Positions 1 through 64,000 of a DNA stretch of 64,000 nt are shown piece after piece. Position numbers and translations under genes: made by a program. The notes under the pieces are model-generated. The model saw only the letters and a program-made list of their open reading frames with translations. It was not told the origin of the DNA and searched no databases. Position 1 is the stretch's first letter. Each line of letters starts with the position of its first letter. The stretch lies in contig CP099854.1 in the NCBI GenBank assembly GCA_030062745.1, forward strand, positions 11,124,014-11,188,013, read 5' to 3'. This DNA comes from Capitulum mitella. Lineage: Eukaryota > Arthropoda > Thecostraca > Pollicipedomorpha > Pollicipedidae.

Positions 1-126
1 CCAACTATTTAACTATACATCCATATAAAGTTTTAAGTTCTAGCTTTAAAACTTTGTTTTTGGCGGACATTTTCATTTTACCCTCAACATGGCCAAAAAT
101 GGCATGAGGTGCCTCCCAAAAACGTT

Positions 127-143
127 GCCTGGCTCCGCCCCTG
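127..143. mobile_element. Terminal end of a hAT-like MITE (rest outside or unclear)
   Basis: The stretch ending in GGCTCCGCCCCTG resembles, in reverse complement, the CAGGGGCGGA-type ends of the complete MITEs found at 51046 and 56597. The partner end is not visible, so it is either left of the window or lost. Only the end itself is supported. Confidence 0.35.
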
Positions 144-1641
144 AGCAAAATAGAATTGTGAAATTTTGTCACAGCACGTAGAAAGAATAGCTAGGAAAAG
201 TCACCAAGTCTCGTGAAGCTGCGTTAAAAAGCCTGGAATTGGCAAGCAAAAAACCCGAGGGGGGGGCGGATTCCTCCCCTCCCCTGCCGGGAATAGGGTT
301 AAACATCACATGTAATCTGTCATTGATTCATTCCACACACAAAAAATCCTACAGTCATCACTATATTCAAGGTTTCCGGGCACTGGTGCATCATGAGACA
401 GCACGTAGCCATGTCAGATTGGTGCATTGGTATTTAATACTGCATGTTAGTAAGGTTGGCAGGGAATGGTGAAAAAAGGAATCTATATGACCATGGGCAG
501 AAGTTAACAGTTCATTGCCATAGGGCACATTTATGCAAAATACCATTTAGCATTAGGCAAATGCGTGTTGCAAGAGAGGAGTGGCCTAAAATGTAATCAC
601 GCACGCAAACATTTTTGTAACCTGCCTCCGCGGACCCAACACTGTATTTCCTTTAACAGAGGTTTGTGTGTCGGGAGGAAATAGAAACTCAATGCTCTGT
701 CCCTTCCGTGATAGTGCAAGGGCGCGGAAAGTGGATTCGGGGAATGACATCTACCCCCTCCAACTTTTTTATTTAACATTAGCCCCATGGGATGACGACG
801 ACGACGAAAGCATTGACCCAAAATGCTTCTTTGCCCCCTTTCTCTGAACTGTGGAGGAGCCCCGAGTTCTTGCTAGCTACACTGTGGAACACAGCAGTTT
901 GTGTGGGGTTTCTTGCACCAAGGAACTTTCTTGTCTTTGCCCTCGCCCTCCAAAGACAATTATTTGCTTTGTTAACGAGAAGAATTCAGACAAAACGCGG
1001 ACACCTTCCGCCCCCCAACCCGCTGCAATGGAGTATGTGGCGCTGATCCAGGCGCCGATCAGCTTACATAAATAGTTTACACGGGCGGCCGCTAGAGGCG
1101 CTACTATCGACTTAAATCGCGAATAGAAAACCAGACCGTTCGATCTTAGATTGAACACCGGAATTGTGGAAGGAAAAAATGCTTTCTGCACTTTGGAACT
1201 CGGTTGGGTCACCTTCAGAAATGGTAGTTACTCTTAAAAGTTGTTTGAAAACGACATTCATGCCCCTCTCTTAACATGGAGGTGTGACCAAAGCATGTGC
1301 GGATTATGCCACAGTTTTGTTTTGCGCTGCCATATCGCTATTGGTTGTCCCTGCTGCCAAACTGTCCGACAGATAGACACCCAAGGTACCAAGCCAGCAA
1401 CATACGGATAGAGATACGGACACGGAGAGATAGGACAGAAGTACACTAACAGAGCATACAGTACATAAATGAAGCAGACATTACAGGCACGGGCAGTATC
1501 CGAGCAGCATCGCTTTTGATTGACGGGTTCTTGCCTGACGACCATATTAAACAGGCTCCACAGACTGCTGCGTCAACAGCCGCGACCCACACATCCCCTA
1601 GGTCGCGGGCAAACGCGTGTATCTCCTGAACTAAAGAACTC

Positions 1642-1714
1642 TGTTTCCGCCCGGGATCGAACCGGGGACCTTCCGCGTGTTAGGCGGATGTGATAACCAC
1701 TACACCACGGAAAC
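1642..1714 (-). tRNA. tRNA-Val (anticodon AAC)
   Basis: A 73-nt sequence on the minus strand folds as a standard cloverleaf. The acceptor stem is GTTTCCG paired with CGGAAAC, with discriminator A. The anticodon loop is CTAACAC, giving anticodon AAC. The T arm is GGTTCGATCCC. It is nearly identical to the copies at 7729 and 13908 and very close to metazoan tRNA-Val-AAC. It lies in an intron of the PPM1K-like gene, antisense to it. The A and B boxes appear intact, so it is probably functional. Confidence 0.93.
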
Positions 1715-2177
1715 AGATGACCAGTGGGAGATAAGTGACCGGCAGACGGCCACCGTCTGTGACTGAAGGGTTGATCTCCAGCTGGTATGCTATCGAACTC
1801 GATCACATGGTCTAATCTCTCTTGTATAGCCCATGTCTCTGACGTCCAACTTGTGAGCCACCAAACATTCGGTCAGGACCTTCTCATGGTGGCCAACTGC
1901 TTGTTGCCGACGTCACCGATGACGTTACATGCCATCGGAACCGGTTTTTGGGACTGACAGTACGGCCGAAACATGAATGGTGGATTCTGGTGGATGATGT
2001 TGTTCCAAATATTCGACATAAATGGCGTTTTTCAATCCTAGGAAAAGAAAATGCAGTTCCACATTCAGTGCAACCCAGGACATGGTAAGATTATATATAA
2101 TAGTGGATACAAGCGAGGCACGTGCCATGTGTCGTTCGCTGCCATGCTTGACTTCAGCCTCCGTCTGGCGAAAACCA

Positions 2178-2239
2178 TGTTCCCGCCCGGGGACCTTCCG
2201 CGTGTGAAGCGGACGTGATAACCACTACACTACGGAAAC
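2178..2239 (-). pseudogene. tRNA-Val (CAC) pseudogene with deleted T loop
   Basis: The minus strand reads GTTTCCGTAGTGTAGTGGTT and continues to an anticodon loop TTCACAC, giving anticodon CAC. The T arm has lost about 11 nt: GGTCCCCGG runs directly into CGGGCGGGAACA. Without the B box and T loop it should be neither transcribed nor folded normally. It lies about 460 bp from the intact tRNA-Val-AAC gene on the same strand, which suggests a local tRNA-Val family. Confidence 0.8.
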
Positions 2240-2370
2240 ATTTTCTCGAGCTAGAGATACAGAGGCGGCGAAGATTTACCGTCTTGCCTGATACGTAAAT
2301 GCCGATTGGCTTGTGCAGCGTGCGAAGTACAGGAGCAGATTTGTACTGAATAAATATTATGGTACTTTCT

Positions 2371-2700
2371 AGACGGTGGAACAGACGGGCATTTTCGTGA
2401 CTGTCTGTCTGTCTGTCAAAGGAGGATGGAACAGTCGGACGGGTCTGTGACTGTCTGTCTGTCTGTCGTCGTCGGAGGAGGAGGGTGGAACAGTCTGGTG
2501 GCACTGTGACTGTTTATCTGTCTGTCTGTCAGAGGAGCGTGCGACAGTCGGGCGGCTCTGTTACTGTCTGTCAGAGGAGTGCGGAACAGTGGGACGGCTC
2601 TGTAAATGTCTGTCTGCCAGATGAGGGTGGAACAGTCGGGTGGCTCTGTCACTCTTTGTCTGTCTGTCAGAGGAGGGTGGAACAGTCGGGCGGCACCGTG
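2371..2700 (+). repeat. Minisatellite made of splice acceptor plus exon start
   Basis: About six to seven diverged copies of a 42-59 bp unit. Each has a (CTGT)n tract, a CAG or its remnant, then AGGAGGGTGGAACAGTCGG and a short tail. The last copy is the real acceptor and first codons of PPM1K exon A, so the exon edge itself is the repeat unit. Unit starts are near 2401, 2451, 2510, 2564, 2606 and 2652. Copy divergence shows the array is not recent. Confidence 0.85.
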
Positions 2701-2820
2701 GCGGTGGACGAACACGGCAGACACATGGTGAACGGCCGTCTGGCTATGACGCGCAGCATCGGTGACCTGCACCTGAAGAAGGCCGGCGTGACTGCGTTCC
2801 CCGACACACGGTCACTGGAG
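2671..2820 (+). CDS. PPM1K: PPM1K-like PP2C phosphatase, internal exon A
   Basis: This 50-codon exon encodes part of the PP2C (PPM) catalytic domain. It contains HMVNGRLAMTRSIGD, the strongly conserved PP2C motif, which matches the mitochondrial phosphatase PPM1K closely. In the known family, PPM1K acts in the mitochondrial matrix and dephosphorylates the E1-alpha subunit of branched-chain 2-oxoacid dehydrogenase, which activates valine, leucine and isoleucine breakdown. The acceptor is CTGTCTGTCAG before AGGAGG; the donor is CTGGAG followed by GTCAGT. It joins exon B in phase 0 across the LE-VK junction. The start is the last of several duplicated acceptors, so an upstream one at 2533 or 2575 could also be used in frame. 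The 5' exons, with the first metal-binding motif, are not in the window. Confidence 0.9.
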
Positions 2821-5800
2821 GTCAGTTTGGCTCGCCGGCGCCGGCTCAAGGCCACTAGGGGTCACTTAAGGTTACCAGGGCCGTGCTTCGTGTAAAATAG
2901 GCCTGCCATCACTCTTGCGTTGGTTGTATAACTGGCACTTTTTATGCTTGCCAGTGGCTGATCCCATTGACAAAGGCAGATCAGGTTGTGCCGAAATATT
3001 CGTGTTCTTTATGGCATCAGCGCCATTATACTCACGTATACTCCGCAAAAAGGTTAATCATCAGCAACTGAGCACCAGTTTCGTTCCAGATTCCTATGAA
3101 CTCCAATATTCTGGGATAAAAAAAATCGCATTGGCAGAGGTTTTTGGCGAAATTCACAACATTACGTCCCCATGAAAGTCGCACGCTTTCTAAAGTCTTT
3201 TCAGACGCTTCCTGTACGATGGAGTGTCTAGAGTATCAGCAATTGGTTTACCTTTTTATAGCAGTATACCTTTGCGTCTACCTTGTACTTTAGTTATTAC
3301 GAAGGCGTGGTGCGTCCTTCCTGTGCCTGTGCAGCTGACGGAAGAAGAGCTTCTCGACGCTGGCGGCAGGCTAAAGCGGCTAAACCCAACCTCACGGCGC
3401 GAAGAAACAAAAACAATGCAAGCGGACAGACAGACGGAGACAGAGAGGGGGCGGCAGGGATGGAAGCAGCATGGAGAGGCAGAGAGTCAGGAGGCGGTAG
3501 AGGCGACTCAGAAGTCCAGTGCTTGTACGTTAAAGGCAACCGTCAGTGCCGGCTCGGAGAGCTGGCAGTGAGTTATGTCCGGCGTTCGGCATTGGTTGCC
3601 AGTGGTGTTGGAGAGAGGCAGCAGCGTCGGTGTGGTCGCCGTGGTGCGCTCTTCAGGCTGGTGGCGTGCACCCTGTCGGAGCTTCACACTCTGCGGCCTC
3701 TGGAGTCAGACTGTTTATTACGTCGGCGGTCAAGCCCTCGCAGATTAAGTTGCCATATGGGGCGGGAAAATGGCCGCGCCTCAATAAGCAAAGGAAGCAG
3801 TAACAGTAACAACATAACAGCTGTGAAGGACACCGGCCAGTCGTGAAGACGTGCTGTCGAGGAAAGGCCCGCTGGGGGTCAGACCGTCCACCACCGGTCC
3901 GCAGTCTGCGGTGTAACGACGCTTTACTGGCGTCTGCAGCGGGCTACGCCGAGCAGGCTGAGGGTAGATCGTCGGACCTTTGGCCGGCTTAGAGTCGCCT
4001 TGTCGCGATGATGCTCAGAAGGAGGTTGATTGGCTATTGCGGCTTGGGGGCGCACCGACTTCAAGGTTCTTCGGCGCCCATTTAGGAGAAGAAGAAGCAT
4101 GTAGGGTGGCGGGATCCACTGCGATGTGTGTAGGTCTTCGAAGTGTACGGCTCGGTGCCATTGGCAGACCTGATATATCAAGCCGGATTCGAATCTGAAT
4201 CGTTTCCGGGCTCGTGAGCTTAGTCGTTAGCTCAGCCAGAGATTCAGGTATATATGGAGAAGGCGTTGAAGTAACACGTCTTCTTTGACCTATCTTGGGT
4301 GACATCAGTCGACCTGACGTAGTTTGCCTGTGTTTCTAGTCATCTGCGTTCAGGCCCCAACCCTCCTCGTGCGTCATGTACGGAATGTTGCGTCTTCAAC
4401 GTCTGAGCTCGGTTGATCGACCTAGGTCACTTGTGTATCAAGTGAGGTACAATCAGTGTGTAAAATAACACTCCACCAGGTTTCGTTTAGACCAGATGAA
4501 CACATCTGATACAGGTTGGGTGTCGTTCCCATCACATGGGATGTCGGTTGACCTCGATGGACGTGACCCAGGCTACCTGTCCCTTTGGATTGTGATGTTA
4601 TCGCACAGGAGAACTCCCTACAGTGTGTTGTAGCTGGCCGGCCAGCAGCAGCTATTCCGTACGCAACACAATGACCGCCCCACGGCTCTGCACGCGGGCG
4701 GCCGTCCGTCGCCCACTATGGCTCGGCCGCACGACCGACCTCCCGGCTTCATCAAGCTTGAGTGAAATATTCGAGGACCCGTTTTAAGGCTTATAGAAAC
4801 AAAAATGCGATAGGCGTACATCAGAAGATAGACCAAATTTTGAGTGTGACATCATCACAGCAAAATATATAACGAAAAGCATGAGGGGTGGATAATTTCC
4901 TCTCCCTCGCCAGTGTTTATGTTAACCTTCGTGCAACTGAAAGAACTTTATTTCCTCTCCCTTTCCGGTTTGTTGTTCCGTGCAAAACTTGTGAACGAGA
5001 AAAGCTAGCGGTCCAAAGTTCCCAGCGTCTTTACCCGAACAGCACGAGACACCCCTTGGACAAAAAGACCATGTCACCAGGCATCAGACCATTGACTCGC
5101 TTATCGAGTACCGTAGTAGAACTTCGGTGTATTTCCTTCCCTTTGGACAAAGCTTACAAGAAGCTTGCCAGGGATGGCACAAAGATCAAGTATCAAGTCG
5201 CTCAGATTACAAGTCGTAAGCGACCTAAAGGTGGGGCCACTGACTGCCATTTGGTACCTCGCTTTGGGCCAATTTGGCCTCTTCTATAGAGATGCAGATT
5301 TATCTCTAACGACAAGTGTATTGCAGATACTGAGAAGGAAATGACATTTCTGAGCTGCCCATGAAATTCTATACTAAACACGTAAAAAGCAAAAGTCAAC
5401 CAATGGCGTGTGGAAAATGTGATTTTCCATTGCAAAATAAGTTCATGTGATGGTGCGTATGGCCAGTTCCGACCGTTCTTGCGCTGTTAATGTATTTGTA
5501 GAACAGTCGGCAAATAGCTGTCAAAACTGGGACTTTGACCTGACTCTTGATGCCACCGGGAACTATGAATTCAGCAGCTGTGGAGTACCTTGCGCTTCAT
5601 GGTGTTGGGTTATGCTTGGTCGTGTAATCATCGAATGCGAACCATTCGGTCTTTAGATAGGACGCGGGGGAAAACTCCTTTCCGTCCCAGTAACTCAAGG
5701 ATGGTGAAATACACCAAGCAGTGCGTGGTCAGATGTGATCATTTCCCTATTTTAGGAAGTGCCTGTAGCAAAATTGCCGTACAGTGAGCCCCATGAGAGC

Positions 5801-6832
5801 TTAACGACCACTTCAGTCCTTCAAATAGCAGTGAAACATGGGTCATTCTTTAAACCCTCATTTCCTCTAATAAATGTATTTTGGTATAGTTCAGTTGTGG
5901 AGCAGACGTCTTTTGTAACGTGTCTTTCTGATGCGACGATGTTTTTTTCTGCAAATTGCGTATGTTTATTAAAAATGTGCACAGAAAATATTAATAAATA
6001 TTTAGGCCGTAAATCACATGCCTAAACGGCTGCCTTCAACAGCAGATGGATTCATATCAGCCTAGAAGAATGTGAGCGGAAAATTGCAGGTGCTTAACCA
6101 AAACAAAAAGGGAAAAAATACGTTCCACTACCGAATTCGTTACTTCTGCTAAAACCGCATGGCTTCCAATCAGATAAAGATGTTTTGTCGCGACAAAAAA
6201 GATTGTGTTACCAAAATGGCCAGTCGTAACCAAAAAGGCCAGCTGGTGCCAGAACTGATGAAGATATAACCAAGAACGATATTTTTACAAGAAATGACTG
6301 AAGTCACGAAATATGCCGATGCTCGCTAAGAAACGGGTTTACTGTTTGGTACAGAGCATGCTCTTTGAATATGCCTTAAACGTTTAGTGCGTAAAAGATT
6401 GCATTGCTGTTTAGGAGTTCAGACTGCACTGAAACTGGATGAAACTGCAAAAGTAATTTTCGTCTTTAATTATGGAAAATAGTTTTGAGGACCGGAGCTG
6501 GCAGCCTCAGATCCCGTCGCGCGGTTTCCTCTGCCGTATCCTCTGAATACGACAGAAACGCGTGTCTCATTGTAAACCCTGACGAGGACAAAGACCCGTT
6601 TTGCGTTAAGGCACTGTTCACGTTTCAGTTGATTCAGGTGGGTGCGCCCCCTGATCGGATAAGGCAGCGCCTACCCCGGTCAGGATCGACTCGGGTGCAG
6701 CACGAGTGTATTCCGCAGTCCATCGGCGTTCAAGCCCATGTTCGGATGCCAGACATGATGCTCTTTCATGGTGCTGCATGGAAAGGAAGTGCTTGAAAAA
6801 CGTGTCTGACTCCGTGCCGCCCCTGACCTCAG
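2821..6832 (+). other. PPM1K intron between exons A and B
   Basis: About 4 kb, bounded by the donor GTCAGT at 2821 and the acceptor CCTGACCTCAG ending at 6832. The exons on either side join in frame without missing residues compared with PPM1K, so no coding exon is needed here. I see no recognisable gene, RNA or complete transposon. The open frames around 3224-3846 and 4888-5289 have no family resemblance. Confidence 0.7.
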
Positions 6833-6967
6833 GTCAAGCACGGACGGGACGCCTTCCTGGTGCTCACCTCCGACGGCATCAACCACGTGATGACGGACCA
6901 GGAGATCTGTGACGTCATCAATAATAGCCGCACCCCGGCGGAGGGTGCCGCCCAGCTAACAGACCAG
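6833..6967 (+). CDS. PPM1K: PPM1K-like PP2C phosphatase, internal exon B
   Basis: Exactly 45 codons in phase 0 on both sides. The reading includes DAFLVLTSDGINHVMTDQEI, which corresponds to the PP2C segment FLVLTTDGIN of PPM1K. The Asp of the SDG motif is one of the metal-coordinating residues of PP2C enzymes and is present. The acceptor is TGACCTCAG and the donor is CAG followed by GTGAGC. Directly after the donor comes a 44-bp minisatellite whose units repeat the donor. The end of the exon (AACAGACCAG) is echoed in the units as CACCGACCAG. Identification is firm because the three exons align in order with one family. Confidence 0.93.
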
Positions 6968-7361
6968 GTGAGCACTCATTGGAGAGCACCATGAGATATC
7001 TCACCGACCGAGTGAGTACGCAGTGAAGAGCACTGAGCGATATCTCACCGACCATCCGATGGCATCCAGTGGGGGCACCGTGAGATATCTCACCGATCAG
7101 GGGAGCGCCCAGTGGGAGCACCGTGAGACGTCCCACCAACCAGGTGAGCATTCAGTGAAGGGCATCGTACGATATCTCACCGACCTGATAACCATTCAGT
7201 GGAGATTACAGTGTGATAGTCACCGACCAAGTGAGCACTCGGTGGAGAGCACAGTGCGATATATCACCGATCAGGTGAGCTCTCGTTGGAGAGCACCATG
7301 TGATGTCTCACCGACAAAGTGAACACTCGGTAGAGCACCGCGTGATAGCCACCGGTCATAT
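6968..7361 (+). repeat. 44-bp minisatellite made of the exon B splice donor
   Basis: Nine diverged units of about 41-45 bp begin immediately at the exon B donor. A typical unit starts GTGAGCACTC, has GGAGAGCACCGTGAGATATC in the middle and ends TCACCGACCAG, so the unit junction recreates CAG plus GTGAGC. Several junctions keep a good donor (near 7143 and 7275), others have lost it. Reading past the true donor meets an in-frame TGA within the first unit. Confidence 0.85.
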
Positions 7362-7728
7362 AAATGGTTGTTTTTGGCACTTCACTGGTCAGATGAGTAC
7401 GAGAGCACGTTTTGATAACATTTTGAAACGGCGCAGACCATTTGCAGATGAGCGCTATCTTCTGTTGGGTGCCTTACAGACCGTGTAACAGCTCGTCGAG
7501 TAGTCCTTAGCGAATCACTGATGTGGTAAAAACTCGTTGAGAGGTCCTTTGTGGCAGGCCCCTAATCATTTGAGTGCTCAGTGGTCTGTGTTGTGCGTAT
7601 GTCTCCGACCGTTTTCGCACTCATTGATATTCCGATAAGATATCTGACGGGCTAGCGGGCCACTCTGTGTGCAATTTAATGCGCATTTTGTCATTTCTCG
7701 ACCACTCCGCGACGGGTGGCATTCATCT

Positions 7729-7801
7729 GTTTCCGTGGTGTAGTGGTTATCACATCCGCCTAACACGCGGAAGGTCCCCGGTTCGATCCCGGGCGGAAAC
7801 A
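7729..7801 (+). tRNA. tRNA-Val (anticodon AAC)
   Basis: A complete 73-nt cloverleaf with acceptor stem GTTTCCG/CGGAAAC, anticodon loop CTAACAC and T arm GGTTCGATCCC. It is near-identical to the genes at 1642 and 13908. It lies in the intron after exon B in the same orientation as the host gene. Its flanks differ from those of the other copies, so only the tRNA itself is shared with them. Confidence 0.93.
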
Positions 7802-9722
7802 GGTATATTGCCTCCACGGAACGGAGGCTGATATACCTTTGCTATGTGATGTAACAGTGGCGTATGTGGTGCGGGACAGTGTGTCCTTCACGTGTTGTCA
7901 CGTGTTGTGCCGTGTCGTGTTTGGTTGCTGGCCAACAATTGGGTTACCCGTCTTGTAGAACCTGGTGATATGAACATGCCTAATGAGCTAGGACAGTGAA
8001 ACGTGGCCTATCGCGGTCACTGTGTAGTCACAAGGTCGCCTGGGTCGCATCTTTTGACCCTGTGAGATGGACGAGAACGTGCGCGACTTACATCAGCAGG
8101 TGTCCTCGGTAACGAAACACCCGAAGAGCCGTCGTTATGATGAGATTGCGGCTACACATGAACACGTTTGCCGACAAATCTGGAGGATTTACGTGGTCAC
8201 GCATCTGGCAAACACACGGCCCGCCTAGCGGCGGAAAGCGTTACTGCCGGCGGCCAGCTGATGGCGCTGGTGATGGGTGAAATCGTATATCAGGGTCGCA
8301 AAATGGGAAACGCGCAGTCGGGCTGGAAACGGTTCCTATATTTAACAAATGGAGTTCGGGATATTTTTTGGCGAAGTCGTTAAATGTATAAGTGAAGTAA
8401 AGTAAAAACACAGGGTAAGCGGAAACTCACATGAAGCATATAGCTGAAGTTCTTCTTAAACTATTGCTGAATCTTTAAAGGACTTGAGCTTTGAACTTGT
8501 AAACACTTGGATTGGAGCACCGGTACTGGTTGAGAGTAGTAGTTTAGAGCATGCGATCGTCGCGGATTAGAGGCTTTCGATGCCCCAGTCTGCTTCATTG
8601 GCGGTGACAGTGCAGCTACTCGTGGAAAGGCGTCGCAGTCAGGGGGCCTTTTCCCAAGAAGAAAACAGATAATAATCGACAAATATGTTTGAAAAATATT
8701 TCTTGTTGGTGAAGGAGAACGTTAGTGGTCACATTTGATAGTATTTGAACTGCTTACCTGTGGCTTATGACCCACAGGGCGCGCATGCGGAAATCTCCAA
8801 ACGAGAGCATGGGTGGATTCCTCCTTTAGGAATCAGGGTCCCCTCGCTTTTTGTTTATCTTATTGCTGTCCTCATATATTTTGTCTACTGTATTGGATTT
8901 TATCACGCATGGGAGGAGCATGTGAAACCGTTTGTGTTTGTGTCTGGCGACCCAATGGTTACGGCCTGGTCGCTGTGATAGGGCGCTCCAGTCGGGGCGT
9001 TCCAGGGCAAACCGGCCGATCAGAAGGACAGTTTTACATCCTCATTTTTCTAGTTTGTATATAAATTGGTCCAAAGGGTTTTCTTGGGTGCTGAACATAG
9101 TTGTTCTACTTTCAGGCTCGTCCGACTTACGGTTTGGCAGTTGCCTCGGGAATTTTAGGTCGTTTCATGGTTAGTGCCGTCGTGGATAGAAAATAAACTA
9201 GATAAAATAAGTCATCGTGGAGTTCAAAATGACCAGTGAATTCCTTTTCCTCATTATTTTTGCCTTCCTCTCAATTCCAATCAATTAATCAGTCATTTAA
9301 GTACATGCTTGGTGACTTAAGGTCACTTGACGTAGTATGACCTTTTTTAAGTTTTTTTTTTCTAATGACTGATGGACAATAACAAGGAACTGTCGTGTGT
9401 GTGTGTGTGTGTGCTTATGCGGGGATGTGTTGTGAGTGTTTGCTGTAAGTGCTCGGACTAAATCGCCAGACTGTTGAGCGACGCCGAATGTTCTCGGGAG
9501 TCAGTGTGTGTTGCACATGCCCGCATGCCGCCCGTCCGCCCCCCCCCCGCACGCCCGGCGCCTGCAGCGTCATTCCGTACGCCTACAGCCTGCGTACGTC
9601 AGGGAGGTGTTTTGCCCTGCGTACTAGCAACCATTTTTACAGTCCCCCATTTCCGACGAAGTAATTCATTTGTATTACGCAATCTGGGACGACCTTTTGC
9701 ATTTTCAGCTTCTAACGTAAGT

Positions 9723-10302
9723 TCATAAAGGACCAGGCTTTAGGGGGTTGTTTTTAAGTCGAGACTTAGACATGGTTAACTTTTGCAGTGTTATGACGAG
9801 TATCTCGATAGCGCTTAATTCTTGTAAGTTTGGAAAGAAGCATTCCTTTCCGTTGACATTCCATGACATCATCGATTTCTCAGTGAACATTTTACCTACG
9901 TTTCTTATAAACTCTTGGACGACTGCACAGTCCCAGTAGAAGTGTAATAATGTTTTTATCGAGGAAAAGCAAGATGTGTTCGAGCTGCACTGCGACCGGC
10001 CGAAGACGTGCAAAAATTTATTCGTTGAAACTATTCGAGATATCCGAAAATGAAATGCTTCCAAATATGTTTTTTCGTTATCATACTGACGTCACGCATG
10101 CTGTCCGTGTAGACGGTCCTGATGTCGCGTATCCATTTCCCGTCCAAACGTCTTTGCGTTAAACTGTAAACTGTATATATATACAGCATAGTCTAGTGTA
10201 TATATAGTATTGTAATATACTATATATACCATAATTAACCATAATAGTATATATACCATAATAGTATAAGTATATATGTATGCATATGTATTTATATTTG
10301 TA

Positions 10303-10371
<69 letters not shown>

Positions 10372-10375
10372 ATAA

Positions 10376-10445
<70 letters not shown>

Positions 10446-11250
10446 CCATAATAGTATATACATAATTACCATTATATAGTGTATATAGTATTACAATGCT
10501 GTATATATTATAAACTGTAACGTTGTAGGGATTGAGCAAATTCTGTGCAAGCCGTTCGTGATAACCTCGCCTTACAATTTATCACGTTGATCTTATGTGG
10601 AAAGTTGGGATGTCTAATGAGCGATTTATCATTCGAATTTGCAGAGGACCTTGACGAATTTTTGATAAGCTATTCGTGGCACAAAAATGTCATTAGAATG
10701 CCATAAATGTTTTCCAATTCTTTAGAGTGAAGCTTCACAGAACAAGGATGAATTAAATCTACAATAAATCTTCAACCATTTTCATCCCAGCTCTCAACGA
10801 TGGTATTTTTGAAGTTGGTGACGTCCAAAAACCAAAGCTTTTCTGTGATTACTTCGTATTTGTCTGACTTGTTGTGTTGAATAGTCTAACAATGCTTGAA
10901 GAATATTCTTTCAGCGGATTGTTAAAAGTACTTATGATTTGCTTTAGTTTTTTGGCTCCGTAAGTTACGAGATCATACAGTGATGGAAGATTTCTTTTTA
11001 TCAGATTTGAACGTTCATGCTGAGACCAGAATAACTTTTGGATCCACGATACTTTCATGTTTTTTTATGAATGAGTTCATAGGCACCATTTTCAGACCGT
11101 CAACCAAGTGATTCTGCGTGATGTTTTGTCCTCTTCGCGATCTTGGGGGCCTCCGCATAGCAAGTTCAACGATGTCTTTTCTATCTTTTGGTGGATATTT
11201 GCCACATTTCTGGCTAATTCTATCTTACCCCTCCCCCTCCTAACCTTTGT
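9723..11250 (-). mobile_element. Degenerate LINE (non-LTR retrotransposon), C-terminal part of ORF2
   Basis: On the minus strand, broken frames carry segments typical of the region after the reverse transcriptase domain of LINE ORF2 proteins. In order they are: a stretch near 11120-11150 (HLVDGLKMVPMNSF), a stretch around 11020-11055 (MKVSWIQKLFW), a stretch near 10760-10790 (TIVESWDENG), and near 9900-9960 the HFYWDC-type motif. Frameshifts and stops separate them, so it is a dead copy. A TA microsatellite of over 100 bp lies inside it, between about 10160 and 10520. No RT catalytic motif is visible, so the 5' part is missing or decayed. Confidence 0.6.
10300..10441. repeat. (TA)n microsatellite with a short (TG)n core
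   Basis: Two long TA tracts are separated by TGTGTGTGTG at about 10356-10370. The flanks are also TA-rich and carry repeated TATATACCATAATAGTATA blocks. It interrupts the LINE relic. Open frames across it are repeat-coded and not genes. Confidence 0.95.
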
Positions 11251-13907
11251 TGTGAGTTGGGCAAGGTGTTGATTATACGGACTAGCTTTGACAGATACAA
11301 CGACTTAATTATGGTGATTCACCTAATAAGCGTTAATTGCCAGGTTTTTCATTGCAACATTTACTTTTCGATAAGGGGCAGCTTCATTTCGACATTTCTT
11401 GTTGTGATGTCTTTGTTGTTTTTGTCGTAAGGTATACCTGGTATCTTTGTTTCATTGTCGAAAGTTCTTCCGAGTTCGTGATCAGTAGAGAAGGACAAGG
11501 GCTATTTCCGAACCTGTTTCTAGGGCTTAGGAGCAGAGCTAAAGCAAGGTCGTTGCCAGTTAAGTGCGCAAAAATAGATGCAGACGCGAAATGTGACAGG
11601 AATGTGCTTCAGACAAAGATGATGGCGTCACAACAGTTTTATTGCGCGCATTGAGCAGGCCGTGTTTCTGGGTCACGAGAGCGGGGACAACGTCATTACG
11701 TCACACTTTGAGACGTGAGACACATTGGTCATGCCGAAAACAGAGGCCGGGCAAAACGTCGTTATGGGTGTTAACTGACAACTACACAATGTCAAAGGCA
11801 GGTGACAATATGGACATGATGTTCAAAAGAGGAAAGCGATGGCAAAATCAGTCAACCCGACAAAAGTTGCTAAAGGCTGTTGAGTTTTATAGACATTATT
11901 CCGAGGCGCATCCAGGAGTGGATTCACCACCGGCGCATCGAAGGAGGGACCTAGCGCTCCAAACATTCTGCCGGGGTGTGCAAAAAAGGAATCGCAGAAG
12001 GACGAGTCTACCTGCCAAAAACTCGTGCATTTTTATTTCCGTCCCCCTTTCACAGAAATACAGGGTGTGACTCTGGCACTACTCCTCTTTTCGCAGTGGG
12101 AAACCAATCAAGAAATTGGGAAATATCCTGTGCAGAAGAGAAATAAGGAGTGGTATGCGTTCGTAAACCATGTATATGCCCAGAATATGCGAAAACTTCT
12201 TCGACGTTGCTGATGCCACCTATAGAGAGAATTACAACGTGGCAAATCCCTCTGACTTTGACGTATGCTTAACTAGGTAGGAACCTTCGAACGATGAACA
12301 GAGAACGAATGGACACATGAATACCTAAACACTATGCGTTAGACCTGTGTGGTTTCCGTTTATCACGATTTTCTGCCTTAGGACTTAGGGCGCAAAAGGT
12401 TTAAAAATACTCTTAATGTGTTTAAATTGACGGCTGCGGGCAAATTTGTTTCGAATTTTGGGAAACAAAAGCCGGATATGGATTCAGGACGTTGCACTAC
12501 ACCTACGGAAGCTCAGGTGGAAAGATTTTGTAAAAACGTATGGCAATGACATAACATTGTGAAAATGACATTTCATGTTAGTGCTTAAGAAAAAGGATAC
12601 GGGAAAAAAGTGAAAAAGTACATTTTATCGTTTAATTATCAGTTGAATTGGCCCAGCTGTGATTATTGCTTTACAAAAGTTAATATTTTCCTTGTCTTAT
12701 CCCGGCACCGCCTGAGGGATGTCAAATAGGGCACCCCTCAGTATTTCGTGAATAGCCTTTGAACCGTTAGAGGGAGCCCAACCAAGCTTTCAGTACCTGT
12801 TCATGAATCAGTTTTACATGTTTTGACATCAAAACAATTTCCCTGCTAGGTGAGGTCATGCAGATATGACGTCCTAAGTGAACCCTTGGATGCATGTTTT
12901 CGCCTCCTTGGAGGGTAGCGCATACTTCGTTTTTTATGATATTCGCGAATATAATTTGCGGATTGTTTGTGTTTACATAGAACACGGTCCCCAAGATGAT
13001 ATACAACCGTCACACGTTAACATTAGAGGTCATGCTAGGTCATTTGCGTAATGACAGTTGAACTGATTTTCATTATGGGGGATAGAAGTGGTGGCCGCTG
13101 ATCTTCCCCTTCGTTCAAGCTAGATAAGCAAATCTGTATAACCTTCTTAACGTATAACTGATTCCTTGAGCATTTTTGGATGCCACAGTATATTTTGGTA
13201 CACTATTGTGAATCCTAGACTGTTGATCTGAGACATGAAATTTTATGTGAGCCGTGTTTGGCGCCCCTTGGGACCAATTTTCATTACTATCGGAGAGATG
13301 AAGATGTTGGGCATTGGTCAGTCTACTGTGGAATGCCCTTGTCACCTCAAGTATAATGAAACCTGCTGTTTCATTGAGCGTACTTGGAAACCGTTGTTGT
13401 TATTGGTGGAGTCTACGGGCGAATCGAGGCCATTTGCGAAAAGGGATTATATCAATCCGTGGAAGCTAATCTGCTTCGAGATGTTGATTTTCCTCGGATT
13501 TCGTCCTCTTTGCTTCGTCATTTTGTAAAATTAACACGTATATAAACCAATTTTCGTTTGGAAAACAACCTACCTGCAATTTCCATCCAAAAAAGGGAGT
13601 AGTAAAAGACGTCGGTCTCCGGTTTCCAACGAAGCGGGGACATGACCCCGATGCCTCCCCCCTACCCACCAGTGAAAGAGTCTTTGTTTCTACAACTGCC
13701 ATTTGATGTGAGGGACGGCAAAGGGAAGGTTATTCGTCGACTTTACTTAAGCTCAGGTTTAAATAATTGTATAAGTTTATCGCTTCGTATCATTTCATTC
13801 ATGTTGACGTATTTGATCTTTGATCTGAATGTAGTTACTGTGATGGACTTACTTCTATTGCCAGATGAGCAGTACTCGTTGAGATCGCTGTCCATAAGCA
13901 TATATCT

Positions 13908-13980
13908 GTTTCCGTGGTGTAGTGGTTATCACATCCGCCTAACACGCGGAAGGTCCCCGGTTCGATCCCGGGCGGAAACA
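13908..13980 (+). tRNA. tRNA-Val (anticodon AAC)
   Basis: A complete 73-nt cloverleaf identical in its stems and anticodon loop (CTAACAC) to the copy at 7729. Its flanks resemble those of the damaged copy at 15160: GCCAGATGAGCAG and GATCGCTGTCC upstream, CAGAGTGTATTGT directly downstream. A segment of at least about 200 bp around the tRNA was therefore duplicated. Confidence 0.93.
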
Positions 13981-14165
13981 GAGTGTATTGTCTTCGGCCA
14001 TCCACCGTGCGTCCAGCCATGACGTTATGGATTAATAATAATGACAAAACAAGGTTCTACGACAGTTTCCGGACTGTCTGGGCTTTCTCGCGCGCTTTGG
14101 CGCGATGAACTCGGAATCACATCTGACATGACGCTGTCACTTGACCATTCTGAACTGTTCTGACA

Positions 14166-14724
14166 TCAGTCGCTGTAGCAGTCATAGAGTGGCATGGTCA
14201 TTGGCAGTCTCAAGTGAAATCGCTTTACTGGCCATGGCGGTCTGGCGTACTGTTATCTCAGCTATCACAAATGTCTGAAGTGGTCATACGTCAGTCGCTG
14301 TAACAGCCTTGAGTGGTCTCACCTCCGCCTCTGTAACAGTCTGTAGTGGTGTCACCTTGGTCACTGAAACAGTCCATAGTGGTCTTGCCTCGGTCTTTGT
14401 AACAGCCTGAAGTGGTCGCACCTTGGCCACTGTAACAGTCGGGAGTCGTCGCACTTGACAGTCTGACTGCTGTAGTGAGTTCACTGTAACATTGTGAATG
14501 GAGTTCACTTTTGCCACTGTAACAGAGTTAAGTATTCTCACTGTGATGACTACCAGTATGAAGTGATCTCACTTCAGTCACTGTGTCACTGGTCCCACCT
14601 GGATGACGGTATCAATCTAAAGGGGTTTCGCGTTGGGCACTGAAACAGTACGGAGCTCTTACCTCGGCTGGTTTCACAGTATGAAGTCGTGTCACCTCAG
14701 TCACTTTGGCGGTGTGCGGTGACG
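14166..14724. repeat. 33-bp minisatellite in the last PPM1K intron
   Basis: About 15-17 diverged units of 33 bp with a consensus near AGTGGTCTCACCTCGGTCAC followed by TGTAACAGTCTGA. Because 33 bp is 11 codons, the minus strand stays open for 86 codons (14284-14541) and spells an 11-residue repeat of type VTVAKVRPLQA. The periodicity explains that frame without a gene. The array sits between the two tRNA-Val copies at 13908 and 15160. Confidence 0.85.
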
Positions 14725-15159
14725 TCTCGCTCACTGTCTGTCTGCGTGTCGTTCTGTTTCATTCAATCGCACATCGTCCTGTGAAGACATTTTCGTCGTT
14801 AATGCAGTTTTCAGCGTCGCACCACCATGAGTGCGGCGTTGAAACTAGCGTGAAACGCATTGACGAGGGAAGTGCTGATGACGTTTTTGCACAAATCAGG
14901 TTCACATTAATGGGCCTTATGACTGCGGTCGACTTGCTGTCTTGCATCGCTTCGTTCAGGTTGACGTATTGCATGTTTGACTGAAAGCGATGGTGATGGG
15001 CTTTGGCTGGTGGCAAGGGACTGAGCTCATTGCCGTGCTCCAGGCGTGATGAGCTGTGATGGTCCGTCTGAGTTAATGGTCCATTGTCAGATGAGCAGCC
15101 GCTCTGTGCTGGATGGAAGAGAGTCAGCTCGTTGTGGTCGCTGTCCGTCACTGGTATCT

Positions 15160-15240
15160 TTTTCCGTGGTGTAGTGGTTATCACATCAGCCTAACACGCG
15201 GAAGGTCCCCGGCTCGATCGATCGAACCCGGGCGGAAACA
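15160..15240 (+). pseudogene. tRNA-Val (AAC) pseudogene with T-arm insertion
   Basis: The sequence matches the intact tRNA-Val genes, but the first acceptor base is T instead of G and the T arm carries about 8 extra nt in the form of repeated GATC (CTCGATCGATCGAACCC). The B box is therefore disrupted. The flanks are duplicated from the 13908 locus, about 1.25 kb away. Confidence 0.8.
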
Positions 15241-15530
15241 GAGTGTATTGTGTACGGGCATTGTTCTGTATCTACAGCTGTCGTGTTAGTGTTTGATGAT
15301 GGTGGCAAAGCAAGGGTGAACAGGTGCTGAGCTTGTGCACTGTGCAGGTGTTTTCCGCATTTTTGACGGCCCTGGAGTTTGGATCCTCTGGAGTTTGGCG
15401 AGCCAGGATGGCCGTTGTCGTATGACTTCTTGTACTTTTCCTCGCACGTCTGTGTGCCGTTATGCCTGCAGCGAGTGCTGCCATCTGTGTGCCGGCCAGC
15501 GAACTCTTACTACTCGGGTCTCCGCCGCAG

Positions 15531-15665
15531 GCACTGTCATACTCGTCCGATGACAACATCTCCTGCCTTGTGGTGCCGTTCGGCTCGTGGGGAAAATTCA
15601 CCGACCGCACCAGCATCTTCGTCAGCTTCGGCAAGACCATGTCGGGCAGCAGCCGATTTAGCTAG
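15531..15665 (+). CDS. PPM1K: PPM1K-like PP2C phosphatase, terminal coding exon C
   Basis: Forty-four codons plus a TAG stop. It begins ALSYSSDDNISCLVVPFGSW and ends MSGSSRFS. This aligns with the PPM1K C-terminus, where the family has a DN motif, VVVPFGAWGK and a serine-rich end. The Asp in DDN is the second conserved metal ligand of this half of the domain. The acceptor is a good polypyrimidine stretch ending CTCCGCCGCAG and the phase is 0 with exon B. Unlike the other exons, no minisatellite lies on its acceptor. No clear AATAAA signal follows within the next kilobase, so the 3' UTR end is not placed. Confidence 0.92.
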   Translation, partial: ALSYSSDDNISCLVVPFGSWGKFTDRTSIFVSFGKTMSGSSRFS

Positions 15666-17770
15666 AGTAACGACTTCTCTGAAAGCCTTTTCGAGCCCTG
15701 TCACTTCAGTGCTGTGGGAGGAGTCTGAGGCCGTTTCAGACGTCCAGCCGGCTGATTGGTGGACTGGTTGAAGCAGTGGCCAGTGATTGGCCACTGTTCT
15801 CTCAAATGGAGGGCGTTCAGCCAGTCGGCGTCTCGCGGCTTTGATGACGTCGAGTGTTGTGCAATCGATTTTCGTTCTGGCGGTCATCATAGTGTCAGAA
15901 GGTTTGAGGCAGCCGGGGACTTGAAGCTGCAGGGAATCCTACGTGTTTTGCACCGATCTAGTGGCCAGCTGGTGGCATCTGCTTTTGGGATGTGTACTCC
16001 CCGCTTTGAAAACAAGGATTACAGATGCGACCTGTTGTCCCGGTCATTAAGGAGAACCTGACCGTAATCACAGTGTGATAACGGCTAGCCGTCACAACGA
16101 ATAGACTACCCCGAGAACATGTATTAGCAGTTGCATCTAATGCGTATGACATCATTCCGAACTTCGGGGGCTGTAACCGAGACTTTCGTCTCGACTCTCT
16201 TCTTCATAACGTGTGAACAGTCTCCCCCTGCGTAGTCGCTAGTCATGCCTGATGAGCTTGCAGTCAGAGCGCGTTCGGTCTGCCGTACAGATGTATATTA
16301 TTGTTACGTGGTCCGTGAGAACATTGCATGCTGAAACGTCCGGGCGAACCTGATGGTGTACGTATGTGCGTGTTGATTTGTTGCCGGGCGTTTTACCTTG
16401 TGATTATTTGATTCGCATTCGAAGCATGTTGTTTCCGCAGGCGTCCGTTCTGAGCTGCTCTGTGAGTGTCTTCCCTTTCAGCCCATTCGGCTGGTTCGTT
16501 TGGCTGGTGCGACGTTGCGGATGCGTGTCTGTCGTGGTGAGATCTTGCGGTTGCGGTGTTTAGGAGCGATGTGCGAGATTCCTTCTTTGTTGTTGATTTG
16601 GGCTTAAGGACGCCCCGCCGTCCGTGTCACAGGGCGCCCGGGACTTCGTGCCGGGAAATTCCCTCTGGTCGCGGGTAAAGTGAAAATACTTCAAACGAGA
16701 TCACTGCAAGTCGACAAACAATTCTGTTGAACATAATTTTCAGGTTTTTCTTGGTCACTTCATGCGCTACTGTTACAGTTGTTATTTTTGATTCGTTTTG
16801 ATTTTGAAGTAAGCACTTTCAGCATTTGTTGAGTATAATTGGGCAGAGATTGCCGTGCAGGAAAACACAACGTCTCTCCATTTCTTTGCAGTCGTGAATA
16901 CAAAGAAACTGAAACCTGGCGTAGCGGAGCAATTTTAGGTGCAAATACGTGATTAATTTGCACGGTTTTCATGTCAAGCTCAGTACGCTTAATGACTACA
17001 TTTAAGGCCCATTAAGGAGAGACAATCCCGTCTGTTGACAGCACTCAAAGATGGTGGGCCCTGCACGCTTCCTGGACATATCGCAGCAGCCAGCGACGGA
17101 AAATCCGCGTAAACGATTCTCTTCTTGGTCGCTTTGATGTTACAGCTGTGGGATGAGACAGCTAAAAGTACGTGGTGATCCACATTTTGGGCGTTTTTGA
17201 CTCCCACGGTTCTTATTAAAGTAGAATTTACTGTTGCACAACTCGGATGTGTTTACCGAATACACTACTGTGCCGAGGCCTACCGCTGTGTCAGGCGCGA
17301 AGTTTTCGCTACGGTCTTGTCCATCTGCGAGCTCATGTCCTTGAGCAGAACGTTCTGTGAAATCCGTCACGAGTGTCGGGCCGCGGATTTCGCTGTCGGT
17401 GCTCCAGCCGTGTGCGGCGTATTGAGATGGTCTCCCGGCCCGGCGTGTGACGTCACGACTGTGCTGGCGCGACGGAGGCGCGGTCACTCACCTCCTGAGA
17501 GGTGACGGTAGCCTGCAGAGGGCTGCGACCTCAGAAGCAAGCCGTAGTATCGGCACCTGGGCCGATACTGTGTATAACGTTGAACCTGATGAAACTGTAA
17601 CGATGAGACAGTAACGAAGCTGCTGTCTGTTAGAATACTCGCGTATTCTCGCGTGAAGTCCTGAGATTTGTCGACATGTCTGGGAGTCTGACCTTCAGGA
17701 GTTGCCCGTCCCTCTGCCGGTGCGCGGACTGTGCCGGTTTAATCCCTGTGTGACTGAATGGGCTCCGAGG
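15666..17770. other. Downstream region / 3' UTR of the PPM1K-like gene and intergenic DNA
   Basis: I see no coding exon. The first part must hold the 3' UTR of the phosphatase gene, but no standard polyadenylation signal stands out. The short open frames here are unlike any family known to me. Confidence 0.5.
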
Positions 17771-17779
17771 CGCCCAGTT

Positions 17780-18180
17780 GTGTCTGCAGTCTGTCTGCTG
17801 TGGTCTGTCCCCGGGTGACAGCTGTGAGGCTGTGTTGCTGTCAGCTGTCTGGGATCAGTCTGCTGTGGTTTGTCCCTTGGATGCAGCTGTGAGGCTGTGC
17901 TACTGTCAGCTGGGTCTGAGGTCATTCTGATGTGGTCGATCTCCGGTCGGCAGCTGTGAGGCTGTGCTGCTGCCATCTGTGTCTGCAGTCTGTCTGCTGT
18001 GGTCTGTCTCCGGGCGGCAAGCTGTGTATACTGTCAGTCTGCTGTGCTCTGTCTTCGGGCGGCAGTTGTGCTGCTGCTGTCTGTGCTGCTGTCAGCTGTG
18101 TCTGGGGAAAGTCTGCTGTAGTCTGTCTCCCGGCAGCGGCTGTGAGGCTGTGCTGCGCTGTTGCCGCCCCTGAGCCGGCG
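17780..18180. repeat. CTG-rich minisatellite
   Basis: Repeated units of about 55-70 bp with the pattern CTGCTGTGGTCTGTC, CCGGG, GACAGCTGTGAGGCTGTG and CTGCTGTCAGCTGTGTCTG. Both strands stay open across it (for example + 17932-18315 and - 17922-18290), giving Cys/Leu-rich or Gln/Thr-rich repeats. I read these as repeat-coded and not genes. Confidence 0.8.
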
Positions 18181-18559
18181 GGTCGTCCAGCGCCGCTGGC
18201 CTGCAGGCCGCTGTTTGTTTGCTGCTGTTGCTGCCCGGTGACTGGAGGGCGCGGCCAGCGTGCGGGACGACGTGCTAACTGGCCAGCCACTGTGACGTCC
18301 GCAGACGGCCGGTGAATAAGGTCGATCCACCGCGGACTGCCATGTTTAGCAGTGGCGCAGCCAGGGTTTTTGCGCTGGGGGCAAGGCCATACAGGCTTAA
18401 GGCTTTTTTACACTTCGTGCACCATTTTGTTCCAAACGTGGCAAAATTTACGTGAAATGTCACGCTGGAAGATTGCTGGAATAAAAACGCATTGGTTTTG
18501 GTCCATTTTTCCCTTTAACCAAACATTTACGGTATGGGCATTAAAAGAAGCTATGCTAC

Positions 18560-19970
18560 TGGTGCTACGCGATTGCCTCATGCATCTCCGGAAGTGCGTC
18601 ATTTGCTTCTTCTCTCCCGGAACTGCGTCATCTCCGCAACGCCGGACTTGGCGTGGCGATGGAAACCCGCAACATCTCTGAGGGACCTGTTTATTTGAAG
18701 CCAGTACTCTGCTATGGGATAACGAAAGCGCGTCCTCCGACCGCCGCGCTCGTGCTGATGCCTGCCGGCGCGACCGCCGCGCCATCTGCGGGCGGCGAAC
18801 GAAACTGCGGCGACGCACCGCCGGGCGAACGCCTCGGGCAAGACGGGGTAACCGACCGGCTGCGAGAGCGAAGCAGGGGTAACCGACCAGACAGGGCGCA
18901 GGGCAGCAGAGGGTAGGGGTAAAACCGGGGGGGGGGGCGGGCGAGGCGCTTATCCCCCGGGGCACTTCCGGGAGACCCGCCGAGAGACGAAATCGGCGCT
19001 GGGCCTAGCACGCTGCACGGTGCTGGCGCTGACGGAAGTCGGGTTTCCGCCGCTCGGACGTGCCCCGGGGGTGTGCGGCCTCGCCACGCGAGCGCCGCCG
19101 GCGGGATGAAGCCGGGACGGCGCGCTGCTGGTCGGCGAGCGAGACCGCCGAGCGGACTGGCGCAGACCCGGCTTCCTCAGACTGCGGCTGTGTCCGGAGC
19201 AAGAGAATGAACACCACAGAGCACTAGAACACTATTGTACACGGCTGGCACACTGCTGGATTAATCATTATGGCTTAAACTAGGGGGAAGGCGCCGGCAG
19301 CCAGCGCCGCACCACCGCCATCTGTTGACGGCCGGGGAAAACGCGCCGGCCGCCGGCGGCGGCTCAGATAAACCGGGCAAGCACCAAGCTGTGACGACAC
19401 GAGAGTCGACCAATCAAGAGCGCCGAAAGGCCGGCGTCACAAAGGGGCGGGGCTCCCACCGTCGTCCGTACCGACGAGTGCGGCCTGCTCTTTCCTTCTG
19501 GCGCACCGGCAAACGGCATTGTTCCTCGGCGCGATGTGGACAGACGAGCCATCTAGTGGCGCTAATTACAACCGCAGCTGCCGCCGGCCTCCGCCGCGTG
19601 GCAGCAGCGTCACGCCGGGCCGGTGCAGAAAATATCACAGATATCCCGTCGTCCGCGACGACGCGCCATTCGCGACGCTGCGGGCTCCGCGGGGCTCGTA
19701 AACCGCGCCCCGACCACCGCCGACCCCCCTCGCTCCAACGCTATCACAAGTCTTCCCTGAACTGGCAGCGCGCCAAAAATCACTCCTGGTCGGCGCAGCC
19801 GGCCGGCCGGGCGGCAGGTTGCGCGCGCCCGGCCGCCGCTCGCGTCCGACCCGACCCGGCCGCCGCGGCCGCCGGGTCGCCTCCACTCCGGGGTGAGAAC
19901 GTGACAATCCGGCTCCGCCGGTCCGGCAGTCGCCTCAGCACGCGCGGGCGCAGGGGAGCCGGCAGTCACC
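18560..19970. other. GC/CpG-rich block between convergent genes
   Basis: About 1.4 kb of GC-rich, CpG-dense DNA. All long frames here (for example 19325-20071 on +) are Ala/Arg/Gly/Pro-rich and overlap each other on both strands, as expected from base composition. It may be an unmethylated CpG-rich regulatory region or an unrecognised promoter. I cannot tell which, and I see no convincing exon. Confidence 0.4.
19546..19559 (-). promoter_or_regulatory. CTCF-like motif
   Basis: The minus strand reads CCACTAGATGGCTC, which agrees with the CTCF core CCASYAGRKGGCRS at 13 of 14 positions. Binding is unproven. The same type of site is seen at 22639 and 56870, all on the minus strand. Confidence 0.35.
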
Positions 19971-19979
19971 CGACCATTG

Positions 19980-22638
19980 GACAGAAAAAAACAAATAATC
20001 TCCGCCCCAGAACAAAGATTACAGAATCCGATAAGATTCGTTTCATTTTGCGCAGAACGTCCCTGTCTTAATAAATTCGAAACAGCCCTCTCCAGGGTAA
20101 CGAATGGAAATGAGAATCCTTCAAGTTCTTTTGCAAAAGTTGGTTCAGTCCCGAAAACAATTAAGGCCTTTCCAACAAGCTGGCTAATTGTAAGCAGTAG
20201 GGTAGGAAGAAGGACAACGTAGTTCTTTTACGCCGCAATTTTGAGTCACGGGCGGTGAAATGCAAAGGGCACTGTCGGGGAAATTCACTTTCCGTCTTCC
20301 CTCATGCACAAAACCAAGCTTCAGGACGGCCAGTCGACACCGACCTGGCACCTGGCGATGCGCTACCTCTGGAATCCCTCCTCCGCTGTGTTGTTCAAAG
20401 AAAGGTCACAAGCGAAAGAAGGATGGTTTGAAAACTTCCTGTTGTATCGCACGGTTGCCTCAATGAGTTCCCTCACATGACAGCAGCAGAAGGCTTTAAG
20501 TGGGATTTATCACTGTTAAAATATTAAGAGGAGAAGGACAGTTACGAAGTCTGACTTAGGACGAGGTCACGGAACTATCCTTGTGAACGAAGATCTTGAA
20601 CTCTCCGGTCAGAACAAAGACCGGGAGCTCCACTAATGGCAGGAACCGGAACCGTCCCGCCCGGGCCGCGAGCTCCGGTCGGTAACGGAAGAACATTCAA
20701 TCGGTTGTCACCATTTCTGACACTGCTTAACAAACAAAAATGCAGATCGAAAACAAAACTAAAAAAAGAAAAAAAAGAAATTCGACTGTAGAATTCGATA
20801 AGACTTCTCGAAAAAGTTCTAAAACTTTTTCGATATATTTGGATCGTTGTACAGCTATGATAGACAGAAACTACAGAGACTGACAGAGATATGATAGACA
20901 GAAAGGAAACTGGACAGACCGAAGATTTTCTGCAACCAATCTGTCAGGAATCAATATCAGAAATTTTCCTCATTGCATGCCCGTTGTGTAGAAGGCCGCA
21001 AAATACGCAGACAGTTAACCGCCGACGGGTTCCTTAAACTGCCATCTTGAAGCCCGAGAACAGGCATTGGTGACGTCACAGGGGAACCATCAGGAAACCT
21101 GTCCCGTAACTTGGGAAGAAGATGATTTTAACTCATTTCAGTGCATGCTAAAGAACGGCTAAACATGCCTTTTGCAGCCCCCGCAAGCAGTGCCAAAAAC
21201 GCTTCACTGCCACCGCAGGCAAGGGTTTTTGATAATGCATAACCACCAGGAAGGAAGGACATGGGACAAGATGAAGGCAACGGGAACTTGACAAAAAGCA
21301 AAAGAGACGGAACGGTTACCCCGACCCCAGCGAATTTCCGTTGGAGAAATACAACAGGCCTCAGGCTGACAAGGTCGGCAGATTAACATCCGCCGGCAAA
21401 TATCCTATGGAGACATTCTCGAGCTAACCAGCCTATCCAACTCACAGTGCCTCAAATCACATCCCGTTCCGAATCCGTGGCGACTGGCTGCAACGCCCTC
21501 AGAGCCATCTGTTGGCAACACCCGAACTGCTAATGCGTGTCGTACCAATACGCGCCGCTGGACGCGTCGATTTGAAACGGCGCCAAAGGCGGTCATGTTA
21601 CGGAGAGCGCAGAATTTCGAGGGGGAAGGCCGCGCGTAAAAACGACAAAAGTATACAGCAGGCAGACCAATCACCTACCGTTAGTTCGCAGAGTTCGGGA
21701 CAACACAAGCAGAAAACAACACTTCACAGCCAAACGCCTCCGATCCCGAGCTCACCGTCCGTCGTCCCCGTCTCCCGAGCGCCCGGTCCTGTCTGCTGCC
21801 TGCTCCCCCTCCCCCAGTCTCATGTCTGTACAGCGTCTGGTACAGGGTCTCTGACGACCGTAAAGGGAGCTTTTTGTGGCCTCAGGTGCCGCAACGCAAA
21901 ATTTTGCTTCAATATTCTTCCTTTCGACCCTGGAGGCTAAATTAGAACTCAACACATGCTTGGCAAATTCCTAACGTTTTGTGCAATCTCATAACCCTCG
22001 TAGGGCCTGGGGTGCCGTGTTGATCACAAGAACGTTTCGCCTTTCGACAAACGGGCTAGCCAGAGTCGTTTGGCCGGGGTGTCCGAGGGGGAGAGGCGCT
22101 GACCGGGCTTCAGAAGTCGGGAAACTCGGGACGGCGGCCCACGCCGGCCATCCACGGCCCATTGTACAGCCACGTCTTGCGACCCTGAGACAGGACAGTG
22201 AAACACGCAGGGAAGAGACTCCGCCGTCCGCCGCTGGCCGGTGGTGGCGCTATAGTCGCGCGGCCGTCGCGCGCCCGAAAACAGAATCAACAGTGACGAG
22301 CTTCACCAGACTGAGAGAACGTCTAGAATTCCGAGGGGAGAGTCTTGAAATGCGCCGTTTCCGGCCAAAAAGCAAGGTAAAATGTGATGAGAAACAAATC
22401 TGGTGGATATTGAGCGGAATCTTGAATATAGTACCTTGAGAAGCTTTCCGCCACCACCGGCCGGCGTGTCATCTACCGTCAACCTCGTGAACTATCAATG
22501 GACCCAGCTCTTTCGCCGTACCCTGATTCCTCACCTACGCCGGCCACGCACCACTCTATCACGTTTACGCTATGAAAACAAAACAAGAAAGACTAAAGGC
22601 TCGCGCTCTTTTCAACCGTCGTGGAAGCAGCTGCACGC
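19980..22638 (-). other. Region downstream of the BTB-ZF stop; probable 3' UTR plus intergenic DNA
   Basis: The zinc-finger gene ends at 22748 on the minus strand, so its 3' UTR should run into this stretch. I found no clear minus-strand AATAAA. There is no recognisable coding exon; the 21512-21940 and 21981-22439 frames have no family signature. Confidence 0.45.
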
Positions 22639-22652
22639 GCGCCACCTAGCGG
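22639..22652 (-). promoter_or_regulatory. CTCF-like motif near the 3' end of the BTB-ZF gene
   Basis: The minus strand reads CCGCTAGGTGGCGC, a near-perfect match to the CTCF core, about 100 bp beyond the stop codon of the zinc-finger exon. It could mark a boundary between the two convergent genes. The evidence is motif only. Confidence 0.4.
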
Positions 22653-22747
22653 AGCCCTCCAAAGCTTCAGTTAGAGCCGAACGATAGAGGGCAGCGCCGT
22701 AGTCTGGCATATCACATTCGTTGGTGGCTGGCCGCAGCGGCGGCGCC

Positions 22748-23653
22748 CTATTGCCCCGGCGAGCTCTCGTCGGCGGCGGGCGGCGCCGGCAGCTCAGGCA
22801 GCGCCGGCACGCCGGCCGCCAGGTACGGGGCGGCCAGTTCGAACCGGCGCTCCTCCTGCTTGTGGATCTTGGTGTGCGTCTTCAGGATGGACGACCGGGC
22901 GAAGCTCTTGCCGCAGATCTTGCAGTCGAACGGCCGCTCGCCGGTGTGGATGCGGCAGTGGTCCTTAAGGTGGTGCCGGAACTTGAACGCCTTGCTGCAC
23001 CACTCGCAGCGGAACGGCCGGTCGCCCTGGTGCGCGGCCGCGTGCTCCCGTAGCGCCGCCGCCGACTCGAAGGCGCGCGCGCACACCTTGCACGTGACGG
23101 GCGCGCCGTCGTCGGCCGGCGTCGGCGTCGTCGGCGCCGACCGCTCGCCGGACGGGCTGGCCGTCGGCGAGCCGCCGCCGCCGTCGACGGCCGACAGGTT
23201 GAGCGGGCCGCGAGAGTCGAACTCGCCGCCGGCGGTCGCGTGGCGGCCGCCGAGCAGCGGCATCATGCCGGCCAGCATGCCGCGGCCGGCGCCCAGGTCC
23301 GACAGGCCGACCAGCGGCGACAGGAAGCGGAGCTCGGAGCGCAGGCCGCCGGGCAGGTACTGCGGCAGCCGCAGGCCGGGCTCCGGCAGCGGCTCGGCCC
23401 AGAGCGGCCGCCGCTCGCGCGAGTCGTGCGGCGGCCAGCTGTGCGAGTGCACGGCCGGCGCGGCGGCCGCCTCCTCCGGCCGGGAGCGGGCCGGCGCGCG
23501 CACCACGGTGGCGCGCTCGGCGCCGGCCGCCGGCTCTTGCGGCGTCTGGCCGGGCGGCGCGTGAGAGCTGCCGTGGTGCGCCTGCAGCTGGTGCTGCGAC
23601 CGGAAGCTGAGCCCGCACTCCGGGCACAGGTAGGTGGTGCCGGCGGCGGCCCC
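22748..23653 (-). CDS. BTB-zinc finger transcription factor, terminal exon with four C2H2 fingers
   Basis: The exon encodes 301 residues and ends in TAG. Finger 1 (CPEC, residues about 10-31 of the exon) is followed by roughly 180 residues of low-complexity Ala/Gly/Pro/Ser-rich linker. Fingers 2-4 then follow in tandem near the C-terminus: CKVC-type, CEWC with KAFKFRHHLKDH, and CKIC with KSFARSSILKTH. They are joined by a TGERPF-type linker between fingers 3 and 4, and all zinc ligands are present. The acceptor on the minus strand is a strong pyrimidine tract ending CTCCGCCGACAG, which puts the exon start at 23653 in phase 0. The frame stays open 5' of this only by chance. Sequence-specific DNA binding in the nucleus is inferred. 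Linkage to the BTB exon rests on strand and phase. I cannot assign a named orthologue. Confidence 0.85.
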   Translation of the reverse strand, partial: GAAAGTTYLCPECGLSFRSQHQLQAHHGSSHAPPGQTPQEPAAGAERATVVRAPARSRPEEAAAAPAVHSHSWPPHDSRERRPLWAEPLPEPGLRLPQYLPGGLRSELRFLSPLVGLSDLGAGRGMLAGMMPLLGGRHATAGGEFDSRGPLNLSAVDGGGGSPTASPSGERSAPTTPTPADDGAPVTCKVCARAFESAAALREHAAAHQGDRPFRCEWCSKAFKFRHHLKDHCRIHTGERPFDCKICGKSFARSSILKTHTKIHKQEERRFELAAPYLAAGVPALPELPAPPAADESSPGQ

Positions 23654-26600
23654 CTGTCGGCGGAGGACAGACAGAGTCAGAGGCGACGAGCGGGAGGTGG
23701 CGGGTTCGAGGCTCACCGGGCGCTCGCTCGGCAAAGCTCGGCGACAGTCCACACAGAAGACGTCACCGCAAGGAGAGCAACAGATGGCCGCGCCTTCGAG
23801 CGCACCGATGAGCACCTGTTCTGGAAATAGCCGTAACACGGTTATCTATGTGCCACGGAAGCTGTCCAGAAGACTCACATGAGGCTCGAGAAGAGCCACT
23901 GATATCTACAGGCCAGAGTCAACATCACCCTACGACGGACATACATTTGGATGGTGAACAGCATTACTCTGGGCATGGTTGGCCGCCATAGAATACTTTC
24001 CGGGACGGGAGTTGGTAAGTCACGATGCCGCCATAAATAATCGGAACCTGGTGTTCCTGCCTCACCTGACGAAGTCAAGTGGTTGCAGGGAGCACACACA
24101 AATGCAGGAAAAGCACACAGAAGCAGGAAACTAGCTCAGATTCTTCCTGGTTTACTTTTTGGGCCCTGTCAGTTGGTGGTCCTATTGTGCCTCCTTACCA
24201 CAAAAAATGAAAACACTGCTTCCGTTTTCATGTAGTTTTCTCTCCACTAAAGTCACAGCTAAAAATTAAACCATCATTAAGCATATTCTTGCTCCTGCGT
24301 TCCGCCAAGAATATCTGCGCCATCTTCCGTTTAGGTCAGACCATTGAAGTCCTGAAGAAGCCAAATATCCCAGTCGGTGAAAATGCAAGCTTCGAAAAAC
24401 TTATCAAACTCGTTTATTTGACGGCCACCGGTCGGATAGTCTCTCTGGGACCCGCTGAACGGCATGGAGACTGACAAAAACTGACAGATTAAAAACCAAC
24501 AGAAAAAAGCCTGAAAGGTGACGGGCCGTGGTCCGGCCGTCTCCCAAATTCAGCAATCGCCAGGGGGATACGGCTCTGGCCACTGGACGACAACCTTGAA
24601 CAGCGGATCACGGCTGACGCTCTGGGCAGACGTCAGCAGCAGGGCAAGACCGTGTGCTATTCGTCCGCTGACCCGTCTCCGCGTCAAAGCTGGAATTCTG
24701 ATTGCACTTCAAAATCGTGCCGATCTGAACCGAAACATATATGAATTTTGCGATTTATTTCATGTTTAAGCTAAGCTGAACCAAACTTTAGACTTATGTT
24801 TGTACAGAAGCAGGTGATGCAAAAGCTGGACGACCTCCCTCCCTGCTACGCTCGAAGACATGCTCGACACCGCCTGTTTCACGCCAGCGTGCTGGCCGAA
24901 TTCCAGCCAGCGGCTGAACATTACCATCCGGCCTTCCTCTCGCGTCCTTGGTTCCATTTATAATTATATATAATTTATATATATAATTTCTTCCCCATCA
25001 GAAGCGGAAGGAAACGGAGGAAAACGCTGCCTATGTCATATATCCTATCTGTACGATGGAGATGTTCAGGGTGCCCCTGGCACACCCGGCTTTGGGTGCC
25101 CGCGCACCTAAAAGCTACATCTGTGTGTAGCAGCCATAGGGCAGGTAGGGCAACAACGCTATTAACTTCTGTTAAGTTGAACAAAAGCACCAAAAAGCAC
25201 ACACACAGACAAAAATGGCCTAAAAATGTATCTGGTCCTACAAACTTCGAAACTCAGTAAATAGATTGGAAATCGCTCCCATTACCCTGTCCCTGCATCA
25301 CGTTTGAAAACTGGCCGTGGCCGAACACCACCGCACGCTGCATGCTCCCAGGCCAACAATCGTGACAACTGCGTCCTCCTGCTTTTAGAAAACCGTGTAC
25401 ACAATCACAGACGGCGGCACAGCAACCGCCGATCGCCGCCAAATCTCAGTTCCGTCTGCGTCCCACCAGACGCCGCTAGCCAGTTGTGAGACATTCATGA
25501 CGCACTGTCACGAAACAAACCGGCTGACACAAAGCGGGTGCATGCGCACTGACCCCTCCCCCTGCCCCCGTCCCCGCCCCCGCATGTGCATGGCAATCAA
25601 TATCTGCGGGCCAGAATTCGTCTGCGAGCGGTTGAATGCGGTGGGCGATAGATGGCAGCACAATAGACGGTCGTTCCCGAGTTAAATTTACATCGGCGTT
25701 GCCAAGGCGAATCAGCTGATACCAGGTCTCTCCATGGCGAGGTGGGCAGGCATGCTTCTGTCGGACAGTTCTGCCGAAAATGGGTGGCTAATCGCAGAGG
25801 TTTTCGTTAGCTGTCATTCAGGGAACCAACTCCCGAAGGCCGTCAGTTGGGAAGGTGAAGACGCATTTTACAATGTAATTTACGGAGTTGCGTCTACATA
25901 CAAGGAGTGCAGGAGCATCCAGAAAAGTTGGGGGAAGACGTTTTCCCGTGGGGCTTATGTTGAATTTTCCCGGAAATGGGGGGGGGGGGCGTGGTCCCGT
26001 TCCTACGCGCATGTTTCATACATGAAATACTGTATCAGCGAGAACTAAAATTTCGTAAGTCATTAAGATTACACACGCTATGACTCTGGACACCGTTAGC
26101 TTGCGTATCACAAGACAGAAATGAATAAGGACCATATGAGTTCCCCGCCCCTCTCTCAGGTACGGTCTGTGTAGGCCCCTCCAGCACTGTGACCTAAAGA
26201 ATAAACCTCGCTCTTCCACTTCTCTAAGTCGAAGTCTAAGACTCGAAGTTCAATGCGAACCAGCGACACTATGAAGTAGTTGTTTTTGAGGACGGGCCTG
26301 GTCGCCAACGCAGTCACCAGTTCCTGCAGCACGCTCTCCGACCCGGGCGCCGCAGAGCACCGTTATAAAGGTCCGGCCGACAGAGGTCAAGTCAAGGTTA
26401 AGGGCCACAAACGGTGCAACGTTTCCAGGAAGGGAGGAGAGAGGAGAACAGAGAGGAATGGCGAAAAACAGGGAAGGGAGAGCCAAACAACGCTTTTTGA
26501 TTGGCTTCTTTCGTGCAACACGCACATGTTACAACAGTGTTAATGTTGCATTTTCCTCGTTCCGGGAGTTGGCATTTGCCCCCACCCTTCGTCGCGTCGG

Positions 26601-27776
26601 CCAGGACCTGCTCTCCTGACAGCTCTGCGTCTGCTGCTGGCCTCGCTAAGACGGCGTCAGCAGCCGGGCCGTACGGAGCCCGGGGCGGGCCTCTGGCTGC
26701 AGTCAGTTGGGTATCACAGTAGCGGTGCACGGTCACACGGCCTTGTGCACGCGGTTACCGCCGCCGCTGGTCTCCATGGCAACAAACTGGGCACGGCCGA
26801 CTCAGCACAGCGTCTTGTACAACGTGAGCCGCCGGCCGGGGGGGGGGGGGATGTGAGGATGCAGCGTCAATCCACGCTGAAATGCATAATCATCTTCGCC
26901 CCGGAAAACTTTACTGGAAATGGTGGATTCATGGTCTATATCGAATGCCTTGCATTGTCGAAGGAGTACTGTTCATTGGAATGCAGAACACTTCAATTCC
27001 AACAAAAATAAAAAAGGCAAACGCTTATTATCGTGCCTGTTTTATGAAAATTTGGACATGAGATGCGTCATCGAGCCCAAACCGGACGAGTGAAGTCATG
27101 GTGGTACGAGGCAATGAATCTGATAGTAAACGCAGAAAGATCGGTATTTAAGGAACAAAAGTCTCTCATAGTGTTACATGCTTCATTTTTCCGATAAAAA
27201 ACGGAAATTTTGAGATTCAAACACCTTTTTCATATGTTTTGCTCCATATGAAATAATGCCAGTGACAAATTTGATGATGTCGTTCCAACATTAAACGCGG
27301 TAAGGTCAAAAGAATCCCGAACCTATGAGAATGTGGTCATACGGTAAAATCTACGCATCCAGTGTCCACCATGCCTCGGTCCTGTTTACACTCCTTTCAC
27401 ATTACGCAACATCTTCGTCATATGTAAGCTGCAACAGGTGAAATCCTGAACTAAGGAGCGATATATTAAGTTGGTTAGGCAAGAACCACTCTAAAGCAGT
27501 TCCTTCATATGCAGCGCCTTTGAGATTATGTTAACGTTGTCCAAGGCTGGTAGGGCTGTCGCCCTGCCTGCCCAGTTTACCTGTTTCCTGCGACGCCTAC
27601 ACCCATGGCCGAAATGTGCAGAATCAAGAAATGAAAGTGTCATCTAATAAAAATTATGTCAAACTGCTCAACTTCTAACTACAAAAAAGAATTTTAAGAC
27701 ATAGCGTACGCCGAATATCATCCATATCTCCAGGACCGACCGCTCTTGGGTATGAAACATTACAGGAACACTCTCT

Positions 27777-28262
27777 TCAAATTAGTTTGATTTCAGACAT
27801 TCCCTTGTGCCAACTTGAAACTTCTGAGCAATGCAGGTAGACACCGGTGCATATTGCTGTGTTCGGCCTCTGCATCAGTACGCAACACTGATGGCCGCTG
27901 CGCCTCAGTTGCGCAGAGCGGCCATCAGTCAGGGCCGTCACAGAAGCCCCGTGGCAGTCTCTGCCCAGAGTCCGGTAAACTGTGAGAGACGAGGCTTCAG
28001 AGCCGTCCATCACATCGCCGTCCGCGGCGTACAGAGGCCGGTCTGTCATCTGCACGTCGCTGGGTACAAACTCTGGTGCACGGATGCGCCGCAAACGGAC
28101 GCTGTTTACCTTGGCGTCCATTTCTTGGCGGTCGAAACGGCGGGACCATATAGGGTGCTTGTCGAGCCATACAGGTCTCTTCGCAACTGGTAGCAAGAGG
28201 CCTCTTTCCTTCTCCATCCCTCCCATTCCCTCGGCTTTTCTGCTCTCTCCTCTCGCGCTCAA
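27777..28262 (-). CDS. Unassigned open frame, possible exon or chance
   Basis: A 161-codon minus-strand frame with a mixed, non-repetitive composition; the middle reads for example APEFVPSDVQMTDRPLYAAD. I do not recognise the family. It contains a 16-18 bp inverted repeat (27888-27928), which is unusual inside a coding exon. It lies in the long intron of the BTB-ZF gene, on the same strand. Without homology I consider chance or a transposon relic as likely as a gene. Confidence 0.2.
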   Translation of the reverse strand: MSARGESRKAEGMGGMEKERGLLLPVAKRPVWLDKHPIWSRRFDRQEMDAKVNSVRLRRIRAPEFVPSDVQMTDRPLYAADGDVMDGSEASSLTVYRTLGRDCHGASVTALTDGRSAQLRRSGHQCCVLMQRPNTAICTGVYLHCSEVSSWHKGMSEIKLI

Positions 28263-28609
28263 CAGTGACCATCCGGAGGTTGTCAGTGATCGTCAGTGAC
28301 ACTCATCGTTCACTGACTTCGACTGACATCTGACACATTGGCATCATGAACCAGACCTTCACTAACTGGCAGTCGCTGGTAGGCTTTGGACAAGGCACGA
28401 TAAATGGCTTTGAAGTAACGGTCATTGGCATTCACCAAAGGTTGGTCTGAGGGATTTCGGCAGGACCCAAACCCATCTAAACCACTCAAGCTGTTGAGAA
28501 CTAACATCCGATCCTATCTCCAGCATATTCTCCGTGCTCTCCGACCTTTCTCGAAACGGCTCGGCCCCTGCCAGTGGCCCCTGGCAACACTCGTTATCTG
28601 GTCAGCGTC

Positions 28610-28640
28610 CCCGCCGCCGCCGCCGCCGCCGCCGCCGGCC
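28610..28640. repeat. (CCG)n trinucleotide repeat
   Basis: A CCG/GCC tract is followed within 60 bp by a G homopolymer of about 12 at 28714. The long minus-strand frame 28594-29394 ends in poly-Ala because of this tract. Confidence 0.9.
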
Positions 28641-31639
28641 GACCTCGGTCGATGGGGGCCGCGGGGAGGGGGGCACGCACGCCCCAAGGCGCCGTCGGCG
28701 ATCGAGGCCGACCGGGGGGGGGGGGGGCGGCCAGACGGCGGGCGGTGCCATCGCCTCTGGCACTGGCACGTAGCTGGGTAGCTCTGGCACCGGCACGCTG
28801 CTGGGCACAGAACGCGTCAGACGACCGGCACTCGCTGCTCCCGAAAAAAATTGCTGAAGACAGCCGTGCGTCCAATGGATTTGCGCCAGCAGACCTGACG
28901 ACAGCTGAGAAAACGTGCGACTGATGCAACATTGCGCGATGCCAGTAACTGGACGTTCCGGCTTGAGATTTAAAGAACACTGCTAAAACTGAGGGATAAG
29001 CGACTGCAGTGCATGTTGTTAGAAATGGAGGAAAGGTCAGACTACGATTCCCAGTCAGATCTTCCCAGTGGATGTCCATGTGGACCCATGCAAACTTATC
29101 GAAAACTGAAGTTGCATTTTTGCCATACCAAAGCTCCGCCATTTGCGGACAAATGCTGTCATATCGCCTGTTTGTAAGGCGACCGGCCGGCGCCGGATGC
29201 TCCTGTACCGACTCGCGACGTCCCCACAGCAGCATCACGCAAGACGTCCACCCCCTCGCTCTCCACTCATCGGACAGCCAATCACTGCAGCACTGCCACC
29301 AAGAGCATCTGGGCCAACGCTGCAGCCGCAGGCGGAGAGGACCCCACAAAGGAGTATGCGCCAGCACCGCCGGAATACAGCCAAACGCTGGCATAACTGT
29401 CGCCCCCCCCCCCCACTGAGCTTCCCTGTTGTCCCGACACGCTACAGCTGGCCAGGACGTTGTCTGAGCTCGTTCCAGTACGTTTTTGCTGCTTGTTTTT
29501 GTTTTTGTCGACCTTCTGCCCCATGTTCCGGCTGTTCTGGCGACTTGTCTGTTGTTTAGGTGGATGAGGTACTATTATGCGTTACAGCCTCCACGTGTCG
29601 CAGTTCCATTCCATTCCATGACGTTCAACAGTTCCAATTGATGCAATAACCAAATTCAGCACCCGGTGATCGCCGTAAAAAACGTCATTGATTTCCAAAA
29701 TGTTATTTATAAAGTCAACGCGAATGCATGGACGCCACCGTCTATTGTACAGATAATCAGGAAAATTAAAAGTGCCCACAAACTCCCCACTTCGGCACTG
29801 GAAAACGACTACAATGCAAGTCCTTAGAACGGAACATAATACTTCCATCCTGGTAAACACGACAGTCGAAAGCACAACCAATACGGAGATGGCCGCTATG
29901 GAGACTTCCATTCAGAATACATACAGAGACCAATCCCATTTCAAGAACAGTCAGTTCATACCATCACACTGCAATAGATGTGGGAACTCAGGGAAACGTG
30001 TCGTGACGTATCAGATGTGGACAACGAGAGTGCAGCATACTGACAAATCATCCAACTGGACTGGATAAGTGGTTTCTGAGACTACAGTATCCTGTTTGCC
30101 ATCAGCGGCCAGGTTTAGCCAGATGCGTTGTGGCCTTTGGTTAAGGTCTGGCCAGGTCAGGCCAGGTCAGGGCAACCATTGCACTACTTATGACAGCTCA
30201 AACCAAAAGGTCGGCCATGGATTCCCATGGGGTACAAACTTGTCCCAAAGCCGGGTTTGTCCCTGAACCTGGGCTTCCGGTTAACAAAGAGAAGGGGCAT
30301 TATAAAAGTTGGCCGTCCTTAATACTGGAAGGCATCCTATGTGCCACTCAAAGAGCAAGTGAACGTTCGGGGATATGTTTGCATGTTTGCAAGTTATTAT
30401 CATGTTTGCAGTTTTTAAGAGGTATGCTGACTGCTGATCGGAATGCAGGCCAAGTGTTACCTCACTCCCATTTTGCAAGTAAACGTTCGCAAAAATGTCC
30501 GTTCATAACAGAAGAGACGATAAAAAACATTTCATCAAAATGCCTGTGCGAACACTGCACTATAATCCGTCTTTGTTGTTTACTTCCATAACAGAGCTGG
30601 AACGCCCGCGACTTTAATAGTGTTTATATAGATGCAGTAAGGACCAAACAGCAACAAAGGCAGGAGCATTTCGACTGTGAACTGAACTGAACTGGCCTTC
30701 GAAGAGAGAAAAGGCGTAAGAGACAACTGATGCGAAGTCGGAGGAAAGGACCAGAGCTCCAGTTTGTGTACAGGTCAAGGCCTAGAATCGTCTCAGGTTA
30801 GTCAAATCATCGTAAGCCGTTCACCACTTTCTCGTGCGTTCAGGACCCAAGGCCTGGATAGCGCGTCGGGATTGATAACTGGTGTGAGGATGAAAACTGC
30901 ATGTATGCTGTGAAGTCTTTCTGTCCTCTGCACAGCACCCAGCGGCGTCTTGCCCAGTTCCGCTGACAGCGAGGCACCGTTATCGTCTCCGGCAGGCGCG
31001 CCGTCTCGGAGATTCGATTGAAGACTAAGTCTGGTGCGTCGTCAAGGCGGAGGTCTGCACCACCAGAGGCCATCGCCGGGGTCAGCGATCCGGCGAAATC
31101 ACGTGTCGTTGACTCTCCCGCCGACTCACAAGCAGCCAAAGACGTCCAGTGCACAACTGTGACGAAACCCCTTAGCGTTCTTTGCTCATCACGTCGGTCA
31201 GCCAGCGGCGGTTGGGCTTATAATTACTTCCCTGGTAGTGACTTTTCAAACAGCAACGCATGGTTTTGCGTTCTTCCAGGCAGGCGCTAGTCTGGCGCTC
31301 AGGACGGAGGTGAAAGGGTGCGCCGGAATCGATGCCACGTGGCGCGGCGCGCCGGAGGACCCGGCGAACCCGCTGGCTGCCGGTTGCTGCTGTCGTGAGC
31401 CGGCAGCGGCTGCCGACGACGCCTGCGACCTGTGTAGCTCGATCAATGCGTGCTCGGCCAGGACAGCAGGGCCCTCGGCCGGGGGAGGGACCTTTGGACG
31501 ATGAGAATGAGAGAATGGCAAAGCAAACGGATTGGGAGAATTAACAGAATCTAATGGTAAAATACAAATCGGATCTCTGCTGCCAACAAAGATTGCAGCT
31601 CGAAAGGAATCGATGCCGAATAAATGTTAAGTTGGTGGA

Positions 31640-32000
31640 ATAAATTAGTGGAATAAAATTCCTGTTACTGTGGAAATTTTTGTCAACATTGCCTTTGATG
31701 TTGCGTTTCCGTGACTCCAGTTTCTGAATTCCCTGCACAGGAAAACGTTATTTTTGGAACTGAAACTTCATTCACGTGTACTGTACTAAAAACGTGGACA
31801 CGGATGTCTCGCGAGCGTGGAATATATTAGCCAAATTAAATGCCTGTAACTGGAGAGATTACTGCCAATATTGCTGTCAGATCGAGGGTCAGTAATTGCA
31901 GTATCCGAATTTTCTATTTAGCAGAACGTTATTTTGAGGACCGTTTTCCCACCCACATGCACTGCACTAAACTCGGACACGGATGTTTTGCAGAGCGTGG
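31640..32000. repeat. Two diverged tandem copies of a ~180-bp unit
   Basis: Both copies share AACGTTATTTT, then a block with CACTGCACTAAA or its variant, then GGACACGGATGT, and end GAGCGTGG. The common blocks begin near 31745 and 31925. No coding signal is visible. Confidence 0.65.
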
Positions 32001-33691
32001 CTGTCGTTGCTCCTAGTCACGTGATAAACCAGCACAACAGCAGGAAAATTTGTGCCACCCATGTCCCGGGCTATTCTGGGCCGCCACAGATCCTTGACAT
32101 GAATGAAAGATGTCAATGGCACGTAGCGTCTCTCGCTATTTCTGTGCCCCAGTGCGGCGAAAACGGTCGCCTGGCGCCGGCTTCACCTCTGCACTTCGTC
32201 GATGACCTCTGCGTGCGGCCGCGACCCCCGCGGCCCGGCCCCGGGCGACTCTCGGGGTCGGGGGTCAGACGGGATCGATTCAGCGGCCGCGGTCAATGGG
32301 TTCACGCGATGGGCACCGCTCGCCGCCGTCTGCCCGGCAACAGGGGCGGATCAGGCGGGAAACAGGCCAACTCGATTGACTCCGCACGCGCTGCGGCCGC
32401 CGCCGCCCGGGGCCAAATATAGCAGCCCGTGGAGCTCTTCGGAGTAGACGCCATTCGGAGGTGGCCATGCTCCGACAGGGACCTGGGGGCTGGGGGTCAA
32501 ACGTGCAGCAGAATAAAGTCGTGTAGGCGTTCGTTATCTCCGCGTGATAAATCACCCAGTCCGGCAGAGGGATTTTTGGGTGGCCACCATTGGGTGGGTA
32601 GTCACGAATGGGTGGCTACCATGGCCAGGAGGGCCTGCCGGCAGTGGTGGTCGAGGCCGTTTTATCAGATTCTAGCTGCAGCACTAAACCTCGCCACCGC
32701 CGCTGAAACTGTAATTACACCCTTCACATTCTGTCACCAGTCATATTCAGCGCAATAATCTGCGCTGGCCTGCAACGTGATTAGTTCAGAAGTAACAACA
32801 ACAGCTCAGAAGCGAAACACATGCCAGTTTCCTGTAGTAATTAATGTGACATGACGGAATTAGCCACTAATGAGGAAACTATAACGAGCCAAAGACGAAG
32901 AGCCTGTTGTTTTTTGCCGTTCTGCTTGTCATTACCAAGAAGAGAAACTTATTTTGGGAGTCCATATCCGGAATTCCATGAGAATGGCCTGGGCCAGCTG
33001 ACTGAGATGTCAAGACGACGTAAACGATGCCCACGACACAGCCTTCATTCATTCAATGGTCCGAGTTGACGGTGTTATTTTTGGCGATGCGTTTTTTTGG
33101 TGATCAGAGAGCCACATTACACAGAGTGGCGCACCCCCATTCGTGTATGCACGCGGACGATGTGGGGATTGAGGCGTGCATCTCTGACACGCACCAGAGT
33201 CCTTCTTCCAGTCGGGAGAGCCCAGTGAAGAAGTTGATTATGTGGAGCTTACGTCACAGGTCTCATGACGAGAATTATTTGAAAACGTCGTCAGTGCTGA
33301 CGTCATTCGTTTGCTAATGGCTCCTTAGTGTCACGCCATCCTGCTAATGTGGTCGATGGTTTGACGCTGTTCACCTGATTCACGTCATGTGTTGAATTAT
33401 ACACCAGTCTGTTGAATTATCCACCAGTTCGCTAAACAAAGTAGTTTCCTGCTAACGCTTTATCTGCATAATTATGATCCAACAAGACGGTCGTCTTCGA
33501 TTCTTCCCGCATTAACATAATTCATTCTAAGAACGGCTGAACGTCGCGGTTGCTGCACTGGCTATCCCAAAGCGGACCGTTCATTCCAGCGTGTTCGAGT
33601 TTCTGAATGCTCCGTGAGCTCATAACCCCTTAGTCAACCATGCGAAACGATCCAACGATATCTGAGCACGATCCAAAATCTGAACTACCGT

Positions 33692-35624
33692 CAGGCGCGG
33701 ATCCAAGGGGCGATGGGGAAGATCGTTCCCTCCCCCCCCACCCTCTGAGGCCTGAGAGGGACCCTGAAAGGGCTCTGTATGAGCTCAACGGGGTCTCTGT
33801 GAAAACCTGACGGGTTTCTGATGCAGTCAGGGGTCTCTGGGAGGGTTAGATCACCCCTGGGACGGATAGAATGGCCCTAAGGCTCCCAAAGGGCTCCTGA
33901 GACCACAAAATGGTCCACACACGGTAAAGTGCCCCTGAGACCGCCAGAAGGGTCATACGGTCCTGAAATGGCCAATATAAGGACTGAGTCCCTTTGACAT
34001 GGGGGTCCCGAATGGGTTTCACGGGCCTGTGTGAAAAGCTCAAGGTTCCTGATGCAGTCAGAGGGTTTCCGGGAGGGCTAATGAAACCCTGAGACGGCAA
34101 GAGGGCCCCTGGAAGGCTCCAAGAGTCTCCGGGATTGCAAGAGGGGCTCTAACACGCCAAAGGGTCCATAAGACCGCTAAAAGTGCCACAGAGGCCCTTG
34201 AGACGGCAAGAACTTACGAACGAGGATGTCTAGCACGGCATACGCGCACGTTGAGCGGGGATTCACTTGTGACCGCCTTAGTCTCAAGAGGGACTCCAAA
34301 TGGGCTACAATGGTCGCCTTGGAAATCTGAGGGGTTGTTGATGCAGTCAGGGGGCTTCGGGAAGGCCAGACAGGTCCTGTGACGTTAAGGTGAGCTCCTA
34401 CACGGAAGATGTCCCCTGAGACCGCCAAAAAAAGTCGAAGGACCCCCTACTAGGCAAACACGAGAAGAGGGCCGCTAAGACGGTGGGGGAGGGGGGGGGG
34501 CGCTGGTCGGCCAGAGGGCCCCCGAGTGTGCCAGGAGGGCTCCTGGCACGGGAAAGGTCCCCCTGAGACTGCCAGTTAGGCCCCTGAAGAGCCAACAAAG
34601 GTACGGTTAGAGGGACCCTAAAACTACCGGATATACCCCATGTGACAGAGGAAGACCCTGATACAGCCATAGAGGACACCAGATACGTTCAGAAGACCCA
34701 TGGCATTGCACAAGGACATTGAAATCTTTAAAAGGTCTTTCTTTAACTGCCAGAGGGCCCCTGAGATAACAAAAATGTTCTGCAGAGGCGACAGTGGAGG
34801 ACAACAGGACAACCTAGGACAACAGGAGGTCAACTGCCGTGACAGGGGCTTCTAGAAAAAGGCCTTTGAGGGTGCTACTGTCTTTGAGAAGGAGGGGCCC
34901 CTGAGACGACCAGAGGGGCCCCTAAAACTATTAAATCTTGAGACGCCCAGGTAGCTCCTGAAGCGGCCAAAGGACTTAGAGATTGTCCAGAGGAGCCTCC
35001 ATCACGGCAGACTTATTGAGGGCCCCTGTTACTGCCTGAGGGCTCCTTAGACGGCAAAAAGGGACCCGAAATGGCTTAAGCGTCACTTAACTACCAGATG
35101 GGTCCCTGGGACTGTCCCAGGCCCCCTGAAACTGCCAAAGGAGCGCCAGAGACGTCCCGAGGGACGCGTGAAACTGTAAAAGGAATCTAAGACTTCTACA
35201 GGGCCCTGAGTCGGCAGACGGACCGAGGGAACCAAAAGTACCCCTCTCACTGCACAGGGGAGCCTAACCTAAGTTGGCAAAAGTCTCTAGAAACTACTAG
35301 GGGGCAGAGTGGTTACTGGACCAGATACGGAGACGACATTTCAAATAGAGGGAGAGATTCAACCGCCTAAAATCCCGCCGTTTTTGTAATCTTTGGGTCA
35401 CTCTGTACGGGAACAAAACGCAAACTTTCCTTTCAAATAAGGCTGCGTTATTGATTTGTTTTGGTTACTTCAAAGGGCGAAAAATGCAAAATGACATCAA
35501 ATATTCCCCATTAGACCCGCACGAATCTATGTTTTTCCTATCTGGAGGGCAAAAAAAATGGGCGGCCGCTCTAACCATTCGCCTTCCGCCCTCCACCCTT
35601 GGTGAAATCCTGGATCCGCCCCTC
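33692..35624. mobile_element. hAT-like non-autonomous element filled by a minisatellite
   Basis: The left end is CAGGCGCGGATCCAAGGGG. The right end, in reverse complement, is GAGGGGCGGATCCAGG. The element is flanked by 8-bp target-site duplications ACTACCGT (33684-33691) and ACTACCGC (35625-35632), matching at 7 of 8. An 8-bp duplication and CAGG..GGATCC-type ends fit the hAT superfamily. No transposase frame is present. Most of the interior is a degenerate tandem array. Confidence 0.65.
33730..35330. repeat. Degenerate short-unit minisatellite with higher-order structure
   Basis: Dozens of variants of a roughly 20-24 bp motif such as CCCCTGAGACGGCCAGAGGG fill 1.6 kb. A larger unit is marked by GATGCAGTCAG at about 33820, 34051 and 34340, each followed by a GGG..CCGGGAGGG-like block, giving spacings near 230 and 290 bp. 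It lies wholly inside the hAT-like element. Confidence 0.8.
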
Positions 35625-36129
35625 ACTACCGCCGCCTGAAATCAGCTCCGCTAATAAGGCACAGCACTTGAACCACCTCAATGAAATTTCAGTCATCCAC
35701 ACCAGGCAGCGATCAGAAATTTCGGTAAAACGTGGAACGGTTCGAAAGGGGCAGTCACGGCCCCTTCCGGCTCCGACATCCCCCGCAAAAAGGGTGAGTT
35801 TTCGGAAACTTCCTTCGGCAAGGCATCAGAGTTGATCATTCAGATCAGAACACGGGAACTGCAATAAGATGATCAGTACCTCTCGCCTCCCTGGCGACTT
35901 GTTGGGATTCCGCCCAGCAACGGACAAATCTCTCGACTTCCGAGCACCTCTCGATATAACCAGCCAGGTCCTGTAACGGTAAATGAGCAAGTTTCGTGAA
36001 CTGGATTTCGCAGTGACAATGCTGGCTGGCGCTGCTGTTGCCGCGTGTTAATTCAGACTGAAATAGCATATGTGTGAGTGTGGGATCGAGTCATTAATAT
36101 TACCAGCGTTGATCTGACGGCTGATTACA

Positions 36130-36450
36130 GTACCGCCGTGGTGAGCCCGTCTGCGTGAAAATCTCTCGCTGGTCCGTGTATGCGCGTCTCTCACTGGTCC
36201 GTGCGAGAACGTCTCTGATCTGTGTGACAGTCTCTCACCGGTCCGTGTGAGCGCATCTCTCGCTGACCCGGCTAACCGTGGTTATCGTCTGCGTAAGCGT
36301 CTGCCGCTGGTTTTGTGAGAGCGTTTCTCATTGCTCCTTCCCGCTGTACTCGACCTGTGAGCAGCCCACTGCTCGGTCTTTCACTGCTCCGTCCCGCTGT
36401 ACTCGCCTGTGAGCAGTTCACTGCTCGGTCTCTCACTGGTTCGTCCGGCC
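36130..36450 (+). repeat. Degenerate tandem repeat upstream of a candidate acceptor
   Basis: Repeated blocks of the type CTCTCACTGGTCCGTGTGAG and CTGTGAGCAGTTCACTGCTC occur, with unit length around 30-60 bp. They end shortly before the acceptor TCCGTTTTCAG at 36481. Confidence 0.6.
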
Positions 36451-36481
36451 GTCGGCGGCCGGCTCCGCGGTCCGTTTTCAG

Positions 36482-36611
36482 GTTACGCCTCAGGGAGCGG
36501 GGCGGCGGCAGCGGCGGCGGCGACACGGCCAGGCACGTGTCGGAGGCACTACGGTGGTGTGACGCGTGCCCGGCGACCATCAACGACAGGCGCTCCTCTC
36601 TCCCTCGCGTG
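36482..36611 (+). CDS. Candidate orphan exon, + strand, product unknown
   Basis: A GC-rich segment is bounded by a plausible acceptor (GGTCCGTTTTCAG) and a donor of the same form as PPM1K exon A (GTCAGT). The best frame reads a Gly-rich start then SEALRWCDACPATINDRR. I recognise no domain. A tandem array lies upstream of the acceptor, the arrangement seen at proven exons in this window. It would be sense to PPM1K and antisense to the BTB-ZF gene. The minus strand is also open here, so a chance frame is possible. Confidence 0.25.
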
Positions 36612-36775
36612 GTCAGTTTAGAAGGCAAGGGCGCTACGAGGATACTGTTAGTCACAAAGCGCAAAATTCAATAACTCGCTACATTCCGTAGAAGATGTGC
36701 TCAGTCACTGCAAGACGACAGTCCTGGGTAGGAAGCCTTTAAGAAAAACTACTCAATCTCTCTCCGTCCTTCTCT

Positions 36776-36779
<4 letters not shown>

Positions 36780-36831
<52 letters not shown>
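36780..36831. repeat. (CT)n microsatellite
   Basis: About 25 uninterrupted CT units. The Ser/Leu and Arg/Glu frames on the two strands arise from it. Confidence 0.97.
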
Positions 36832-36834
<3 letters not shown>

Positions 36835-39800
36835 TCTTTCCGTAAAGTGGCTTGCACCAGCGGAAAACAATTTTCCAGTAGAGCTGGTTTGCCTCTTTGC
36901 TATCAAGGCTGTCTTCGTCTTTCGATGTTTCGAACGTTTTTGGTCCGGCCAAACCAACACAGTTTGCTGTCCTACAACCGCGCAGCGAAGATGCTACAGT
37001 CAGCAAGTTGGTTGCTTACCAGACGATATGACTGCTCTTCCCGGGGAGGAGTCGGCCTCATGGGGATGGGCTCGGCTCGTGGGCTCGGCCTTAGTGGGGA
37101 TGGGGAAGGGAAGGACCTCCCCTTCCCCATCCCCACGGAGGCACGACGAGCCAGGGCGCCAAGTCCGGACAGGAGGACTTTTGAGCCGTCCGGTGATCGT
37201 ACAAACCTTTGACATTCAATGTGCCTTACATTTTCATCCGTAATTTAGAACCGTAATATCGACCGTTCGGAATTCAAATTTTACCTTCGGAAAACGAGCC
37301 CCTGGGTCCTGCTGAATATGGCCTGACACAGCTGCTGTCGCTGTCTGCCACAAAGCTCTCTTAGAATGTTGGAGATGTTTCAGTTTCACAGCATGCGACG
37401 CGTACCACTAATTTCGTCAAGGAAGTGTCTTTATAGAAGGCAGCCGAAGCAAAGACAGCGAAGCGAAGCCATGACGACACCGCCATGTTCGACAGTCTCG
37501 AAGGAGCCGACACCATTTCCCCAGAGTCGGTTCCGAAGGAGCCAACGTAATTTCCCCAGGGTTTTTCTTCTTTTGGAAACCCAACAACCAGTCGAGGCCT
37601 CCTAGACGCAGTATGAGGCAGGTTTGACTGAAACAGGCATTTTCTGAGACAGGTCTGACGGACACAAGCCCAGTCTGAGGTACGTCTGACTGAAACAGAC
37701 ACAGGCTGGGACAGTCAGGACAGAACAGATCAGCTGCCACAATCAAGGCACGTAACCATGCCATTTCTCTTGGGATGCAGCTCCAAAGCCAGCTGAAAAT
37801 TTTCGACATCAAGAGCGTGCTGCTGCGCCTAACCTAATGAAACATGAAAGACAGCGTGGCCCCCACGTCCCGCGCAGGTGTGCTGGTTTTGCACGGGTAG
37901 GTGTTTCGACCTTTCTCCCGGAGATCTATGACGTCACATGCTCTCTACGATCCGCCTCCCTGAAGCTGACAGCGAGAGACAAAAATGCAATGAATGTAAT
38001 GGTATGTAATGTAATTATTATCATTATTATCATTACATTACATGGTATAAGAATGTAATGTAATGATAATTAAAAGGAAAAAATGGCAAAAATGTACTCG
38101 TCAAACCATATCATTGGGACGCAATTCTTATGATCAACAAATTGTGCAAACGTTTTCAAATGCGACGATCAGGCGCGCATCCACGAGGGTAATGTCAAAA
38201 GTCGTTTGAACAATGACCAGAGAGCTGGTAACCGCCGCCATCCCATTTTTCGCTTCTGACCCGGATCCACGCCCGAAAATAAGCCGACTAATTACTGGAG
38301 AACGCCGAGTACAGCATCCGAAAATGTTTAGAAGTTTCCGATAGCGTCCCGCGACGCAACGGCCAGCTGGTGGTTGAGGACGTATCAGCCTTCCGCTAAG
38401 GTACGCTGTGGAACAGCTCTTCCAATAGTCCTGGGAAACACATCTTCAGACTGATTTCTCAGGGCCGTGTTAAAAATTTACGTGGGCTTCTGTGACACGG
38501 CCAGACATTGGGTGACTGGGCGAAGACTTCAAGCAATGGTGTCCTTCCCAAGCTTTGAAAAGATCAGCTCGAAGAAGGGATAATGTTTCACAGTTTGTCA
38601 CTGAATCAAGGTCTGCGATTCGGGAAGGGCACTGCAGGACGCATCCCCACCTTCTGTGTGATGTAGCAATACGGCCGTGGCATGCTGTTGACCTTTGATG
38701 TGTGGAAAGAGATGCGTTAAAAACCTTGATGTCCCTCTTTTCAGTGTTCTACACGCGGTGCACCACCTGAATTCCATCTTAAAGCAGCAAAGGACAAGCA
38801 TTCAAATCGCTTTCTTGGAGATCGAAAACTGTCCAGGGTCACTAGGCAACTATCCCTCCTTAGTGACGCTTTCGCTATACCGAATCAAATATCAGACTGA
38901 AATGTTAGCAAATCGCAGTCAAATCCCATGGTCAGTTTGAGAGAAACCTGTGCTAATACCTGGAGTCAAAATAAACAGCCTCACATTCCATCTCACATTC
39001 CATTATATTCCACCCTGCATGACAGTGCCCATCACACTGTCGGTCCCAGGTGTGCGGAAGGGCTTTTTCAAAATGTGTCTCGAAAAGGGTCCAAAATGCA
39101 CCGTGGCAAACATTGTGCTGACTAAATAAATAAACACTGATATGGGCTGCCATAGCCCATACCAATGCTCATTTATCATGCTGTTTCCGGCGTTTTTTCG
39201 CTAACAATGCCGTTGTCATCTTTGGCATCACATTGCCATCACTGACGTCAACACTGACGTCACTGACAGTCAGTGACATTGACATTCTAACCTAATTCGT
39301 GAGAACATGAGAAAGTACCATATTTTAGCCGTTTTTGCCAACACATAAAAAACAGTAGTGTACATCTTAAAAATGTATCCACCGTACACATCACGAAATC
39401 TTAGAATGTGCGCACTCCGTATCCCGGAGATTGTTTCTTTACCTCACATATACGATCGCACCCTTGCCGCAATTCCTGTCTGTCCACGCTGCCACTGCAT
39501 ACCGTAAACCTCCTCCCCATCCCCCGCAGCCGTGGGCGGTCTGCTGCCCTCTCCAGCCGTGCAACAGCGATCTCTCTGCAGCGCGGCAGACGCGGCGCAG
39601 CGGCGGCAGACGCGCCGACGCGCGCGCCGCGCCCGCGGCGGCGCCGGCCACCTGTCAGCCGGCCGTTCATGGTCCAAGGTCGTCCGGTTCGGCGGCGCTT
39701 CAGGGGCTCTCAAATTAATATCCAAACACACCGGTACGGTGCCTCTGCGGGCTCAGTGGTGACCATACGGTCGTCATTCAGTAGTGATATCATTTGATGG

Positions 39801-40488
39801 TTGAGGAAGTTTTCGAGAACAACGCTATATAGCCGTCAGTTTTGTGCTCAATGGTTCCCTCAGTCAGCAATTGAGAGCCGTGGGCAGCCGTGTCTGCGCG
39901 CTAGTTTCACCGTCTGACCGCCAGGGGCAGCACCGTCGGCCGCCATGCCGGAGAGCCACGCAGGCGGCGGCGCCGGCCAAGCCCGGCGGGTCAGTCTAAC
40001 AGGACAGGAGGCCCGCCAAACCGGTCGGTTCAGAGAACATACCGGTCTTCAGGTCTTGTCTGTACTGAACTACCGGACACCACCTGAAGTGGTGCTGAAT
40101 GCACAGAGCGCGCCGCGCCTGCACCATGGGTCATGGGCGCGGACACCAGCGGTGCAAAACTGCGGCAAACGCAACCGCCGACGCAAACCACAGCGGCCAT
40201 GTAGGCGGCCGAAATGGCCTTGAGCCCCCATGAGTCAATTTCATTGATCGATTTGCGAGCGGCGTCGCGGTTTGGTGACGTCACGCGATCTTGGCTCACA
40301 TTCTGGCGAGATATACACCTCATTACGCCCTGGTATTCCCGGCGGGGTAACGAGAAACAGCGTGGCCACTTTGTAAGAGCCGCCCGATGAGCTCAGGGAA
40401 TTAAAAATGTGTAATCTGACGAGGATCGCGTCCTCCATACTGTTGCGGCTCTGCTGCGGTTAAAAATTTAAACAACATGGCGCAGAGT

Positions 40489-40493
<5 letters not shown>

Positions 40494-40539
<46 letters not shown>
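40494..40539. repeat. (TA)n microsatellite
   Basis: An uninterrupted TA tract of about 22 units. Confidence 0.97.
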
Positions 40540-40542
<3 letters not shown>

Positions 40543-41949
40543 CGCGGTTTCAACAAGGTCGAAGAGGAATGGACAGTGTTTTGGGATGTACAACAGAAAT
40601 CCTTTCGTCTTCCGGTTTTTATATTACATCAATCCGTTGTCCTTTTGTTCCGCAGTTCTATGCCGCAGTTTTGGACAAAGGGAGAGTGACAGACATGGAG
40701 CTTTCCTTTACTCCGGAACTCAGATTACATCAGCCAAAGGCAGGCGTGTAGTAACGGGAGGGGCTAGCGGCGTAGCAAGCGTCATAGCATATCGCCATTT
40801 TCCTTGCCCTAAATTCACAGCAATAACGCTGCTCGGAAAGGGTGACAGTGACGCTACATAGCAAAAATGCCTCAGAATTTTCCAGCGTTCCTCCTCCCCC
40901 ACCCTCCAACGTTGTTACGTCCCTGATCTCTGACTGACTGAGTAGTCTGACTCTCTCGGAAGCAGCTAGCTCAGCATGAGCCGACCCCGCCAAGACAGAC
41001 ACGCCCTTCTTCCACCAAAACGGCCAATACGTCCAAACAGACGCCAGGAGATCAGCGGCTATCCCCCCTTCCGGACGCTCGCTCCCGCACGTCCGGGCCT
41101 GCCTCCGCCTCTGCACCCCCTCCCCTGCCCCAGACGCCGCCTCTGGGACCGCCACCGCCCCTCCCAGCCAGCCCGGAAGTAGTTAGTGGTCCCGTGCGTG
41201 CCCGGCCATCGGGGGGGGGGGGGCTGACGAGCGTCAGTGGCCGCGCCGGAAATGATGGGGGGGGGGGCGACCTCGGAGCACAGATCATCCTCAGAGGTCA
41301 CCATCCAGGGTCACGGCGGATCCGACTCAAACATCTTGTAAGGGGCCAAGCTGCTGGTGGTTCGCGCAAATGATGGGATAAGCATCCGAACCGTTTTGGT
41401 ACGTGTGCCCAGTCCAGTGTTTCCGCTCTCTAAACACTGTGGCTTTTTTGTTCCTCAGTGTTGGCATGTAGCTGTTAAATTTACCCCTAAAAAGATAACC
41501 ATGATTCTCTTCCCCAGCCATGGATATGTTTGAGGCGTGATCCACTGGGTCCCATGGGGCCGTCCCTACAGGGTAAATATGCCAAGACGGTCCCGGAAAT
41601 CACTGTTGCAGTACAGAATAAAAACACTTTTCACCAGGAAGCACAACGCAGTTTCAAACATCCCTCCCCCAAAAAAAACATTTAGTTTTTTGAATAACGA
41701 ATTTGGAAACGGTTTACTGTTCGCTCACTAGCAACGACGACCTCCTCTCAGCAACGTGTCGGACGACGACACTCTGCGAGCAACAGCACAGAAAGAACCC
41801 AGTCTCTCCGTGGATCCGACAATCGCACTCAAACTGTGTCTGTGCGGTCACTGTAGCACGCACGACCTCTCTTACAGCAGCCTCACGCCGTCGATCGCCC
41901 CTGATCTGAGCCTGTGTCCATACCACCTGACACCACGTGACCTGACCCG

Positions 41950-42015
41950 TCCGGCACGAGCCGTGACCCCGTCCCAGCGAGCCGTGACCCTGTCCCAGCG
42001 AGCCGTGACCTCTCT
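41950..42015. repeat. 23-bp tandem repeat, three copies
   Basis: The motif CGAGCCGTGACCCTGTCCCA is repeated with few changes. It lies at the end of an open + strand frame (41756-42022) that I cannot assign. Confidence 0.75.
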
Positions 42016-44039
42016 CGGGTAGGTTTGCAGCCCTCGGCGGCCCGGCCGCCAATAACACTGCACGGTCCATGCACGCCTGCGGACCCAGGGGAAGGGGTGG
42101 CGGGGCGGGGAGGGGGTGGCGGTGGGCGACCGGGCGCTGAATTTATTCATCGGTCTGACCGCAGACCAGACGTGCCAGGTCGACAGCTGGGCAGGGCGTC
42201 CGGGCGCAGAATGGTTCCGCATCGATTGGACGCCTCGCTGGCACAGGTAGGCACGGGCTGCTATGGGCGCCAGCCCTGCGTCCCGTACGCATCAGTTGTG
42301 CAACTGTGGACTCACGTGGATGAAACACGAACCTTAACCGTTTCAGCTTAGCCACTGATCTCTCGAAAAGGCCCATTCGGGAATCGGCAAAAAGCGAGAG
42401 TATTTCTGTCGTACGTAAATGGTTTAAAAAACACTTTTTGGCATCCGATGACAAAGATTATATCGAACAGGCACGTCAAAACTGCGTGGTGTTGAATACC
42501 TTCGGCAACCTGTTACACCAACGTGCTTAAATGTTAATTTATTCACGTAAAACTCTGCACCTTGTCGAACTTACTCGTGTGAAAGAAAAGAGTGAGAGGA
42601 CGAACCAGCTTTGTTCTGGATCTGACTGTCTTAGCAAGAAATCTGCATCCATGGAGACTCCTGAACGTTCAGGACACGACCGCGTTCGCAAGGAGCTGCC
42701 AAATCGTGACCTTTTGGAATGCTGAGCTATGCTCTTGTTTGCTTTGCTTAAATCCAGCCCTTCGGGTTTTGGAATCATGAGAAGGTGAAAGGTCCTTCCA
42801 CGAAGAAACATAGCGAAGCATCAAAGAACCTCGTCGCATCATGCCTTTCGCAAAACGTCATGTAATTCCAATAATCAGCATTTGTTTTCCACCAGTAAAT
42901 GACACAGCAGAATGCGCGAAGTTAAAAACTTGTTTCACTCGTTATTCATTCTACCTAGCTTCACGCAGCAAGTCGACTCGAATGTGTCCATGAAATCCCA
43001 GGTGAGCAGCCAGAATCAACTGGGGAAAAAGGCGAAACGTTTCAGCATTTTTTTTTATACGGGGTGAAAATGCGCAATTTTGCTTTTGAGGTCAGCAGTC
43101 TGTCTGAACGTATACTGTTAACTCGTACGCTTTCCGTTGTCTTCATCACAGCACTGTACCTTAATTCTGAAGTTCGGTAAATGTGCGTTACGTGGCCACG
43201 TGCACCCCCTTGCATTTATCTGAGTCACCACCTACGGTCGATGCGATAAATGTTTCCTGTTAACTCCCATCATAGCCGTCATTAATTCAGGTCTATTTTC
43301 TAACGTCTGACCTGCGTACCCTCCAACAGAGGAATGGCTAGCATGCTCACTTCAGCATGGAGTGCGCAGTAAAAGCACACCCATTTGCGCCCAGCTGTGT
43401 CGAAACGAAATCGGCGCAAAAGCTGACGTGGCCTCCTGCGTAATTTAATTCGCACCATCTCATGGTTTTGAGGATTGTCGCAAAAAATCAGCGGACGCAG
43501 ACCAACCAGGCAAACAAAATCTCGTCCGTGCGACTGTAAAATGTTGAGCTTATGTTCGGAAGAAGCTCAGCGGTATTTACCTGCTGTGCAGGAGGGCGGG
43601 GTCCTGCTGGAGTATTCCCATCAGGAGCAGTTGTGCTTGGCCCAGGAGGCAGAGTAAAACTCCAACATCACCAGCCGAGCAGGAGAGGCTCCGAGCAGCA
43701 GGCCCAATCCAGTCACCTCCATCCGCAAATAAAGCCCGGTAGAAACATGTGAGATCAACGGAAACTTCAGATCATCTATCCATGACGACACCTATGCAGC
43801 CGATGGCTTCATTCTGTGTATTTCCGCACTCTACTTTTTAGATCAATTTCCGCAGTTCCGACAGATTCGATGTCACGCTTCTAAAAATCCATATCCTTTC
43901 TTAAGACGCGATTTCACAGGACCAGATGGCTCAGAGGATGTATGTTTTGAATTCAAACCTGTCATCGTCCGCCAGCCGGAATTAGCCGGGATTCATGACC
44001 AAGACCGTCTAATGGTCTACGGACCAACGCCCCTCCTGG

Positions 44040-44860
44040 CGTCTGCGTGCCATACTACGTCTCAGCCTCGGCGCGCGTCCTGCCTCCCCCCCCCCCTACC
44101 GCGGGAGACTGGGAGCCCCAGCCCCGGGGGGGAAGCAGGTCATTGGCATTGGGCCGGTGACCTCGGGTGTATCCGGCAGACACGCACGCCAACGGCCGCT
44201 GTCGCCAGGCGGCCGGGGGGGAGGGGGAGGGGGGCGGCCCGCACGCATTGTGCGTCACGGCGCCCAAGGTCAGCCACGGTCATAGGCCGCCGCCGCGACC
44301 GTAAAAAACTACCCGGCCGACGGAGGCCGGCAGGGGGCTTCTGGGCGACGGCAGAGGACGCAGCTCGGACCAGCAGCACGGCGTCTCTCGACGGCCGAGC
44401 CGTGAACTCGGCAATCGGCTTACGCGCTGCAGCAGACGGCGGTCACAAATCTTCCGAGACGCCGCGGAATTTTTCCGTCAATACCCGCCGCGACGCGGTC
44501 GTCAGGAAGTTGGCTCTCGTGCTTGGCGGTGCCGCCGTAGAAAGGCCGGCGATGCGGGGGCGGGCGCGGGGGTGGCGGCGCGGGCTGCGGTTGGCGCGCG
44601 CAGACCGGTCGGCGGCTGCGGCTCTGTGAGGGTGACGACCCTGGCCTGAGCGAATCACGGTCTCGGAGAGCCCGGTCTCGGCCGGTAACGGGACCCGGCG
44701 CAGCCGCCGCCGCGCCCGCAGCCGCCCCCGACCGACGGCGCCCGCAGCGGCAGCTGCAGCTCCGGCCTCGGCCCGCACTGGCTCCGGTCCATGACTCGAA
44801 CACGCCCCGGCTGACCGTCCGGCGACTGACTGTGGGGCTGACGCGGGTCGGCGTCGACAC
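44040..44860. other. GC/CpG-rich block in the long BTB-ZF intron
   Basis: High GC and CpG density with long overlapping Ala/Arg/Pro-rich frames on both strands (for example 44012-44629 on + and 44443-44928 on -), none with a domain. It could be an internal promoter or CpG-rich regulatory region. A coding role is not supported. Confidence 0.35.
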
Positions 44861-46032
44861 TGGCTGACGTTACAATACTGGACGTTAATCGCTGTTGCTC
44901 TTGATACCGGGCTAGTCGCTAGTGGCATTACTCATTGGACGTAAAAATATTTGTAGCCTGGTGGAAAGGAGCAGGGAGGTCACGATAGGTCATTTCTAAT
45001 TTTGCGACATAAATAAGATAGGAAGCACAAGCAGTGATATGCAAAGTAAGTAGGGAGAAGTTAACATAAGTCCAGAAATAATTGCACGCTTTGTAAGATT
45101 GCTCGACACGAGTTGCCGTAAGCTCCTGCGGCTCTCCAAGTTTCAAGCGCTCCTTCGTCTGTGGAAAATGATGACGTCAGGGAAACGGGCAATAACGTGG
45201 CGAACAAGCGTTAACCGCGGGCTGTCCGAGAACTGCGGTTTACAGACTACCGGCACAGCTGGTGCCGTACAAGTCAGGGCTTGGCAGGTGTCTGGTACTT
45301 ACGTAACATGCGCACACCCAGACCAAGGTGACAGCCATTTCTTTCGGCTTATGAAAGGCGATGCTACGTTAAAAATCGAACAGCCTGAGTACGACTGGCA
45401 TGCTTCCGGTTGTGTTGTAGGCACGCCTCCGATCTTTAGAAAGCAATTCATATTCCAGCGTCTTTTCGGAGGCAAAATAAACCTTTTACTGCGGGGTCCA
45501 AGGATCCCCTAGGGACTTCCAGAACCAGTTCCAAGCCCCCGCTCAGAATGGGGGGTGGCGGTCACAGCTGCCGCAGCCACCGCCAGCCGGAGTGGACAGC
45601 TGCTCAGCGCCGCAAAGCCGAACTCGGCGCAGCCTCCCCGACAGCGGCCAAACCGGCGCACCGCTCTCACGGGACGGAGATGAGATCAGTCCATGGGCCA
45701 CGCGGATCTGCGACCCGCGGCTCAAATGGGGTCACGTGTCAGGTCACGTGATCTCGGACCGCGAGGTCGGCGGGAGACTGGGGGCCAGTTAACGTGGGCG
45801 GTAGAAACGCGCGGCTGTGCGCGGTTCTCCCGGTCGAACGGCCCCGCCCGAACGATTGCCACAGCTCACTCTTTGGTGACGTTTCAAGACTCAATGGAAG
45901 ACTCATGTCTTCACTGATAATTGGCGATCAGCGATCGTGGTCGCCAATCAGCGATGTTGAGGGTGGGAGGTCTTTCCAGCGACAGATCCGCCCCGCTACA
46001 CCCTTATATTTTCATTGCATCCTTAAATAACG

Positions 46033-46090
46033 CAGGAGTCAACGTGCTGGGCTTCGAATCGGAAGGTCCCCAGTTCGAATCCGAGAATGA
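46033..46090 (+). pseudogene. tRNA-derived fragment (3' half with B box)
   Basis: The sequence TGGGCTTCGAATCGG, then GGTCCCCAGTTCGAATCC, resembles the anticodon arm and T arm of a tRNA with B box GTTCGAATCC. No D arm or matching acceptor stem is visible, so it is a tRNA relic or a SINE head. Confidence 0.35.
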
Positions 46091-47111
46091 CGTAAAACTT
46101 CCGAGGCTGCAACACATACATACATAACCATCGCTACAATGAAATACGACGTAAGTCAACACCTGACGTCCGCCGTCAACTGCTGCAGAGCGCGGTCGTC
46201 CTGCCGCTGCGGCAGGCAGAACCGCTCGTGTGACCTGGCCCTGACGTCACTGGTCGAGTCACGCGGCCGCCGCGGCCGCCGAGCGTCGCTCGTTCTCGGA
46301 CGGCGCGCTCTGCGCCGCTGGCGGTCTGGTCTCACAGCCAATCAAACGCCAGTCTGGTGCTGAATATTCCCGCTCTCTAATTCTGTTTAGAATACGAGTA
46401 GAAGTTTTGGAAAAAAGTCGCCGCTTCCAACGGAATGCTGAGAATGAGCTTCAAAACAGCTAGAGCGATTTGATTTGGGTTATCACTACCAAACAGTTTT
46501 GAACATAATCAATGTATTCGTGTTCCTGGTGTTACTCCTAAACGGGTGCTCATGACTCGGGTACATCCAGGCATCTTCCAAGGGATATTTAATTAATCAG
46601 CCGAGGGTTAATCAGAATCGAAAGCCCCGTGGTGGCATTTTCTGTCATTTTCACACATCACCCTTTTTTCTCATCTTCAAACATCACATCTTTTGCGTGC
46701 TTCAATTTCATTTTCGCGCGTAAAGGACTCCCTCCACCAACTCTCAGAGGAAAGGGACGATCCATTTACCCCTTTCTCTGGATTCACCTCTGGATTGCAA
46801 CGATACTACAGACGAAGTAAAAAAGATTTTACAGATCCGTTGTTTATACACCTTGGACAACAAGACTACCTACAAGTGAGCTGGTTAGAATATCGCCCAG
46901 TCCCTAGCAATACAACTATCTTCGCACTTTCAACCCTACCCATGACTAGCCAAAGTTTAATCATGATCTAGGCTGCCGGAGGGGGTCGAGGGGGCTGACT
47001 CGCTGGCATCTCCAAGCCCACGCCCCGTCCCCCTCCCCCCGCCCAGTCGTGTACGGCCCGGCGCAGCCAACGAGGCATGTAGGCCGCGCCCGTGGTCGCT
47101 TCCCAAGCATT

Positions 47112-47221
<110 letters not shown>

Positions 47222-47284
47222 CGGAGGGAAGGACAGAGAGAGAAATAGCGAGAAAAAGAGAGAGAGAGTCCAGCAGAACCGGGA

Positions 47285-47435
47285 CAAAGACGGGAAGTCT
47301 GTGCAGAGCAGGGAAGTTAGGGAGAGAGCTGGGGAGTCTGGGACAGAGCCAGTGAGTCGGAAACAGAGCCGAAGAGTCTGGGATAGAGCAGGGCAGTCGG
47401 AGACAGAGCCAGGGAGTCTGGGATAGAGCCGGGGA
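47285..47435. repeat. 21-bp minisatellite
   Basis: About seven units of the type GAGTCTGGGATAGAGCCGGG. Each 21-bp unit is 7 codons, which keeps the minus strand open. It lies between the GA microsatellite and a GC-rich minus-strand segment that may be an exon. Confidence 0.8.
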
Positions 47436-47479
47436 GCAGCAGCCAGCCCCGCCCGCTGCCCCATCAATACCGCGCCGGG

Positions 47480-47672
47480 CTCCGGAACTGGGCCGCCGCG
47501 CAGAGCCCGGCGCCGACGCAGAAAAAAACGCCGCCGACGACATCGACGACTCGGCCGGGTCGTTGACCGGCGCGGCAGCGTGCCCGGGGGGGGGGGGCAC
47601 GCGGTCGTTGGCGGTGATGGGGAGGAGTCGCAGCGCCATCGGCAATGCCACCTTGGACATATTTTTCTGTAT
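47480..47672 (-). CDS. Candidate exon, - strand, product unknown
   Basis: A minus-strand frame after a possible acceptor (GAGCTGATACAG) reads [20 protein letters not shown] and continues through a Pro/Ala/Ser-rich stretch. Codon third positions are GC-rich, as in the proven exons of the BTB-ZF gene. A clear GT donor is lacking, and the 21-bp array begins just downstream. It may be an alternative exon of the BTB-ZF gene or chance. Confidence 0.22.
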
Positions 47673-48259
47673 CAGCTCTAACATAAGGCTGCACTTTTTG
47701 TCGCTGCTCGTGTACGCTGAGTTTACTCGGCTTTTTCTGGCACTCTGTCAAAGCTATGAGCCATCATGGGGCAGGAATAGAACGAGGCGCTACAAATACA
47801 TTCGTTATACAAAAGGCGCGCTGGATTGGGTACGTGGTAGCTGGACTCGAAAGACAGGAAACCTGAAGAGCAGGGAACAGCTGGAAATGCCCCTGTCAGC
47901 TCGCACGCCCATATGAGCGTCTGTCCCCATGGTCTTAAGAGGGTTTAGTCACCTACGGGAGAACGAAATGCGCTGCGAAGTGAACCGGTTTTGAAGCTTT
48001 CAGTGCTTACGCTGCTCACTGCCACAGAACATATTTTTACATTAGAAAAGGGTGTCGATGAGCCGGTTTTGCTGCGCACCTCTGTACATGCGGCCCACAT
48101 CGGCGAATCTACCAGCGCATGCTTTTTGTAAATGTTGGAAATATCGTCGGTGTCGAAGTGGAGCACGCGACTAGCGTTTCCGCCACAGAGCGCAGCACGC
48201 GCGACCAGGACCCCCAGGCGCTCGAAGGATCAAGTGCGCGGCGCACTTACGATATGGGC

Positions 48260-48640
48260 ATGGCTGTAAACATCACGCCATTTTCCCGTGCGTCTCGCCC
48301 TGGTTCGTGCGCATGGCGTCGCACACACACAGTGCGCGGCTCGCCCCTCCCCCTCCCCGCCCGCCGCGGCCGCTGCCAAGACGCAGCGTCCGACCGGCCG
48401 TGGTGACGTCACAGCTATGGCGCATGATCCGGGGTTCAAGGCCGGCCACGGGCGGCGGCGCGCGCGCGCGCGTGTGTGTATGCGTGGCGGCCGGCCGCCG
48501 ACCAGGAAGGACAAGGTGACCTTGGCCGTCGGTGCTCCCCCTGCGCTGCGGCGGCGGTCGCTGGGGGGGGGATGGTGGGGCAGGACGGCCGGCAGCAGCC
48601 GGCGGCGGCCGCGCGCGGATCCGTGGGGAGACGAAAAAGG
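48260..48640. other. GC/CpG-rich block
   Basis: Dense CpG with a (CG)n stretch near 48460 and C- and G-runs. The frames on both strands are Arg/Pro/Ala-rich with no domain. It is a possible CpG-rich regulatory segment inside the long intron. Confidence 0.3.
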
Positions 48641-49370
48641 AGGAACGATGCAGTCCTGCCAGATAATCGCAGGATAATTTCGGTAGATGTGGCAGCGTAG
48701 TAGGTCGTCCGCACTTTTGGCCGTACGCCAGCGGCGGGTCGCCGCGAAAAAATGGAGCGACAGCGTTTTCCTGGCACGTGAGCTGCCGACCGGTGCCGAC
48801 GGAAAACGGATCTGAGCTGTCCGACATTGTCAGGCAGTTCCTGTTGTTCCACGTACCGCAGGAAAGACGCGGCCAAATAGGAACCAGGAAGACAACTGAG
48901 TTTCCTCGCTGGATATCATCAGTACTAAACAATGAACAGTTAAGAATCATCGTAAGCATTTATCATCCAAGATCAATCATCATTTATCATAACATCCAAG
49001 CGTTGCCAGGATGTTACATTTTCGTTTCCAGTATAATAAGCCGCAAGCCATGATAGCAGCGTATGCGCCAACACAAGTTCTCCTCGCCAGACACAAAGTT
49101 CGTGGTGCACGTCTCAACCCCTGCCCTGCCATCTCTGCCAGTCTCAATCCCTCACTTTGCTACTTTCAGCATTTCATAATCTCTGTCAATCAGCCGCACT
49201 TCAGCGTGCCGACCGACTGCGCGTTGGGAGCAAGGATGACAGGGAGGACGTGCAGCCTGACAGGCAGCACATCACAGCTCAGCTCGTAACCTAACCCACA
49301 CACAAATCGAAAACCTCGTGCTTGGCGGTTTAGTTAGAAGAGCGCTGGTCTCCTGTCCCGGCAGGACGGC

Positions 49371-49413
49371 AGGCGACTCGGGTGCGTCCCGGCAGGACGC
49401 ACCCGAGTCGCCT
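49371..49413. repeat. Perfect hairpin, 17-bp arms and 9-nt loop
   Basis: The arms AGGCGACTCGGGTGCGT and ACGCACCCGAGTCGCCT are exact reverse complements around CCCGGCAGG. The loop sequence also occurs about 30 bp upstream (GTCCCGGCAGGACGG). Confidence 0.95.
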
Positions 49414-50049
49414 CGGCGTTCGACATTGGGCCAGCAGGTCAGCTGGCAGTCGGCCCGGAGCATCTCACGGTGACTGCCGGACGGCCGTGTCCCGAGTTCT
49501 ACGGCCCGTCACGCTGCTCAGACCGGCCGCTTATTTGGAATAATGCAATCAGGCGTAGGTCCTTCGTGGATTTTCCACTTAGGACGACGGGCCCTGATCC
49601 CAGACTTTAGGATACAATGCATGAAAAACACAGAGCTGCAACAGTTTCAAAAAAGTGGCGTCATTCCCAGAATCCCGGTGTTAATCCTCGCTGGGCCATT
49701 GCCAGTGTTTGATATGGAGGTGTTACGTGGTCCGGTCACCGTCAGGTTAGATAAGGATCCGGTTCTCCGACGTCTGCCGGTGAACAGCCTGAGCCACACG
49801 TGGCCACGGCCACTGCTATGCCGACTCTGCAAACACCCCGGGGAAGCCCCGGCACACGGCATCGAACGTGGCCGCTTCCGGCCACGAGCCGCCGACCTGA
49901 GGCCACGGAAACTGGGGGCGGACGAGTTCTGGCAGCGCCTCGGACGTGGGACCAGGCAGCGCTCGTCTCATTCCCGTTTCCGCTGGGCTGTATGAGGGCA
50001 GGGACGCCCGGGGCTCTGCTCTCCGGAAGCAGGCCACGTGCCGTGAGCC

Positions 50050-50960
50050 GTGAGCCTCTTTCAGCGGTCTTCGCGCGTTCTGAATGTGGTGCGGTCTGCG
50101 ACTGCTCGGTGGAAAATTGTGGCGCTCATGACAATTGGCGGTCCAACGGAAATGAAAGTCCATTTCAGACGCGAGAAGCTCGGAAAAGAGATAACAGGAA
50201 AATTCATGAATCTCACAGAAGAGATCAGAGGGAAAGAAACGTCTTTGCGTACTTTCCAATAGGTGAGCAAGGGAAACTGCACACAAAACACGAAAGCGTG
50301 CATTGAAAGAGCCATAGACGTAGTAGCCCAGGAAGAAGGTAGATTTGGGAACGGCATTGCCAATGACGGTGAAGCAATCCATTCCCGCCCGGCACTCGCA
50401 GGCCATCACAACGAGAACAAAGAGAATGGGCATAGGACACGGGAGGAGCACGACCACCAGTTTTCCTTTTCTGTGCTTTTAGGAATAACTCTACGTGCCT
50501 TTGTGTCAGCCTTATCACTGCCTCGACTACACGACTGTTTTGTGCAACAGATGCCGAACAGCTTTTTTTGTCGTACGTTTACGTGTCTTTTGATTTGTGC
50601 TCTGGATTGCGACTAACCAGTGGCGAATTGTAGCGCTCGTGGCAGTAAGGGAAGGAGAAAGGGGAAAATTAATGAATGCCACAAAAGTGATGAGAGGGTC
50701 GAAAACCCATCTTTACATACTTTCCAGCATTCGGACGCTCTGGCGGGGGGGGGGGGGCCCCTTTTTTTTTAAAAGGAAGGGGTTTTTTGGGGGGGGGGGG
50801 AGGGGGGGGGGGGGGGGGGGGTTGGGGGGGGCCCCCCCCCCCCCCCGGGTTCTTGGGGGATGTGTGCATTGGATGAGCCATTGCTGTAGCAGACCAGGAA
50901 AAGGTGGGGGAGGGGAGCATTTTCATTGAGGCGATTCTTTCCAATGAAAGTCATAATCCT
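50050..50960. repeat. Two diverged copies of a ~550-bp unit
   Basis: The block TGCGACT...GGCGCTC, an AAATTCATGAAT or AAATTAATGAAT block, GTACTTTCCA or ATACTTTCCA, and a GTGTGCATTG...GAGCCAT block occur in the same order in 50096-50330 and again in 50608-50900. The second copy is interrupted by the poly-G block. I do not recognise the element. Confidence 0.55.
50742..50848. other. Homopolymer block (poly-G / poly-C), possible assembly artefact
   Basis: A run of G tracts of 10-20 bases, T8, and then C tracts within about 100 bp, inside a duplicated unit. Composition this extreme is typical of low-quality consensus or collapsed sequence. Confidence 0.7.
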
Positions 50961-51045
50961 GACGTTAAGAGCTCAGAAAGTGGACAAAGGAGGAATGAGG
51001 AAAATGACGCCTGGTTCTCTCTTTCGATGATTTTAGAAATAGTAT

Positions 51046-51212
51046 CAGAGGCGAAGCCAAGAGGGGCCTGGGCCCCCCTCCCTCCCTTAGGCCCGCAGTT
51101 TTTGCGAAAATCATTGCACATCGTCTTCCCGGCAGGCAGTTTTCGTATGATTTCAGTTCACCCTGAGCTCCGCCCCCTCCCCCCACTTAAAAAAATTCCG
51201 GCTGCGCCCCTG
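51046..51212. mobile_element. hAT-like MITE, 167 bp
   Basis: The left end is CAGAGGCGAAGCCAAG. The right end in reverse complement is CAGGGGCGCAGCCGG. The 8-bp flanks AATAGTAT (51038-51045) and AATAGCAC (51213-51220) match at 6 of 8 and are read as a decayed target-site duplication. The interior is C-rich and non-coding. It sits in the long BTB-ZF intron. Confidence 0.65.
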
Positions 51213-51986
51213 AATAGCACTGCTTACCTTCAACTCTGCCTGATTACTCTTTAAACCATGCGCAATATTTATTTCAGAGGCAACACAACAGCAAGGCAAG
51301 TCTGTGCAATGGATACTACGTGTTTCTTTATCGTGAGTTTTGTACCAGCTTCCTCAGGCGCAGGCTCTGTATGTTTTGTTCAATGGCTGGATATCTTAGG
51401 AGAGAGCGTCTAGCTAGACCTCCTTCCTCTCAAAGATTATAAAATTAGGCCTCTATGTTTTGCTACACAATGATAATGCCAGGACAGGTAACCCCAACAT
51501 GCTTCATTACACATCGCTAATTCCCAAGTAGGGCAATACGACAGAGTGAACGGAAAGGAACTATCACACCGACCACATCTGGCTCTCTGCAAACAATTGC
51601 TCAAGGCAGCCGCACAGCAGGCCAAAGCCAGCGGGACGACTGTGTTGCCATGACCTTGACCTCGGCCGTGACGACCCCGATTTAGTCGTCACATCAGTCA
51701 GCTCTGCCGCGGCCTCTGCGCCGTTCCCAGCAGAACTTTCGGAGCGGAACCGGCGCTCGGCGGGCTTAACGGTCGGGCCAGACGACCATCCCCCGCTCCG
51801 GAGCTCCGCAGCTCCGCAGCTCTCTGATCGCCCGGGGCGCGCCGCACGGGCCGCCTGACGCAGGCCTTCTAAAAACGGCCGCAGAGCTCGCGGTGGTATG
51901 GCGCCGGCTCCTCCGCGCGGTTTCGGAGATGACCGAGTGCGATTGACAGGACTGTTTGAAGTGTTTATTCGGCGGCTGACCACGAG

Positions 51987-52252
51987 CGGCGAAGATGGCC
52001 CGCCGTTTCAAATCTGGCTCAGCCACGGAAAAATTATAGTCGGGCACGTGCGTCTATTCACAGAGACAACGAACTAAAAATCGGGAGGTTTAGGCATCGT
52101 TTAGAGGAAAATGGCCCATGATCATCAATGGCGAAGATAGTACACCGTTTCAAATCCGGCTCAGCCACGGAAAGGTTGCGGTCGGACACGCGTGCCTCTC
52201 CAGATAGCAACGGGCTAAAAATCCGAAAGTTCCGTTATTATGTAGAGGAAAA
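51987..52252. repeat. Tandem duplication, ~140-bp period
   Basis: Both copies share GGCGAAGAT, then CCGTTTCAAATC, GGCTCAGCCACGGAAA, and CTAAAAATC, and end with TAGAGGAAAA. No coding function is recognised. Confidence 0.75.
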
Positions 52253-52507
52253 CATTGCACAGGCTGCAAAGTCACATCAGTACCTAACAGCATTTCACGG
52301 AAGTAACACCAGAACCTGATTCCAGAGAATGCCTGCGCACTGCGCGGAACCACTAGCCCACTTCTGAAGGACGCAGTGAATCAAGATTCTGTGATTGGTG
52401 GGAGCCCTCGGGCGCAATATGGCCGCGTCATACGCAATAGTGTCTCTCAAGGCCGACAAATGATGATCTATTGAAGCTTACTGCCACTATTTTCCGTCCC
52501 TGCCTAG

Positions 52508-52678
52508 CAGGGGCGTCGATTTCTGTAAATGATGGGGGGGGGGGGGCAGCCGAGGGTCCGACAACCTAATCTCTTCCCAAATGTGGGTTTCTCAAAGGAT
52601 TTAACCAACGCTATTTCGACCAATGGAAATTTATGAGTTTTTTGTTAATATTTATCAGATGAAAAACTGCATTTATCC

Positions 52679-52726
<48 letters not shown>

Positions 52727-52938
52727 ATATAATAGAAGAAAGATAGATGCATCCTTCTGGACCTTATTCTTTACTTCCTGCCTGTCCCTTATCTATTGTG
52801 GCCGTATTTTTCGTTATTACTCAGTTCCCTTTATAACCCGCAGAAAATACTGGGTGGGCCCAAACCAACATTGGGTAGGCCCAAATCAACATTGGGTTGG
52901 CCAGGGCCCTCTCAAAAGAATACAAATCGACACCCCTG
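52508..52938. mobile_element. hAT-like MITE, 431 bp
   Basis: The left end CAGGGGCGTCGATTTCTG and the right end, in reverse complement CAGGGGTGTCGATTTGTA, form terminal inverted repeats. The ends have the CAGGGG form common in hAT elements. The target-site duplication is not clear (CTGCCTAG against TTAGATAG). The interior holds a G12 run and a TA microsatellite, with no transposase. Confidence 0.6.
52679..52723. repeat. (TA)n microsatellite
   Basis: A pure TA tract inside the 431-bp MITE. Confidence 0.97.
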
Positions 52939-53872
52939 TTAGATAGCACCACATTTGGGAACGATCTGATAGACAAACCAACGTCTCATCTGCCTCCTTT
53001 ACTATAAACCATCCTTCCATACGAAGCGTCGATGGCGCATTGGACGAATCGAGTCGAGTCGATCGCATCGAGATGCCGAAACTGCGGAAAACTGTCGCCT
53101 GCAGTGGATCGAAAAATGCTGCAAGTCACCGGATGTCCACGGAACGTTTACGTGATACTGGGCCTCGGTTTCAAGCAAAGCAGACAAGCCATAGCCAGCG
53201 ACACCGGCGGTAACGCAAAGCTGGGCTGCGTTTGGCTAATTTTTGTGAGGACGCCTGACCACGCGAACATGCACAAAGCACTCACTCCTCACTGCTGATT
53301 AATTGATCCAAATTTTTCTGAAGTAACTTACCCCAAATGTTTGACATCTACCTTGGAAATGATGAACGGCGAAAATGTGTAGTTTGTATATTATTAGCGT
53401 ATCATGATTCACTGAGATTTCCTGCTTCAGTCCTGAAACAGCTGGTGTCAGTGTCACATCCTTTTTGGACGTCTAATGCCGAATCTTTGGAGGGCTCCTG
53501 CCCTGGCAGGTTTCCATTGTCAAACATTTGGCAGAGTGTGGTATGTATTTCCAACTCGTGATTCTATTCTACAACTCGAGCTTTGGCTGTAACATGTAAA
53601 TGGTTAGCTGTCCAAAGAAGGGGGAAACGTTTTCTTCCAACTAATCTTGGTTATCTCGCTCATCGTGAACCGTTCTCCTTCCCAAGGTCTGCCTCCGTTC
53701 AAAGACCTATGAGAAGTGGCGGTGTGTCGAGAGGCTCAACTGACGAAGCCCACGGTTGTCGAGGATATCGCAAGAGTGTTGCATGCACGGCTGAAACGCT
53801 GCTGCAAGCTGGGAATGTATACGCTTCGTGAGAAAACGGCGACATTGCGCCTATGGCGTGCAAATGGCGTTG

Positions 53873-53874
<2 letters not shown>

Positions 53875-53910
<36 letters not shown>
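53875..53910. repeat. (TA)n microsatellite
   Basis: A pure TA tract of about 18 units; the poly-Ile/Tyr frames here come from it. Confidence 0.97.
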
Positions 53911-53916
<6 letters not shown>

Positions 53917-54129
53917 GATGAACGTTGTGAAACTATTATTGGGATATATTCTGCGCTCGCTGCGTGAATCACTCATGGCATGTAACACCACTGTGCAGTT
54001 TTCGTAAGAGAATCAGTAGCCGGCAACTGCGCTGAAAAATCGCAGTTAGCCTCACCTGGGGTTCCTTTTCCATCGACCTCCATACACTTCTACGCAGCGC
54101 CACGGACTCGCAGCGAAATTCTTTTGCGT

Positions 54130-54470
54130 CTGCAGCGGTCGCGTGCTGAAGCCATTACGACCCCGGCCGCACCTGCGCCGTCCCCCCCCCCGTCGCTGCG
54201 GAAGGGGGTTAACGCGCGCACGCGCGGCGCCGCGGTGGCGGGCGGCGGCGCGCCACTTCCTGCAGCGGACGCTGCCATGTTGCAGGCCATGCGCGGGTCA
54301 ACGTCCGGCGCCAGTCAGCTGGCGGCTGGCGCGGCCGGCCCGCGTGACGTCATCGCGGCGCCGCCGGCTGGCCGGCGCGCTCTGGAGAGAGCTGGGGAGC
54401 CGGAGAGAGCATCGGAGCCACCCGGCGGGTCGCCGTTACGGGCGTGGAGGATCCCGTGCACTCTCGTGCC
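54130..54470. promoter_or_regulatory. CpG-rich block with a CRE site; possible promoter
   Basis: The block combines high CpG density with a perfect CRE palindrome TGACGTCA (54345-54352), an ETS-like CACTTCCTG (about 54251) and a GCCATGTTGCAGGCCATG segment. This mix is typical of CpG promoters. No transcript start can be fixed. It lies in the 33-kb intron, about 2.5 kb downstream (in the minus-strand sense) of the 21-codon exon, so an internal promoter is conceivable. Confidence 0.3.
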
Positions 54471-55129
54471 ATGCGATGCTTGTAGGCGTATTCAGTTCGC
54501 TAATGCTGGGGACGAATCCTCGTCCCTCCTCTACTGGAGAGAGAGAGAGAGGGGGGGGAGACAGAGATCAGATGCGGGTTGGAAAACCAGTGAATTGCGA
54601 TGTAACGAAATGCCAGGTAATCTTCGTCATTTCCAAAAGCAGCTAGGACATGGCACGACACTGGTGAAAAGTCTCACGGTTAGTACCTACACGACGAGCA
54701 CGTACAATTAGCTAGCAAGAGGAAAAAATGGAAACGAAAGAAAACTCCGGAGCGCAAAGCGAGGTAGCGCTTAACTCTTGTCAATCCCTGGCCGATGTTT
54801 CATTTGAGACCAGCTCAGGGACTCAGCCCCATGACCACGGAAAACCGCAAAGAGCTCCAGGCGCCAATGCCTATGCGAATCCCTCACGCTGAAAGCTCAG
54901 TTCGTTCTTGCACCGTTTTTCAAACTGCCACCATCTCCCTGCCCTGCGGCAGGTTTCCGGAGGAGCACAGCGCAACGGCCGGCCGCGGGCCCGGTGTTGC
55001 AGGGTGGCCGTGCACGTTCTAACGCGGCGCTCTGCATATTTACGTGCGAGGTAAATGTTTTGGCGCGCCGGCCGGCGGGTCGCAGCCGCGCGAAGCTCCT
55101 GTCTGGGTCGCCGGAGCGGCTGCCAGAAA

Positions 55130-55290
55130 CAGGGCTGCCGCCGAGCTGCCGCAGCCCAGCTTCGCCAGCAGAGCCGCCTCAGCCGTGCTGCCTCAGCCAG
55201 GCCTGCCCAGCCAAGCAGCCGACAACAGCCGACCAACAGCAGCCGAGCAGCCTCAGCCCAGGTGCCCCAGGAGGGCTGCCCTTGCCGAGC
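55130..55290. repeat. CAGCC-rich low-complexity tract
   Basis: Imperfect repeats of the type GCAGCCGAGCAGCCTCAGCC give Pro/Ser/Gln-rich frames on + and Ala/Leu/Gly-rich frames on -. No domain is recognisable. Confidence 0.6.
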
Positions 55291-56596
55291 TGCCTGAAGG
55301 GGCGAGCCGAAGGGAGGGAGGACAGTGTTGATCTGACAGACTGACGGATGAAGGGACAGAGGGACAGAGAGGGGACAGCCTCCAAAATCGGAGAGGGGAC
55401 CCATGACGGTCAGCGCAGCGACCCTTCAACATGAATCCTTGATTTTCGCCAAACATTCGATCCGTTTGCATTCCGGGCTTTGTCGAGGAACTTTTCCATA
55501 GCTGTGCGTGCTTTGACACGGCTGAGGCGGCGAGAACAACAGACGACGAGGGAATACAAACAGGCTGGAGCGTTCTCTGAGCCAAGAGCCCAACAAGCCT
55601 GCAGAGGCTACGGCGGCTCCGGCGCGCTTGTAGACCTAGCTCCGGCATGACGGCGCACGCCGACGAAAAAAAGCCGCCCTCACGCGGCTCGCGAACCATT
55701 TCCGCATTCGGACGCCGCTCTCAATTATCTCTCCAAACCAGTCCGCGTCGCAGTCGACCGGTGACTCCGCAGCTTTGGGCCCGCGTGCCGGCCGGGCCGG
55801 GCTGAGCTGCGCAGCCGCGCCGACCGCGGTCTCCCGGCGCGCCGCGCCGCCGCAGCCGCGAGCTTCTCCGCACCCCACCTCACGCCCGGTCTCTCCGCAG
55901 CCGCCAGCTGCCAGCCGGTCCACAGCGGGCTTCCACAGCCCGGCGAGGCACGGCCACGCCGGGCTGTGGAATTACTAAACTGGCTTTGGTTTACGTAGTG
56001 CTTCTGAAACGTCCACGTGAATTTTCGCAGTGGCAGAAGGCTTCACATGAAGTCCGTGGGCTTGATTTAGCCAGTCTCGCTTGCCTTCAAAATTCGTTGC
56101 GACGGATTTTTCCAGGTTTCATCCCGGTTAATTACTCCTCTGGACCTCGGAACGAGTCTTTCCAGATTGCATCCTGGTCAAGCGCCCTTCTTAAACTATT
56201 TGTAGAGTATTAGGCATCTTCAGCCTACAGACGTTACAGCCTGTCGTGCGGCGACAGGTGCTGTCGGTTCCGCCCGTACCACAGCGGGATGGAAAAGCTT
56301 CCTATTCCTGCAGACATGTCCAGCGCAGCCTCCGTTCGATACTCGCAGCTCGCTAGCCAGCCGGGAAAGACTTCAAAGAAGAAGATGGCAATGGCTCATA
56401 TTCGAGACTCATGTGAGACGCGGAGTAGTTTTGTCTCCGCAGAACTCAGTATAAGGGAAGAAAGGAAACATGGAATTCAGAGCAACGCCAGTAACAGGCA
56501 ACGACACTGATCGCATAGTCCGACATTAGGAAAACGCCTGTCCCTTGAATGGGACGTAGCGTAATAGATATAGCGCTTAAAACGGTGGGACGTGGG

Positions 56597-56853
56597 CACT
56601 GGCAGATCCAAGGGAGCCACCTCAGCCATGGCCCCCCAACCGCGACGAGGGGGGTCAAACGGCCATTCAGCCCCGTCCCCATACACATGGGTATTACTAC
56701 TCAATCAGGGTTTGGAGTTGCTGGACATTCCAAACCCAACTAGCGGCCAGCGTCTTTCACGTCCCCCCCCCCTCTCCCCGTCAACTCCTCGCTCACCTTC
56801 ATACCCAACAAACTAGTCTGGTTCCCCAAACGAAGCCGCTGGATCCGCCCCTG
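56597..56853. mobile_element. hAT-like MITE, 257 bp
   Basis: The left end CACTGGCAGATCCAAGG and the right end, in reverse complement CAGGGGCGGATCCAGC, form short inverted repeats. The 8-bp flanks GACGTGGG (56589-56596) and GATGCGGG (56854-56861) match at 6 of 8. It is non-coding and lies about 100 bp beyond the donor of the 21-codon exon of the BTB-ZF gene. Confidence 0.6.
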
Positions 56854-56869
56854 GATGCGGGCTTTGAAA

Positions 56870-56883
56870 ACGCCATCTAGTGC
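56870..56883 (-). promoter_or_regulatory. CTCF-like motif
   Basis: The minus strand reads GCACTAGATGGCGT, 12 of 14 against the CTCF core, in the intron just after the 21-codon exon. The evidence is motif only. Confidence 0.25.
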
Positions 56884-56949
56884 TAGTCGTTGGCGTCAGC
56901 CGCAGTTCGCCAGTCACCGCGACTCGAGTCACTATGGCCGGGTACTCAC

Positions 56950-57012
56950 CGACTCCAGGGCGTCCGTGGAGTTCTCCTCGGCCGACTCCGGCTCCAGCTT
57001 TGGCCGCTTTAT
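56950..57012 (-). CDS. BTB-zinc finger transcription factor, 21-codon linker exon
   Basis: The exon has 63 nt, phase 0 on both sides. It begins IKRPKLEPESAEENS and ends TDALES, a charged linker of the kind found between the BTB domain and the fingers of broad/tramtrack-type factors. KRPK could serve as a nuclear localisation signal. The donor is TCG followed by GTGAGT; the acceptor is GACTCGCTCGTCAG. A five-unit minisatellite abuts the acceptor and duplicates it. Phase fits between the 57596-57804 exon and the zinc-finger exon. It is short, so the call depends on splice sites, phase and neighbours. Confidence 0.7.
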
Positions 57013-57277
57013 CTGACGAGCGAGTCAAAGGCGTCAGACAGGGCCTCTCAGTAACGGTCTGACTCTGCCGAGCGAGTCAAAGGCGTCAGACAGGGCCTCT
57101 CAGTAACGGTCTGACTCTGCCGAGCGAGTCAAAGGCGTCAGACAGGGCCTCCCAATATCGGCCTGACTCTGCCGAGCGAGTCAAAGGCGTCAGACAGGGC
57201 CTCTCAGTAACGGTCTGACTCTGCCGAGCGAGTCAAAGGAATCAGACAGGGCCTCTCAGTGCCGGCCTGACTCGCTC
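57013..57277 (-). repeat. 52-bp minisatellite carrying copies of the splice acceptor
   Basis: Five near-identical units of 52 bp, with starts on + at 57018, 57070, 57122, 57174 and 57226. On the minus strand each unit has CCCTGTCTGACGCCTTTGAC, then TCGCTCGGCAG. The last unit ends TCGCTCGTCAG, the true acceptor of the 21-codon exon. Units differ by only a few bases, so the array is younger than the others. Confidence 0.9.
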
Positions 57278-57595
57278 TCTACGCTTCATAATGCCTGGAC
57301 ATCACAAAATGTGGACCACCTGGCTTACTTTCGGAGCAGAGTTGTCCTGAGCCCCAGCCCTGTTCACAGATCCAGGCCATCGAAACGTCCTTGAGTTTCT
57401 GCCAGTTGTGAATGTCGCGTACGCGAAGTGCCAAAACGTGGGAACTGCAAGTAAGTACCTCCAGCACATTCGGCTTCAACACAGGCGGACAAAAGGCGCG
57501 CTACTACGCAGTGTCATCCCCTCATTAAGCCCTCTTCGTCTAACGCAGTTTTTCCTGTTTTCTTCTTCCACAACTGCCCCGCCGGTCGGCCTCAC

Positions 57596-57804
57596 CACAG
57601 TGCTGTCGTCTCCGTTGCTGGCGTGCGGCGTCGGCAGCCCGCCGGAGGGGGGTCCGTCGGAGAGGGGCGGGCCCCTGTCACCGCCCCCCTCGCCACCAGA
57701 GTCGAACGGCTCGGGTTTGGACCGCTTCAGGCCGTCCAACTCCTGCTGCGGCGGTGGTGGTTCGCGGCTGATATTGCCCACCACCGGCCGCGACCCGGTC
57801 AGAC
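57596..57804 (-). CDS. BTB-zinc finger transcription factor, linker exon following the BTB domain
   Basis: The exon has 209 nt. Its first two bases complete a Gly codon begun by the BTB exon, giving MIRG-LTGSRPVVGN across the junction. The family commonly has (I/V)KGLT at this place. Then comes REPPPPQQELDGLKRSKPEP and a Gly/Pro/Ser-rich tail ending DDSTV. The donor is GTG followed by GTGAGG and the acceptor is CTGTGTGACCCCAG. It ends in phase 0, as the next exons need. The first 12 or so codons belong to a repeat unit duplicated upstream. This is a flexible linker between the BTB domain and the fingers, without its own fold. Confidence 0.8.
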
Positions 57805-57972
57805 CTGGGGTCACACAGGTCACAGAGGTCACAAGAAGGTCAGATACCGCCCTCCACCGGGTGCGACCCGGCCAGACCTGAGTCACACAGGCCACAGAGA
57901 TCACACCAAGGTCAGACACCGCCCACCACCGTCCGCGGTCTGGTTGGGCCTGGGGTCACGCAGGCCACAGAG
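57769..57972 (-). repeat. ~72-bp minisatellite of acceptor plus exon start
   Basis: Three tandem copies of 72-73 bp cover the acceptor and first ~36 nt of the linker exon. On the minus strand each has CTGTGGCCTGTGTGAC(CCC/T)CAG, then (G)TCTGACCGGGTC and CCGGTGGTGGGC. Acceptor-like CAGs lie at exon positions 57804 (true), 57877 and 57949. A fourth, damaged copy lies at about 59766-59845 beyond the foldback element. Confidence 0.85.
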
Positions 57973-59765
57973 GGTTCATTCCATGTCAAATCGCACAAGG
58001 ATTGACCTGACCCGCTTCGATTTTGATGAAATTTGATACGCGCTTAGAACCCATCGGAAAAAAATTGCCAGACATGAATTTTTAACCCGGGGTGACCGCC
58101 GAGGTCAAAGCCACAGGCCACGAGAGGTCACCGATTTTTACAGATATTGCGTGATTAAAATGCCCATAACTCGGTGACTGGCTTTCACAGAAAGATACGA
58201 TTAGGTGCATTTGGAAAAGAAATATTCCAGCTTTCAAATTTAAGTTTAGTTTTTCGGTGGCTTGAGGATCACTTTTGACCTGAGCAGGTCACATGGAACA
58301 TTTTCGGTTTAACCATGTTTGTCCGCCGTGATCATCGCGAAAATATAGCGCGCTATGTTCCCATATATTTGCAATCAGTACACAAAAAACATTTCCGGGC
58401 CAATCGAAACTTTTTCAAATGCTTAAATTTACCGTCGCCAAGTCGCGCTTGAGAAATATGCCGAGGGTACCTGACGAATATTGATTTAGTGCACTTTGTT
58501 TGTCCCACTGTTCTATCAATGCTCTTCGTGTCTGCCACACATCAGGTTAGTTTTGACTCGCTTGACACGAAAGGTCAAAGGTGAACACCCCATCACCAAT
58601 CGACCCCTGCCATCCAGATCTGACATGGGACAATCTTAGCCGAGCATCGGGGTCCATTTAAGGTTAGCTGAGGCCATTGGCCTCTGATCTCGATTGACCC
58701 AGGGGAATTTTTAGGCCACGGATCATGCGTGGCTTTTAAGGGCACTGATTCCAAATTTCACACATTGTTCACGCGTCGGAGTTTGCACGTATCAAAGATT
58801 CCACGTCAGCTAGACGGCGTTGATTTTTTTTTCGTAATGACGTCATCCCTTGCACAAATGAAATGGCAGCTTGGTAGGGAAGCGGAGAGAAGTGACGAAT
58901 GAAACGCGTGCCAAAAAGACTGGAAAATTGACTTTCATCCAGGACGTAGAATCAACATAAATGATTCGACGCGATCAAAATGGATGTGAAATTCAAAACC
59001 AGTGCCTCAAACTCTACAAATGATCCGAGGCCAAAATAGGCAGTTCAAGGTCCAGCGATATCAGTGACTTCGGCTGGCCTTCCAAAGCACCCGATGCACG
59101 ACCTGGGTTATTCCAGTTGGCTGTAGGGCCTTAAACCATCCGACAGACTCACGTCCGTACAAACGTGAAGAACGGCTATCTCAGATCCGGATGGCAGGGG
59201 CCAGTTAATGGCGGGGCGTCATGATCTTTGAGCTTTCGGATCAATCATTTTGAAACTAAGCTTATGTGTAAAAGGCTCGCAAGACGACGTACACACCAAA
59301 CTGCAGCACAATCGAACATACGAAAGGCACGAAATGATCAATATTTGTCAGATGGCCTCAGGGAATATTTCTCAAGCACCACTTGTCAGCATTAGAGTCA
59401 AGATACCTGAAGCACGCTTATTGAAGATACTTTGGGACACATTGTGCTACCTTTTTACTGGGATCACGATGGACATGCATTATTAAAATCGTAAATGTTC
59501 CATTTGACCTAGTCAGGCCAAAGGCCATTCTCGGGTCGCCAAAAGCTAAACTTAATTATGACACCTGAAATATTTCGCTTTCGATTGGCGCTAATCGCAT
59601 CTTGACAACCTATCCCGAGTTACGGGGATTTGAATCATGCAAGGATCACTCAGGTCTAAAAATGTATGGCTAGCTATTTTCCGACAGGTACTATGAGTGT
59701 GACAAACTTCATCAAAATCGAAACGGGTCGGGTCAGTTCTTGTGCAGTTTGACTTAGAATGACCC
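57973..59765. mobile_element. Foldback element with long imperfect inverted repeats, ~1.8 kb
   Basis: The outer arms match over at least 85 bp (for example TTCGATTTTGATGAA in both). The similarity continues inward: a GGTCAAATGGAACATTT-like block (58290 against 59495) and the block CCCCTGCCATCC..ATCTGA (58604 against 59195) are again inverted partners. The arms are thus several hundred bp with a central unpaired part. No transposase frame is seen. It interrupts the ~72-bp array between its third and fourth copies. Confidence 0.75.
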
Positions 59766-59845
59766 AAAGGTCATAGGACGGTGAGACAGCGCCCACCGCC
59801 GGCCAGGACCCAGTCAGATCTAGCACCACAAACGTCAGATGGGTG
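59766..59845 (-). repeat. Outlying fourth copy of the ~72-bp array
   Basis: The minus strand reads ATCTGACTGGGTCCTGGCCG, then GCGGTGGGCGCTGTCT, close to the array copies at 57842-57972. It was separated from them by the foldback insertion. Confidence 0.7.
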
Positions 59846-61029
59846 GCAAAAAAAGTCAAACTATATTATGTCATACCATATAACACCGCCCATTAAGGCA
59901 GAATGAGCAGAAATTATTTGTTCGACGTATTAATGACCACGGCGAGTTGTGCAAAATCGAATGGCACCGCATCAACCGGTCACCAATAAAATGCGGGCAG
60001 ATCTACAGACGTACAAAGACGTACATCCCTCATTCTATCATATGGGACCTGCTCGCTCCATTTGTGGCTAACACTGGTTATCGCATAGTGCAATGCATGC
60101 ACATGAATACTAAGTACATGCACTAGGGAGCTGCTTGGGATTACTCGTCCGTCGCAGATCCCTGGCTCCTAAAGTCCACGCTATAATTAGATTCAGTTAC
60201 TGAAAGGTCATGGCCCGAGCATTTCCTTTTTAAATAAATAAAGGAACATTGAAGTTGGTTCGACCGTAGCTACGCCACTGTAAAGTTTAGAGACTTCCTG
60301 AGCGCCAATAGCCGCACATTTGAGGAGCACGGCTCATTTCCGGCCGGTCGGTCAGTGGGTCTTTCGTGGAGGTTTTTGACTGGCATGGTTCTTCCGCGTC
60401 GCTGACTCTCGGCCGGTCACTGCTGAGCACGGCGAAAAATCGCCGTCGCACGGCCTCGATCCGACGACCTCTCAGGCACCACGCAAACATCTCACGTTTT
60501 TGGGCTGCTGACAAGGGCAAGGCTAACATCGGCAGGGCCCTGAATCCCCCCGGCTTCCTTCGACGGAATCATGAATGCGCCCTTGATCATCCGTCCGTTC
60601 GCCTTTACGGTCATCATCTGACTGCCAGTTGGCAGTTACTGCGACCGGCTAACCGTTACCGTCGGCCCCTTGGGCTGTGGTTGTGTGATAGAATACTTAC
60701 CTCTGCGAATTCCTCGGGGTGAACTTTTATCCATGAATAGACATCGACGCCCCGGAACAAACCTGATAGAACCCCGGCCTACTTGCCACGTCAGCCCGTC
60801 GGTTTACGGCTAAAGGGGAGTGCTTATCTCTAACATTGAACCTTATCATAACAATGAATCTCTCGCTTCCTTCCTGTGGAAAAAGTCACCATGTCTGATC
60901 ATGAGTCACCAATCTGCGGGTCCGGCAAAACGATTTCTTTTCATGGCAAGTCCCTCAGTTTGTGGTCTTTTGGACAACTCACCTCAGATCAGCATCCCAG
61001 GCGATTTCTGGTCGCGGTGGATTACTCAC
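59846..61029 (-). other. BTB-ZF intron next to the BTB exon
   Basis: No coding exon is needed here because the BTB and linker exons join in phase. Overlapping frames on both strands at 60287-60722 have no family signature. Near the BTB exon two decayed copies of the BTB exon donor are visible. Confidence 0.6.
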
Positions 61030-61146
61030 CTCTGATCATGAGCGCCTCGGCGGTGGAGAACAATGAGTCCAAGTCGTTCTTCTCGACCTCCACCTCGCCT
61101 TTGTACATGAACTCGACAATGCTGCGTAGCTCCGCGAATTTGACAT
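61030..61146 (-). CDS. BTB-zinc finger transcription factor, exon for the second half of the BTB domain
   Basis: The exon has 117 nt: 2 nt finishing an Asp codon, 38 full codons and 1 nt starting the next Gly. It begins VKFAELRSIVEFMYKGEVEV and ends LFSTAEALMIR. This is the conserved C-terminal half of the BTB/POZ domain of broad/tramtrack/lola-type arthropod factors (DVKF..L..iveFMYkGEV...L..l...AEaL.I.GL). The domain dimerises these nuclear factors. The acceptor is GTCGTTGGTTTTCAG and the donor AGAG followed by GTGAGT. The exon encoding the first half (the CLRWNNH-type start) is not found before 64000 and must lie further on. This identification is firm. Confidence 0.92.
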
Positions 61147-64000
61147 CTGAAAACCAACGACGGACTGGTTAGAGACTTCTCCGAAGTGGAAAACCGATGA
61201 AGGCAGGGTGTTCTGTTTTAGGACGCTTGCTTTGTACCATTCAACCAGTATCAATCGGTGTTACTGAAATGTATTTGTTCAGCAAAGAGCTCATGTCCAC
61301 TTTACAGCTTTTGTACATCATTTAACCTTCCACTGGCTGGGATACGTCGCCACCTTCCACTGGCCGCTGATACTCCAGATCAGGTTCCATAATTCCGCAA
61401 CTAATGAACCGATTCGTTGGTACGACCTCAGCCATGTTCATGTCGCCTTTTTAACCTTGGCAGTACCGCTCAGGTTGCAGGTCACGTCAAAGGTCAGTAT
61501 TTCACCAACTGGACAATGCTGTTGTCTGGTAACACATCGGAGATTACAGACAGCCTTAAATCAAAATACGCACAAAGGTATGCCTTGTATACCGATGCAC
61601 GTTTATTTGAAGGAAATGGTGATACGGCTCAAGCTAGGTCATGTGATATGCGTAAAATGTATGTATGCGTAATACGTCGCATACGTACATTAACTAACTC
61701 CTTAACTCCTAGCTCCTAGGTAACTCCCATAAATCCAAAAGCACCGTTCTAAATATTGGAGTTGGCGCCGGGAAATGATCACCCGACTACGGCTTATTGG
61801 GCTTATTGGGGTGATGTTAAAGTGTTAATTGGCACTATATTCGAAAACAGCAGTTCTTTAAACTTGACCTATGATGCTCCGGTGTGAGGTCATGGGTAGT
61901 CTGTACTGACGTCTCGTGACATTTGAACACATCCTGCACACAGCAGGCCGTCTCGCAGCGCCAAGACATCTATCAAGATCAAACTTCGTCCAAAAACGGC
62001 TACTTTAAAAACATCGTGTGCTTAACCCATAACGTCCGATGTCCTATAGACAGGACGGCCAGAAATCGTTGTGTGTAATATCGTCTGCAAGACTTTGTGG
62101 AACCGCAGAAGCTGCCAGCACGCGGTAGAGGGGCGACAGTTGTTGGCTGAATCCTGACGTCCCTGAATCTTCACAGGAATGCTAGATTTAAAAAGTTTCA
62201 AACTTTGAGCACCGCCACCAAAATCATGTATCATTTGAATTACGTTTCTATGTCCCGTCGTCAACGGGTGACGCCATTCTGGCAAGACTGGATATTTTTC
62301 ACAAATGTCTGATTGTTACCAAAAAGTGCACGATTTATGCACCAAGAGGTCCTAACCATTTGGCAATGCTGCGCCGGCGTCAGGCTCTTGCGTTCAGACC
62401 ATGGCTGCAGTTTTCCATCCTTTCGCAGGTACTCTTGCATCGCCGCCATTTACTGAGCGCCCCAAACCTTGTCGAATTTAACATGGGACCGTATGGGGTG
62501 GGCGCCTACAGCAACCTCACTCAGTTACGTTATCGGTGGAGAGCGATGCGTTTCCAGCAAACACACGAGAGCAAGGCGTCAGAAAGGCCAACTGGCCCCT
62601 CAGCACCACCCTATCCCCTTGTTCACACCAACTGGGCGAGGTCGGTCCAACGTTTCGCCCGTTCCCTCGGCACAATCTCGGCCACGCTGCTGTGCGGTAA
62701 GCAAACAGTTTTATCCTTGCACCCGACTGCGCTCGAGGGTCTGGCGAGACGGCTAATCGCTGACAATCAGATGCGCGCTGCTACACGCCAACTGTACAGG
62801 GGGAGGGGAGGGGCAACGTCGATCACAAGTATCCTATTGGCCACCTTCGTAGCCGTGTCATCGGCGGAGCCGCGGCGGAAACGAGTCGCGGACGCCGCAA
62901 TCGGTACCGAGATCCGTCAGGTTCATGTCGCCACCAACTGGCCGGCAGCTCAGTCCCACGTCACTTCGGGCCAACCACTCAGGAATAAACTCAGCCACCA
63001 GGAGAGGGAGGTCACTCGTTCTCGACAGTCACATGTAAACATTGGAGCATGTTAAAAATGAGAAAAGGCAAAAACAGAAATGCCCGATCATTGTTGAAAC
63101 AGTGCGTCTTTGATTTCATATATCCTTCCGTGACGGCCAGCCCACCACAGGATCAGGCTTTGCAAGAGAAGCTGGGGAATGGCAGGGTCTAGCAGCCTCC
63201 CCCATACTGAGATATTTTAACACTAGACAACTTGGTAATGACTGGAAAGGAACGATCTGAAATGTCATGAAGACATCAGAATTATTTTGAGAAATAACCA
63301 GCCAGAGCCTCAGGCATGTTTGGTGATCTAGGGACGACAAGGGGGGCGGGATGAATCCGAAGCCCCCTAAAATTCAGAGATTTTTAACATTGGGCCAATG
63401 GAAATGCTCGGAAAGAAACAGTCTGAAATCCTGGACCCCACCTCACAATCACTTTTGGAACTTTTTAACCATGATCCCAAGCACACTTCGGCATCGTGAC
63501 CAAACACAGACAGGTCCAAACTTCACACCTCTTCAGAAGACGGGCCAATTTCGTAATTTTGTCAGCTTTGAAGCATGCCAGCGGACCAAAACCACGGAGC
63601 TTTCCGTCGAAATTATCACACGGAGATAAGGCTTCAGCCCCAGTCGTCGCCTGGCCCCAGCCTAACCGCGCTTCTGCCGCCGTCCCTCTCTAAAGCTGTT
63701 CCTGGAGGCGCCCCTGTTCACGTCTGCTGCGCAGTGGCGCGCTATCTGGCGAGCCTCGCAGACGGTTACACGGGGGTGGGAGGGGGGAGTGCCGGGAGGA
63801 GGGAGCTGACTCACGGCCGGGATTTTCCCTCCGGCTACAGGCTGAGCTGTGCAGCGCTCGACTGACATCAGCTGCGCAGAGAGAGGGAGTGCTCGCATCT
63901 AGTGCCCGATTGACCACAAAAAACACTAGATTAAGAGTAAATAGTGCTTGATTTTAATTTTCACATATACTGCTTGATGGATCACTGACACGCGAAATCA
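61147..64000 (-). other. Intron upstream of the BTB exon to the window end
   Basis: No BTB N-terminal half was found on the minus strand. Two overlapping minus-strand frames (62022-62285 and 62261-62449) and a + frame (62360-63055) are open but unlike any family I know. The end near 63640-63880 is GC-rich. Confidence 0.5.

Follow-up and report, generated by a model that had tools for sequence, protein, structure and literature searches.

Tandem arrays whose repeat unit contains the splice site itself lie across exon-intron junctions of two genes, PPM1K and a BTB-ZF gene, in a 64,000-nucleotide stretch of the barnacle Capitulum mitella (contig CP099854.1, positions 11,124,014 to 11,188,013 of the forward strand), referred to here as the window. 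We put at roughly two chances in three the explanation that these are minisatellites of the mirage type, mostly born in place and tolerated as a by-product of a repeat-rich genome, with a concentration in PPM1K. Donors and acceptors are both affected, and the clear cases, found in PPM1K, BTB-ZF and two myosins, involve several unrelated genes.

The structure of junction-straddling arrays has already been described in lancelets, where such arrays are known as mirages and occur in Adh3, the globin genes BflGb6 and BflGb9, troponin C and PGBD5 (PMC3087553, PMC3902484). In the accessible parts of these two reports, mirages are minisatellite-like tandem duplications astride intron-exon boundaries, at donors as well as acceptors, with units of 10 to about 160 bp and with AG or GT present in many of the repeats (PMC3087553, PMC3902484). 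The same parts describe instability of array length, a trait that concerns haplotypes or tissues, and yet regular splicing. New introns and shifted intron positions have been proposed to arise, among other ways, by tandem duplication across splice junctions. Our literature searches found living examples of the mirage kind for lancelets only.

Gene models and arrays

The features are listed in Table 1. Human PPM1K (2iq1) aligns without gaps over 94 residues to exons A and B taken together (E 2e-25). The exon that precedes exon A ends GAGAAG|gtgaga, and the resulting junction reads EK|RRVEQSGG. In BTB-ZF, phases judged by eye from the sequence are consistent along the BTB, linker and 21-codon exons.

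Four arrays had been reported in the initial annotation to carry the splice site within their unit, and all four were recovered by Tandem Repeats Finder (TRF), each ending within an exon or at its edge. The eleven exon edges counted there also stand, but the acceptor of the last PPM1K exon (15531+) had been overlooked, which brings the known edges in the window to 12. The donor of the BTB exon, put forward as a fifth case, does have echoes, but they are weak: the best scores 15 at an offset of 47, a level attained at 9.6% of window positions. The exon A donor has one echo, of the same score, which taken alone is not beyond chance. By local-repeat scoring, no repeat was found at the acceptor of the last PPM1K exon and no array at the acceptor of the C2H2 exon of BTB-ZF.

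The introns of PPM1K are unusually full of arrays, and junction arrays are concentrated in this gene. Five of its 12 edges are straddled, three of these arrays lying outside the window; in BTB-ZF the count is 2 of 11.

Table 1. Exons, tandem arrays and associated elements of PPM1K and BTB-ZF (window coordinates)
Feature	Position	Strand	Evidence or description
PPM1K exon 1 donor array			31 bp x 2.2
PPM1K exon 2 acceptor array			69 bp x 10; 35 nt coding overlap
PPM1K exon 3 donor array			63 bp x 3
Tandem array, PPM1K exon A acceptor	2375..2694	+	TRF, about 50 bp x 6.4
PPM1K exon A	2671..2820	+	phmmer to 2iq1; PF00481
Weak single echo of exon A donor	2801..2883	+	40 bp downstream; score 15
PPM1K exon B	6833..6967	+	phmmer to 2iq1, Pfam match; donor 6967+
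Tandem array, exon B donor	6962..7354	+	TRF, 44 bp x 9.0
PPM1K last exon (ALSYSSDDNISCLVVPFGSWGKF...)	15531..15665	+
C2H2 zinc-finger exon, BTB-ZF	22748..23653	-	PF00096, 4 stretches
BTB-ZF 21-codon exon (IKRPKLEPESAEENSTDALES)	56950..57012	-	sequence and phase; acceptor 57012-
Tandem array, 21-codon exon acceptor	57012..57273	-	TRF, 52 bp x 5.0, 93% matches
BTB-ZF linker exon	57596..57804	-	phase fits RG|LTG after BTB exon; acceptor 57804-
Tandem array, linker acceptor	57776..57972	-	TRF, 72 bp x 2.7
Foldback-like element inside linker-acceptor array	57973..59765	.	long inverted repeats
Leftover linker-array unit, far side of foldback-like element	59791..59837	-
BTB exon	61030..61146	-	PF00651, E 1.1e-5; donor echoes weak, best 47 bp away

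Splice-site anatomy and divergence of the copies

As in mirages, exon and intron parts both lie inside the unit in three arrays, those of exon A, exon B and the linker. The unit at exon A combines a pyrimidine tract, cag and 24 nt of the exon start, and that at exon B 6 nt of the exon end and 38 nt of intron, while the linker array reaches 29 nt into its exon. The 21-codon array enters its exon by 1 nt and is thus practically an array of the intron only. Over all junction-straddling arrays, 1 to 35 nt of one end fall within coding sequence.

Across nine arrays the AG or GT is kept in 44 of 50 alignable extra copies, compared with 40.0 expected from copy identity, so there is no clear selection on the extra copies. 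Of the six copies aligned in the exon A array, counting the one at the edge, four have an AG at the splice position; GT is intact in 5/7 alignable extra copies of exon B, and CAG is retained in all four extra copies of the 21-codon array; at the donor of exon 3 the splice dinucleotide is kept in neither of the two extra copies. It is very improbable that the copies serve splicing as alternative sites or supply optional in-frame segments. Such roles would accord with the 44 retained dinucleotides and with an exon frame that stays open upstream for 249 nt in exon 2, 270 nt in exon A and 153 nt in the linker, but the retention is close to what neutrality would give, stops appear in the exon frame of the exon 2 array past those 249 nt, and the frame closes after 12 nt in the 21-codon array and 15 nt in one myosin array. 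If splicing used a later exon B donor, translation would run into a stop in the first unit, and nominal unit lengths disregard the reading frame, 4 of the nine periods being divisible by 3.

Tandem arrays are prone to mis-assembly. As an explanation of the present arrays, however, an assembly artefact is extremely improbable: the mean identity of the extra copies to the edge copy is 0.78-0.95 in eight of the nine arrays (0.99 in the ninth), and such divergence is not readily produced by stuttered assembly.

For mirage-type arrays born in place, short segments across the exon-intron junction would have been duplicated in tandem, independently for each array, and then amplified, probably by slippage or by unequal exchange. 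The exon would keep one intact terminal copy under selection, the remaining copies would be intronic, and the exon-proximal splice site would be the one used. The arrays could persist because only the copy at the exon end is selected, the others are intronic and one splice site per cluster is enough; they presumably have no function.

Relatedness of the arrays

When five arrays were compared by blastn within a 144-kb region, no mutual match was found. In a DNA search of the genome (477 Mb, 16 contigs; simple repeats and very common words were skipped by the tool), the exon 2, linker and 21-codon arrays each matched their own site only. With three of the four searched arrays confined to their own sites, the earlier statement that the units are unrelated and do not form one transposon family holds. 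A single transposon or satellite family was rejected as a candidate: the arrays are mutually unlike, and among the four searched only the exon A unit is regionally dispersed.

The exon A unit recurs at about ten further places on the same contig, from 11.02 to 11.87 Mb (within 0.85 Mb), and the array is therefore not confined to its junction; the genome search found no place beyond that stretch. At two of these places, which lie roughly 29 and 32 kb upstream of exon A, the copies are not accompanied by a PPM1K exon A. For this array alone, the distribution could mean that a dispersed minisatellite landed beside exon A and was not seeded there, a reading that we regard as improbable. Against it, the start of exon A within the unit aligns to human PPM1K coding sequence (RVEQSGG / RIKKCGG), which makes it probable that the exon came first.

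Placement of arrays relative to junctions

Within the window, local repeats that score at least 20 contain 4 of the 12 edges, where 0.79 would be expected (circular-shift p 0.018, independent p 0.006), and at a score of at least 15 the count is 6/12 against 1.15 (circular-shift p 0.0024, independent p 0.0004). In a cruder ungapped test, two edges out of 12 ranked in the top 5% (p about 0.13 by circular shift), with a summed-rank p of about 0.01. Since the claim was drawn from the same sequence, these p-values flatter it.

In PPM1K, 5 of 11 arrays are astride junctions compared with 0.18 expected from random placement, and in BTB-ZF 2 of 13 compared with 0.10, under a null in which arrays may overlap coding sequence by 30 nt (the exon 2 array itself does so by 35). 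The 5' part of PPM1K, which was beyond the view of the initial annotation, has three of its seven arrays astride junctions versus 0.31 expected (p 0.0023; 40 nt of overlap permitted).

Elsewhere in the genome, a myosin donor (TCCAG|gtgggc) carries an array of 23 bp x 17 and a myosin acceptor (GCTCAG|GAGGAGTACGTG) one of 39 bp x 10. Short arrays of 18 bp x 2.1 are found at the donor of another myosin (L053) and at the donor of a gene that we take, by eye, to be NDUFS7-like. Of the initial interpretation, the recurrence of the pattern is supported, in 5' PPM1K and in two myosins, but the general proposal that junctions are preferred starting points for duplication in this genome is not. In 35 myosin and kinesin loci with 178 edges, 2 of 20 TRF arrays are astride a junction against 1.70 expected under random placement (p 0.51), no clear excess in a small sample, and a genome-wide preference is consequently not supported. 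The sample comprises 68 of 86 myosin matches and 16 of 129 kinesin matches, with compact genes over-represented; 8 of 186 edge positions were unplaceable (3/114, 2/40 and 3/32), and one mostly coding array and the 37-bp L053 donor array, which falls below the 40-bp limit, were left out. Unrecognised exons were treated as non-coding. Arrays astride a junction or abutting it within 20 nt number six among the 20, where 2.86 are expected (p 0.055); for periods of at least 20 the count is 4/17 against 2.55 (p 0.24). Three of the 178 edges (1.7%) lie inside a TRF array, less than the TRF coverage of 12 myosin stretches (3.5%, coding sequence included). This small wider sample may be compatible with a moderate junction preference.

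Coincidence, in which arrays are dense enough in the genome for some to hit edges, agrees with the myosin and kinesin counts and with the share of DNA in local repeats of score at least 20 (6.6% of the window, 9.9% of the 144-kb region). We nevertheless judge it quite improbable: the PPM1K counts, including those of the 5' part, are far off chance and fit it poorly. The excesses in PPM1K and BTB-ZF, together with the span-or-abut count, speak for junctions as true hot spots, with arrays seeded there by a mutational bias or by selective retention; such a bias could come from repetitive pyrimidine tracts, AG/GT microhomology or co-transcriptional structures. The straddling count in the myosin and kinesin loci, and the share of edges in arrays below TRF coverage, speak against it, and on balance we consider hot spots unlikely. 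The tolerated by-product remains our preferred reading, but the 5 of 11 arrays in PPM1K are more than one would expect of a neutral by-product, so that a cause specific to junctions is conceivable.

Comparison with known systems

The barnacle arrays have the anatomy of lancelet mirages as these are portrayed in the accessible text, at donors and acceptors alike and with AG or GT mostly kept here. They differ in their arthropod host and in affecting five edges of a single gene; moreover, length instability and regular splicing are reported for lancelets, whereas the barnacle arrays are known from the DNA of one assembly. Intron gain by tandem duplication with a proto-splice site, described for near intron pairs of Drosophila and for the potato RdRp gene (PMC2891723, PMC4974935), is similar, as far as the available parts of those papers go, in that extra splice signals arise in a gene through tandem duplication; the barnacle arrays, in contrast, multiply existing junctions, and no new intron was seen in them. 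Ordinary intronic minisatellites share their period, copy number, divergence and slippage-type anatomy, but the barnacle arrays have an end in coding sequence and a splice site in the unit.

Mirages may extend beyond lancelets as a junction-linked duplication that is repeated, independent and strong in certain arthropod loci such as PPM1K, an extension that we consider somewhat unlikely. If it were true, such duplication could continually feed intron sliding and the birth of exons. With fresh arrays, some of them with copies 93-99% alike, another lineage far from lancelets would offer a chance to watch splicing among near-equal sites and would also allow a test of whether junctions attract duplication. 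If a repeat-rich genome yields the arrays mainly as a by-product, as the wider sample suggests, arrays that straddle junctions are still tolerable.

Further observations

A PDB search with the BTB, linker and 21-codon exons joined together gave no match at E <= 0.01; with the BTB part by itself, the BTB domain of Drosophila CG6765 was matched weakly (E 0.049). Five other long open reading frames were scanned against Pfam, of which four had no family and the fifth a single sub-threshold match. The foldback-like element has inverted matches between 57973-58095 and 59646-59765 and in two further pairs, and the leftover linker-array unit on its far side is recognisable over 47 bp (76.6%, E 5e-7 in a one-to-one comparison).

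Materials and Methods

The window (64,000 bases) lies at C16:11124014-11188013 in a 477-Mb genome of 16 contigs, and 40 kb was added on either side, by which the remaining exons of PPM1K and BTB-ZF were located. To place exon ends (edges), we relied on homology and phase. Under the random placement null for the PPM1K and BTB-ZF totals, arrays were allowed to overlap coding sequence by at most 30 nt. Myosin-head exons were mapped in the genome and 68 of 86 matches were fetched for the edge test, together with 16 of 129 kinesin matches; splice sites in these were predicted by combining the reading frame with a splice consensus matrix, and partly from the phase of neighbouring exons. In gene-blind stretches, nine exons were chosen by eye among 45 listed of 56 coding-like candidates, and splice scores were poor at 2 of the 18 edges.

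Results and Discussion

All four tandem arrays that the initial annotation reported at exon edges of PPM1K and BTB-ZF appear in the Tandem Repeats Finder (TRF) output. Its list of eleven edges omitted a twelfth, at 15531, where the last PPM1K exon has its acceptor and no repeat was found. Over 94 residues spanning the A/B junction, exons A and B of PPM1K match the human protein without gaps. The exon 5' of exon A ends GAGAAG/gtgaga, which gives EK/RRVEQSGG on joining; the human counterpart is EKERIKKCGG, in which RIKKCGG is aligned with RVEQSGG. The BTB-ZF linker start, RG/LTG, joins the BTB exon in the same phase, and the BTB domain is 70% identical over 46 residues to a Drosophila lola query (E 2e-16, 144-kb region), which points to an arthropod.

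Local repeats scoring at least 20 contain 4 of the 12 window edges against 0.79 expected (circular-shift p 0.018), and those scoring at least 15 contain 6 against 1.15 (p 0.0024); these p-values are optimistic because the original claim came from the same sequence. With a cruder ungapped test, 2 of 12 edges were among the top 5% of positions (p ~0.13), while the summed rank of the 12 gave p ~0.01.

Outside the window, three more PPM1K edges are straddled (exon 1 donor, exon 2 acceptor and exon 3 donor), and an array of 25-34 bp units stops 19 nt short of the exon 3 acceptor and does not reach the junction. The pattern also held in the part of PPM1K not seen in the initial annotation, where 3 of 7 arrays straddle a junction (0.31 expected, p 0.0023). 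In total, straddled edges number 5/12 in PPM1K and 2/11 in BTB-ZF; 5 of 11 PPM1K arrays straddle a junction against 0.18 expected (0 of 20,000 random placements), as do 2 of 13 in BTB-ZF against 0.10 (p 0.0037). The pattern is strongest in one gene.

Arrays, units and associated features
Feature	Position	Junction	Description
PPM1K exon A acceptor array	window 2375-2694 (+)		
PPM1K exon B donor array	window 6962-7354 (+)		
BTB-ZF 21-codon acceptor array	window 57012-57273 (-)		
BTB-ZF linker acceptor array	window 57776-57972 (-)		
Foldback-like element	window 57973-59765		1.8 kb, long inverted repeats over most of its length; within linker-acceptor array
Extra linker unit remnant	window 59791-59837		beyond foldback-like element
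PPM1K exon 1 donor array		CTGCAG/gtgtgg	31 bp x2.2
PPM1K exon 2 acceptor array			69 bp x10
PPM1K exon 3 donor array		TCCG/gtcagt	63 bp x3
Degenerate 15-17 bp motif arrays (examples)	L009:7908-8824, L010:5240-6790		

The initial annotation had further suggested that junctions are generally preferred by such arrays. TRF arrays contain 3 of 178 placed myosin and kinesin edges (2/111, 1/38 and 0/29 by set), and local repeats scoring at least 20 contain 6 (3, 3 and 0). Two myosin edges are beyond doubt, a donor TCCAG/gtgggc with a 23 bp x17 array and an acceptor GCTCAG/GAGGAGTACGTG with a 39 bp x10 array. Among these genes, 2 of 20 arrays straddle a junction against 1.70 expected (p 0.51), and 6 of 20 straddle or abut one within 20 nt against 2.86 (p 0.055); for periods of at least 20 the counts are 2/17 (1.50 expected) and 4/17 (2.55 expected). 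In the gene-blind stretches an array (18 bp x2.1) contains one edge out of 18, a donor in an NDUFS7-like gene. The pattern therefore recurs in other genes, but the counts do not show that arrays are drawn to junctions genome-wide (2/20 against 1.70), and the general claim is unproven; with few arrays in the myosin and kinesin sample, a moderate effect could escape it.

As had been proposed, the units appear unrelated: the exon A, exon B, linker, 21-codon and exon 2 arrays do not match each other. Those of exon 2, linker and 21-codon match the genome at their own sites only, in a search that ignores simple or very common words. The exon A unit recurs at about ten further places, all at C16 11.02-11.87 Mb, and two copies lie on the upstream side of exon A, ~29 and ~32 kb away, with no such exon beside them. 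Since this unit includes conserved PPM1K coding sequence, we think that it arose at exon A and spread regionally afterwards. The linker-acceptor array was later split by the foldback-like element.

The splice dinucleotide is kept in 44 of 50 extra copies in nine arrays, against 40.0 expected from identity to the edge copy; among these, the exon 3 donor array keeps it in 0 of 2. Nominal periods are divisible by three in 4 of 9 arrays. The exon frame is open upstream for 249 nt in the exon 2 array, 270 nt in exon A and 153 nt in the linker, and for just 12 nt in the 21-codon array and 15 nt in one myosin array. We see no clear evidence that the putative extra splice sites are selected for.

PMC3902484 describes lancelet "mirages", tandem duplications across intron-exon boundaries, an earlier example of this kind of structure, and PMC2891723 describes how Drosophila intron positions can arise by tandem duplication. 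No report of barnacle minisatellites at splice sites was found in the open-licence papers searched, and in these "mirages" in this sense were found for lancelets only, one further match on pines aside. The pattern is true, known in kind, and new for this lineage, probably of barnacles, so far as the literature was searched.

ARAGORN places three tRNA-Val(AAC) genes in a 12.4-kb span (window 1641-1715, 7728-7802 and 13907-13981), and Rfam a single tRNA-like stretch, a fourth, at 2178-2239. Stretches resembling the first gene recur in the upstream flank and are perhaps a tRNA-derived repeat. Both flanks contain large arrays built from a degenerate motif of 15-17 bp, for example GACGAACTTTTGCAC (stretches L006, L007, L009 and L010). 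Upstream of PPM1K, two matching coding-like stretches 16 kb apart (L006:5195-5761 and L008:1410-1733) belong to a local duplication and, by eye, look like a C-type lectin. A myosin-head match (profile positions 3-642) at G000:C1:14897776-14899626, in the searched genome, is a single open frame, apparently intronless there. One myosin exon (profile ~377-436) is repeated in a row, with four copies at C16:5450234-5453643 and three at C15:16425920-16428593, like the mutually exclusive exons that stand in a row in muscle myosin.
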